A DNA stretch of 64,000 nucleotides from Membranipora membranacea (taxonomy: Eukaryota; Bryozoa; Gymnolaemata; Cheilostomatida; Membraniporidae): positions 16,924,948-16,988,947 of the forward strand of contig OU612071.1 in the NCBI GenBank assembly GCA_914767715.1, written 5' to 3'. The position numbers and the translations under genes were made by a program. Under the pieces are notes generated by a model. It saw nothing but the letters and a program-made list of their open reading frames with translations, was not told the DNA's origin and did no database searches. Shown here piece by piece: positions 1 to 64,000 of this stretch. Each line of letters opens with the position of its first letter. The stretch's first letter is position 1.

Positions 1-3000
1 GTACCATATTAACAACGTTCCACAATATCCAGGAGTATCAGGCCAAACTAGTAAGTTATACTACTCCCTCATCCCAGCCTGGGAATTCCAGATAATTGCA
101 TTGTGGGATATGTTTGATTATTATAATCACTTTTCTTCTTTCTATATCGCACTAGTTAAACCTGCACTCTCTTCTCCTATGAAATACATAGTCTATGCAT
201 ATTTATATTTTCACAGCTAACATGTTATGTTCCGACGATAGCGGGTCCAGTAAAAACGCCTGCTTCGCTATCAGCTGTCTGGCTGCCAGCCCTGAGGGAC
301 ATGAGAAGTTACTGAGTAACTCGATGTGTGACAGGGTTATGAACACTCTGGCTACGCTCCTGTCTGCTGAGGACTTTGAGACTGGCTGGTTTGCTGCAAT
401 GTGAGTTATTTTAGTATCATCTTGTTAATCCAGGCAAAGCTGCTGTAGTCCTAGGCTTCCAATGTACATTTTTATCTACATAGGTAGGCAGGATAAGGGC
501 CAGCATGTCTTGACAAGCCAACAAAGCTTTTCAAGACAGACAAGATATGGGCCAGCCCAGAAATGATCATTCATATGACAAAATACCACTGTACTCCCAT
601 TGTTATGGAAATGAAAACTGCTGTGGATTCAATCATGGTTGAACTAATGTAAGGTAGCACAAACTTTCGCCAAAATAGGTGGAAGTTAGGTGGAGTAGAT
701 GTTAGCGAGCCTTAAATTTCTCATGTGCTAACTGTGGCGAACTTTTTCTCCTGTGAATACTTAACTCCTTTAGGTTTATAGTGTTTCATGTTAGTAAGAA
801 CCTAGTTTGATCTTTACAATGGAGCATCTAAACATCAACCCTTATGCACGACTTAAACATGGAACTCCAAGAAATAATCAGGTTAAGGCAATGTGTTCAC
901 TATTACCATCTCACTGATTTCAATGGGAATGGGATACTTGTCAACCCTCTCTAGTCGATTTATACTGAGTTGGTAGTCGGGATGATTGGGTTTAGTTTTG
1001 CCGTTTATAAGGTACAAAAGATAATCAAGATTAGACACAGTAGCATGTTATTTATTCATTCATTCATCTCTCATTGTTTGTAGGACATTGATGACATTTT
1101 CTAGTCGCCCTAAAGGTTGTATAAAGCTAAGAGAATTATCACGAATAGTACCATCACTACAGGCAGCTGTGACTTTGTGTCCTGATAATGATGACATGAT
1201 CAGAGAGGTGAGGTTTTTTTGTGCAAAGATAGACTTATAAATGTGCAATAACAGTAAAAGATCCCCAATCGCCACTATGAAATGAAGAGTACAGTAGTTT
1301 TGCGTAATTACTTTTGCCTCCCCCCCCCCCCCCCGACACCTGTACTCAGGAGAAGATAACACTTTGCATGTTAGGAGGACCTGGTTGAAGGTTAGGGGTG
1401 ATTTCATTGCAGCCTTTGTAGCTAACAAAACAGCTGCCATTGCAGTCTAAGTTGTTTTGGCCCTCTATAATCGGCCAGTTCGTAATTGCTGGAATACCAC
1501 CACCGGATAACTGAGCAGAGTTTGAGCCCTGTTGACATTTTCAGTTAGTTTAGTTTCCAGAACAACACCCTCTTTCAATAAGAGCAAGAGATGCTTTACG
1601 AAATCAAAGTATCACTATCACATCGCGCAAAATTATCACTCACTTGGTCTTTCAATTAGACAAAATCGCTCCCAAATCACTCACTCAGAATGTTTATAAT
1701 TTCTTCGAAGAGTGAGCGATTTCGCAAATATCGCAGGTACCACTCACTTATTGAGTGAGGGATCAGTATTAAAATTTTGGCTGTTTTCAATTGAAAGACC
1801 CCCCCCTACTTTAATCAATGAGAGGATAACCATACAGTGAGCTTAACTGTCACAAGTGCAGGAAGGGTGGGGTGAGGTCCCACCCTCACTGCAGGGTGGT
1901 ATTAATCTCCATGGATCACTATGTGGAACCATATAAGATTTCCAGGATTCTACAGTTGCCCTGATTCAGATGATAACACCATATGCTTACTATTGCAGGT
2001 AGAAGAGACACTATTAATACTGAAGCTACTAGAGAGACCAGATCCACCTGCTGCTTCTGTTCTCGGGCCGAGAGAAGTACATGTTAGCTGGAGTAAAGTA
2101 GAGACTAAGAGTGGACAACCCGTCACTTATAGATTACTAGATGGTAAGTTAGATCTAAACATTGTAGAACATTTATTATGAAAATTACGACACATAATGA
2201 CCTTGAATGCTCACCCAGCGATTGTTGTAAGTAGTATAAATAAGACCAGTAATTGGAGATGATCAAATAATTCCAATGACAACCTCTTGTTTAGAGGGAA
2301 CCAAACAGAGTTGCTGAGTATTTGTTATGCTGCCACCTTCCACTGCACAGCCTAGAAGTGTCAAGGACTGGTATAACGTGACCAGTACAGAGGGGAGGGG
2401 GGTCCCTGTGGCCCCTACAAGTCTAGCTCATTGTTAATGAATCCAACTAATTTGTTGGGGACTTATTTCAGTCCCTATGGTATTTGTTAGTCTGTTGCAT
2501 CTGGTCGTGAAGTTGGGAAGATTTAGGATATTTATTTTCTGTCAGAGTTTTGTTACTATCCATCTCTTTCCTGTAATGTCACAGTTGTAGATCTTCTCTC
2601 TAGTGTCACCTTCTGTTGTCTCTGGCTCTGCAAATAAGTTAGAAATTTGATTAGTTATAATTCTTGCAGTTCTTTACCTAACTCAAGCTACAATAATTGC
2701 TGTTGCTTTATAGTGAGCTGTGCCAGTTCAAGCATTCTGCTAGGTACCTACATAAAAAGTGTTACAGAAATGATGTGAATTTGTGATACATCAAGTTTTG
2801 GCCTCATATGTGGATATAATTAGAAAGGAGCTATTGTACTGGCAAGTGGAACTTCAGCAGGGGGGTGGGGGGCAATACTCACCACAACCGCAAATCAGGA
2901 TCATCAGATAGACACTTATAGGCCTTGTCATTGTTGTTGAGGGAGAAGGGGTGGAAACACCTCAATGCATTGATTTAGCATTAATCATTTGTTGATTCCA

Positions 3001-6000
3001 TCTAGGCATACAAATTTTGACCAGTTTTCACTACCAGTATTGAGGGAGACTGTTGTGCGTCTAGTATTTATTAAGTACTAGAAAGTCGTAAATAGTCACA
3101 TTTGGTTTCAGAGAGGTAATACAGTTATTCATTTTGGATTTAAGGCTGATATTGTAAGGTGTTGATACACTCTATGCATATTGATAGTAGTTATTCAGTA
3201 CTAGATGATAAAATAAAGTAGAGAGAGAGGGGATAACTTACCGACAGAATCTATGATCTGGTAGCCATGATAAGCGAGGAATGATAGAACTACTATAAGT
3301 ATAACCTGTAGCCACTCAGGAGCTGTAACTAATATAGACAGCGCTACCCTGTAATAAAGTAACAAAGTACTAAGTTATAATAATACAGTCAAGTTATCAG
3401 TGGAACAGTCTTTACCACAGGCTCTGATGGTAGCACTCTTTGGTTCCATTGTTGTTGTGAGTTCAGGGGATAAAAATTTGTCCACTCATTTATCCCCAAG
3501 ATAATAAAAGCTATGTGATAATTTTCCACCTAGGCAGTCCTTGCATGCACTTGGCGTTTTGATGTTGACATGCTAGCCTGCTATTAGCCAGTCTGCACCA
3601 AAAGCTGTGATAAATTCAGAAAATTTGTCTCAACATCAACTGCCATAAACTTTGGCCAACTCTTCCGCATCCCTAGAGATCATTGTCTATTGCTGAGATC
3701 AGCGTCATGCCTGCCTCGGCTCTAGAGACCGTATTATTAGATTTCACCTACCTGCATAAACATATATATATAACGAGGATCGCTATGATGATGGCTATGT
3801 CTCTGAATAGTGTCAAGATATCTTCTAAATCCCTTGCCTGCAGAATAAAATAAAGCGGTGTAAGTTTAGTGGGTGATGGCCTAGCTCATTGAGTGATAAC
3901 TAGGTATATAATTATTAGGGTTATCACACAGGCCGTATCTGTGGTACATTAAATTGAGCGATTCAGGCTGATGCTTAGTTGGGCCTGTGTAACATCTAAA
4001 CACTAAGTTGCCGACTCATCTAGTGAAATGAATTACTGACTCTCTAACGATACATAGTCTCACAGATATGCCCACATATAACAAACTGCAAACTCTAAAT
4101 CTGCTGCGGCAAGGAGTTTAACATCTCAAACTCTTTGGTTGCACGCTACATCAATCACTTACTGTGTCGCTCGGAGCTGCATTGACTGACGTAGTGAAGC
4201 ATGTCAGTAATCCTATTAGTAGTGCTAAGTTAGCAGTGGATTACTGACATGCTTCACTACGTAACAACAATGGAACCAAAGAGTGTTACCATCAGAGCCT
4301 GTGGTAAAGACTGCTAGTTCTCATAATGTATCTGCAGCTGAGGTTCGTTATCCTGCATCCTGTCATCACTCATCGTGACATCGGACACAGCCTGGTGTTA
4401 TGTTTCTTCCTTCTGATTTGATGAGGTAGATCACTGGATTGTTTTCGTCCTCGTATACTCAATTGATAACTTTGTATGCGGTGCTGGCTTTCTTGCTGAA
4501 GAAATACTAGTCTCAATTTTGCAACTTTATTGATGTTTGAACCGCTGAGTTATCTTTTCCCTAGCTCATAGCGGCAATATTGTTACCAAAGATTAGCAGT
4601 ACCTTGTCTCACAGCCTGTGAAGTAAGATGTTAGTTCTTAGAAGTGTGAAAGTCTATCTTGTTGTATCAGTCTTCCTGATTACAACCTTGGCCTGTTACT
4701 GTTGAGATGCATGCAAATCCTGTATACTGACAGTTTGTATTGATGAGCACCTGTTGGCTAATGCCACTTCTATATCATGTACCTACTGCCAAATTGAGGA
4801 GCTTAAATAGGTTTGTATTTAGCGCCACTAAGTTTATCAGATTTATAGATCTATTTTTGTCTCATTCTGTGTTTACTATTTCATACTTGATTGCACTGAT
4901 AACCACAATTTGAATAGGCAAGCAAACAAAGTAACTATCATAAATATGAACTCTGTAGTCTGAACATTGTAAAGCTTAGTAGACTCGCGGAGCACTGTAC
5001 CTTTTGATTCCTAGCACAAAATCTAAACACAATCTGTCAAAGTTTGTACCAAATGGTTTTGTTATTATGACAGCAGGCTACTTATGTAGACAGCAGAGTA
5101 GTCAAATCATTTACAGTTTTCATCTACAGTTACAGTAGGTTACAGTGCATGACTTTTATTAGCAAATTAATACTGAACTTCAATCTTAAACTGTGGGGAA
5201 TCCCTATCGAGTCCTCTTTGACCCCTCCAAACTGTACCAATGTATAGCTAACCATTCAACTTCTATATTTGACAGGTACAAAATGTGTGTATTGCGGACC
5301 AGCCTTAGAAATCACCCTTACTGAGCTATCGCCGAGTGAGACAGTCAGTCTAAAACTCAGAGCATCAGCCACCGGAGATGACTCACCATTTAGTGAGGTG
5401 AGATTACAGCAGACTTAATTTCAGGAGAACACACCTCTTATTTTCCCATATGCTTTCAGCTTATTTCCCAATAAGGCCAATTTATTGCTGCAAGTTTCGA
5501 AATCTCCATTTTTGATTATTACAGAGGCGGCTATAGTCTGGCTTATCTTTAATCCTCTATGGTATTTGTTTGACCAATTTTATTCCAATGTATTTACCAG
5601 GCGGTGACAGTAATAACTGATGAGGACGTACCAGCTGAGCCGAGTACCACCTGAACCTTACACTATTAGCCTTCACAGCTACTCAACTAAAGATAGGCTG
5701 GGAGCCTCCTACTAACGCCTGCGGTACAATCAAATCTTATCACGTCTTCTTAGGTAGGTATTGTGCTTGATACAAAGTCGTAAGCATCCCATATTGGCCT
5801 GTTATTTTCCACCCACTGCCATCCACTTCCTTCGTCTACTTAATGTTATTTAATCTCAGAATCTTTTGTTTTGTTCCTGTTTGCCACTCATAATGTTGTG
5901 TTTGTGTCCGCTGTTCATTCCTAGCAACCAGATTGCTCCAAAACATTTTCATCGCCCTGACTCTCCTACAATGCTGGGTAGGGTTGCTTGTTTGTGTTTC

Positions 6001-9000
6001 CCTTGTATTAAAATATTAAATAAAAGCATTCTCTTGTGTTATTAATGTCTCAAACTGAGATGATATCAGGGATAATTATGTCCTCTCCAGGAATGTGTGC
6101 CTATTAAATTCTGTATAGCTCAAAGATAAAAAATGAGGCTTCAATCTCAGCGTTATCACATAATGAACAAAATATTTGAAGAAACTGATCATGGAGTGAA
6201 ATATATGGCCGAATGATGTCATAACACAGGTCAAATATGTCACTGTCTCACCCTGACAATCAGTTTGTGCAAATTAATTGCTCATTATAGGACAATTCTG
6301 AGATAGCATTGTCAGCAGGTTAGCTTTGAGCTATACAGAGTTAGATGAGCACACATTCCCCTGAGTGGCAGCAGTAAGTAGTAATTTTGTATAGCCAATG
6401 TGGAACTTACACTTACACCATCAGCTTACTATAACCATTGAATTTTTTTTCTTCAGATAACAGTCACATAGAACACACCACGGAGCTATCATGTATTATA
6501 TCAGGACTAAAAGAGCAGACATCATACAATGTACAAGTATGCGCTACTTCAGTAAAGGGACGAGGACCTAAGGCTAATCTAGAATGTATTACAACTAACC
6601 TAGGTGAGCATTAATACAAAGAGTGGTTTTTTTAGAAGAATGGTCACACTGATAGCGTGACTATTGCATGATATCTCTGATTAATACAGCATGAATTAAT
6701 TCGCGTAGCTTGAGTACCAACAGAGGGAAATAAGTGTGGCGATACGACGCTAAATTTTTTAGAATTTGGGGCTGGTATACGGAATGCACTCGGACTAAAT
6801 TGACTCAAACGATGAGAGATACACATCCTGATCTGATAGTGTATTTCGATGTCAGTGTTGGTCAAATCTGCAAAACTGCGGAGACTATGCTAGATGTCAA
6901 TACATCACAGAGCCATTAATACGTATGTGGTCACCTGGATAAGGTGTAATGCATATAGCTGTCCCACACTGACGTCGAGATTACACTATCGGGATGTTTA
7001 TCTCTGATCATTAGAGTCAATTTAGTCTGAGTACCTCCAGTGTGACCGCCCCTAATTTAAGTAAGTCACCTCAGGTTGTCACCCAACTTATTCCTTCTGT
7101 TGGTACTCAAGCTACATGGGTTATTTCATGCTATATCGATAGGAGATATACGTGCCATAGTACATCATATGATCAGTGTGACCGCCCCTAATTTAAGTAA
7201 GTCACCTCAGGTTGTCACCCAACTTATTCCTTATGTTGGTACTCAAGCTACATGGGATATTTCATGCTATATCGATAGGAGATATATGTGCCATAGTACA
7301 TCATATGATCAGTGTGGCTGTCCATGAAGTTTGACATGTGCTGCCTCAGTTTTATCGTCAATGATTACTAACTGGGGCTTAAAACATCGCATCCACAGAC
7401 AGAGTCAGTGTGACTTTTAGAGAAACACACAACTACATTATATATTATGTGAATGTCTAATTTTTAACCATCTATCCCTGCAATAAGGATAGTATTAGAC
7501 TCAGAACTAAAAAGAGTACGGGTTGAGTTGTAGCATAAAAACTGTTTGTGATTTTCTAGAATCTGCCTTTTATCAGCTTCAATCCACAGTTGTCATTTTA
7601 ATTACTTACAGGTGACCATTGTCCGAGTAAGCCTTCCTTATCAGCTCTCGGTAGGACATGGAATCCTCCTCAAGTACCACTCGGCAGGTGAGAGAGCATA
7701 GAAACGGGATAAAACTATACACAGAACTGATTTTAGCACTCTTGCTAAAAAATGCCGAATTAAATGCTGTTTTAAAATCTTCATCATGTAAAGTTTTAAA
7801 TTTTAGGGAGATTTGGGAACTTACGTTCATGATAGGTTCTCTTTAACGATCATGGAATTTTTTGACATGCTTAACCACCTCCAATCCATCATGGACACTC
7901 ACCATGATCCCACTGTAAATATTGACCCTGAACTGAAATTTTGCTTCCTTGTGTGTATGTATGTATGTATATTGTATTGTTATCAATACTTGATAAAATT
8001 CATTGTTGTTTTGCTCTGTGATGCCAAAAAATTATAGAAAAAGCTGAAGTTTCAATATGAAAACTGAATATGTTTGACCCAATCTGAAAACTGTAGTGTT
8101 ATCCTCCCTGATGAAGCCGGGGAGTTTGATGTGATTGGGCTCAACTCCCTGGTTAGACATTGGATTCTTTATGAATTTTTGCTCCTTTATTTTAGCTTTG
8201 TCGGCCTTGACGGTGTATACTTCACCTTATACATTCAATCCAATACTCTTCATTTAACTTGTCAAACTGTAATAAAGAAACATTTGTGCTAGTTGCTGCA
8301 TAATGGAATTGTCCTCTCTCTGAACTAAAATTTATTTAGAGGACAACTCCCAAGTTACCATGTAATTTTTTTAACACTTTTTCAGGATAACACGATATGA
8401 TGTGATGAGGAATGGAAAAGTGATATTTTCTGGTAAAGAGCTTCACTGTACATCTCAGCATCTTACCCCTAATACAGAGTATACTTTTGTGGTAAGTTAC
8501 AACTTCATTAGACTCAGTTAATTTGTTGGATTGACTTTCTGAACTTCGCAGTATTCATGATTAGGCAATGTGTTGGCCCTGATCTGCTTGGTTGATGTGT
8601 TGGAAGGGGCCACCGTCAGATCACTGAAAGGACCTATTGAGATATAGTGAAAGTGAGACTGAATTACTTTCACATTCACTAAATATCAATAGGTACTTTC
8701 AGGAAAGTACCACCTGACTTAACTTTGACTCTCATCCTGCCAGCTACCAGCCAATCAGAACTATTATCACAGGAAAATCACACCCCGCCAGGGCCAACAC
8801 AATCTCACAGTATACAATAACCCGACCTTACTGCTGACTTTTTGTATATAAATGTGAATGAAATACTTGCCCTATAATATTGCTTGTCCCAGTGTCACAT
8901 AAAATACACTTTGTACTTTGTTTTTATACATTGTTTTGTTGTTGATGCAGGTTATGGTGATTACTAATGAAGGACCACAGAGAAGTAAACCTTCTACTAA

Positions 9001-11242
9001 GAGAACAGCTAAAGATGAGTGTAGGTTTCCTATCAAATTACTATCTAATTTATTACAAACTTTATGTGGTCAATGAGGTTGAGAGGCCCCTTACTATAGC
9101 ATGACCATACTCTGATTGTTTCATGGCTTGGGGTTCGAGCTCATATTGTTGTCATAGATAGCACTAACCACCTTGAGCGTTCACACAGAAATCATCAGCC
9201 TGAGATAATGCTTGTACCAAATTATGATAGTTTTCCCTAGCTGTAAGCCCTAGCTGTAAGCCCTAGCTGTAAGCCCTAGCTGTAAGCCCTAGCTGTAAGC
9301 CCTAGCTGTAAGCCCTAGCTGTAAGCCCTAGCTGTAAGCCCTAGCTGTAAGCCCTAGCTGTAAGCCCTAGCTGTAAGCCCTAGCTGTAAGCCCTAGCTGT
9401 AAGCCCTAGCTGTAAGCCCTAGCTGTAAGCCCTAGCTGTAAGCCCTAGCTGTAAGCCCTAGCTGTAAGCCCTAGCTGTAAGCCCTAGCTGTAAGCCCTAG
9501 CTGTAAGCCCTAGCTGTAAGCCCTAGCTGTAAGCCCTAGCGTACGGCTGTTTAGGTTTAGGTTGAAGAGTAAATTTCATCAAATGTCCCACTAACAAAAT
9601 GTCATTGTCATTCACTTTCATTATCGTTATTATGTAATATATTTCAGTTGATCTACAACGAATGCCTTTATATGTGCCACCAATCAAAAGGGAAGACACA
9701 AAATTAGAATCAGATCTATCGCAGCCATTCTCTAGTAGTAGGAGGAAGAAAAAGACTTCAGTTGGAAAACTGATGATAAGAGAGAAAACTTTCTCTGCTA
9801 ACAAATCTAAATCTAGTCTCAAAGTAAGTCAGGGCAGTGAACTTATCTTCTCTTTTGTTAGGGAGAGTCTGCTAGGTGCCTCATTTAATTAGGATTGGCC
9901 CCAAATCTACACCTGATAGTTCCAGGTCTGTGAAGAGAATACCCTTGTAGCTTGCTGTCTAGTACTGAAATCATTCACAGTATATATTTCTATACACTAG
10001 GTCGTATTTGACGCCTTATTTAACGGGCCCCCTTAAGCGCATGTGACTTGTGTTGGGTAGTACACTATACCCTTGCTCAATGTTGTTAGCTACTCGTTCT
10101 GAAAGAGGCAACGGGGGATCTTTTTTCTACATGCAAACACACAGTAGGCCTCCTGTATTTGTGGTACTGATCTGAATAGAGCTGGCTAGGATGAACGGCT
10201 TGCCAATGCGGAAACAGAAATCAGAAGTCATGGGAGTTGCCTGCTCTTTCTCATTCAACAGACAAGTAAAAAAAAGTCGTTAGTTAGGTTGACATAAAAT
10301 AGTTTTGATCATCAGCAGTCATCAGTTTTGTGGATTGGGTATCCGATTGTCCAACTTCAAGTGACCTTCTTCTGTTACAGATAGTTGCTCAACAAAACGG
10401 AACATCAACCCCTGACAAACCCAACAGTACTGGTAGGTGTAACTTATCATATATTATCATATGGTTACATTCTCATTTTGTACACAAGGATTGAGTTGGT
10501 GGTACAAATTTCACAATTCAATTCTATATTCTTAGTTATATAAGTTGACAATACTTACATCCACTTGCATGGATAGACTTGCCAATGTAAGAAGGTCAAA
10601 ACCTGTGGCGTATTCACAGATGAAATTCTCTCAATTCAACATATCTTATTTTTTGAATAATCACTCATGTTTTCATCAACCTAATCAAAAGAAGAGCTGT
10701 GGTTGATTCTTTTTCAATGTTAGTTCAATTCTGTGTTAAATGTTGTGTGGTATTGATGATGTGATTTAATCTCAAAAGAAGCTAACATTTTACTCTTTCT
10801 TTCAGATTCTCCTTCCACTGAAAGTAAGGAACATTCCGACACCCAATCAGCCCAAGTACGTCCTCCCATATCTCCTGTAGGGCCCCCGCTTACACATAGC
10901 CGACTAAGGACTCATGTGAGTCTGCACAGGGGAGAAAATACTTAGTCTCCCATGAGCCACCGATCTATAAATAGTAACACTGACAACCACGATAGATCTA
11001 ATTCATCCAGTGCAGCGAGCTATAAACACTCCGGTTTATCTAGTCATAAAGGCTCTCACAAAAGCTCTGTTACTAGTTTAGAGCAGGATAAACTGACTAG
11101 AACACTGACTAGTTTGAATATAGCCACCTTTGAGCCTATGCTTCCTCCTACATTGGATAAGAGATCACAGACTATTATAGGACAGAAGAGACCCAGTCAA
11201 CTAAGAGCTGTTCCTAATCAATATACTACAGTTAGTGACTGA
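1..11242 (+). CDS. ARM-like / three-FN3-domain protein, 3' part of gene
   Basis: Multi-exon gene running in from the left edge. Exons read by GT-AG boundaries: 1-50 (partial, frame uncertain), 217-400, 1084-1207, 1999-2143, 5276-5397, 5601-5753, 6457-6603, 7612-7687, 8386-8491, 8951-9020, 9648-9823, 10381-10432, then 10806 to the end. Phases agree at every junction except inside 5601-5753. The first exons give helical, armadillo-like sequence (for example NACFAISCLAASPEGHEKLL). From about 2035 three fibronectin type III domains follow, with the usual Trp of strand B (VHVSWSKV, LKIGWEPP, RTWNPP) and Tyr/Leu core of the later strands (TSYNVQVCA, TEYTFVV). The C-terminal ~170 residues are Ser/Lys/Arg-rich and look disordered. 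No signal peptide or membrane segment is visible in the part seen, so an intracellular scaffold is more likely than an adhesion protein. I do not recognise an orthologue. The reading ends at TGA 11240-11242. Confidence 0.72.
217..1207 (+). other. Armadillo-like exons of the FN3 gene
   Basis: Two exons, 217-400 and 1084-1207, joined in phase (AT|G), encode about 100 residues of amphipathic helix. They include CFAISCLAASPEGHEKLL and RPKGCIKLRELSRIVPSLQ, patterned like ARM/HEAT helices H2-H3 (hydrophobic positions, a small Ala/Gly turn, a conserved-looking Gly-Cys). They directly precede the first FN3 domain. The family is assigned by helix pattern only; no diagnostic motif settles it. Confidence 0.45.
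2542..3837 (-). CDS. Nested multi-pass membrane protein, C-terminal exons
   Basis: Three exons on the minus strand, 3752-3837, 3242-3348 and 2542-2627, have clean AG/GT borders and matching phases (0 to 2, 2 to 1, 1 to stop). They lie within one intron of the FN3 gene. Together they encode two very hydrophobic segments (IAIIIAILVIYICLC and WLQVILIVVLSFLAYHGY) and a short polar tail containing EPETTEGDTREK, ending at TGA 2542-2544. A minus-strand AATAAA follows at about 2528-2533, fitting a 3' end. Upstream exons were not found. An ATG-led stretch at about 4340-4385 (MSDDRMQDNEPQ) is a possible N-terminus but has no donor. I do not recognise the family. Confidence 0.45.
3404..4316. mobile_element. 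TIR-flanked element overlapping the nested gene
   Basis: About 52 bp at 3404-3456 (CAGTCTTTACCACAGGCTCT...) recurs inverted at 4263-4316 with one or two mismatches. Just inside the right copy is a 25-bp-stem palindrome (4191-4262) with arms ACGTAGTGAAGCATGTCAGT. The size (~0.9 kb) and ends resemble a non-autonomous DNA transposon. However, the interval contains the predicted exon 3752-3837, so it may instead be an inverted local duplication. Confidence 0.4.
5601..6603 (+). other. FN3 domain 2 with a frame break
   Basis: Exon 5601-5753 begins in the gene frame with AVTVITDEDVPAEPS. About 50 bases in it reads into TGA (5652-5654), while the frame giving LTLLAFTATQLKIGWEPP, a clear FN3 start, is offset. 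Exon length 153 is one base short of the 154 required by the flanking phases (phase 0 in, phase 1 out). That implies a 1-nt deletion or a sequence error near 5640-5655. The next exon, 6457-6603, restores normal FN3 sequence (LSCIISGLKEQTSYNVQV). Confidence 0.6.
6637..7335. repeat. 136-bp tandem duplication inside an inverted-repeat element
   Basis: The segments starting at 7041 and 7177 are near-identical 136-bp copies (TGTGACCGCCCCTAATTTAA...), with a third copy starting at 7313 but breaking off. A diverged inverted copy of the same sequence lies at about 6637-6750 (GTACCAACAGAGGGAAATAA against the complement of TTATTCCTTCTGTTGGTAC). The whole sits in the intron between FN3-gene exons 6457-6603 and 7612-7687. 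Confidence 0.6.
7612..9020 (+). other. FN3 domain 3 (exons 7612-7687, 8386-8491, 8951-9020)
   Basis: Three small exons joined at phases 2 and 0 give a domain starting PSKPSLSALGRTWNPP, continuing ITRYDVMRNGKVIFSGKEL and ending HLTPNTEYTFVVMVITNEG, with the conserved late Tyr. A basic linker (PSTKRTAKDE) follows. Confidence 0.6.
8620..8706. repeat. Hairpin MITE-like palindrome
   Basis: CTGAAAGGACCTATTGA at 8623 is inverted at 8684-8703 as TCAATAGGTACTTTCAG. An inner stem is formed by AGTGAAAGTGA and TCACATTCACT. It lies in an intron of the FN3 gene. Confidence 0.5.
9234..9540. repeat. 13-bp minisatellite, ~23 copies
   Basis: Essentially perfect tandem copies of CTGTAAGCCCTAG run from about 9234 to 9540. 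It ends about 107 bp before the acceptor of exon 9648-9823. There are no stops in pattern or spacers, so it is neither a CRISPR array nor coding. Confidence 0.95.
9648..11242 (+). other. Basic Ser-rich C-terminal tail of the FN3 gene
   Basis: Exons 9648-9823, 10381-10432 and 10806 onward encode Lys/Ser-rich sequence (SSSRRKKKTS is the most basic stretch) without a recognisable fold. In the last exon a TAG lies at 10943-10945. The same frame is open again for 98 codons to TGA 11240. An exact GT-AG segment, 10916-10945 (30 nt, ten codons, ending in that TAG), would remove the stop without changing frame. Either the protein ends at 10945 or this is an ultrashort intron and the protein ends with PNQYTTVSD at 11242. 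Confidence 0.5.
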
Positions 11243-12894
11243 TCGGCGCTGGCTAACCTTGGTTATGTTCATAGACAAAACACACAAGACTGGACACTGC
11301 GTAGTAAATATCCTATCAAAAAGTGTCCTCATTAAATACTGTGACGCAACAACATCTCACTGTGGTAGAAAAAGCAATGATGCATGTTTTTTTCGGAGTA
11401 ATCTCCCTTTGATGCAGATAATTTTATAGATTTTATAGAATTTGATACATAATAGCAACAGCAATCTTCTGCAGCACAGGTAACAGCTTTGTCCATATTC
11501 TGTCTAACTCATCACTTATTTTGATTGAGCGACAATGACATAGAAATAATATTAGTTAAACAGTGATTGTAAATATAATGCTGATACTTAGCACCCGTTG
11601 GAGCCTAAATCATGGTACTGAACATTTTGTAAATGAATGTACCTGCACGCTACACCGTCTCATCTCAAAGGCTATGATAAAATATATAGCTATTTGCACT
11701 TGGAACAGGGTCACAATCACCTTGCAGTTATATCCAATAATGCATTGTGGTTTGATTCCCATCAGTATTATAATAGGATTTAGGACTTTCTTCTGATCCC
11801 CTTTAGAAATTCCAATCTAGAATTGCATTGTGGGAATCCATCTTTCACAATAGGATGTTACAAGATCATCTTGTGTTGGATTAGTTGATGCATCAGTTTG
11901 AATGACCTCCGACTGTCTTGATAAGCTTGTTGAACCCCCTACCCCACAACAAAGCTTGCGATAACAGGCTAGACCACCACATACTATTTGTTACCAGCAA
12001 AAATATAATTTGTATGGTTGGTATATGCCTGTTTTGATATTCCCAAATGTATCAGGCTGGCTGCTCATTATTAGTTCTAATTATACGTAATTTTTTAAGG
12101 TGAATGCATTCTTAGAAGTCAAAAACTAAACTTCTCTGAGTGTGCAGACTTTTTAAGTGCAACTAGTGATCCCTCAGCAGCGCGCTGCTCTCTATTCGGC
12201 CGCAAGAATCGGGAGGCCTCAATCCAAGGAGTGCTCAACTCACTAATCCAGTTGTAGATAAAAAATTTCATGCAGCAGAAAGGGCTGTCTGACACACTAT
12301 TGGTACCGTAGGGCTTGCGCCAAATTTGACTTACCCTACAGGAAGAAATGCATAGAGTTATTATATACTCTAGAGTGGACAATGCAGTGCTCAAAACGTC
12401 CTACTTAATTATTGCGAAATTCATGACGCGACGCAATCTGGTTGTGCATGGCTGGTGCCTGTATCATATAAGTTATCATTGAGAATACAGGAATTGAGCA
12501 TGAAAATTTATGTTTTAGAGCGCTAATAATTTTTTGGAAAGTTTTTCATGTCACACCATGTTGAACACTTGTAGGTATTTTCACTTGCAGCCATTGGAAA
12601 ATATTTCTATGTTTTCCCATGAAAATAAGCCAAAACCCCAACCGCAAACACATCATTGTGATGAAAAAAAATTACCGTATCTTACTTGTATCTCTTTGAA
12701 GAAGCTCTGCTCTGTATCACTAATTGAATTGTGTGTCCTCTCCAGTTCTTCACCCAGCTTTTATACTTTTTTGTCTCCTGTTCAGACTTCCTATTTGTAA
12801 GCCTATATGATGTCAGATTTAATTTTTAATTAGAATACTAGTTATAACCGACAATGTGTCTAGAGGTTTTTGGTAATGCTGCTATAAATGGTAG
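11243..12894. other. No supported gene
   Basis: Only short unsupported reading frames. 12120-12420 is somewhat richer in GC (GCAGCGCGCTGCTCTC) than its surroundings and may be an old repeat, but no family was recognised. Confidence 0.5.
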
Positions 12895-15800
12895 CATTGA
12901 GATATTTTCAGAATGTTGACCAAGCAAATAAGAATGGAAATATCCTCAATGATTCATACCACTGGCTGGCTGTTAATATGAGTGAATTTTAGGTTTCCAG
13001 GGTGTTTAGTTGGATTTGTTAGAGAGGATAATAATAAATGATTCACATTTTTTCGCCCGATGTTAATTATTGTTATTTATGGCTGGAAATGTATGCATTA
13101 CTTCATACATGTATTGATGCTTGTGTGCGTTTACCATCTAAATATAAAAAAAAGTCAATGTTACAGAAAATCAAAAGACAAATGGCAATTCTATTCATCA
13201 CAGTTGTGTCATAGTTGTGTATGGAGGGTCTTGTGTAATGTGTACCAACAAGCCCTCCCCTTAGCCCTCAGTTTCCCACTCTTCACCCATCTAGATCGAC
13301 CAAGAGCTTTCAACAACATCTCAAACTTGGTCAAGTTAACATTTTTAAGAAACAGCTCTTCCCAATTGATGTTTACCTTATTATTCAAACACAAAGAAAA
13401 TTGGTGAGTGTATGTAAAAGACCTTTCCGCACGAGATGGTATTAATAATTTGTCACCAGAACCGGAACTTTTTATGATAAGATACAATCATTGGCCAATA
13501 AACATTGAAATAAATACAGCCATTTACCCTCAGCACTTCCATCACCGCTATAAAAATGTAAAGAATAACTATAACACAAAATCACAAATATTTTGTTGCA
13601 TGAGCCAGATCTTATCACCACCACCACCATCATCGTTTTTTTCTTCAAAATTATTCCTAGTTGTGATTGAACAGAACCAGTCTGCTCAAATTGGATTGCT
13701 AATTTTATTCTCGCTTCACAAGGAAGAATAGATCTGTGCTGTTAAATGAGTATGCAAACTACAGATAGCTGTTATTCCTGAGCACGTATGATGAAGCTAG
13801 TATATTGACAATTACTTAAAATTATTATACTTCAGTACTGTAGTCAAAACCTAATGGCCTTTACCGTGGCCAAACTTAATTTTGCCGATGCCGGTACTGT
13901 TCTTTGAGTTTATCAATGTGATATCGGCGTCAACAGTGAATGTCAATTGCTTCCTTGGCCTATTAACGGAAGCAGCAGCTTGAAAAAAAGTTGTTATTAC
14001 AACAGAACACGTCATCATCTGAGAACATGGAACTACATGTAATGATGAAACTACAGAGGAAAAAGGATGGAAGCAGTGATTCTAATAATTTCCACGACTG
14101 GAAAACAAATTCTGGTCAAATAATAACCAGCATTATTGCTGACTCAGCCGAGAGTTGCAGGCTCATATGCAACACAGCTGCTCACAAGCAATAACCTCCG
14201 CAGCATGCAATAAATTTTTGTTGGTATGAGCTAAGGTTTAGTATGAATAATGGCTATTACTATAGAACCCAGTCTGAGCCACAAAATAACGTTTCTGGAC
14301 CCTTTATTTAGACAGCCAGAGAAGTTTTTGAATTAATGAGCAGCAACAATCCCTTTGGCAATAACTAAAAAGTCCCTCTGTAAGGAGTCATTGTCAATTA
14401 TACAGAAATCACTGTTGAATGTGCTGCAGTATCTTGAGAAGTATAGAGATGTCTGCAGGGCTCCATCTAGATCGAAGCTGAAATAGTTTTTATGGGAATT
14501 ATTAACTATTGAATAAGAATAATGTAAATGGAACGATAAGAATAATAATTAATGATCATTACAGGAATTGCACTTTTCAAATATCACTCGAATTGACATA
14601 CACTGTTGACTCCGGCATCACATTGATAAACTCAAAAACTCAAAGAACCTTACCGGCATGGGCAAAAATAAGTTTATTATAGCCACATGCTTCCATCCTT
14701 TTTCCTCTGGAGTTTCATATTTACATGTAGTTCCATTTTCTCAGATGATGGCGTGTTCTGGTTTGGTTTATTATAACAATCATTGTATCAACAGGCGATA
14801 AGATTGGATTGGTACATGAAAATGAACGGTTTAAATTCTGTTGTGAACTGACATGTAGTATGGAAAAAGGCTTTCCTGTCCTGCAATTTGGTGGGCAATA
14901 GATACTTTTGCACAGTTGGAAACAACATGACTAAAAAGAGGATGGTCTTCATCGGACGTAATTTTATTAAAACAGTTTTAGACATCTCAGTAATAACTTC
15001 TTTTTTTTCACGCTGCTGTTTCTGTGTATAAGTCGGGGAAGCAATAGACACTCACGGTTGACGCCGATATCACATTTATAAACTCAAAGAACCTTACCGG
15101 CATCGGCAAAATTAAGTTTGGCCACAATAAAGGCCATTAGATTTTGACTACAGCACTGAAGTATAATAATTTTAAGTTATTGTCACATACTCTAGCTTCA
15201 TCATACGTACTCAGGAACAACAGCTATCTGTAGTTTGCATACTCATTTAACAGCACAGATCTATTCTTCCTTGTGAAGCGACAATGAAATTAGCAATCCA
15301 GTTTGAGCAGACTGGATGTGTTCAGTCACAACTAGGAATAAATTTAAGGAAAAAGTGATGATGGTTGTGGTGCTGGTGCTTAGAACTGGCTCATCCAACA
15401 AATTATTTCTGATCTTGTGCTATAGGTATTCTTTACATTTTTATTGTAGTGATGGAAGTGCTGAGGGTAAGTGGCTGTATTTATTTCAATGTTTATTGGC
15501 TAATGATTGTCTCTTATCACAAAAAGTTCTGGTGACAAATTATTTATACCGTCTCGTGCGGAAAGGTCTTTTACATACACTCACCAATTTTCTTTGTGTT
15601 TGAATAATAAGGGGCTGGACAGGGGCTGATATCGTGCCCAGCGTCCCTTGATTATTCACATTTTTCATTGAATGGTATATAGTAAACTATGGCTCACAAC
15701 ACAAACTAATTACGTCATGTCGCGCTATTTAAGTGGGACAGTATTGAATGCTATTGGCCTGTCTAGGTAGTATATTAAGTCTATGGGTGGCACTGCTGGG

Positions 15801-16870
15801 CAAAGCCCAGCTGTGCCAGGAGTGGTTTAAGGGTGTAACCAAATTTTGTCAAAACTAAGAACGTGATGAACTAGATTCCAGGATGTATACAGCAGAGAAA
15901 ACGTACTAATGGATTCCCACTTAAATGTTAAATCACAATCCAAGGAGAAAACAGCATTGCTATTTGACAAGACTGAGAATTGGGAAAATGATGAATAAAT
16001 AGTTTAGATGGTTGGTTGCATTGTGGGCTGAAGCTCGATTATTGATGTAAAGACCTTTTTCTATGATTATAAATTTCTCAAGATTTGATTGTCCTAGTTT
16101 TTCAACGGATCAACAAAATAGAGTAACGTCTTTTTAGTAACAAAACTAAAAATTTGTGATTTTAACTGCAGAACAGGACCCTCACAAATATAGAGGAGCG
16201 GCGTCAAGCTGCTCTGGCTGTGCATATAGACGTTATACCTCAGAGGGCCCATATACCATATAAATAATTGATAATCATAAGAAACACAATAGGAATGTGG
16301 TGGAAAGCTTTTGATCCATCTAGTATCATGAGATTGAAACGGAGGGGTGAATGTTTCAGCTAAAATGAGGGTCTGTGGTACATATGATGTATCTAAGACC
16401 TCCATACAAAACTATGACAAAATTGTTATTGATGAGCAATCACAAACACCTAGTATTTCTATTTATCAGCCAATTTTGTTACACTCTATATTTTAGTCAT
16501 TCTAATTGTAACACATGACAGTATTGCATAAGTAAGTAGTAAGTAGTAAGTAGTAAGTAAGTAGTAAGTAATAAATAATAAATATTGCATAGATTTCCAG
16601 CCATAAATAGCAATAATTGACATCAGACAATGACTACGAATCATTTATTATTTTACACCTAACTAGTTTCATAAAATTTCTATAATTCCCTGACAAGAGG
16701 CAACAACGTAAATTATTTATTACTATCCTCATTAACCAGTTCCAAAAAAACGCTTCCTACAAATATTACAGTACTTACAATAACTGTATATCCTTTATAT
16801 CCTGTATCCTATAAGTGGCCAGTCTATGATGCGAATCATTGACGATATTTCCATTCCTATTTGCTGGGTC
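12895..16870. repeat. ~4 kb imperfect fold-back (long inverted repeat)
   Basis: The left arm, about 12897-13960, recurs inverted on the right. 12897-13090 pairs with about 16585-16870 (AATGGAAATATC...GATTC, GCTGGAAATG). 13376-13408 pairs with 15580-15612 (TTCAAACACAAAGAAAATTG). 13430-13960 pairs with 14990-15570 (GTTAAATGAGTATGCAAACT, GCCGATATCA). An inner pair lies at 13990-14090 and 14690-14775 (GAACATGGAACTACATGTAA). Arms differ by many substitutions, and the right arm holds an extra ~970 bp (15612-16585). 14590-14665 is another copy of 15060-15125. Small ORFs on either arm are reflections of each other and not credible genes. Confidence 0.75.
16528..16582. repeat. TAAGTAG/TAAATAA microsatellite
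   Basis: Tandem (AAGTAGT)n grading into (AATAAATA)n. It lies at the edge of the right fold-back arm. Confidence 0.8.
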
Positions 16871-17917
16871 ATCATTCTCAAAATATCTTATTTCAACCGT
16901 AAAAAGCTGCATTACCATCAAAATCTGCGTTTACGCTACGGTATACAAGCTGGGGGAAAAACTGCAGAGGTCACACACTTCAATCAGCGACACAGAACAA
17001 AGCTTCTTTGAAGATATACATGTAAGTAATGTATATAGATATACTTGTAAGTAACGTATATAGATATACATATATAAAACTTATACAGACCTGCACAAAA
17101 GACTAAGATCCTCAGCTAGTAAAAAAGAATCAGGCGCTGTATTGAGGGGCTCTCAATATTTTACTAAGGCAATGTTTATTCCTCTTGCCATGTCATTATC
17201 TTTCTGGTCCTGCAATTCATCGTTGCAAGTATGTTTTCTGTTTTGGGATGAATAAGTTGATTCTCATATCACTTCTTTTTCATCGGTGCAAGTGCTTGGT
17301 TGGTCTCTCAGTTGATGCATACATTGTTTGCAGCATATGTTGAGAAGGGTTTCTTGAGAGGCTTTCTAAGGGTACTAGGTCAATTGAGAATGGTGTAAGC
17401 GTGTTAATTTGAACCCTGTTAATATAAAATAGTGTGGTCCCAACTCAGCCAACGGTTTTTACTCCCTGTTAATTCAAGGTTGTAACTGTAATTTGAAGTT
17501 GTCTTCTCTTACCAAGGAAGAAAGTAGCTCCATATTCAGAAGGCTCATTATTAAAAGGGGTTGATTATGATCTGTAATTAACACTCTTAAACAAAGCGTT
17601 CAACCCTGCTTATCTGCTACTATTACTACTTTTCACTCAGTCATCAGTGTATTATTTCCATTACCACTTGCATAGCACAACACAACAAATAAAATGTTTC
17701 TTAACGTTGAAAAAAATTCTGTGTGTCAGATCCCTGAAGTATGAAACACATTCGTTGAAAATTCCTCTGAGCTAGCATTTTTGTAATTAGATAGATTCAT
17801 AATTTAAAACAGTTTCTTGGGTCCCCTGGAGTCTGAATTAAGTGACTTACACTGTATGTTCTTTGATCAGAAGTTATATTATACAAAGTACTAGCATGTG
17901 AAGCTATGTTTTTTTAG

Positions 17918-18500
17918 GTGCCGTTCTTGGAAGAAAACAAACCAATGGCGAAAGAGAAACTTGTGGTGAGGTGACAACAGATAGTAGAGGACCAGAAACG
18001 AAGAGGACAGAAGAGCCAAGACAAGCAGCTAAGCATGACGGCAATATGGGTGAAAGACGAAACGAAAGGCTAAGAGCAGGAGCAAAGCGAGATTGAAAAA
18101 AGACTCATGGCAACAAGAAAACTGTAGGAGCTAAGCACAATAGTAATATAGAAAAAAGAACCAAGAGAAGCACAGAAGCATGACGGCAATATGGGTGAAA
18201 GATGAAACGAAAGGCTAAGAGCAGGAGCAAAGCGAGATTGAAAAAAGACTCATGGCAACAAGAAAACTGTAGGAGCTAAGCACAATAGTAATATAGAAAA
18301 AAGAACCAAGAGAAGCACAGAAGAACCAAAACATGCAGCTTAGCACAACGGTAACATGGGTGAAAGACGAACCGGATGGTTAGGGCCAGGAGCTAAGCAT
18401 GATGTAAAACGCACTCATGGCGACAAGAAAACTGCCGGAGGAACTGACCACAACGGTTATATGGGTACAAGACCAACAGGAGGGTTGAGATCAGGCATAT
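17918..18500 (+). repeat. Purine-rich ~145-165-bp tandem repeat
   Basis: A unit beginning CATGACGGCAATATGGGTGA occurs at 18034 and 18179 (period 145). A diverged third unit lies at 18344 (CACAACGGTAACATGGGTGA). The plus strand is strongly A/G-rich. An open stretch around 17985-18098 reads as charged Arg/Lys/Glu peptide and then stops at a TGA in the repeat. Just upstream, 17918-17965 looks like a 48-nt exon between TTTTTTTAG and GTGAGG (VPFLEENKPMAKEKLV), but no partner exons were found. Confidence 0.55.
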
Positions 18501-21500
18501 GTGCAACATGACCATTGAGATAACTTTTTAAATGCAAGTTTGACACTCTAATAGCATGCTCCTTTTATGACAAGATAGATGTATCCTTTTCTCACAACAT
18601 TTTTTAATGTTCGTGATAGATAATAAATCAATCAATCAAATGTTGGTCATCCATGAGAAATAGAGTTTATCTTTTCACATGAGTCATTTTAATCAGCTGT
18701 TATTGGGTAACCATTTAATATTGTTTTCTATCTGTCAGATGTACTTGACTAGGCTCTTCAGGAAATGTAAGTCAAGAAAGTACTATTTTGATCACGACGT
18801 CTCAATGCCTTTGTAACAGAAAAAGATAGAAATCGTTTCGGGCCGATCATTCATAATTAAAAATTAAATATAAATGAGAAATTTTTGGACTGGAAGTTTC
18901 TGATTTGATACGTTGAACACTATAGTAAGCAAATAACAACCACTATTCATTTCAAAGGAATCTCATAGAGATAACCAAAAAAACCCAGGGTCTAGAGGGG
19001 TCTAGAGTATGTTTTCTCCCCTGCAAAAAAATAAGACTTAGGTATATTCAACTAGACTACCTTTGACGGATACTTTTTTGTGATATTTTTTGGTGTAGGT
19101 AAAGCAGCCTAGTCGCTGTCCTAGACAACCCAGCTAGGCTTACTGCTATAATGTCAATGAATCACCATTTCAATGTTAATCTGTCGCAGGGGAGAAAACA
19201 GTTATTGACTAATAAGTGATCATGTTGTTAGTAGGTGATTGGCAGCTGTCCGCTCAAGGGGTAAAGTTTGTAGCATATCCATTCAAGTTCGTGTTTCACT
19301 GTACGGGTGCATAGTCCTTACAAGTTGTAGTGGGTATTTGTGATTACTTAGAAGTACTACGCTACTTCGTTTATGAGATAGTAAAACTTCGAATATATAT
19401 GAGACATAAAATATCTAAACCAATAGTGAAACAGCAGTTCATATGATGGTAACAAAAGGTAGTTAGGATACAGCAGCAAATGAATATTCAATCAATTAAT
19501 TTTGATGACAGCACAATCAGTCATGAATCCTGGCATATTCTTAAATATGGTGACATATTAATGATGATGATATGAATTTGTCTATTCTGATGTCATCCTT
19601 ACATCACGACCTACCAGAGCTATTGTTTGCCTCAACAAAAATTATTTGCTGTCATTGCGTCTTTGTTATTTCTTGGTGTCGTAAGCGAATCGTGGTAAAA
19701 TTCAGTCATAATTATAGGTCGCTGTTCGACACGCTTGACTAATTTTTATTGTGATAACATATTATTGCCATCTTCAGTATCATTATTTTACAAATTTGTT
19801 TACCTGACTGACACAAACAACTATTCATGCATAACTCATGTAACTCATTGGTATCACATTGTTTTTTGGTTGGATGAATAAAGTTTATATTCTCATTACT
19901 GTCCAGACATGTGCGATCAGTGAACAAACCTTAAGATTCGGGAAAATTTAAACATAATGTCACTGCAACTGAAGAGCTAAGCTGGCAAACATGATACTCA
20001 GTGTGCAGGCTTCAAGTGTGGTAATTAAGAGAGGGTCTTCTCTCATGGCACGATTATAACAACACCTCGAAGGTGAGGGCTCATTGATGCATCTCTCACA
20101 GCAACAGGTTACACTTAAAAAAATTACCTGAGGGCAATCTACATCTCCTAATCAGTAGGTTGATGTGTTGACATGCAAAGGTGTAAAAGTATGTTTTTGT
20201 GTATTATCTGCACAAAAGTTCGCTTTCCAATAGCATGTTTATTGTTAAAACATGCTCTACTCTACAGTCTACATCATCATAAGATTTATCTGATTTCATC
20301 TCACTGATACATGAGGTAATTGAACGGACAGTGAGTGTTGATTCATTGTCTTACTGAGAGTGTGACTTCAGCTGGCAATATTATAATGTAAAATAGTTTA
20401 AATTGGGCGAGCATAACATTGATGCTGACAGAGACCATACTCAGGTCTATTGTGAGCCAACTTGCCCAATGCCTGTTATTTATAAAGTCAACTGCATAAA
20501 ACAGTGAAAATCGTAGAATTTCAGTGAAAATACCAATTGATATCAGTAGCTTCTCAGAAAACACTGCATGTGAGCGTGAAATTTCTCAAACTTCAACAAA
20601 AAACTGATAGACTTTACCTTAGGACAACACTGTTAGCCAGAGAGATATTCAACAAATGCCATGTACCAATGAGAAGGATCATAGAATGCCTCGAGAGGTG
20701 TCACATGGGGATGGCTATGAGTATGGACTGGAATGATAACAAGAGGGCAATGTAACTTTACATGAATTGAGACAGCAGAGTGTTAAAAGTTACAATTCTT
20801 ACAAAGAGTTTAAGTTAAAAAATTTTTAAAGTGATGACCACTTTTAGTATTCAAGTACGCAATAATATCCAGAGAACTCTCAAGTGAGTTCAAACTATGA
20901 ATGCCTTAAAATTATTTTGCTTGTAGCCTCCATGAAATTGCTAAATGCTGTCATAAATAAAATTTCTCGATAGGGTAAACACAGAAGTCAGTCTAGGAAA
21001 CAGACAGACAGAAGTTATTTGCTGGATTGTGACGCTACCAATGCTGTAAATTAGAAGTTGGTGGAGATGTTCAGCAGATAAAGTTAATCCTTTGCAGATC
21101 ACATCCATAGAATTTAAAGTTTGCTTTGTTGCACTTGCCATGTCATTGTGACCTGAATGAGTTATAAGTAAGATGGAGAATGAATCATTTTCACAGTGGG
21201 AGTTATACAGCATGGCATCAACATTCAAGCCATTCATGGCTGCTATAAAACTGAGAGTATACTCAAAAGCTCCTATTTATGCTTCAAACATCCAGATATC
21301 GTGCAGTCAGGGAGACAATTGCTTATAATAAAAGCCAGACTCTTTTTATAAAGCAATAGGATACATGAAACTATAATAGATTTACTGTAAAATATATATT
21401 TTGTATAAATATAGTATATGCCACACTATAATATAAAATAGAGATAATGTATACCACCAAACTTCATTGGTCCTTAAAAAAATGTGGCCTGCAGTTGAAA

Positions 21501-22160
21501 GTCGAGTCTCTTGATAAAACCATCGTAATATCATGTCATGGAAAATGATAGTCTTCATACATCATAACACAAGCTAGCAGATATAAAGTGAAGATTACTA
21601 AAAATGAAAAAAATGATTGAGTTTCTAAGCATGGCGACTCATGAAAAGGCATCTTTGATTAATTTGACTTAGAGGGATACCAGTACCCTGAGAACCATTG
21701 CCTTTTGAATCTCCAGAGGTTATATCAATGACACACATTAAATTTGGGATAATTGTAACACCTCAGCGTTATAAAATGATAAGAGATAATCAATGAGTTG
21801 CAGCAGCACCAAGTGATAATATCTACTTTACAATGATCAATTACATCATATGGTACAGATGAGTGATTGGTTTAGATATAAAGAGTACCTAGAATAACAA
21901 CTGCGTAGTGGTTGAGACTTGTGCTCCCACTTGACTACAGATTCGTTACAGAGCATGGAACGATATTAACAAAATATACATAAATATTCATTTTAGGACA
22001 AACAATGATTTGTCTTTTGCTCTACTTAGTGATAAATGAATGAATATTTACAATGTTGCAATGTTTGTTGGGTAAAATCATTGATGGAAAAATACTCCTT
22101 TATGTTACATATACGGGTAATATATACAAGATGTGTATGTACACTGAACATCAAGTTCTA
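18501..22160. other. No supported gene
   Basis: AT-rich intergenic sequence. Frames at 20537-20755 (plus) and 20941-21237 (minus) are open but lack splice context or recognisable motifs. I see no tRNA or large repeat. Confidence 0.5.
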
Positions 22161-22161
22161 A

Positions 22162-22167
22162 TTTATT
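22162..22167 (-). promoter_or_regulatory. Polyadenylation signal AATAAA
   Basis: Minus-strand AATAAA about 23 nt after the caspase stop codon. It is the only such hexamer close to this end. Confidence 0.5.
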
Positions 22168-22189
22168 GATCTGCCCTCTTGTAGCTGAT

Positions 22190-23478
22190 TCAGTGAAAGT
22201 TAGGGAAGAGATAGACAGTCCTGTCTCCTGTAAATGTACAGCTGATATCTGGTATCTGTCCCTTTGGTTTAGTTTTCTCTACACACTTTTCTAAACTCTT
22301 CAGTTCAACCTGAGCTCTAACCTGGAAACAAGTGAGATAGTTCTTAGTACAGGTGAACGGTTTCTAATATGGTTAATAAATTTGAAAGAACATTCGTTGG
22401 TTGTGTTGACTTAGATCACACAAAATCGCACTTTTTCTAGATAAAGAGAGAAACATAAGAGTGAGCCAAATAGTAGATTACTGACTGAGGTCTTGTCTTA
22501 CGCCAGGTATGCTTATATTTGATCAATTCCTTTACTTTCAATAACCTTTAATTAATATTTGTAAGGGGTGGAACTCTTCAACTTCCTTCGGTGAGGCTTA
22601 ACAGAACAAACCACTTAGAGAGTATAAGGCAGTCACCTATCTGGATAAACCTCTTTACATTAATGATTATTTTTGTGAGCTCTGGGCAGGATAGAGCTTG
22701 CAAAGGAAACGGATAAGTGGTGAGACTCTGTTACCAAGTGAACCCAATAAGATGTTTTACTTCATTTGGTAAGGCTCCACAGAAAAACAGCACATAAATT
22801 AAAAGAAGCCCAAACAAAGCCGGACAAACATCTTCAAATTAACAATTATTGTTATCATCTTTGGTCAGGATGAGCCTTTCAGATAACTTACATATTCAGC
22901 CAGTTGCCTCAGGTCAGCACAATGCCCGTATCTACTGAACATAATCACTATAGCTCTGATGAGCCAGGATCCATTTCTGAGATGTCTCATCGATCCAAAT
23001 TCTAAGAATATTCAGATAATTTATAAAATACAACATTTAAATATTAATGAAGACAGGTGCATAATTTGTTACCTTATCTGTATACTTTACTTGCGAAGGT
23101 GAAAAATGTTTTAATCTGGTTTGTTCTGTTGACGGAAGCTAACAAATTATGGGTGTCCTTATGATTTCTTCTGAACATATTTACAATCTATTGTTGGAAC
23201 ATATCAGGGTACATTATGATACAATAGCTGACAACAACTTGCAACTGATATCAATAACAATTTTACTTCAATTTACTCCTCACCTGGTAGACTGGACTTC
23301 AGTACAAGAAAATGTGACCGGCCCAGTGACACGTTTTGATCCTCAGTTGCATCATAGTTTTGCAAATTGCCAGCATCCCTGAACTCATTATCAGTGGTGC
23401 ACAGCTTTATTGGATTCTTTGGAATTGCAGGTTTCATTCTTGCCTCACCTCCGGCAGCCGAAATGTTATCCATTAGTC
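22190..23478 (-). other. Intersubunit linker and caspase p10 exons
   Basis: Exons 23284-23478, 22892-23001 and 22190-22321. The linker holds several Asp residues usable as cleavage points (CTTDN, EFRDAG, NYDATED). p10 follows: SHFLVLKSSLPEF, then SMRHLRNGSWLIRA, which keeps the second S1 Arg although the usual SWR is SMR. DLRQLAEYV and the C-terminal KPKGQIPDISCTFTGDRTVY match the caspase end strand (KQIP...lyF.P). The protein stops four residues after Phe-Pro, as full-length caspases do. Confidence 0.85.
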
Positions 23479-26400
23479 CTAAGAGATAATAAACCAAGTG
23501 AAAGAAAGACCTAGCATATAGGCTGTTGATACCATAGACTTAATAATAAACCTAGAGAGGACACTGTATGGACCATTAGCATTCAGGCACGTTGTGGGCG
23601 ACGTAAACACAATTGTTGGCGATGTAACGATATTGGAAATAGTAAAAGCAATGATGCTATCATTGAGTTCAGGTTTTGTGTCGATAGCTTGATCAATTTT
23701 GATTGGATTTTGGGTTTGAAAATCACAATAGATTAAGCAGCTCGTCCTAAACAGTTTGATACTAATTTATGACAAAAAAATTTTCAGAAATTTCAAATTC
23801 AAAATCCTATCCAAATTGATCGACTTATGAACAAAAATCCTGGACTATGGACAGTAACACAATGATTGCATCAATGCTTAAACAACTTCCAATGACGTTA
23901 CTTCGCCCCACAATTAAGTACCTCGCTCCAGCTGTGTGTAGTGTCCTGTCTAGGTTAATTATTAAGTCTACGGTTTATAGCCGCTTCACAGAAACAATAT
24001 TTTATCTGACTCATCCTCACCCATCTTGAAATTACAGTTATATAACTTCGAGTCTATGCCATACAACATGTAACCAATACTGTTATACATACACACATGT
24101 GACGGTGAATATGAGTCCTGTTAATTCAAATTTCTTCCTAATTCAAAAAGTTGCAAGACTGGCTCTAAGTAGTAGTAACATAGCTTTTATATCATAAAAA
24201 CTGTCGATGACTTACATGAGTTGTTATAGAATATAGTGAAAATCGGGGAAAATCTGCAAAATGCATATCAGTTGTTGTAAATGTGACTCACTCAGCTTTT
24301 TCAAACACTAACCTTTAGTACACTATCATCAGAAATAAGGGACCTACCTACCTACCAATAGAGATATAATATCTTACCGCCAGAACACGCCTGTACAATC
24401 ACCAGTTTCGGCTTATGAGCCATTGCAGGAAACTTTGTACCACCAAGAAGACCATAAATATCATGGAGGCGAACACTCCGATCGTCATTACCATGAATGA
24501 CACCGTCAGTACCATGTGACATGATGGCCAACACAAACATACCATAAATGTTGTGCTCTGGTCTCTTAGTCTCAGCTATGATGGTATCACAGATGTCCTA
24601 AAGCATTACAAATCTTGATATTAGTAAAAGAATGCTGCTACCAACACTTCAACAAATTTTAATTTTAAATATAAAATATAATAATATGGTAAATCCTCAA
24701 CATTCATGTAATCAACAAATTACCTATAATTTATACATATTTATTAGGTCAACCTTGCTAATCTGAAGCAATCAATTCATCATTATTATTGATTGGTAGA
24801 AATGAAATGTGACAGTCATAAGTCTCAAGCCATATTACGGATTATATAATCTAAGGTTTCACAGCGTGTTCATAAATTTTTCAAGAAAACACTTCTACTA
24901 ATATTTATTTTTCCCTCACATCTATGTTTAGGGTTACTTAGATATCTTCTTACCTTGGCAGTATAATCTTTATGTTCGCCAGCCACATCAAAGTGGAATC
25001 TCTCAAACATTATTTTGAGATTATTGAAGTCTTGCTCAGAGCCAGGACGTGGAGAGCTAGAATAAGCATTTGAGACTATGAGTACTCTACCTCTGATTCC
25101 TTCACTCATCAGGTATACCTGTGTAAAATGGGAGAAGAATCTGACCTAAATTTTAAATAGTAGGCATCCAATACTTCTTCATACTAATTAAGACTAAAAC
25201 GCAGTGATAACAGGCTGTATAGATAGCTCACATTCAACTCATGTATAAAAATTATTATGTATGCGATGCTAGATTCGATAATGATTCTGTTGGAATAAAT
25301 ATATTTTGGATAATACCTTGTCGTCGTTAGGAAACAGGTGTTGGATATAATCAGGCGTTGTGTGAGGAACGAGATCTATGTTCTCCGAAGCTGTGTCATC
25401 CATCAGAATATCGGGAGTGCGGAATGGATCAGAACCATGTCCATCATATCCAGCCTGGTTAGACTGCTGTAACCCCACATCTGTTGGGACTGCGATGAAT
25501 CCTCCACCTACAGAAATTTATGATATGCATAAATTTCTTAGGAGAAAGCAAATATTAAGATTCTATAAATGGCGTATTTTCGGTTGGACCAAGATGACAG
25601 TCAAATGCATAAAATTTAGGTATCTTATTGATGAAATTCACAGCCAATAGCTTTGTGTCTTCGCAACGGAATAATCTAGGAGATTACAAACTGGTATAAA
25701 AATACTACCTGCTGTTTCTCCACTCAACAGAGGCAAATGAGTTTCTCGGTAGCTTCTCAACTCAACAATTCTCTCAGGGGATAAGTTCTTGCCTGGAATG
25801 AATCAATAAGTGCTCCAATCAAGGAAGAAGAAAGGTTTACAACAAGATTTTCAGTTAGATCAATTTTCGCTTCATTAATCTTCCACAAACACTTTGCGCC
25901 TTCAGATCTAATTTCACTCACATGGTTTCAGAAAAACTGCTGGAACATCGGCACCTTCTGCAAGACAGTGAATTTTGTTTTTCTCGTCGCATTCCATCTC
26001 ATCAGAGAGCATCCATCTTGGGTTGTGAACCATATGAGGTCTCAATTGCTGGGTGAGCAGGCAGCTTCCGCAGCAAAACATGACAGCAGGGTGAGTGCCT
26101 TTCCACGTACTCTTCATGTAGGTAAGAAGGTTTTCTAAGCACATCCTCATCCTCCCCCACGATCGACAGAGGTCATGTATAGAGGTTGACACTTGAAGAG
26201 TGACTCTTGCTTCATGGTAGTGGTGAATGAAATGTGTGGTTGATCCTCCATGGAAAATCTTTGCGCCATTCCTGGCCACTGTACATTTATCATCAGGACT
26301 TCTTGATGAATCAAGTACTACTATGGAAAGCTCATGGTATATGTGATGTGGTAATGGCAGCATGCCCTCAAAACTTATCACAACTCTCAGTTGAAATTCA

Positions 26401-29400
26401 CCGTCAGATTTCCAACTCCTATCATTGTATTCCGTGGTGAAGTATGGGACAACATAGCATTGCAAACCATCCTGGATCGACACAATCGGGCCATGAATCA
26501 GCCTAAACTTCTGCAAGATTCCGAGGGATATATCTATTGGGAATCTTGAGTCTTCACCGATAACATGATTGAGGAGCTCTTCAGAGATCAACCCAGTTTG
26601 CTGGTAATTGACGACATGATTCTCAAATTCTATCTTTGTTGAAATCATCCTCACCTCATCCTCATATTCATACTCCTGTATGCGTTCTTCCCATTGCTTT
26701 GTGGCATCATGATTGAAGAGTACAGCTATGAGACTCCTCAATGATATGAAATCATGGAAAATGGGAAACTGAGGGCAGTCTTCTAGCCATAATAATCTGC
26801 CACATTTGTGCATTAATCTTAGCACAATTTTCAGTGACGGTATATTTTGCTGATAAAGCGACTCAAGAGACTCAATATCTAGGTACGAGGTTGCAAATGA
26901 CTCAATATCAGCAATCATGGCTAACCATAAAGGGGGCAGAAACTGGATGTGACCACATGAGATCTCATCTATGCACTGAATAATGCCATTGAACTGATCA
27001 AAGGCTGGATCATCTCCAACCACAAATATATTTGATCGTTGGAAAAGTTGTCTGTTTTCATCAGAGAAAACTCTAATCGCGGGTCCATGTTTCTCCTCTG
27101 CTGTGCGGTCTCTGATAGTAATCCAGGTTTGTCTACGTAGGAGCTCAACTGTGCGAATGAATACTTCCATCTGATAACTTACATCAGTTTCGGATAGCTT
27201 ATCTTTGTGGGTTAGCACCAGCAGGGGTGGGCCCAAATCAGGGTTAGCTAGGTAAAAGTGAGCTATCCAGTCAAAGCACAGTTGCTTTACCGCTTCACGG
27301 GGATCTTGTGTCGCTAATGTTTTGAACTCATGAAGGTTAACTACTATGACTGGAATGAAGTCCGCTTTCAGTGCGATTTGATATGTAGGGTGGTAAACTC
27401 CATTTCCACCTAGATCTATGATGCGTATTTCCTTTACAGAGTCCATTTTAAGGTTCTTATGATTGAACACAGTTGTGGTTTCATCACTTGGGTTACCTTT
27501 TATCCGCTTTGTTAGGTATCGCTCTTGTTTCCTTAGAGACTCTATGACACTTGTCTTACCTGAGTATGACTTTCCGATCACACCTACGGTTAGGGATGGT
27601 AGCTTTTCAAACCATTCAGCTTCACTATCGAGAAAGAATAACTTAATCGCTTGTAATCCCTGCTCAGCGATAGCAGAGGGTGGACAATTCAAGTTCAAAC
27701 ACCCATCGAGTTTTAGGTGAGTGAGAGCTTGATGTCCGGGAACAGGCAACACCAGTCTTTTCAGATGCATATTGTGGGCCAAGTTTATGCTGGATAAACT
27801 ATTTTGGGAAAGCCATGACATGGTTGAAAACTCAGTGAAACGATTTCCGTCGAGCATCAGTTCCTTCAGGTTGACAAGCAGTGAGAGCCTGCAATCAGTG
27901 AATATTGAGTCCTATTTACCCATTTTAACCATTAACACCATTGTGATATTGTAAATTGTAAGTAAGCTTTGAAATTACTTTGCGTTTATTATAGTAATGT
28001 TTAAACGGCACACAACCCATTCAATAGCTTTACTCTTGCAATATTTGAGGGTACAGCAATATTAACAAGGAACATTTAAATATTGAAAAATGGAACTCCC
28101 CTATTCAGGCTTAAAGTGTTTGTAAAGGATCAGGTTTTTTGGTATCATTCTAGAGATCTCAGTCTAGTTTAGAACATTATTCTATGTTAAAAAGCAGCCT
28201 GTGGCCCAGTTAAGACTTATTTGACCTCAAAGTTGGGATGAGAAGGTACTAAAAAGGTACTATTTTTTTTCTTTGGAGTTGTGATCACTTGTTGAAAATA
28301 GTACCTTTTTGGTACCTCAGATTATAATGGGAATATACAGTACTTTGTAACTAAGGCGTATTGTTATGACACAGTGGTTTTGATATTCTGCATGTGATAT
28401 CAAAACACACAGAATTTATCTATTGAATGAATGGGGAGATACAACATACAGTGGTGCGCGTACCACTGCACAACACACAGGTCTTCAGCTAGAAACCATG
28501 AGTCAAACGCTGTTTCGAGGCCTTCTCTAGTACAACCTCCTCATGGCTGGCCCCAGCAGCATGAAGCCACCCCTGTGCGTTGCTGAGCATCTCAATCAAT
28601 CTCATCGATCCCTCAGTGCATTTTGTAAGTTTCGGTGGTTTGACATAATTGGTGTGTTTACGCTGTTGCGCAACCAGGGAGGCTGCCAACTCTTCATTGT
28701 TTCAGTGCAACAATGTTCGCCCCATCACTCTCATGCTTATACTCTAAGCCAAACCAGTGCAGGGAGGTTTGCTTTCCATCAACTCATCGGCGCAAAGTCG
28801 CTTTCGTCAAGGCACCCGCCCCTCGTGCCACTCGTTCACTACTCAAATTCACCACATTGAGCATAGTACAACTCATACACAAGTCAGAGAGATGACTTGT
28901 TTGCGCTACAGCCAGTGGGCTGACTGTGATTTCCTGTCTCGCTCTGCCTGCTTTTTATGCGAGGGCCAAGCTTTTAATCCTATGTTTGTAAAACCTTAGA
29001 TCTAACTCAGACTCACTTTGATTTTCACTCTGCAGAGATTAAACTACTTTAATTTGAGTATTAAAGGCATAATCTTGCTTAGCCTTATACCCCAGGCAAT
29101 TTGCTTATCATCACTTAATCCCCTCATTCTAATCCTTACAAGGATTATAACAAAAGGAATTAAATGCTGGCCAACTCCACAAAACAAAGTGAGTGTGTTA
29201 AACCCCAGCTTACAAGTAATAGGATTACTTAGCTTTTGTCTTCACACAGTGCTGTTGCCATATCCATGCAGATGCGCTTTCTGCCTCATGTACTATGTTT
29301 TTTGTGGCTTGTTTGAGTGCTCTTCCTGAAAGCCCAACTCTAGTCAGAAATTTGGTAGCTGATCTAGCCATGAATCCACGGCAGCCAACTTCCACTGCGA

Positions 29401-32400
29401 ATAATTCGCAATTCCAACCTTTGTCTTGGCATTGTGTGACCAGATCTTCGTATCTTGTCAGTTTTCTCTCATGCGCATATGAGAGATTTTCTTCCCAAGG
29501 CACCGTCAATTCCATCAGTATTAGTGCTTTTTCTTTGTCAGACCAAACAATTAAGTCTGGTCTTTGGTTCGTGATCACAATATGCTGTGGCATGCTGAGC
29601 TGCTCTGTGAGGTCGCATCTCACCTGCCATTCTCCGCTGTTCATCAATTCCTTTTTGCGCAAAATCTTTTCACGCGCTTCACCACCAGCATTAGCATATT
29701 CACACTTCTCCGTGACATATTTACACAACACTTTCAGGACTTGATTATGCCTATACGTGTATCTTCCCAGGCTCTGTTGGCAATTCGACAGTATATGTCG
29801 AAGTGTGCCCTTAGCCGAGCACTCGGCGCATTTCGAGTTCTCGGTCAAATTCCAGCGTTCCAGGTTTGCCGGGGTCGGTAGTTGATCATAAGCTGCACCA
29901 ACCAGAAAGCTGATCCTTTGTGGCTCCATCGACCACAATTCTGTCCATTTGAGCTGACGCTACTCAACAGACTCCCAACAAGTCCACCTGCCTTGTTGGG
30001 CTTGGCCTACAGCTTGTGTCTGGCGGCGCTCCTCTTCCATCTTGCGCACCTCATCAACTACCATCTCCCGTCTAACCTTTGGGCTTTCCTTTGAGAACCA
30101 CCGGTTTGCTTCCCAGCCGATGCCATGACGTGCAGTTGTCACAGCACCAACAATCTCACTTATCTCCAGTCGAGATTTGGCATCTCTGACAGTCTCTGTG
30201 ACAGACCATTTTTTACCAGTGTCAAGTGTTGGAGCACATTCCCTTATCACCTGGTCTGGTGACTCGTTCAACATCATATCCAGTCTCGCCTTTGATGTTT
30301 TGTACTCTTCCACAAGCGATTTCATAGGTAGTGAAAGAGTAAACGAACTGCCATACAGTGCATTAGTGTTGAAGCTCCTTGGAACTCCAAGCCACTTACG
30401 CATGTGCTTGTTAATCATTTGCTCCATTCTCTCAACTGGTGTTAGCGGAATATCATAAACTGTCAGAGGCCACAGAATTCGAGGCATGAGTGCAAAGTTG
30501 AGAATCCAGGCTTTGTATTTGCCAGACAGACCACATTTTTCAATCGCGTCCAGCCCTGTAATGAGTTGCTTTTTCACCTCGTTTCCGCGAAACCTGTCTG
30601 TGAACGGTAAACTATACCATCTTCCTAAGCTCTTCACAGGCTGCTCTGCAAGCGTGGGAATACGCTCTGTTCCTATGAAGTAGGTATTTGGTACAGGTTT
30701 GCCTTTACACAAAGACAGGGACCGGCTCTTGCTAGGTTTGAATCGCATCGCACATCTCTCTATCAACTCATGCAGTCTATCGATTGAAGCTACAACCTGG
30801 GCCTTATCTGGTGATATTATTGTAATATCGTCCATAAAGGCCCTCATCGGCGGTAGTATCTGGTTATTCGCAACCTGGATCCCATTCACACTGCCTTGTG
30901 AATTCCGTATAACTATCTCCATCACCATAACGAATAGCAAAGGTGATATAGCACATCCCATAGGGATGCCTACTGCCAGCTCTTGCCAGCTCGTGGTAAA
31001 GTTCTTAGTAGTGAATCGCATTTTGAACTTTTTATAGTAGCGCTCAACCATAATCCTTAGCCTGTCGGGCACCCAGAAGTGTGATAGTGCGAGGTCAATT
31101 ATGCTGTGCGGTACAGAACCATAGGCATTCGCCAAATCCAACCAGATTACCTCAAGGTTCGATTTTGCTTGTTTAGCAGACTTTATTGCTGACCAAATCA
31201 TGCTCACATGCTCAAGACATCCAGGGAATCCTGGGATGCCTGCCTTCTGAACTGATGGATCAATGAATCCATTGTTCATAAGATAACCTGTGAGGCGTTT
31301 TGCCAGAACGCTGAAGAATATCTTGCCTTCTACATTTAGCAGTGATATTGGTCTAAACTGCCCTAGGTCCTCCGCCTTATCCTCTTTCGGTATATACACA
31401 CCATTCGCACAACACCACTCATCTGGGATCTTGCCAGACTTCCAGATTTGGTTGAGCACTTTTGTCAAGATCTCCAGTATGCCTGGACATTTCTTGTATA
31501 GCTTATAACTGATGCCATTAATTCCTGGGGCACTTTTGGCACGTGCCTTGGTAACTACATGTGCAACTTCTCCAAGCTTGATATCACCCATCTCAAAACT
31601 GAAACCTGGAGATGTTGGACGTTTAAGCCCAGCAATATCAGTGTTCACCTCGCTCTTGTTACCGTACACTTTTGCCAAGTGTGCCTCAACTTCTGCCTGA
31701 CTAGCCTTGAGCTCGCCGCTCTTACTCTGCTCAAACAACTTCTTGGCAAATCCGTATGGATTTTTCATGAAATTGTTCAAGTTCTTTCGCTTCAACTTCC
31801 TCTTCTTCCTCAAGGCCTCAGCTCTGGCTAGCCTTCTTATTCGTTCCTTGACATCATTAAGCAATACAGAAAGCCCATGCCTTTCTGATTCAGCGCAATT
31901 TCTCATTCTCTCTCAGCGCGCGTTGCTGAGTTCTCAGTTTGCCTTTCTCATATTGGCGTCTATTTGGTATTTTGGTGCACTGAGTTCCACCTCGTTTCGC
32001 AACTAAGCCAAACTTCTCCTCACAAATTGAAAAGAGGATAGCAGGCAGTTGTTTGGCCTTTTTCTCACCGCTTCCAGTCAATGCAGAGTTGAGAGCAACA
32101 ACTGCATATTCGTCAAGCTCACGCCAAGTCTTGACACTGCTCATCTTTGGCCACTCAACCTCCTGCCTTTCACAACCGCTCCCATGATGCTCGGTGGGTG
32201 TTTGAGAATTGGTTGTCTGCCCACTGTGGTTTTCAACCTGGGGCAGTGTACCATCCGTCTTAGGTGCAGAGTTATCTACACTGCGGTTCTATAACACCAC
32301 TTCGCATCCCTTCTTAGTTCTGTGTATTTTCATACCACGCTCAGTTTTGAAACCCCTCTGGCATACGAGGCATGAATACAAGGCATTATTTATCTGTCCC

Positions 32401-35400
32401 ATGCGGTTTAGCTGGTAAAACGGGTTAGTGTATGACATTTCATAATTCAATGACAAAGCTAACAATCTAAATTGAACATAACAAAAATTTACAGCTCTAG
32501 CTCATCCGACAGTGAGAATGAAAATTACAGGGAGATTAACAGCTCTAGTGTGAGCAAGATTGAATATCATTTAGGAGGCATTTGTAGCAAAACGACGCCG
32601 AGTCCATGTGATTATCAGAGGGAAAATATCTCTGAGGTAGTCACACCACTCAAGTTTAAATCTGTATGATTTTGGCCACTGGAAATAACCCACAGTGCTC
32701 TGGCAGATACAACATTTTCTGTTAACCATGGTTACTGCTCGAGATAGAAATTGACAATATAAAGGCAGATCAATACATCGCTACGTATTTCAAGGTTTTG
32801 TTTACATTAATATGATGAATAAATGAGATTGTGGCTATGACATTCCAATCAAACTCCGTCTTCAGCCCGCATGAAAACCAGTGATATGCTTCAATTATTA
32901 GCTTCATGAATAGCGGCTTTCAATAGAATTTCAATGAAAGATACAAATTGTGTGTGTTTTTCTTGAAAATATGTATTTCCAAATCGCACAGAAATCTAAA
33001 ATAAATTCTTTGTAAATCTCGACATTTCAGTCATTAGGATGATGTTGAAATCCAAAGCATGCAATGATTAATACTGAGTGATTTGAGGTTTTGACAATCT
33101 TTTCAACAATTTTTGCAAGTATTCTGATGTTTAAACACTGAAGGTTTTTTTGGATAAACTGTGTTGTTTACATTGTTTAAAAACTAGAAGTTACAAGTCA
33201 CAAAGCAAATTCAACTCAATAAATTTGTCATCTAGTTGTATCGGACTTGTAATGGGTGATGGGTGATGGGTGATGGGTGATGGGTGATGGGTGATGGGTG
33301 GTGGGTAATGGGTGATGTAAAATGCAAATGAATTTGACTGCCTCCTAAAGAGGAGTATTGCTAATTGTGTTAGCAGTGGGATACCTGGAGAAACTTTCTA
33401 TTTTTTCATTAGATCTTGTCCATCTGTGTGCATCACAGATACTCAGCACATCTTAACATAGACTATCAATATTACTGACTGAGTGCAGCAGTTCTTATGA
33501 GAGCACATGTCACTGCACACATCATTCACTTAGGAAATTAATTTGTCGAGTTTTTGAGTTATTTCGTCAGTATGGATCTGATTTGGGAGGCTAGTGTTGG
33601 GTAAATTGCAAGATTTGGTACAAACTATAAAGCATTGCATGGACCATTTTGGCTGAATCTGAAATAAGCAAGGCTTTGTCAGCAGGAAGAATCAATTGCT
33701 CCATTATAATCTTATTTTAACAGAGCAAACAAGCGCATCGCATCGGTCTAAGATGAAAATCACTCATATTTATGACAGCTGACAGGGAATGCGTCAAAGT
33801 CAAAGTCAAAGTCGTTGATTGTAATGTACAGTGGATCTTCTAATCTTTTCTTCGACATGGGCTCATACAGGTTGTTTTGATTAGCGGTCTCAACTCATCA
33901 AATAGTGTGTATACAAATTATAGAACTTTCTTTTGAACTTTTATGTCACCAGACAGACTTGTGAGTGACTTTGTCATTTATTTGCAAAAGTTGTTATCTA
34001 ACCAAAATAGTCATTAATATTACAGTATTTCCCCAATAACAGGCTCATCACAAATCGCCTGGACTAGTTGGGCAGTGCATGAGTAGGCAACTCAATGTTG
34101 TTAACTTATAACCCCCAAACCTACCAGACCAAATAACCCTGATGACTAATTTTATATGCAAGTGCATGTGTGACAGCTGTCTTAATCTGATTTCAAGCTC
34201 AAAAATGATACCAAGTAACCTGTTCCTTTACAAACACTTTAACAGGCTTCTCTCAACTGCAATCTTTGCGACCAGGGAATAACTAACTTGCGGGCGAGGA
34301 CCAAATATCAATTAACTTTCTGTCATATTCTCAGTGTATAGCTAAAATACATGGAAAATGCTGACTCCAAATTGTTCAGTGATTAAGCAGATTAGGTTTA
34401 CAAGGTTTTGCTTGGGATGTCAGTACTATATTTTTAGATGAGGGATCTTTGATATAACTATGAATACATACTGTAGAGGCACTCTAGAAAGCTGATTCCT
34501 GCTCAAATCAATTGTCTCCAAGTTCTCTAGCTTAGCTATCCTATAAAAGATAGCAATTACAGTGTAAGCTGGTTAATTAGAATCCTGTTAATTCGAAAAT
34601 ATCTGTTAATTCAGACACCTGACTGTGTGTGTGTGTGTTTGTGTGTGTTAATGTTCAATGAACTACAGTGCACTCCTCTTAATTCAGACTTTATATTTCA
34701 GCACTCAGAATTCAAACAAAGATAATTGGTCCCATCAGCCAAATGTTGATTCATTCTTATTTAATTTGATTCAAACTCTGCATAATTAGGACACAATTTG
34801 ATGGTCCCTAGAGATTTGAATTGAGTGGAGTGTACTGTATATAATTATATCTGCATAAGAAAAATTATATAACATAAAAATTATATTATATATGCAGCAT
34901 ATTATATTTACAGAATAAGAAGGAGGTCAAAGAATGAAGGATGTGGAAGAGAAGTTTTAAAGAGAACCTTCTTATGCACCAACCTGTCTGTGAATACTTG
35001 CAGCTTGTTACCTGCCATTATGAGCGTTCTCAACTGTTTAAGGTCACCAATACTACAACAGCAAGATGTGACAAAATTCACAAAACAAGCAACGATAGAC
35101 AATAGAGAAACATGAGTCAGCTGTTAGTGAAAAATATTTTTATTCTTTACCTTTTCTGATTCATACTAGTTACTGTAATGATTCGGTGTAACTATTTCTA
35201 TCATTCAATACATGACAAAAGCTCTATTTATCCACAAAACTGAAAGTTTTGTGTTTATGATAAACACATGTGTATACAAAAACCCATAACCAGTGCCTCG
35301 TATCACTTTTTCAAAAAGTCTTTTTGAAAAAAAATAGAAAAAACGGCTGAATCACAGTCCTGTGTCCTACCATGTATGTGTACTAAAACCAGATGAGGGT

Positions 35401-38400
35401 GTGCTATTTATTTTTTGTCTGATTTATGCCATGAAAGCTTGAATTTAATTAAAAATTAAAAAACAGCCTACTTTCCCCATAAATCTCCATCATACATCAA
35501 TAAAAATCACAAAGCTTCAGCGGGTTGGGTGGTAGTGGCTTGGGTGGCCGAGTGGCTAGTGTGCTCGATCACAGCGCAAGTGGCCCAGGTTCAGTTCTCG
35601 GTTGAGACCAAAAAGAGCAATGGGGTGAATGTGTATAATAATATATTTTTACATATACCACAATTATAACATGTTTGTTGAGTGAGAGGCCCGAGTTCAA
35701 ATCCCCGTGAAAACAGATTTTTTTTTATAATATCATCTTTTTCACTACTTGGTGGTTTATACAACAATAATAACATGTTTGTTGCACGGGAGGCCCAAGT
35801 TCAAATCCCGGTGAAAACAGATTTTTTTACATAACTATCATCTCTTTCACTACTTGTTGGTTTATACCACAATTATAACATGTTTGTTGCGCGGGAGGCC
35901 CGAGTTCAAGTCCCGTTGAAAACTGTTTTTTATACATATCATCTCTTTCACTACTTGGTGGTTTATACCACAATTATAACATGATTGTTGCGCGAGAGGC
36001 CCGAGTCCAAATCCCGGTGAAGACAGATTTATTTTTACATATTATCTCTTTCACTACTTGGTGGTTTATACCACAATTATAACATGTTTGTTGCGCGGGA
36101 GGCCTGAGTTCAAATCCCGGTGAAGACAGATTTTTTTTACATATCATCTTTTTCACTACTTGGTAGTTTATACCACAATTATAACATGTTTGTTCCGCTA
36201 TATTCTATGGCTGCACTCACTGAAGATAATTGAGGGGGGAGTTCTGCCACCTAATAGGTCAACGATACTCAGGTTGTCTTCCTCATAGGTTGCATGGAAA
36301 GGACAGCCATTTTAGTTTGCACTTGTAATGACATTGCCAATTGGCCATCCATTGTAAACACAATCATCCATTAAAAACCTCTGGCAATGATAGGATGTGA
36401 CAGACGGCTAAAAAACCAAGGGTAGGGGTTGGCAACGGTCTCAGACTACGTATAAAGATCAAAGAGCTGAATTTTTTCGAAATGTCATTTCTTGATGCAA
36501 TGACATTTCTCCTACTGGATAAGGATTGACACACTTCAAAATGACATAACAGAGGTAAGAAAGACTGTAGATTTGATATATCACAATGAAAAGAGCCTAT
36601 TAAATGGCGGTCACATCGTAATGATGTGCTAAAGATGGAAGGTAAATCCTGAATATCTGCTTTAAAAATTGACTTGATTTAAATTATGACTCAGTTTGTT
36701 GCTGTTGAATATTTGGGTCTAAAAACCCCTTCTGAATTCTTATAAGATCTTCATTGTTCCCTCTTGTAAATAAGATATGTTGTCACCGCCCGATTTTGCT
36801 TTCAATAGTAGCTTAAATGTGATATTTTATATTACTGAAAATTTCAATTTTAATCTTTTAAAAGCAATGTAACTGCCACCTGATGAATTAGTAAACACAA
36901 AAAGTGATGTTGAATATTTGTTCTACACATGTTTGTGCCTTGGATTTCACTCATTGCCTATGATTTAGGCTGATGTGGTTCTTTAATTCTGGCTTATGAT
37001 GACAACACCTCTTTTCCGCTTCACAATCTGAACTCTTGACTGCCATTACCCTCTTGTTAGCTGTGCTGTGACACTAGCTTGATGTTGTGTCACATATATG
37101 TGTTCCTATGCTATATATCACCCCGATTATCTGTATCTGAGATATAATACTGTTATTTTTGTGTCCTTTGGGCCTTCTACTGGGAAACATTCAGCTAAAC
37201 AACCTGCCTAGTCTACCTCTACAAAATACTCTAGTAGTCAATTTGCTACTAGCTAGGACTCTTTTCTTCTTTTATAGGACACTGGAATGATTCTTACAGC
37301 TACTACCTCTAGCTACTGGTGCAGCACATGACTTGTGTGTGCTTATCAAAGAAACAGAATTGTCTTGCCAAGACAATAGAATGTAGCAGGTATTTTTGAA
37401 GTACAATAATTATTCCTTGACAAAAGTATGGGCTACTAGTAGAGCTTCACACCAGGCAATTATGATAATGCAGCATTCGAAATCTGCAAAAGCCATGCAG
37501 CTCTATCTGCATCAGAGCTGTTGTAATGTCAATCAAGTTTAGCCTGGGCAGCCTAGCCTGCTCAGGCTAAGTCAGGTAATTATTTTTCTGTTGTACAGTA
37601 TTCACATGGCTTGGCAATATGGACACTTTTGGGAGTTGCAAGCTCTTTGACTGCAGAATTATGGGGAGGACAACTCCAAAGTGTTGAACAAGTTGTCAAT
37701 AAACAACCCAGTCTGATCTGGGAGGTCCAAACATCCTGGTCTGAGCAATTATTACATCTTGACCTGACTAATGTCAGAAGTCATTGATGATCAATAAGAC
37801 TGCTTTCAATATTATGTTTTATAGTGTAACAGAACAGGGATTTCAATGAAATTTCTATAGAACTGCTAGACACATCGAAGACCATCATTATTCATGCTAT
37901 TTATAAAATCATTAGATACCTAAAACCAAGAGTAACTCCTTACTGACTGCACTGACAAGTTGACCTAGTGGGTATTTTCCCTTTATTATTATTGGCTTCT
38001 GATTATGTGTCTCAGGGATGAGTGGACTAATTGCAGAGGTAGGAAGCTCATTGAGCTTGTACCACCAAGATAAGTACAACCGTTGCAGGGACAGAAAAAA
38101 AGAGGATATTTTAGTGACTGAGTGGTCCAAATGTATCCCTAGACTGTCGGTGACCTATTACTGTTTTGGACACAATTGTCAGATTTATGTCATCTGCTAT
38201 GCAGTTTGCATGAGAGAGAGACTCATCCACATTTAATTTGTTCAACATCTCATCTAGTTGCTAGGATTTTGTAAACAATGATTGATAGTCTGATTTCTTC
38301 TCATGATAGGGAAAAGATAACACCAGTAATGTTTGTCTGTATTGTTTTCTAGGACTATGTAGACCTAGTCTATTATTTCCGAAGTAATATCATAAAATAT

Positions 38401-41400
38401 CTATGACATTTAAAATACATTGAAACAGGACTAAGACAGTACTATAAGTCTCGTTGCCTACCCCTAAACTATGCCCTTGAAAAAACTAGCAGTTGATATG
38501 ACGTCATCGATTGGATTGCAACATGATTTTGGTATGTTTCCATACATTGTATATAGGCGATAGATAAAAGCGCATCTTTATGTTCTTGTCACGAAAATAA
38601 CAGATGTAATAACATACAAATTACAAGATACAAGTTAGCCATTTCAATAAATGACAACTAGTGGACAGCGTGCAGGGAAAACAACGTGCACTGTCACAAT
38701 TACCATTACAAAAAATGAATGTTCACAGATAACAGTGAACCAAGGTGTAAACTACAACGATTCATTAGTTGTACCTGATTTCATTAATGCTTGACCATTG
38801 TTTTTCTGGTGAATATACAAAGGGTCACTGTTTCTCTTTCAGTATTTCATTACCATTTCAGTTTTTGCACTAAATTCCTGCTTGATCCCATCTAGCCATC
38901 AGAAATTAAGTCCCTCATCGTAAACAGATGTGAGTGCCTTTGTGGATGATCATCATTAATTTACACAATTATTTTGGGCGGTTGCACTAGCGTTGATTCT
39001 ATATACTTATGTAGTCTATGTTCAATCCAGCACTTTTTATGTTCATTCCAGGGTTTTCGACTTTCATACCAGTCTACTTTCATTCCAGCTAATTTCAATC
39101 CCGTCGGCGTCCATTCCAGCCGACGGTCATTCCAATCCGCTGCGCACACCAGCATATGATATGATCAAATTCTAGGGTGCATGACCTGATATTCCCATTT
39201 GTATTTTTAATTGATCACAAATGAATTTTTTTGTTTCGCCAATTCTTGTTTAGAATTGGATGAAATTTTTAAATTATTGGTTTTCAATCAAATCGCTTTA
39301 TTCTTCTGAAGAGAAGACAAATACTATTCTGCGTTTAATCAATATTAAGTCACTAACAAGGAGTGAGTGAGTGAGTACGAGCTGAGAGCAGGAAGATCCA
39401 TTGCGAAATCCTCCGGTAAACCTGGCGAAGTGCACAAGGGCGCCTGGAAAACAGGGAGCACTGTGCGAATTTGAAACAATTTAAATAGAAATAGATCACA
39501 TTGTTGTTTTTTCTTTCTTCCTCTAAAATGTTACACCTCAGTATTGCAGGTAGTTGTCCCTTCTTTTTACAAGTGGAAACAACTCTAATGTTTCAAACTG
39601 TTGATATGGTAAAAGCAGGGAGGGTGGGATATACCTCTCCCACCCTCCCTGGTAAAAGCAGGAAGGGTCCCTGGTGAAAGCAAATATTTGTTGAAACTTT
39701 ATTATCCTTCATTGTCATCTCGGAAAGGATCCTGTGCGTAAATATACATAGAGGGGAAATTTCTTTACATTGTTTGGTGGTTGATTGATAAAAGCTTGTA
39801 AAACAGTAAAACAATCTTTACCGAAAGCTACTTGGCGGATAACATATGATGTAAGCTTAATTTTGTAGAGTGATATGGCCAATAACCGTAATATGATATT
39901 CTCTTCAGCTCGGGCAATGATTAAATGGCTCAAAACTTTTGAGAATTGGCATAGGCACCATTAATTTGTTTTGTCGAAAAAGAAGTTTATAACAAGGAGG
40001 CATTTTTGATGAAATCAACCACTTGGACTAACTTGTGCAATAAAAAACTCAAATCAAAATCAACCCGTTACTTATAAAATCGACTCACATCTCAATTTCC
40101 AAAGCTAAAACTTTCTCCAGTGTTGGCTGGATGTGAACATTGTTAACGTATTTGTGAATGTGAACAGCTTAGCTTGCAGAGAGGCTGCGAAGGAAAAACT
40201 GAGCGGTGAAAAATTTGTGTGGTGGGAAAACAGCACTGTGGTAAATTGTCCTGTTGGGAAAATTGTTTGGTGGGAAATTGTCCTGTTGGGAAAAATGTTT
40301 GGTGGGAAAACGGCCTGGTGGAGAATGGCTTGTTGAGCAAATGCCTGGGTGGAAAAATGGATTGCTGGGAAAACGTCCAGGTGGGAAACTAGATTGGTGG
40401 GAAAACATGCAGGTGGGAAAATGGCACAGTGGGAAATCAACCAGGTGGGATAATGGCTTGGTGGGAAAATGTCCAGGTGGGAAAACGGCAGAGTGGGATA
40501 ATGGAAGGTGGGAAAATGGCTTGGTGGGAAAATGACATTGGGAAAATGGGGTGGATTGGTTCAAAGCTATCTCACTGCTATACCATGTTGCTTTGCATAA
40601 CGCTTGCAAGCTTCAATCACTAAGGTCCCATGCTTCGATTTTGTGGTTCACTCCAATTTCGAATGGTGAGAATCCAGTGGAGGCATTGTGTGCAAGCGCT
40701 AACCATTCAGCCATGCCCCCAATTAGGAAATAGGTCGAATAAACACGGTATGGATATTCGCGTCCAAAAAGTCATTCGTCACAATCGAAATTTGATTTTA
40801 ATACCGTTTCCATGGGGCGATTACTCCCGAAATCCTTACAAAATCGACACATGGGAACATAGTGATTGAGTGAGCAGTGAGCTGATCTGACAATCAATTC
40901 ATTGTTGTGTGCATCCTACAAGAAGATTACATCAGGACTTCATCCTCAATACCACGGAGCAATAATGGGCAAACAGAATGGCCGCTGGAAAGAAAATGAA
41001 AAGTTTTACCGCCTCCCTCCCTATTTAGTGATATATCGCCTTTTCAATTTCTCAGGAACTACTTGTCTCATCTCAAAAATTCCTTCACTGACACGTTGCC
41101 AGTAGTCTGACTTATGTTTAATATCGCAATTTTTTTTCAAACCGCATGTTCGCAACTTGATTAATTGTACATTAACTAAAATACATTGAAAACATATAGG
41201 CAGCCATGGGCAAAATGATGCAGTAAATTATGTTATGCAAAAGCGTGATGAAAATCTAATCAGTATTACATGCAAATCACATTGTGTACAACAATGGATC
41301 ACCTTTTTTAGGTTATTGTTTAGCATGGAAAGAGAAATGTTTATGCTAATAACTTCCCTACTACTGAATTTATCATCAAACGCCACGATCAAAACCTCGG

Positions 41401-44400
41401 AAATACTCTCCAGTTTAATGGAAGCTAGTGTGTATCATATGTTGTTTAACCTATTTTCAGGTTTTTGGCTGGAAAAATGTGCATGTTTTGGACCAAATAA
41501 AGCTGTCTCAAGATCTCAAGATGTAAAGCCATAATCAACAATCGCTTCGATCAAAACCTAGACAATCCCCTGTTATTCATCATGCTGACAACAAATTTGA
41601 CTGACGTCTTTCTGAATTTCTGATTTTTGGCTGGAAAATTTTGACCTAAATAAGTTAAAATTTGGGTTATTATCTGATACAGTTGTGACAACAAGGATCT
41701 GTAAACTGTCAAGATTATTGATTCAAGTGACAGTACAAGACCAAAATGGTATAATGAATTGGAAATTCTAGTTTTTGCATTATTGGGGTTGCATGTAATG
41801 AGGGGTCAGAAATGGCCCTAACACCATTGCAAAAATCAGTTTCTCGAAGACAGGAGGCCTAAAATCATAAAGTTTCACCAAAATGTCACTCCTCCAGTTA
41901 GTGCCATGCCTCCTCTATATGGTGAAAGCATAAACTAATCAAATACCTCAAAAACAAGGCACAGACAGCACAATTTAAAAAGGGCACTTTTTGCCCAAAA
42001 AAGAACTTCCAGAGGTCACTGCAACTCAACGTAAAACATTTGGGAGGTTTAAACTGTGAAAATAAATATTAGACATGATCACCAATACAATATTAAAAAG
42101 TTTTAAAAAGCGATATATCACGTTAATTTATAATTTTTCACAAAAACTTGATTGTAATATCCAAACTAGATTGAAAAACATTCATAGGTTTTGTAGAACG
42201 GTGTTGTGACTGCAGATTCACTATGACAAGTATGACCAGCTTCTAATAGACAGACCAGTCTACTAAAAAAGGAGAGTATACTAGCTCAAACAGAATCCAA
42301 AGCTCTGTAAAACCATTCTAAGAATTTTTGACAATAGGCAAAAGCCGACCTGTTCAACTGTAATAAAATTGATTATTAATAATCAGTGTAAAATCCCATA
42401 AGCAGTAGCTCTCAACTGGTATGGGATTTTACATTGATTATTAATAATCAATTTATTACAGTGGAACAGGTCGGCTTTTGCCTAATAACACCTTGTCTAT
42501 TACATCTTTTTTCTCCCTATCCCTCTCTGGATCGCAGTTTTTCCATTTCTAGCAGTCATGACCGTGATAGTCGGCCATTTATTTTTTTCTTAATTGATGT
42601 TTGATGCCTTACAATCTCTTTATAATTTGTTGTAATTAAACCAAAATAAAATGTCTTGAAGGGAACAAACCATTTAGTTGTAAATTAAGTTGACGGAGGA
42701 AAAATAAAGATATTACTCATTAATTAAACTCCAATAATACACAAATGATAGATCAACTATAGCGCATGATGTAAGTAGAGTGGATAACATACCAATATCA
42801 ACATGGAATGCTCAGTAACTTAGTATACAGACATGCTCCCACCAATCTTTGGCCTGAATCCTAGACTATATAATTATCTCCCCAGCCTCAGTCATACCAT
42901 AATGCTCAATTCTTCGTAAATAAAGTATCTAGAATCCACAGGTAAATTAGTATGTAAACTCACCATTCAGGCACACTGAGTAGGTCATTGTTGGACAGAT
43001 CCAAGAACTCCAACTGCTTCACATCACTCAGTCTTTAAACAGAACATAACACAAATCAAATCAGCGGATGTGAGATTGCTATGGTAAAATTGAGGTATGG
43101 TGAAATAAAGGCCAAAATCTATCAGAAAATCAAAAATTTTGGCTTTTATTTCACCATGAGGCTTAAATGTGAGAGCAACTGTCGCAATCGCACTACCCCT
43201 GAATTGATAGCATTCAGAAGAGAGGTAATGGAATCTAGTTGTTTCCCAAACGTTCAGAAATTGGAGGCTGCCATCTTGCTAAAACAGGGTATCACAAATG
43301 TGTGATACATTACTTTCTCCATAACTGTGACTATTGATGCATAAAGATTATAATTATACATACAGATGGCTTGATGAAAATGTCACATACAGGAACTGAT
43401 ACTTAAGAAGAACAATTGCACACAGCTGGTCTCAACTGCTTCTATTAGACCATTTCCTTAAAATGTTCTGAGCATACTAGATTCTGTTTAAAATGAAATG
43501 ATTATGACAACATGGTAGAAAAAGCTTCATAGTTTTATTATTCACTTGCCAAATGGACCCTCAAAAACATTGTAAATGCTATTAAGAGTTCAGGAAAAAC
43601 TGCCTGAAAAGTTGCCACTGCCTTTAATAATCTTTTAAGGGTTATGGTGACAAGAGAATCGATTCCAGAGTGTATGAAGATAAACACTAAGAGCATGCAA
43701 TTGAAAGAGTTAACTGCATGGCGGCTGCGGCTCCATACTGAAGCTGAACAACTTGCAAATAAAAGAAAATTAAAACCTCCCAGTAAATGAATTCACAGTT
43801 CGCATAAGTTCTGCTTGATACTTACCGTGGAGAGATGATTTCCATATTGCAATTCATCAGCTTCAATGTCTGGAGCTGAGGCATTGCAGCAAATATATGA
43901 CCTTGTCTACAACATATCCAATTACAATCAAGTAATAACAGTCACTGAGTGTTTACCTGATTAGAAATATAAATTGAAACATATTTGATTCAGAGGCAAC
44001 ATTGAGATATTCAGATGCTTGATCTTATAGCTGTACCAAAACACAACAGACTCCTGTATCCGAGGACTGATGACAATGATGTACTGGATAAAAGTTATCA
44101 TCAGTCAAGACTTCATGTTAACCTCCCCGTGGTCAACACTGGTAAATGGAGATTTCCAGGCTAACAGCATTGATGATCTGCGTGATGATGACCCAGACAG
44201 AAATACATCCAGAGAAGCAACAATCTGCGAGAGCCTGATAGGCTTCAATTCCTGTTCCCATACACGGTCATTTATTGCGGCTACTGAACTACTGGGCTAG
44301 TCTTGGTCTATCCTGTCTATCAGTGTTAGAGAGGGTTGATTGGCAACTGACAAAATTTTTCTCAGCAAATCCAAATGAGCCACAAAATTCAGGAAGAAAA

Positions 44401-47400
44401 GAAACATATCGCTCTGGATAAAATACTATACCCAACTAAAATTTGTATCCTGCAATGCTAGAGTTATGCTCGATTGGCAGAATTGAGTGGAAAGACAGCA
44501 GGTAAATGTAGTGAATCTGGAGTGGCTTTGGCCATCAGGAACGAACTTGTAACCAAATTGATAAAAGAACCTAAGGCAGTCAGTGACAGCATGATGACGC
44601 TTAGTGTAACTACAGGAATGCACCCTGCAGTAGTGATAGGTATTGACCAAGTTATTACATTAAATATTGTGTTGATGAGCTATTGAGTGTAATACCAAAA
44701 GTGTAACAATTATTTCAAGGTAGATAATATTTCTTGGATGATCGAGGGGTAAAGTGTAACCAAACTAATCGCTCTTCACTAACAGTCCTAACTAGAGTAT
44801 ACACTGATATGTAATTATACCAGTGCAAACACTGGTTCATACACTAGTTTACCTGGGTGCCCAACCTTATGTTTTTGAGCCGCACCGGCTCATTTCTAGT
44901 TTCTGATCGGCTCATTTTGATATTTTGCAATTTCACGCACTTGCGGCGCGAATTTCAATGCATGTCGCGAATTACTAAGTGATCACAATTATACTGTAGG
45001 TAGGTAGATGCTGTAGATGCTTATTTCATTGATTGATGTTAATAATGGGATTGTTGATATCTGAACATATATATAGGGTATGCAACTCCACCCATGCTAA
45101 TCCCCAGCTTTTCCATTTTTACAACATCTTATTGGAGTGACAATGGCTGAGAAAGCAAGGAGTTTAATGATGGTTGGGTTGATAAGTATTTTGTCAGACA
45201 GGTGCAAGGAAAACCAGTTTGCTTGATAAGTAACAAGCCATGAAGATGATAAACTTCTTGAAGTCTCAATCTGGCCTGCACCACCGAAAGTTGATATCAT
45301 TTCTCCAGGAAATGGAGACTGAGTACGATTATTTGCTGACATACAACAGTGTCAGGTAAATATTCAATTACATGTAATTAACCATCCTGATCATTAGAAA
45401 TTGTAGCCGATTTACACTGCTTGTAATTATTAATAAAAATACTTATTGATATAAAATAATTCATGCAAGCTCAATAAATCTAACTCATAGTTAGCATGAA
45501 ATTATATGAATTCTCAGTAATTGTTGTTTTTTTTTTGGCACAGATGGCTCAGTAAGGGAAAATCTCTTCAGTGTATCTGATGTTTGAGGACTGAGGTATC
45601 GGAGCTTCTTCAGAGTCAAACTAGTGCCGATGCACACAGATACATCGAAATGCTAAACGACTCACAAAAGATGTGTGACATGGCATTCTTGGTAGACATA
45701 CTTGCAAAGCTGAATGATCTCAATCTATAACTGCGAGGTAATTTTAATTGAAATCCTTAGATGTGTGTCAATAAATCCATTGAAAATACTGCATACGGCT
45801 CCTTTTTTTCCCAAAAATAATCGCTCGCTCGCTGTTTACATTTTTAGGAAGAGACAAAGATATAGCTACAATGTGGGCAATGAACTAAACCTCCAGGAAG
45901 AACAACTCATAGTTAAGCTGGCTGCTGATTGACTAATGCCGAAAAATTGAAAAATGATGTGCATGCATAAATAATGGTCAGTTGAAATTAGAGAGTGATC
46001 AGTAAAAAATGAAATTGCAATCACTAGGAATAATTGTTTATGATGAAACATGGTTATGAAGGATAACAGGACTCATACCTTCAACTGCCTGTCCAACATT
46101 CCATGATTTAGAGTCAGATGACACATTCCTCAGCATATCTTGCTTGTATATGCTGATTTTAATGAGTTTTTCATCATTTTACAATCAAAATGTGAATGTT
46201 CAATGTATTTACCTGCAAGGTATATGTTCTTTGCAATATAGCCCATAGCCACATGTTTTTAGATTGATCAATTATGGGTTCTGTATAGAGATTCCAGGAT
46301 TTATAGAGTGAAAAATTAACATTTTGATGACTTTTCTCTGCATTATTTTTGAGGTTTAAGCATTGTATATCTGCAAAGGATGGCACCTCAACTGTCAATG
46401 AGCATCTTCTCTATAGTTCCATGTCTCAGTTTAGTGAAATAAACCATCAGTTATGAGAATATTTGGTGTCAACACCACGGCCATCAAGCCTCATCACTAA
46501 GCATATTCACAGAATTGCGGTTATTTTCTAGTGAGTCAGTGTATTCAGTGTAATCCACCCCTAATTGCTACAAAAGAACTTGGGCTATCATGGAGTTATG
46601 TTTCCAATTTAGTGTGTTTTTGAGAGGATAACTCTGAAACAACTGCACACACCTCAATTGGTCATGTGACTGCAGTTGTTCTTCCTGGAGGTTTAGTTCA
46701 TTGATGTGGGTTTCTGTAAAAGGTTTCCTGTACAAGCTCGATGTCTTTCATCATGATGTTATGAATGATATGGATCACTTTCCTACTCTGAAGGCATACT
46801 TAGACACACTTGACAACCCCGATACTGTGACAACTGCAGCTACATTTATATTATGATTACTGCCCCAGCTATGTCAAACTCATATGCGTGGAAAGAGCAG
46901 CTTTCTCAGTTTAAACCTGCAATAAGAGCACCTGATTTTGTCCTTGAGCTCTGTGATGTTTTGGCTGACACAGCCAGTACCTGAGATCTTGCTGAGAAGG
47001 GTATTGATTTCTGAACACGGCCAGTAGTAAGGGAAAATTGTTTAGTCAAATTGGTATGGGATTGTTAGTTTTGATTGGGGGTTCATATTTATGTGAGTCT
47101 TTGTTCTCCAAGTTGGCTTTCATTAAAAACAAATACAGATCCCAGATTACTGATGTACACATCAAACAGCTACTGATGGTGGCGTCAGCAGAAAATGCTC
47201 CAGACTTCGTGGGTATTATAGCCAAAAAAACAATGTCAGGCCCCCATTGATTTCTGACAGACTTTTGCTTTGTTACCTTCATATTATATCTGTAACAAGT
47301 TGACTTTCCCTTTACTCTTGACCATGAAAACTGTGAAGCAGTAATAAAACCTTCCATGGCTAAAACAATGATATTTTGTTCTGATAGCACACAAATGTGT

Positions 47401-49639
47401 ATCTAAGTCTATTGTCAAATGTTTCCTATTGGTGTCGGTAGGTGCGGCTCATTACTGTGTTGTAAAATTTGAATTGGCTCATTGTTTCAAAAAGGTTGGG
47501 CACCCAGGCGACTAGTACATATTCATGTGTATACAGCATGTATACTCCGCTTTCACATACCTAACCCAAGTCAGTGTAACTGTTACACCAAGGTAGGATT
47601 ATACCAGTCTCCTCTAACATCGTGCCTAATATGAATACCTATTTCATACTTACATCTCTGGGGGTACTTGATTCCCACAGTGTGACAAGACGAACCACGT
47701 AATGCTGGGAAAATAACTCAGAATGGCAGCACCCAATCTGTAAGAAAGATCAAAAGTATTTCTCAGATAGATACAAGAAATTTTAATAACTTTGCTGAAA
47801 AGTAATGATAAACAATGGAGGAAGGCTGAGATATTGTGTCTCATGCCCGTCCAAGAAACACAATAAGTCAATATTTTTTCAGCGCTGGAATGCCTTAAAC
47901 TTGATTGTGAATTAATAAAAATGATCGAAATGGTTTGCAGCAGCCAATAAGATGATTGGTGATTTTTATTACTGAGCTGGTGGTTGAAATTTTGTCACTT
48001 ACCCTTGAAAGGATATCAAATATAGCTTGGTAACATTCTGCAGGAGCTCAGCTACCTCTACTGGCAATCTGTAAATGGTTGATTGAAATCGTTGATTAAA
48101 TTCAGATGTCATATCACTTGCCACATCCCGAAGCATGGGCAGCAAAATTTAGTTGCTTTAAGGGCTAGGCCGCAATGTCTGCGCCAGTTTGATCTCAGTT
48201 TGCAGGCGGGTCGGAGCACACCTGGGAGCCAACCAAACCCAAGTAGTCGATGGACTGTAGTGGGATTAGAACCAACAACCTCCATCACTTGCGTGATGAA
48301 GGACAGGCGCTCTAACCAGCTGAGCCACCTCCTACTCCTAAGATGAGATATTTTCTCCAAGAAATGCAAGAATTTCTAAAAGGTTTGGTTATAAGGAATG
48401 ATATACTATGAAAGAGGGTTGAGAAATTGTGTCTCGTCCCCGTCCAAATAACACAGTCTGTCAATATTTTTTTCTGTGCTGAAATGGCGGAAGTTTGTTC
48501 GTTAATTAATAAAAAATGATTGGTAAGGTCTGCAGCAGGCAATAAATAGATTGGATTGATTATTGAGCTAGAAGTTAAAACTTTGCCTCTTACCCTTGAA
48601 AGGATATCAAGTATAGCTGGGAAACATCCTGCATGTGTTCAGCTACCTCTACCGGCAATGTATAATACACTCTCATATTGGTAATGGAGGCTGTGTCTAG
48701 CTTATCTATGACATATTTGAGTGTGTGCCGCTCCACATCATTCTTGATCCATGAAATATCTTGTGCGGAATCTCCTTCCTCCTTGAGGCTAACCCACATC
48801 GCTGATGGGTCTAATTCTGATCAGAGTAAAAAGTGAACTTGAAATGCTCGTGCTCAAAGTATCGTTTTATTTTCTATGAGTTAATTGGATAATTTTGGTA
48901 ATTATTCTAATGTTGAAGAGCAACTAGAAGTATGTAGGATGTATAAATTGAACATTGAAAGTTTATTCCGGACTTTTATATACTAGGAACTAATCGTTAA
49001 TGAGAGCTTGTGTAAAGGAGTTTGGATTTGGACACTGATTGGCTAAAATTTAATTTGTGGATATTTGCGTTCCTTAGGGTTTTCTCAGCGTAAAGCCACC
49101 AAAATAAACCAGGCCAAGTGAATCAGGGTTTCCAATGAATCCATTGCATCGACCCTTCTATAACTTACAGAGACTTTCAAATACGGACTAGACGCAATGC
49201 ATAGAGTCCTGAGTCGTGAGGCAAGCACCCTGGTACAACACACACTAAAAGTTATCAATACAATCAACAAACTAGTTATGCTCATTGGGCAACAAACTAG
49301 TTATGCTCATTGGGCAACAAACCAAGAAATGTCTCATCATGATCAGAAATGAAATAAATGTGTTACATACTGTTTAGTTAGGAGTTGACTGACCTTGTCT
49401 GTAGAGCAATATGTTCCGGAAAGGTTAGAGTTGTCAGGCTGAGTCATATCAAAAGAACCACTTTGTTTGAAAACCAATGTGATACACTCTATATGGGGGT
49501 ACACTAACAGCTGGTTAGTGGAAAATGCTCAATTCATATAAATATACAACTCACCAAATTACACTATCCTACCTCTGAATTGACGAACATCAAAGTAATT
49601 TAATCCTGAGCGACCTGTCGTGTTACGCTGATGTCGAAC
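22190..49639 (-). CDS. LRR-Roc-COR-caspase fusion (ROCO-caspase), 5' incomplete
   Basis: Exons, 5' to 3' on the minus strand: 49573-49639, 48594-48816, 48003-48068, 47654-47737, 43826-43906, 42964-43032, 34984-35052, 34472-34540, 25922-27888, 25709-25792, 25317-25507, 24954-25118, 24378-24597, 23284-23478, 22892-23001, 22190-22321. All 15 introns are GT-AG and every phase matches, giving 3792 nt, 1263 codons plus TGA (22190-22192). A minus-strand AATAAA lies at 22162-22167. Domain order in residues of this partial protein: novel N-part 1-90; about eight LRRs 90-330; Roc GTPase ~340-520; COR ~560-898; linker to ~995; caspase p20 ~1000-1120 and p10 ~1150-1263. Expected action, by family: a GTP-switched intracellular platform that brings caspase domains together for activation. 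Other readings: two genes joined by me, or an alternative ending at the in-frame TGA just after the COR exon (25914). No transcript was available to me. Confidence 0.8.
24378..25118 (-). other. Caspase p20 (large subunit) exons
   Basis: Exons 24954-25118 and 24378-24597. The fold begins IRGRVLIVSNAYSS and SPRPGSEQDFNNL, matching the caspase G-x-A-L-I-I-x-N...R-x-G-S-x-x-D start with the S1-pocket Arg. The catalytic His is in MSHGTDGVIHG (codon 24514-24516) and the catalytic Cys in IVQACSG (codon 24385-24387). QACSG departs from the common QACRG/QACQG/QACGG at the fourth position only. Asp-specific caspase, not metacaspase, by these motifs. Confidence 0.88.
25317..25792 (-). other. Linker exons between COR and caspase
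   Basis: Exons 25709-25792 and 25317-25507 (phases 1 and 1, then 0) encode about 92 residues. They are a helical piece (NLSPERIVELRSYRETHL) and a Gly/Asp-rich, probably flexible piece (DGHGSDPFRTPDILMDD, HLFPNDDK). Asp clusters here could be processing sites releasing the caspase. No CARD, DED or death domain is visible. Confidence 0.6.
25922..27888 (-). other. Last LRRs, Roc GTPase and COR domain in one long exon
   Basis: A 1967-nt exon entered in phase 2 from the LRR cassettes (LKELMLDGNRFTEFS, LTHLKLDGCLNLNCPP). Roc signatures: P-loop GKSYSGKTS (27549-27575), switch-II-like G3 IIDLGGNGVYH (DxGG), and G4 THKD (about 27200-27212), the THxD form typical of Roc rather than the NKxD of Ras. 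The following ~340 residues fit COR: hydrophobic winged-helix-like segments such as FLPPLWLAMIADIESF, LRLMHKCGRLLWL and DISLGILQKFRLIHG. The exon ends CCA-T before GTGAGTG. Reading through that donor would add only two codons before TGA. Confidence 0.85.
28236..28320. repeat. Short MITE-like palindrome
   Basis: GGTACTAAAAAGGTACTATT at about 28237 is inverted at about 28297-28318 as AATAGTACCTTTTTGGTACC. It lies in the intron left of the R2-like element. Confidence 0.5.
29225..29959 (-). pseudogene. R2-like ORF, CCHC knuckle and RLE endonuclease part
   Basis: In frame with the RT part across TAG 29960-29962. It carries CAECSAKGTLRHILSNC (CCHC knuckle) and then RPDLIVWSDKEKALILMELT-VPWE, the P-D...E restriction-like endonuclease core of site-specific non-LTR elements. 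It ends at TAA or similar near 29225. The endonuclease nicks target DNA for target-primed reverse transcription. Confidence 0.75.
29960..31906 (-). pseudogene. R2-like ORF, reverse transcriptase part
   Basis: 648 codons. RT motifs are visible in order: SAPGINGISYKLYKK, GQFRPISLLNVEGKIF, VIWLDLANAYGSVPH, GIPMGCAISPLLFVMVME and the catalytic MRAFMDDITIIS. The box is FMDD rather than the FADD/YADD of most LINEs, a form found in some restriction-endonuclease-type elements. The upstream 31907-32144 portion continues in another frame. Confidence 0.8.
31890..32400 (-). pseudogene. R2-like ORF, N-terminal zinc-finger part
   Basis: CLVCQRGFKTERGMKIHRTK plus the following Gly-Cys (about 32300-32375) form a C-x2-C-x12-H-x5-C finger of the DNA-binding kind found at the start of R2-type proteins. 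A TAG at 32290-32292 interrupts. The frame then continues through SSVKTWRELDEYAV to about 31910, where a 1-nt shift leads into the RT frame. Confidence 0.65.
32495..32669 (+). CDS. Possible terminal exon of an unknown plus-strand gene
   Basis: After TTTACAG, 58 codons are open: SSSSDSENENYREINSSS..., ending TPLKFKSV and TGA (32667-32669). The Ser/acidic composition and the absence of repeats look coding. Upstream exons could have been displaced by the R2-like insertion 75 bp away, or the frame is chance. Not recognised. Confidence 0.3.
33250..33312. repeat. GGGTGAT heptamer repeat
   Basis: About eight tandem copies of GGGTGAT, the last ones degenerate (GGGTGGT, GGGTAAT). Confidence 0.9.
35535..35620 (+). 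repeat. tRNA-like SINE head
   Basis: GGGTGGCCGAGTGGCTAGTG is a good A box and GGTTCAGTTCTCGG a B-box-like element 40 nt later. The spacing resembles a Ser/Leu-type tRNA, but stems are degenerate. It directly precedes the 103-bp array, which suggests both derive from one tRNA-derived element. Confidence 0.55.
35640..36195 (+). repeat. ~103-bp tandem array, each unit with a tRNA-like B box
   Basis: Units start ACCACAATTATAACATG at 35657, 35761 (variant), 35866, 35967, 36070 and 36172, with periods of 101-105. Each contains GAGTTCAAATCCCGGTGAA, close to the RNA polymerase III B box, followed by a T-run. The last unit is cut short. Confidence 0.85.
39020..39145. repeat. Degenerate TTCATTCCAG minisatellite
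   Basis: Irregular copies of TTCATTCCAG(N5-8). Read on the minus strand the core is CTGGAATGAA. Confidence 0.6.
40205..40555 (+). repeat. GGTGGGAAAATG minisatellite
   Basis: About 23 degenerate units of roughly 15 bp, such as GGTGGGAAAATGGCTTG and GGTGGGAAAACGTCCA. Long open frames on both strands here (up to 146 codons) are produced by the repeat. Confidence 0.9.
42334..42487. mobile_element. Hairpin MITE, ~150 bp
   Basis: Arms of about 62 bp (AGGCAAAAGCCGACCTGTTC ... CTGATTATTAATAATCA ... AAAATCCCATA) pair almost perfectly around a loop of ~20 nt. It lies in a Roco-caspase intron, just left of LRR exon 42964-43032. Confidence 0.8.
44465..44645 (+). pseudogene. RTE-like LINE endonuclease fragment
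   Basis: AELSGKTAGKCSESGVALAI followed by RNELVTKLIKEPKAVSDSMM resembles the APE-endonuclease segment of RTE-type LINEs (…ESGVGFAI…L..LP.G.sdRLM.LR). No RT is attached. It is an isolated relic between LRR exons. Confidence 0.5.
44852..47508 (+). mobile_element. hAT DNA transposon, degenerate
   Basis: Ends CCTGGGTGCCCAACCTT are inverted at 44852 and 47508, each followed by GAGCCGCACC/GGCTCATT subterminal motifs. Size is about 2.66 kb. It lies in the intron between LRR exons 47654-47737 and 43826-43906, opposite to the host gene. An 8-bp target duplication is not clear. It belongs to the hAT lineage that supplied SCAND3/GTF2IRD2-like genes. Confidence 0.75.
45130..47250 (+). pseudogene. hAT transposase remnant
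   Basis: Recognisable pieces in order with frameshifts and stops between them: near 45150 EFNDGWVDKYFVRQVQGKPV-CLIS (N-terminal region); near 45600 SQTSADAHRYIEMLNDSQKM then CDMAFLVDILAKLNDLN; and at 47075-47230 the C-terminal dimerisation motif CESLFSKLAFIKNKYRSQIT-DVHIKQLLMVAS. The middle, 45900-46900, is badly decayed. Confidence 0.7.
47750..48665 (-). repeat. Tandem duplication of an LRR exon and its introns
   Basis: 47750-48068 and about 48380-48660 are diverged direct copies, including intron text. Both contain ACCCTTGAAAGGATATCAA and CTCTAC(T/C)GGCAAT, and the intron motifs GTCTGCAGCAG/GTTTGCAGCAGCC. Both copies keep a donor and an open frame. The SINE lies between them. Confidence 0.75.
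48109..48345 (-). mobile_element. tRNA-derived SINE
   Basis: The minus strand begins GAGGTGGCTCAGCTGGTTAG (A box) and has GGTTCTAATCCC (B box) at about 48262-48275. The anticodon arm does not pair, and ~150 bp of non-tRNA body follows, so it is a SINE, not a tRNA gene. It sits between the two copies of the duplicated LRR exon. Confidence 0.7.
48594..49639 (-). other. First recognised exons of the ROCO-caspase gene
   Basis: Exon 49573-49639 (VRHQRNTTGRSGLNYFDVRQ) joins exon 48594-48816 in phase 1. The second exon encodes LDPSAMWVSLKEEGD, a charged helix (DVERHTLKYVIDKLD) and the first LRR-like unit (LPVEVAEHMQDVSQLYLISF). No start codon is assigned, since the frame is open into 49639 and an upstream acceptor is present. 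The N-terminal part matches no domain I know. Confidence 0.6.
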
Positions 49640-49776
49640 CTAGATATAGACAAAGAAACGGGTGAGAGACATTCTCATGATAGAAAAACATATACAAATA
49701 TAAACAGAACAAAATATAATCTCGCAACCACAATCACACAATCATCTTGGTTAGGTTTACTTAGCTGATTGCATTT

Positions 49777-50100
49777 CCTTTTTCTGTTGGTATTTTTCTT
49801 GTGTTTTCATTAGATAAATTCGCGCCCTTGGTGTCTATATTAAATAATCATTATTCATAATCATTTTCATGGGGAAATCCAACTGAATAGATTTTATGAT
49901 TAGGTATACGGTTTTTCAATGATATTGACATGAAACTTAGAATTGTCTCCTCATTGGTAATAGGACAACTGAATCCAACTTGAAATCAAGTTGGATTCAG
50001 TTGAATTTCCCAATGAAAATGATTATGAATAATGATTATTTAATATAGATACCAATGGCGCAAATTTATCTATTGTGTTTTTCTGGGAGTTTTTTTGGTT
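49777..50100. mobile_element. Fold-back MITE, ~320 bp
   Basis: Arms 49777-49905 and about 49965-50100 are inverted copies (AATAATCATTATTCATAATC against GATTATGAATAATGATTATT; TTTTCTTGTGTTTTCATTAG against its complement). A nested hairpin, GAATCCAACTTGAAATCAAG, lies at the centre. Confidence 0.75.
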
Positions 50101-51194
50101 ATTATAATTCTATCTAATACTGATATCAGTGTGCAGTCGCCACATAGTTCACCTCCAATTAATGTTTGATGTGCTCAGTTCTCTTGTCAGATCAGGAGCT
50201 ATTTACTTGCTATTCATGTTACACTCACTCTCCCTCATCATCCCTGTTCATTCATGTATGAACTATGGGGCTCTCATTCATACTGTTAAAGAGGTAGGAA
50301 TCGAAGGGGGTGCACGGGGATTAATCATGTGAAGTGACAGGCAAGACCATTGGCTGATCAATGTAATTAGAGGCGGAGAATGGCCTTGGTCTCCGCCTCT
50401 AACAGCCAGTCCACGTTGCGTTCTCAAGTGGTCAAGTGTGTTATATCAGAAATTGTGATTCGCAGACACCCATAAATAAAGTTGAATAGAAGCTATGATA
50501 ATATAGCTTTTGTTGTGTTGGCTCATCACACTTGGGATTATAGGGTTTAATTACAACGGTCAATCTCAATCTTGACAACGGTATCTAGGCAACCTCTAAA
50601 ACCATAAATCATAACGTCAAAATTGACCAATAAGAGCTCGTATATTTTGAAGCGGATGATTTGAAATCATCGGAACTGGGCAATTTCGTATGACATTAGT
50701 CATATTTTCACCACTTTCCAATGCCATTATTGGAATGAAAATTTATTGGGCATGTGTATCACACAATTCCGCATCAGCTTGTCTGATTCCCATTAAAAAT
50801 AATTCACTGCTTCTCCTCTTAATTCCGAAAAAGCAGGAGGAATTTGAATGCTGCTAACCCCATTTGAATTTGATATGGCTGGGTGATCGCTTTACATTGA
50901 CCGGCCCTTATATACCGGTCGAGGGACTTTAACATATTTGTAATACTTTGTCGTTCTCTTCTCTTGTACATGAGAAGACAACTAGCAAATGTAATACATA
51001 AATTCCTCATACTCTCAAACTCCACAAGCATTCACATTACGCGTAACTACATTCATTTAAACTCTTCACAACAAATGCAAAATGGATATAAAGCAGTGAA
51101 ACTTAAATCCCTCTGGATTTTACTTTGGACCAACGGTTTGTAAAATTCAAGGACTCAACATAATTATAGTAGTGTGTGATTATATAGTTTACTG

Positions 51195-51614
51195 TGTGAC
51201 ATACAGGTACCCCTGTACCTGTATGCCACATTATCCACCACTGGCGGTTGGTTGTTCAACGTTACTATGCATTACAGATTAAGCTACTTGATAACTTCCT
51301 AATATACTCTTTACCATCATCATTGGGTTATTTATCATAGCTTTATCATCCATCATTTATCATTTATCGTCGCTTAATTGGGAAGCTCAATCTCCTGTTT
51401 TGAGTGTCATGTCTAGGTCATGTACCATCCTTGAATGAGCATCATTAATTAAATCCTGTCAGATCTTTCTGTAATGTAAAGTTGTACTGTGTAAATTTTA
51501 TAAGCTGGTAGCATTTTTTATAAAGATCAGTTGCTAGCGGCATTTTGAATGGAGTAGTCGTGTCTGAATAAAACCGGAAAACTGCCAACAACACAAATTT
51601 CGGAGTATCGTACA
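51195..51614 (+). mobile_element. LTR of a retrotransposon, copy A, with primer-binding site
   Basis: Starts TGTGACATACAGGTACCCC and ends ...TATCGTACA. It is followed two bases later by TGGTGCCCCGAGTGAGG, the position and TGG start of a tRNA primer-binding site. The 5' end contains a palindrome (ACAGGTACCCCTGTACCTGT). Confidence 0.65.
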
Positions 51615-52209
51615 AGTGGTGCCCCGAGTGAGGAGAGATCTCACGACCTTCAGACTGTTGTTTCTGTTTAATTGACGCCTTACTTTATATAGCTCCGAAC
51701 TTTTTTGAATTCGTAAGTAGACATCATAAAGTATCATCTCTGTCAGTATATCAGAATAATCTACAAGTAAAGAAATGTAAACAATCTTTCACCAGTATTC
51801 AGGACAGCAATTCATCCCTGTATAGGGGACAAGCATGGTTAAAAATAAAGCCAAGCAAAAATGCCAATCCTTTACCAATTAGCATAATTATGTAAATGAG
51901 TGTATCATGTGCTATGGTCGACATTACATACACAAATGTACTGTTGACTGACCAAGATTTATCAACAATGTAACTCACGCTATGTTTATTTTTCAAAATT
52001 TCAGGTTTATATCCAGTTGGATCGACAACACACTCGTTACTATATTATTATACTATAACTATCTTCACCAATACAGTAAGTTATAAAAGCCATCTCGCTC
52101 TATTAGTAGTAGAATTTACAGTTCGAGAGTATACCCAGTTTTTCAAAAATTATTTATAAATGAAGGAGGAAGGTTAGTAGACTGTGAACTATAAATGATA
52201 ATGTAAATC

Positions 52210-52320
52210 ATGAAATTATTAGAAGAAATTATAAGAGAAATTATTTGAAAGAATTATTAGAAGAAATTATAAGAGAAATTATTTGAAAAGAATTATTAGA
52301 AGAAATTATGGAAAAATTAT
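52210..52320. repeat. AT-rich ~30-bp tandem repeat
   Basis: AGAAGAAATTATAAGAGAAA repeats two to three times, the last copy degenerate. It lies inside the LTR-element debris. Confidence 0.7.
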
Positions 52321-52986
52321 GAGAGAAAATGATGTGATGAAATTAGATGAGGAGTTTTAAGGCCGGGATCCAGTGCTGGTGACTACTCTTTTTGAATGGA
52401 TTGGGTACCCGTGAATGTGGAGGCAGTCATCCATTGTCTATTAAAAGTGCACAAATTGATATTCAGCTCGATGATTTCCGAAACCTCTAACATCTGTTCC
52501 ATCAGGGGAGTCATCACCCGTGAAATTTATTTAATAAGTGTTGTATCTAGAAAAAATTATAATGTTGAGTCATTTTGTGTGTTGTTCATGAATTTGAGAA
52601 GCCGTTCAGTCTGAAGGCTGATAAATGAATATAACCTTCCTTATTGTTAAAGATTTTGGCCCACAAAGTTAAATTAAAAATAGGGAGTCCGCTTGTGTGC
52701 CTGGGAAAATAGGATTAAAGGAAAATGTCTTACATGGCCATCAATATCTGGAAAAATAACTTGATCTTTGATGGAAAGAAAATTCTCAGAGTAATGTAAT
52801 AAATTCTTAGAGTAATTGATAAATTATGCTTTAGAATGACTGTTTTGATCTCTTAAGTGGCCAACAATGATAGCTTCTGTCCTCCTTATTTGACATCCCA
52901 TGTTTTGACATCTTGCATCCCATCCAAATTCATACAATAGTTGCGGCCGTAAAAAATTTATGCTTGAATGAATAGATAACATCGAT

Positions 52987-53130
52987 TTGCTTCAAACCAA
53001 ATTTCTCCCCGTTGCAGGAGAAATAATGTCCGACTTCAAGCAACATTCATCATTAATGGCCCTTAGAAGGATTAAGCAAGGGAGTGCCGAGAACGTCAGG
53101 AGTTTCTTCATGCGGGTCATGCAGTTAGTC
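52987..53130 (+). pseudogene. LTR-retrotransposon Gag fragment
   Basis: FLPVAGEIMSDFKQHSSLMA then LRRIKQGSAENVRSFFMRVM fits the retrotransposon Gag helix ending Q-x(2-4)-E-x-V-x-x-F. It stops where the inverted LTR copy begins. Confidence 0.45.
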
Positions 53131-53136
53131 TACCCT

Positions 53137-53556
53137 TGTACGATACTCCGACATTTGTGTTGTTGGCAGTTTTCCGGTTTTATTCAGACACGACTACTCC
53201 ATTCAAAATGCCGCTAGCAACTGATCTTTATAAAAAATGCTACCAGCTTATAAAATTTACACAGTACAACTTTACATTACAGAAAGATCTGACAGGATTT
53301 AATTAATGATGCTCATTCAAGGATGGTACATGACCTAGACATGACACTCAAAACAGGAGATTGAGCTTCCCAATTAAGCGACGATAAATGATAAATGATG
53401 AATGATAAAGCTATGATAAATAACCCAATGACGATGGTAAAGAGTATATTAGGAAGTTATCAAGTAGCTTAATCTGTAATGCATAGTAACGTTGAACAAC
53501 CAACCGCCAGTGGTGGATAATGTGGCATAAAGGTACAGGGGTACCTGTATGTCACA
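53137..53556 (-). mobile_element. LTR copy B, inverted
   Basis: Near-identical reverse complement of 51195-51614 over its whole length, same ends (TGTGAC...GTACA). Together with copy A it makes an inverted LTR pair about 1.5 kb apart. Confidence 0.7.
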
Positions 53557-53838
53557 TATGCTCCCCCCTGGAGGCGATTGTCCTCAATCGCTAAATTCAA
53601 AGATGGTACATGATGGTGCACATAACACTCAAAACAGGAGATTGAACTTCCTGATTTAACATGACGATAAATAACATAAATGATGATAATAGGCAATTAG
53701 GAAGCTATCTAGTACCACAATCCATCACACATAGCAAAGCCGAGATTTAATCAAAGCACACTGCACAGCAACAATGAACAACCAACCGCCAGTGGTGGAT
53801 AATGTGGCATACAGGTACAGGGGTACCTGTATGTCACA
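53557..53838 (-). mobile_element. LTR copy C, partial and diverged
   Basis: Shares the terminal TGTGACATACAGGTACCCCT region and the ACTCAAAACAGGAGATTGA block with copy B, in the same orientation and directly next to it, but lacks the last third. Confidence 0.55.
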
Positions 53839-53911
53839 ACTGCAAACACGTTATCTGATTCTGCCTGAATGTAGATTGATCCTTTCATAAATTTTTTTGT
53901 ATATTGATTAC

Positions 53912-53944
53912 CTGCATATCCTCTGAGTTATGCTGGTGTGGAAC
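53912..53944 (-). other. Possible extra 33-nt upstream exon
   Basis: Between GTTGAG and GTAATC, the 11 codons VPHQHNSEDMQ lie in phase 0 at both ends. They resemble the start of exon 49573-49639 (VRHQRNTTGRS) at the DNA level too: GTTCCACACCAGCATAAC against GTTCGACATCAGCGTAAC. It could be an upstream, duplicated exon of the same gene or a chance remnant. Confidence 0.3.
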
Positions 53945-56261
53945 CTCAACAGTTTGACTTGTCCTTTACACCTCTGTCAAGTGGTCTATTAGTCTTAGTG
54001 AATATAAATTGGAGTAAATAGGAAGAGTTAACCATTTGCATCTTTTGGGATCTAAAGAATTACAAATGAATAGACTGTCATATTAAATGTCAACTGTTGA
54101 TGTTTGCCAGAGACAGTATACAGTACATCACCTACAATAGCATACCAAAATGATGGGGAAGAGAGGGGGGGGGGGGTCATTGTCATTGCACGATGGAGTT
54201 GATGGACAATGCTGTTGACTTTGCTTAATCAATTTATTAAAAACTGCTAAGACAACATGGTTGTTAAAAAAACACATTGTAGGGCCTAACCAGAGGATCC
54301 AAGACACAGATTCCATTCTTAAATCGTGATCTCAGAACACGTAATTGAATATATATCTAAGCAAGTCTCATACTTTTGGGGGACGAAAATCCAGGCCTAT
54401 GACCTAGTTGTCTCGAAAGCCTTGGCCCAAGGTTATGAATCCCATTTCAAACCTTGAAATATCTCAGTACTGAAGTTTGCTTGGAAGTCAAGTGCCAAGG
54501 TGGTCCAGGCCTCTCAACAACAGATAACCATGGAACTGATCACTGATTTAGAAAGCTATTCATTTTCTTACAAAAACAGACATGATTGTAGCACTGCACT
54601 GATATTCTACACGGATTATAGGTTATAAATCAGTTCCAAAAATACAACATGACCAGTCATTGGCCACTCTGAATGAAGGCTAGCAAGGGCATCCACTTCG
54701 GATTAGAAGGCAGTGACTGCTTTTTGATGGCCAAACACATGGCACGCAAGCTGTCTTGGGATGTGAGGCTGTCCTGATAAAAGTGGTGTCAACTAATTGA
54801 ATACCAAAGCGAACTTGAAGCGGGAAAAGCCTAAAACTAGTATCAATGCATCTTTTTGTGTCAACAATAACGTTTGGTCCATGTCCTTGATCATGGATAG
54901 AACCAGCCTGTCTTGACAAGCTTGCTGGTGGGGTAGGGGGGACAAAGCTCGTCGCCTCTTGCATCGAACTGTTGAGAAGAGAGCTGTGTGATCCTCTATT
55001 AAATCCTTATATAAATTGGATCTCCAGCTGTGACTTAAAGAAACCTATTTAGTCATTGTCCGTTGATCAAAAACATAAACTAATTTTGACAGCGATGTGA
55101 ATACTAGGGGATCAATTGGTTATTCCTCTCTGTGGTGTTGGAAGGATATCGCGCGATTATCAGGTATTGCGGCGGCAAGCTACCCAGCATCACAAATCAC
55201 CTCTCCGCCAACACAGGGAGAACAACATTTTCTTAGATCATTGGTATGAGCACAGGTCACACGCTAGTTTGTAACTCTAGATGCCCACTATCTGTGGAGT
55301 AGTCAGACTAGCTAACTGCACACATCATATCTGGAGCACTACACTGAGTACAACCTAAGGTATACCTGCCTCCAGATACTACTCAGACTATTGAGTACTA
55401 TTAAGTGCTGCGCTATCCTCTTGGGTAGGTACTACGCCATCAATATCTGGGAAGAATCCTCTGGTTGTAACCTTTCATGGTAAGTGAACTACTAAATACT
55501 GCTAGGAGTCTATCGTAAGTTTAACTGTTCATGGCTGCCCATCCTGGTTCAGTAGGAACTCTTGGGATCTTTACACTATCTTTTCAATAGCTTAACTAAA
55601 CAAGCCTCCCCAGCCCAACCAAGCCAGCCAGTTTTAAGACGCTGTATCATCCAAATGGATTGAGTGAGTACTTTAAACAACACGGCATACATGGGTTGGT
55701 GGTCTGAGGATAGGCTAAGGAGTGTGGCATATGATGAGACGGTCACCCCTACCCATAGAAGAAAATTACGATGGTCATGACGGGCTCAGATTCATTTCTC
55801 TTCTCTGCATTCTTCATTATAATATCCCATCCTCATCATCACACATTACAAACCTGTACTCCTCTCATAGGCCATATACAAGCGTTGTCAGATCTTCAGA
55901 CTGTGTGCTGGCTGGTCTGGTCCTTATTTGACACAAGCAGTACAGGCGTAGAGTGTTCAGGGGAGAGGTAAACAAAACATGTAATCGCTCAAAATAATTT
56001 GCATCTAGAGTGGATTTCCCCACTTCCCTGTCATTGTCTGGCCCGAGTTTTGCAATGCTGCATTGAATATTTTCCGAGACCGAATCATAGATCCCCGTGT
56101 GATGTGAGCATAGTAGTTAGGCAATATTGGCAAGCCCCGCCCAATTTCAACTACCACCGTTATTAATACGATCGTGTAGTTCCAATATGAATCCGATATT
56201 ATACACCTAAATTCAATCAGTCTAGTTTTGAGATATATAGCTAAAATCCTAATCACTGAAT
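53945..56261. other. No supported gene
   Basis: Minus frame 54680-54964 and plus frames 55722-55971 are open for 66-94 codons, but no domain or consistent splice context was found. This stretch could contain unrecognised first exons of the ROCO-caspase gene. Confidence 0.4.
54150..54178. repeat. Poly-G run
   Basis: GAGAGAGGGG followed by a run of about 13 G, a likely slippage site. Confidence 0.8.
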
Positions 56262-56727
56262 CGGGTTCACTATAATGCGGAAATCCGTGATCATGCAAAT
56301 TCACGTGCGTGTTGCGGAAATTTAGTGCATATTTCCGCATTTTAGTCAATCCTGTGTGGGATTGACTAAAATGCGGAAATCACATTGTGACCTACTTGTG
56401 ACCTTGAAAAGCATATTTCCGCATTTTAGTCAAAATTGACTAAAATGCGGAAATTTCAAATTTAGCTTTTTTACCACTGAATGTGGCCTGTAAGAAAAAA
56501 ATTGATAAGTGTTCTATGAAACCATCTCATAGGCTATGTGATGGGCAATCTGGGTTAGATAATGTGTTTTAGTACAGCTGTAGCACTATTTATGTAAAGC
56601 GGAATTCCCAGTGAAAACTTCAGTGAATTATGTACATGAATATACAGGAGAAGATAACTCTAATATGATTATAGTTACTATTTCTGAAATGCAGATTTTG
56701 ATAGAGGCAAGTTTTATTGAGGAGAAA
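56262..56727. repeat. GCGGAAAT palindrome repeat, left copy
   Basis: Begins CGGGTTCACTATAATGCGGA. It contains five or more alternating copies of ATGCGGAAAT / ATTTCCGCAT as inverted pairs. It shares about 470 bp with 60830-61325 in the same orientation, ending TTTTATTGAGGAGAAA. It is probably a non-autonomous DNA element. Confidence 0.8.
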
Positions 56728-56874
56728 ATTCAGTGGTGTTGTGGTACTTACTTACTTGGTACTTGAAGGTTAATCGCCAACTTCTGTGAGAAGGTTGTGG
56801 CAATATGTCATATCGTCTGTCCGTCTCCGTTCCGGGTCTGCAACGTAGGGTCGGTAGATCGATCGCCATCAACC

Positions 56875-58881
56875 TTAGCCTGCCACTGGGGGTCCCTCGA
56901 GGAGGGTGCTGCCGATCGGTAGGGCGTTCCACAGTTTAGCAGTGCTCACAAAGAAGCTGTTCTGGTGCAGTTTGGTATTGCAGTGAGGGATAAAATACTG
57001 CGATTGGTGTTTCCTTGACTGTCCAGCATGTGTAGGATGTGGAGAGAGGTAGTCAGTGATGTTAACAGCAACCTTGTTGTAGTGCATAGCGCGGAAGATG
57101 CCGAGCCTTCTTCTCTTCCTCCGGTCTTTGAGTGTGTCCCACTCCAGGTCCGCCAGAAGTTTTGTAGTGCTGGTGGTGTGATCAGTTCTTCTGACATTGG
57201 ACACCATCCGGGCTGCTCTTCTTTGGACTGCTTCAATGGAGTTTATCTGAGTATTGGTCAGAGCTCCATCCCACACCGTGCTCGAGTACTCAATGACGGG
57301 TCGTACCAGATATTTGTAGGCCCGACTTCTCAAGTCCGGGAGCGACGGGGGGATAGTTCTGCTGACATAGCCAAGTCTACCCGATGCTTCACTGGTGATA
57401 AACGTACTGTTTTCATTCCATCTCAGTGTGTTTTCCAACTTGATTCCTAGGTATTTCACTCCGGTAGCTTTTGGCATGTCAATGTTGTGCAGGGTGAAGG
57501 TATTGTTCACACCTCGCTCTCGTTTTTGGCTGAACTTGATGTGCTCGCACTTGAGAGCATTGAATTTCATTTTCCATTCTTTCTCCCAAGTCTCTAGTGT
57601 GTGGAGGTCTTCTTGGAGTTTATCTCGATTGTCAGCAGTATTATAGATGACAGTGTCATCCGCAAATAGTCTGACATTGGACCTGACAGAGTCAGGGAGG
57701 TCATTGATGAAGATGGTGAAGAGTAGGGGCCCAATGACTGAGCCTTGGGGAACTCCTGATGTTACTTTACAGGGAGTGGAAGGAAAGCCATCCACAACCA
57801 CGACTTGGGTTCTCTTTGAAAGGAAGTCCTCAATCCATCTGGTGGCTTGATTATTGACTCCGATGTTTTTTAGCTTGTGGACAAGTTTGACATGGTCAAC
57901 CTTGTCGAAAGCTTTCGCGAAGTCCAAGAAGCAAGCATCAACTTCTTTCCCTTGGTCCATGAGTGCCGAGATATCTGCCAAAAGCTCTCCGAGCTGCGAC
58001 TCACAACATCGTTTCGGTCGAAATCCATGATGTTTTGGTGTCAGTTTCTCTGTAGTCTCCAGGTGGTGTGCTACTTGGCTAGTGATGATATGCTCAAGTA
58101 GTTTGCTCGCGACACAGGTGAGGCTAATGGGTCGGTAGTTAGAAGGCTGGTATTCATCTCCTTTTTTGAAGACTGGACAGACTCGTGCTTTCCTCCAGTC
58201 GGATGGTATCGTTGAGGTGTCCAGGGATCTCTGAAAGAGATGGGTTAAAGGTCCTGCTTATACTGGTGCCAACTGCTTTAATAGTCTAGGGCTGAGGTCA
58301 TCAGGTCCTGTGGCCTTGTAGGGATTGAGTTTCTTCAGTAAAGCTAGGACTCCATTTTCAGAGATTTTTATCTTTGACATGTCATTGGAGCCAGCGGTGT
58401 TTACAGGCTCTGATGGGGAGACAGGGTTGAAGACAGAGTGAAACTGTTTATTTAGTGCCTCTGCCTTTTCTGTAGGGTCTGTAATTAGTTTCGAGTTGAC
58501 TCGCAATGTGCCAACTCCAGAGTTGTCTGATCTTTTCTGTTTGACGTAAGCCCAGAATTTCTTGTTTGTCTTGCTGCTATCATTTTCTTCTGCTGTCAAG
58601 ATGTTTTCCACGAACTTGTTGTGTTCCTTGCGAAACTCTCTCTGAACTTCTTTTCTGACATCATTGTATCTCTTCTCAAGTTGTTGTCCTCCATTTTTCC
58701 TCGTTCTTCTATGCAGTCGTTTTTTGAGTTTGATCTTCTGCTCCAGGATAGGGCTGACCCACGGTTTTCGATTGTGTTTCTTTGTTGTCTTGGTAGGGAT
58801 GAATTTCTTAGCTCCCTCATGGATGGTGTTCTTGAGGTGCGTCCACATCTTTTCAACTGGTTGTCGGCTAGTTGTGAGCTT
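56875..58881 (-). CDS. LINE ORF part 2: reverse transcriptase
   Basis: In the same frame as part 1. RT motifs include NPYKATGPDDLSPRLLK, NYRPISLTCVASKLLE (after the TAA at 58258-58260), CFLDFAKAFDKVDH, SGVPQGSVIGPLLFTIFIND and the catalytic RLFADDTVIYN. The C-terminal thumb and connection region ends near AKLWNALPIG. Only the internal TAA breaks the RT. Confidence 0.8.
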
Positions 58882-60246
58882 TTATAGTGTTGGTGTAACA
58901 TGTTTCAATAGTCCATCCCAATCAGCGCGTTTGTACAGCCAGATGGTCCTTGGGGCCTGTTTTCTCCTGTTTGCCCGGAGTGACAGTTCTGTGTAGCAGA
59001 TGTGGTGATCGCTGATGCCTGGTAAGATTTTGGTTCTGTTGACTCGTTCTGGTATATTCGTCATGATTAGATCCAGTGTGTTGTTGATCCTTGTGGGTTC
59101 TTTAACAAGCTGTGTCAGACCTGCAGTGTCTAGTAGCTCTTTGAATTCCTGATGGTTTGATTGTTGAGGGCAATTTGGTTTGAGTTGCATGGCAGTCCAG
59201 TCCAAGCCTGGTAGGTTGAAGTCACCTGCGATGATGATGTTTTTATGGTTGTCTGCTAAAATATTATCAACAGAGTTTCGTAACTGAGGGATGGTTGTTT
59301 TGTCTGCTACATTGGGTCTATAGCAAGCTCCTATGTAGAGATGTTGTTGTCCAGTCAGAATAGCCTTGACCCAGATGAATTCTGCGCCTTGGCTTTTCTC
59401 GTCAACCTCTGTAGAGCTGATGGTGTTGTGGACAGCAATGAGAACTCCACCACCACCTCCAGCTGGGCGGTCTCTTCTTAACACGCTGTAGTCACCGAGT
59501 TCAAGCTCAGCTGTGTAGATCTCTGGTTTCAGCCATGTCTCTGTCGCTATTATGATGCCTGGTTCTGAGCACTCTATCATGTTTTTCCAGGCTCCGAGTT
59601 TGGAAAGTAGCGACTGGCAATTTACATTGATGAGTCTCAGTGGTTTGTCTTTTTGTCTGGTTTTTCGCTTCGATTTGGGAGATGACTCATGTTTAGGCAT
59701 AGCATTATCATCTAGAGAATCTATACTGGTCTGAGAGTCACTCGACAAATCTTCATTAGTGGTACTGTATTTGTTTATGTTTGTCACTGAGCAGTTGAAG
59801 GCAATACGGCTGTAGTTGATGGAATTACAGTTCAGACATGCCCAGGCAACGCTACTGTTGTCAAGTCTTGAATATTCATTTGAGTTGATGTTTTGGCATG
59901 AAATGTGGAACCATGTTGAGCAGTCTTCGCATAGTATACCTTTATCTTCCCATGTGACAGGATGGTGACAAGCTCCACAGAGATAGAGGCTGCTGATTTC
60001 AATGGGCTCCTCCTGGTTCACGGTGTCATCATGCTGCTTTCCAGTTGTCAGGTTAGATGAGCCTCTTCCGGTGTAATCCATGATCCAGTCCAGTGTTGAT
60101 TCCAATCCAGTTTGTTTCCAGTCCAGTTTGTTTCCACTCCAGTTTGTATCCAATCCAGTCCAGTCCAGGCTCCAAACTATTTCCAGTCCAGTTTGTTTCC
60201 ACTCCAGTTTGTATCCGATCCAGTCCAGGCTCCAAGCTAACTCCAA
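58882..60246 (-). CDS. LINE ORF part 1: PHD finger and APE endonuclease
   Basis: After a repetitive Trp-rich start (WKQTGLE, from the minisatellite) comes a PHD/zinc finger: CGACHHPVTWEDKGILCEDC then WFHISCQ and CLNC. The endonuclease follows: LINVNCQSLLSKLGAW, ATETWLKPE, GGGGGVLIAVHN, IAGDFNLPGLDW, DLIMTN and the catalytic GISDHHICYTEL. All expected APE residues (N, E, D-N, D, SDH) are present. The frame stops at TAA 58882-58884, then continues open in phase into the next part. Confidence 0.75.
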   Translation of the reverse strand: MELAWSLDWIGYKLEWKQTGLEIVWSLDWTGLDTNWSGNKLDWKQTGLESTLDWIMDYTGRGSSNLTTGKQHDDTVNQEEPIEISSLYLCGACHHPVTWEDKGILCEDCSTWFHISCQNINSNEYSRLDNSSVAWACLNCNSINYSRIAFNCSVTNINKYSTTNEDLSSDSQTSIDSLDDNAMPKHESSPKSKRKTRQKDKPLRLINVNCQSLLSKLGAWKNMIECSEPGIIIATETWLKPEIYTAELELGDYSVLRRDRPAGGGGGVLIAVHNTISSTEVDEKSQGAEFIWVKAILTGQQHLYIGACYRPNVADKTTIPQLRNSVDNILADNHKNIIIAGDFNLPGLDWTAMQLKPNCPQQSNHQEFKELLDTAGLTQLVKEPTRINNTLDLIMTNIPERVNRTKILPGISDHHICYTELSLRANRRKQAPRTIWLYKRADWDGLLKHVTPTL

Positions 60247-60375
60247 GCAAGGAGTTGCTCCAAGTCAAGAGTGAACAATATCTCTTTGTTATGAACAAGT
60301 ACTCTTTGTACTGAACAATAATACTCTTTGGTACTGAACAAATACTCTTTGACACTGAACAAACACTCTTTGTAA
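60080..60375. repeat. Two adjoining minisatellites at the LINE 5' end
   Basis: 60080-60250 is built from (TCCAGTTTGTTTCCAC)n-type units; 60255-60375 from ~20-bp units of ACTCTTTGTACTGAACAA type. The first is translated in the LINE frame as repeated Trp-Lys-Gln-Thr-Gly units. Confidence 0.8.
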
Positions 60376-60459
60376 AATTTGCAATGTTAAAATTTGTTTG
60401 TGTAAAGGTTAAAAGCATAAATTTGGATAAATCTTTGAATTTTCTAAGAGCACTTAAAA

Positions 60460-60530
60460 AAGGCCCCAACGGCGTTGGGGTAAGGCCAGACACCCACCCC
60501 AACGCCTTAGGGAAACGTTGGGGTGACTAT
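60460..60530. repeat. CCCCAACG hairpin cluster
   Basis: CCCCAACGGCGTTGGGG is a near-perfect palindrome. 30 nt later CCCCAACGCC pairs with CGTTGGGG. Much more GC-rich than the flanks. Confidence 0.7.
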
Positions 60531-60750
60531 TTAAACATATCCATCCAAAAAAGTCCTGTTTATGCTGACAAATTGAGAGCAAGCCCATCTTAATTTATTC
60601 AGTTCGATTGTGTTATTGTTTTGCTAAGGAACAAGAAGGCTGAATTCCTACCTTCCTATCAAGAGAACAGTTTTTTGCCAGTAATCTATGCAATACAATG
60701 GGTGGTCAATTCAGCAGCCCTACATTCAATTGAGAAAATGCAGCTCCTTT

Positions 60751-60796
60751 AGTATTGTTTGGTAACAACGATTGTTACCAAACAATACTAAATGTT
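60751..60796. repeat. 20-bp-arm perfect palindrome
   Basis: TTTAGTATTGTTTGGTAACA, a 5-nt spacer, then its exact complement. Confidence 0.85.
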
Positions 60797-60829
60797 AAAC
60801 AGCATTTGGAACACACACTAAACATAGTA

Positions 60830-61325
60830 CGGGTTCACTAAAATGCGGAAATCCGTGATCACGCAAATTCACGTGCGTGTTGCGGAAATTTAGTGCGTAT
60901 TTCCGCATTTTAGTAAATCCTGTGTGGGATTGACTAAAATGCGGAAATCACATTGTGACCTACTTGTGACCTTGAAATGCATATTTCCGCATTTTAGTCA
61001 AAATTGACTAAAATGCGGAAATTTCAAATTTAGCTTTTTTACCACTGAATGTGGCCTGTAAGAAAAAAAAATTGATATGTGTTCTATGAAACCATCTCAT
61101 AGGCTACGTGTATGGGCAATCTGGGTTAGAAATAATGTGTTGTAGTACAGCTGTAGCACTATTATGTAAAGCGGAATTCCCAGTGAAATCTTCAGTGAAA
61201 TATGTACATGAATATACTGGAGAAGATAACTGTAATATGATGATATTATGTCAAACAAAATCCCCATACTAGTTACTTTTTCTGAAATGCAGATTTTGAT
61301 AGAGGCAAGTTTTATTGAGGAGAAA
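60830..61325. repeat. GCGGAAAT palindrome repeat, right copy
   Basis: Direct copy of 56262-56727, with a few substitutions and a ~30-bp insertion near 61235. It lies about 500 bp beyond the 5' end of the LINE. Confidence 0.8.
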
Positions 61326-63280
61326 TGCTTTTATGGGCATATTATACATTGAGAGTGAAGATATAGGCCACTAATATACATTGAGAGTGAAGCCATATAA
61401 TAATGCAATTAGCAACCCGGGTGTTTACAAGTGGTGACGTGGGGTTATTATCATGGTGGTAGCAAAAAATTCATCGGAGAACATAGGAAAACATCTGTGA
61501 AAACATGTAGATCAGTCTATTGGTGATCAAGTCCTTCATAGCAGAACCGTATACAGTAGAGCATAGCCACCCACTTTGACACCAAAGACCATTTTCCGGG
61601 AAAGGCAAGGTGGTCCTTGTCACAACAATTCATAAGAGTGTTTTTGGTTTTTTCATTCAGCTCTATTGAAGTGCAAATGAACTAATTATAACTTATAATA
61701 TCTAAGCACATAGTCAAGATTGCGTGATGAGACTGAGTAATTATACTTTTTATTTTTATAAGCCACACAATAATCATGTTGATCAGCCTGAATAAAAGCA
61801 CAAGTGAGTCCAACAATGTAGTTGGTAGATATTTAAAAAACAATTCATTGTTTCAGGTATTGATAGTGTAGATGCGTAGTTTATAAGCATACATACATCT
61901 ATAACTTTGTATTTAGCAAGATTAAACCTTGATTCACTTTGGTGTTTATGAAATAAAACTGACCTACATTAGATGAGTTGAATTTTGGCAGAAGGAAAAG
62001 TTTGACATTTCACAATCTGAAATTTATCGATAGACTACATTTACTTTGAAAAGCTCTCTATCATTTCTACGAAGGTACCAGCTAGTACCAGCTTGATGGC
62101 TGTGTCTTTCGGCTCGAAGACACAATTCATGTAGATTGGAGAGGCTGTTGTGACCTTCTGCACAAGATGGACTAGAATCTATCGATCATGAGGCAGCTTC
62201 AGTCCATAGCAAGTTATTCTCAGTTATTCTCATCAATCACAGAACTCGGTAGATGCATCCCTAGAAGAAAAGATAAAAATGCCAACTTTCAGCTGAGCAG
62301 ATCGGGGGCAACTTAAGGACGTCTTATCATCGGTTGTCCTTAAGTTACATGTTACATGTCAAAGAGAGAACAACTCTATGATTTGTCTCAATTTGAAGTG
62401 AAAAAAGACACCCCTCCTCCCTGCCGAAAAGGAGACTCCCTGATGAGACAGAAACAAACAGACCGCAGCTTCTTCCCTAATGATATTGAAAATGCTTTGA
62501 CCACCCCCTAGCTAAAAGCTGATGGTTGATCATTGTGCGGGTCTCTAAAGGTCTAATGTTTCAGAATTTATTTCATATCTATCACCTACAACTAGGGCAT
62601 ATGCCTCCAATCGGACAAATTATCCTGTCACAGTATCATATGACATAAGGTTATGCTTTAGATACACACAGACCATCCTTGGTGTTAAATCTAACTGCTA
62701 ACTGCACGGTAGGTAAGTCTTTTGGACAAGAGCGATCAACTTCTAGCATGTCATGGCAAGATTGGCAGTCTATTCTCAAGATCAGCTTCCAATATTGGAA
62801 CTGTTTGTTTGACATGCTAGCTTCCTAGTCACTTTTGGTCCCGCACCACATGTATCTCTTCACACCCAGTTGTGAGATGCCTAGCGATTTTGGAGGTATT
62901 GAAACATGTTTTTTATGCACATTATACTCATCAAGCCCAAGGGTCTCGCAGTTATAAAATTGAAATTAGGACAGATTATTTGTAAAATAATATTTGCTGC
63001 CGCAGGCCTGTATAATGCAAGTCCCTGACCGGCAGTAGTATGACGAAAAATTATCAGATAAATTTGAAAGTGGGATTCTGAAGTATTGAGCAATGATGTG
63101 GTTTGATTCAACATATGTCTCTATATATATATATATATATATATATCACTGACCTTATTGTACACAGTTCTTCACCAACATGCTGCATAACATCAGTATA
63201 CTAATACTGCAAACCTGAGCAAGGAGTCTGGAAATCATCTGAAATAAAAAAAATGAAATATAAAATTTGTTGGGACGGTG
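61326..63280. other. No supported gene
   Basis: AT-rich sequence without convincing ORFs. Small features are the inverted pair AACTTAAGGAC / GTCCTTAAGTT around 62309-62347 and an (AT)n run at 63122-63147. Confidence 0.5.
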
Positions 63281-63283
63281 AAA

Positions 63284-63530
63284 TCAATGAACTCCCTCTT
63301 CAGGGAGTTCATTGGTGAAATGGTGCAATCGGTAAGCGCGCTTGTTATTCACTGCCAGGCGATTGGTGCCGCAGGATTTGTGAGTTCAAATCCCGTTGGG
63401 GGAGCTTTCAAGATTGATTGTTCCAGCCCCCAGCACCCATCGGGTGTATACCTCTTCTATAAAATGGGGAACCATTGTTACTGCCTGTTAAACACATTAG
63501 TGGTTTGTTTACTCCAACCCTAGAATGTAA
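63284..63530 (+). repeat. tRNA-derived SINE-like element
   Basis: A-box-like AATGGTGCAATCGGTAAGCG and B box GAGTTCAAATCCCGTTG lie about 60 nt apart, with no tRNA cloverleaf. A non-tRNA body follows. A perfect 12-bp hairpin, AATGAACTCCCT-CTTC-AGGGAGTTCATT, immediately precedes it. Confidence 0.5.
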
Positions 63531-64000
63531 GGAAGTGTAATTTTGTGGCAGCAGGGAGGGTACATGTGATATGGAATTTCTACAGATAGTCTGTTACGTT
63601 ACTCAAAACAAATTTTCACCCCATGCAATCGGTACTGCTGAAGCTGGATTTTTAGTCACATTGAAGAGAATTTCTAGCCCCTTACTTCTTAGGGGTGTAT
63701 ATCCTCTCTACCCAAGAGCACAAAAAAACCGTGTTTGAAGAGGATAGGTTCTTTTGAATTACCCAAGAGGAGTTTTAATACAATGGCCTTGTGGAAATTG
63801 GGGTGTGCTAACTTAAAGTCACCTCCTAACTAGCTTATTCATTTACTTCTCTTGGGTTATTTATGAAGGATGTACACAAACCAATTATGAAAACTTGAGG
63901 CATTGCGTGAAGTGACATGATGAGATTGTACTGTTTTTTTCCAGTACTGGTAGTGGAAAATTCAGTCTACCTCCAATATGATTGGATGATCTTTATGCTC

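Follow-up and report, generated by a model that had tools for sequence, protein, structure and literature searches.

Roco proteins owe their importance to LRRK2 and Parkinson's disease, and how the nucleotide state of Roc-COR leads to effector output is still debated. Initiator caspases, for their part, are activated by dimerisation or proximity. Roco proteins are described as dimerising via COR, and a monomer-dimer cycle that goes with nucleotide has been proposed (PMC6337361, in the excerpted text). In amphioxus, LRRs-caspase and TNFR-caspase hybrid genes were proposed to shorten the path from recognition to apoptosis (PMC2575513, in the available part). Among the ROCO genes of brown algae, 3 of 111 have a peptidase domain (IPR009003) at the C-terminus, and the same source, in its available text, gives as many as forty ROCO domain combinations for animals (PMC11378527); a ROCO-caspase might be among those forty. 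Among the papers returned by our searches of open-licence literature we recognised none on a ROCO-caspase protein, and the accessible portions of papers on caspases and immunity in corals, bivalves, amphioxus and placozoans contained none.

Here we describe a gene in the window, by which we mean the whole 64,000-nucleotide stretch of Membranipora membranacea DNA that was analysed. Its predicted product joins LRR-Roc-COR to a caspase, that is, known modules in what reads as a new combination. Judged from sequence, we hold with high confidence that this architecture is real and that the gene is a member of a large family.

Gene model and predicted protein

We rebuilt the gene from splice signals and reading phase. 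It occupies 22190-49639 on the minus strand with 16 exons, 15 GT-AG introns, no phase conflicts and no internal stops. These are the coordinates of the original prediction, which had joined sixteen exons without a phase conflict; exon 1 is the doubtful one. The spliced product has 1,261 residues and comprises LRRs, Roc, COR, a Cys tail, a linker and a full caspase. Exon 1 (49573-49639; all exons lie on the minus strand) is open and in phase with unremarkable codon usage, and may be 5' UTR or no exon at all; the gene thus extends from 22190 to ~48810, or to 49639 if exon 1 is real. As exon 1 is without an ATG, the likely start of translation lies in exon 2 (48594-48810), where the first ATG of the model is residue 27. 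The product of exon 2 resembles the N-terminus of the Watersipora subatra protein P0005 in an unscored alignment judged by eye. Exon 3 (48003-48068), a phase 2-2 repeat, is a local exon duplication in which the last part of exon 2 (LPVEVAE...LYLISFQG) recurs almost unchanged. Exon 4 (47654-47737) is LRR-like, and LRRs are encoded by exon 5 (43826-43906) and by three exons of 69 bp each, exon 6 (42964-43032), exon 7 (34984-35052) and exon 8 (34472-34540). Exons 4 to 6 are also phase 2-2, and exons 7 and 8 are kept in the tandem copy L011 as well.

Exon 9 (25922-27888) holds the last LRRs, the Roc GTPase, COR-A, COR-B and the Cys tail (C-x2-C ... PC), and a phase-1 splice donor, GTGAGT (25916-25921, minus strand), follows the T of its last Cys codon. 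The linker is formed by a mini-exon, exon 10 (25709-25792), and by exon 11 (25317-25507), which has coding-like codon usage and an end that is conserved in Watersipora P0005 and P0006. The caspase begins in phase 0 with exon 12 (24954-25118; p20 start with an S1 Arg) and continues through exon 13 (24378-24597; p20 with the catalytic His, SHG, and Cys, QACSG), exon 14 (23284-23478; intersubunit region and p10 start) and exon 15 (22892-23001; p10 with an S1 Arg, SMRHLRNGSW) to exon 16 (22190-22321), which encodes the p10 C-terminus and ends on the stop codon TGA (22192-22190). The first polyadenylation-like signal past the stop is an AATAAA at 22162-22167 (minus strand); it starts at 22167 and lies 22 bases beyond the TGA. 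By codon usage taken alone, exons 1, 3, 4, 5, 7, 8, 10, 13 and 16 are unsupported at 5%; these exons rest on phase, motif, homology and paralogs.

Intron 8 contains a LINE-type reverse transcriptase (29225-31912, minus strand; RVT_1, E 5.6e-23) with an adjoining zf-RVT-like stretch. The same intron measures ~460 bp in L011, so this insertion is not common to that copy. A second LINE-like element, an endonuclease with a PHD finger plus a reverse transcriptase, lies at 56875-60264 (minus strand), and tandem arrays occur at 9235-9540 (13-bp unit, 23.5 copies, 100% match), 35654-36198 (103-bp unit, 5.3 copies) and 40248-40532 (32-bp unit, 9 copies). A prokaryotic origin was rejected in view of the introns, the LINEs and the 339 Mb genome.

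All three Roc motifs that had been claimed could be located in the protein: the P-loop (GKSYSGKTS, residue 346), DxGG (DLGG, 399) and THxD (LTHKD, 466). The HMM search proposed alongside them gave a split outcome. Peptidase_C14 matched the spliced protein at E 6.4e-34, covering profile positions 1-229 of 233, while Roc stayed under the Pfam cut-off (16.3 of 27 bits for the 1,261-residue protein) and the Pfam COR models had no match to the window protein. The same scan matched four LRR_8 stretches and, with E up to 1, found no NACHT or NB-ARC domain in the 1,261-residue protein, which sets it apart from NLR/STAND proteins; in the four relatives scanned, COR-A also lay under the Pfam cut-off. 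The identification of Roc-COR proposed here comes from profile comparisons, with one bacterial ROCO protein and with Roco chains in the PDB. An hhalign comparison of ten sequences with the bacterial-type ROCO P0010, for which Pfam COR-A and COR-B are precomputed, gave 99.5% (E 1.2e-22) over 546 columns, which span LRRs, Roc, COR and the C-x2-C tail. Exon 9 together with three relatives matched prokaryotic Roco chains in a profile comparison (4wnr, E 1e-11). The protein thus has what marks the ROCO family, a Roc with P-loop, DxGG and THxD and, by alignment to P0010, a COR directly after it. At the end of exon 9 (25922-26100, minus strand) a C-x2-C ... C pattern is conserved among the exon 9 relatives, and P0010 also has C-x2-C at the aligned place; this pattern is possibly a zinc knuckle.

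The caspase part matched CED-3 among solved structures (3.3e-17). In that alignment the catalytic His 1071 (SHG) and Cys 1114 (QACSG) as well as the S1 residues Arg 1012 (PRPG) and Arg 1187 (SMR) all aligned. Together with the C14 coverage (229 of 233 positions) and the TGA stop, this bears out the catalytic pair, the two S1 Arg and the natural C-terminus that had been read from the DNA. By sequence, then, the domain is a caspase, with p20-p10 over its whole length, the catalytic His and Cys and two S1 Arg. Its active site reads QACSG rather than QACRG; the remaining four tandem copies have QSCS at this place, as does L029. Met takes the position of the usual Trp in SWR. The Pfam scan of the window protein found no CARD, DED or death-domain prodomain; unlike in classical initiator caspases, the N-terminal part is LRR-Roc-COR. 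Asp sites are found in the linker, at LMDD, ENID and PNDD.

The junction between exon 9 and the caspase

The reading of one fused gene depends on what lies between exon 9 and the first caspase exon. Two adjacent genes duplicated as a pair could give a similar picture: a ROCO gene that finishes in exon 9 or beyond it, followed by a caspase gene whose start lies in exon 11 or 12. In-frame ATGs occur at ILMDD of exon 11 and at VYLM of exon 12, and the Watersipora P0005 annotation ends before the caspase. The junction itself argues the other way. The introns between exon 9 and the first caspase exon measure 129, 201 and 198 bp, with the two small exons between them, and no AATAAA or ATTAAA on the coding strand starts between 24910 and 27989. 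The donor at the end of exon 9 sits at the identical phase-1 place in 12 of the 12 paralogs checked (T/GT in 11, A/GT in L027), so exon 9 is probably not terminal. Exon 11 looks coding: the fraction of 3000 null windows (45 codons) that reached its codon-usage score was printed as 0.0, and its pN/pS among the five tandem copies is 0.44. Exon 10 is neutral in the same null-window test. At the acceptor side, the start motif of the first caspase exon was found in 14 of the 26 loci scanned, and all 14 have a phase-0 AG, directly before the motif in eight and one codon upstream in six.

Proteins from elsewhere were compared at the same place. In the relatives P0001, P0002, P0003, P0004 and P0007 divergence sets in immediately past the conserved PC, where, judged from protein sequences alone, their residues would read as a T/GTRNG donor. 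Watersipora P0005 and P0006 have no such Cys at the end of exon 9, and P0008-P0010 were unusable for the donor comparison. P0006 is one model across the junction, and its linker end and caspase start align with the window (42% over 67 positions, E 7e-11, two-sequence search). Given the shared donors, the short introns free of poly(A) signals and the linker homology across the junction, a caspase with its own promoter and start codon is unlikely, and we regard the pair of separate genes as very improbable. A single LRR-Roc-COR-caspase gene is well supported by the exon structure common to the paralogs and by the Watersipora protein.

An assembly artefact, or a ROCO gene and a caspase gene that happen to be neighbours, would also place the two parts side by side. 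We found nothing in favour of either and give them next to no credence: there are five colinear tandem copies, dozens of diverged loci on nine contigs and a counterpart in another species. In particular, an assembly break between 25300 and 25920, where the original prediction would have been vulnerable, looks unlikely, as the five colinear tandem copies contradict it. The artefact was rejected on the colinear copies, the diverged loci on nine contigs and the Watersipora counterpart, and chance neighbourhood on the genome-wide arrangement described below (60 of 67 Roc loci against 0 of 67 in a control arrangement).

Relatives in the same genome and in Watersipora

On C7 the minus strand carries five tandem copies, and the four besides the window gene have a Roc exon 94-95% identical to that of the window. 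Linker and caspase exons are present in all five, and there are no stops in exons 9-13 in the parts read. Over the 10 pairs of copies pN/pS is 0.66 for exon 9, 0.44 for exon 11, 0.29 for exon 12 and 0.65 for exon 13. Parts of exon 9 range from 0.30 to 0.70, and neither the Cys tail nor exon 10 has a synonymous difference. The ratio is below 1 wherever synonymous differences exist, in exon 9 only moderately. Since the copies show few differences, we claim retained function only and not diversifying selection.

We then turned to the whole genome (339,339,785 bases, 18 contigs). It contains at least 67 matches to the Roc exon (67 scored of 233 candidates), at least 145 to Peptidase_C14 (515 candidates, 140 scored) and at least 150 to caspase exon 13 (212 candidates). 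Of the scored Roc-exon matches, 60 of 67 have a same-strand caspase match downstream at a distance of 828-2,165 bp when both caspase lists are used (45 of 67 within 6 kb downstream with the first list alone). As a control we counted caspase matches lying no more than 6 kb away upstream or on the opposite strand; 0 of the 67 Roc matches had one. When 14 of the 22 loci missing from the first list were read as 2.7-kb pieces, caspase exons were present in 13 (weakly in L044, E 2.4e-4) and none in L040. In L037 and L041 the DNA shows the first caspase exon, and exon 13 is matched downstream at 7.2 and 9.9 kb. Matches and DNA reading combined, 62 of the 67 Roc loci clearly have a caspase and one (L044) weakly. 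The fusion is thus not peculiar to the window locus; there are about sixty such loci in the genome, and in another species Watersipora P0006 runs from LRR-Roc-COR into the first caspase exon, bearing on the search for this architecture in related genomes that was proposed at the outset. Four Roc exons with no listed caspase within 6 kb downstream cluster at G000:C3:25620376-26019240; L040, the one member of this cluster that was read, has no caspase within 2.7 kb.

Seen from the caspase side, 47 of the 145 C14 matches and 60 of the 150 exon-13 matches have a listed Roc match upstream. When 20 caspase places were fetched with ~8 kb of upstream DNA, the Roc exon was present in 12 and absent in 8, so caspases without this Roc exon also exist in the genome. 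The best C14 match of the genome, L012 (G000:C4:18270899-18271708), is a 350-aa open frame covering profile positions 1-232. It has no Roc match in ~8 kb upstream; caspases lacking this ROCO part coexist with fused ones.

In the 12 paralogs the catalytic His and Cys are kept throughout; a text pattern missed three, in which alignment showed both residues. p10-like pieces were seen by alignment in five of the 12 (L015, L017, L021, L025, L028), with weak scores, and in 0 of 12 by text pattern. L021, L024 and L025 have several LRR-like matches at separate upstream places. In L025 the Roc exon gives two matches that overlap but lie in different frames (4-394, 389-625), and this is probably a broken copy. 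Distances between Roc parts and between caspase parts correlate (Mantel r 0.84, n=10 loci; 0 and 1 of 20000 permutations reached r in two runs on the identical set). The set comprised the window and 9 of the 12 paralogs, including L025 with its short Roc frame; L011, L014 and L024 were dropped by the His/Cys pattern. Such a correlation is expected from joint duplication of both parts, and common descent of the loci also contributes to it.

A profile search returned nine proteins, among them P0005 and P0006, NCBI proteins of the cheilostome bryozoan W. subatra. Their relation to MFHAS1 consists in their NCBI names (MFHAS1-like, MFHAS1 homolog); P0006 is stored under the MFHAS1 name with both Pfam domains precomputed. 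P0006 has LRRs, Roc at 27.4 bits (cut-off 27), COR-A under the cut-off and the start of C14 at 844-895 (E 1.2e-8). Like the window protein it runs LRR-Roc-COR-linker-caspase start, in the same order and with the first caspase exon ending at the same place; unlike the window protein the model stops there, and identity over the LRR-ROCO part is 28%. P0006 ends in TSKV, and the window has TAK followed by GTAAGA at the end of the first caspase exon, which fits a model that reads into the intron. In P0005 the linker is present and the caspase absent. As the P0006 model goes no further than caspase exon 1, and P0005 ends directly ahead of the caspase, there may be ROCO forms that lack a working caspase. 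The linker piece KDEKRKLKEYVSAKQTATAS is present in P0005 and absent from P0006, and the two also differ by the caspase start, which suggests isoforms or paralogs with and without the effector. With the linker and caspase portion (residues 735-1116 of 1,116) as query, a protein search gave nothing at E 1e-5 among 2,476 candidates; its sensitivity was limited, as it also missed P0006, which carries only ~52 first caspase residues. No relative was found among GTDB and IMG/VR contigs with a 4-sequence Roc alignment as query.

Putative function and comparison with known systems

We consider it likely that this one gene encodes a cytosolic LRR-Roc-COR-caspase receptor of an expanded family, activated by dimerisation and with an adaptor-free death or inflammatory output as its putative function. 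As Roco proteins dimerise by COR and initiator caspases are activated by dimerisation, a terminal caspase could be activated by dimerisation of the receptor. By what is known of Roco proteins and caspases, the LRRs, encoded for the most part as single-repeat exons, would receive the signal, and Roc-COR would then change its nucleotide and dimer state. This would bring two C-terminal caspase domains together for proximity activation as in initiator caspases, and autocleavage would be possible at Asp sites of the linker and of the loop between the subunits. The outcome would be cell death or inflammatory cleavage independent of a CARD, DED or death-domain adaptor. By analogy, activation of the caspase by Roc-COR dimerisation without an adaptor is the most likely mechanism.

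The fused protein could be real and its caspase serve otherwise, as an internal processing protease that frees the ROCO part by cleaving the linker, or as a regulator rather than a death effector. The several Asp sites in the linker suit such a role, as does the Watersipora paralog annotated without a caspase. The kept catalytic residues and whole C14 coverage do not decide the matter, as an effector needs these too. We think this role unlikely. With a receptor that triggers death or inflammation still preferred, the question is what it would respond to. We infer a part in defence against microbes, since the proteins have LRRs and their genes are numerous and stand in tandem arrays. Bryozoans are colonial and undergo programmed polypide regression, and the family might instead serve development, tissue turnover or allorecognition. 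The named relatives come solely from one bryozoan, and tandem variable receptors would suit allorecognition as well; we nonetheless judge these roles improbable next to defence.

Tentatively, and with somewhat more doubt than belief, an NLR-like repertoire could have arisen in an animal lineage, made up of dozens of caspase receptors that are gated by GTP, need no adaptor and unite sensor, switch and executioner in one polypeptide. Such a repertoire, diversified by tandem duplication and single-LRR exons, would form a self-contained inflammasome system independent of NACHT and NB-ARC proteins. If true, a third nucleotide-switch family besides these two would have been recruited in animals as a direct caspase platform. 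A natural caspase fusion would also offer a sharp read-out of Roc-COR, as dimerisation would become proteolysis. The family appears to be a previously undescribed set of self-contained receptors with a putative role in death or immunity, large enough for study as an immune or self-recognition gene family.

How does it compare with what has been described? LRRK1/2, DAPK1, MFHAS1 and prokaryotic Roco proteins share the LRR-Roc-COR core with the window protein, and the C-x2-C tail is common to the bacterial P0010; their effector is a kinase or none, whereas the window protein has a caspase. The brown-algal ROCO genes are likewise LRR-ROC-COR, with one LRR per exon, and are expanded and proposed as immune receptors, but their peptidase entry is IPR009003, the word 'caspase' occurs 0 times in the available text, and they belong to algae and not to animals (PMC11378527). 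Placozoan ROCO genes, with at least 17 putative members in Trichoplax, are also animal ROCO genes tied to the cell-death machinery; unlike the window gene, they are described with adaptor-type CARD and death domains, and no caspase domain is mentioned in the excerpted text (PMC4104024). Like the window protein, the amphioxus LRRs-caspase hybrids have LRRs directly joined to a caspase with QACXG; compared by description, they differ in that the accessible part of the source mentions no Roc-COR GTPase ('roc' 0 times; PMC2575513). No protein named amphioxus LRRs-caspase was among the matches of our protein searches. By analogy of layout, these amphioxus hybrids are the nearest precedent for the adaptor-free logic proposed here.
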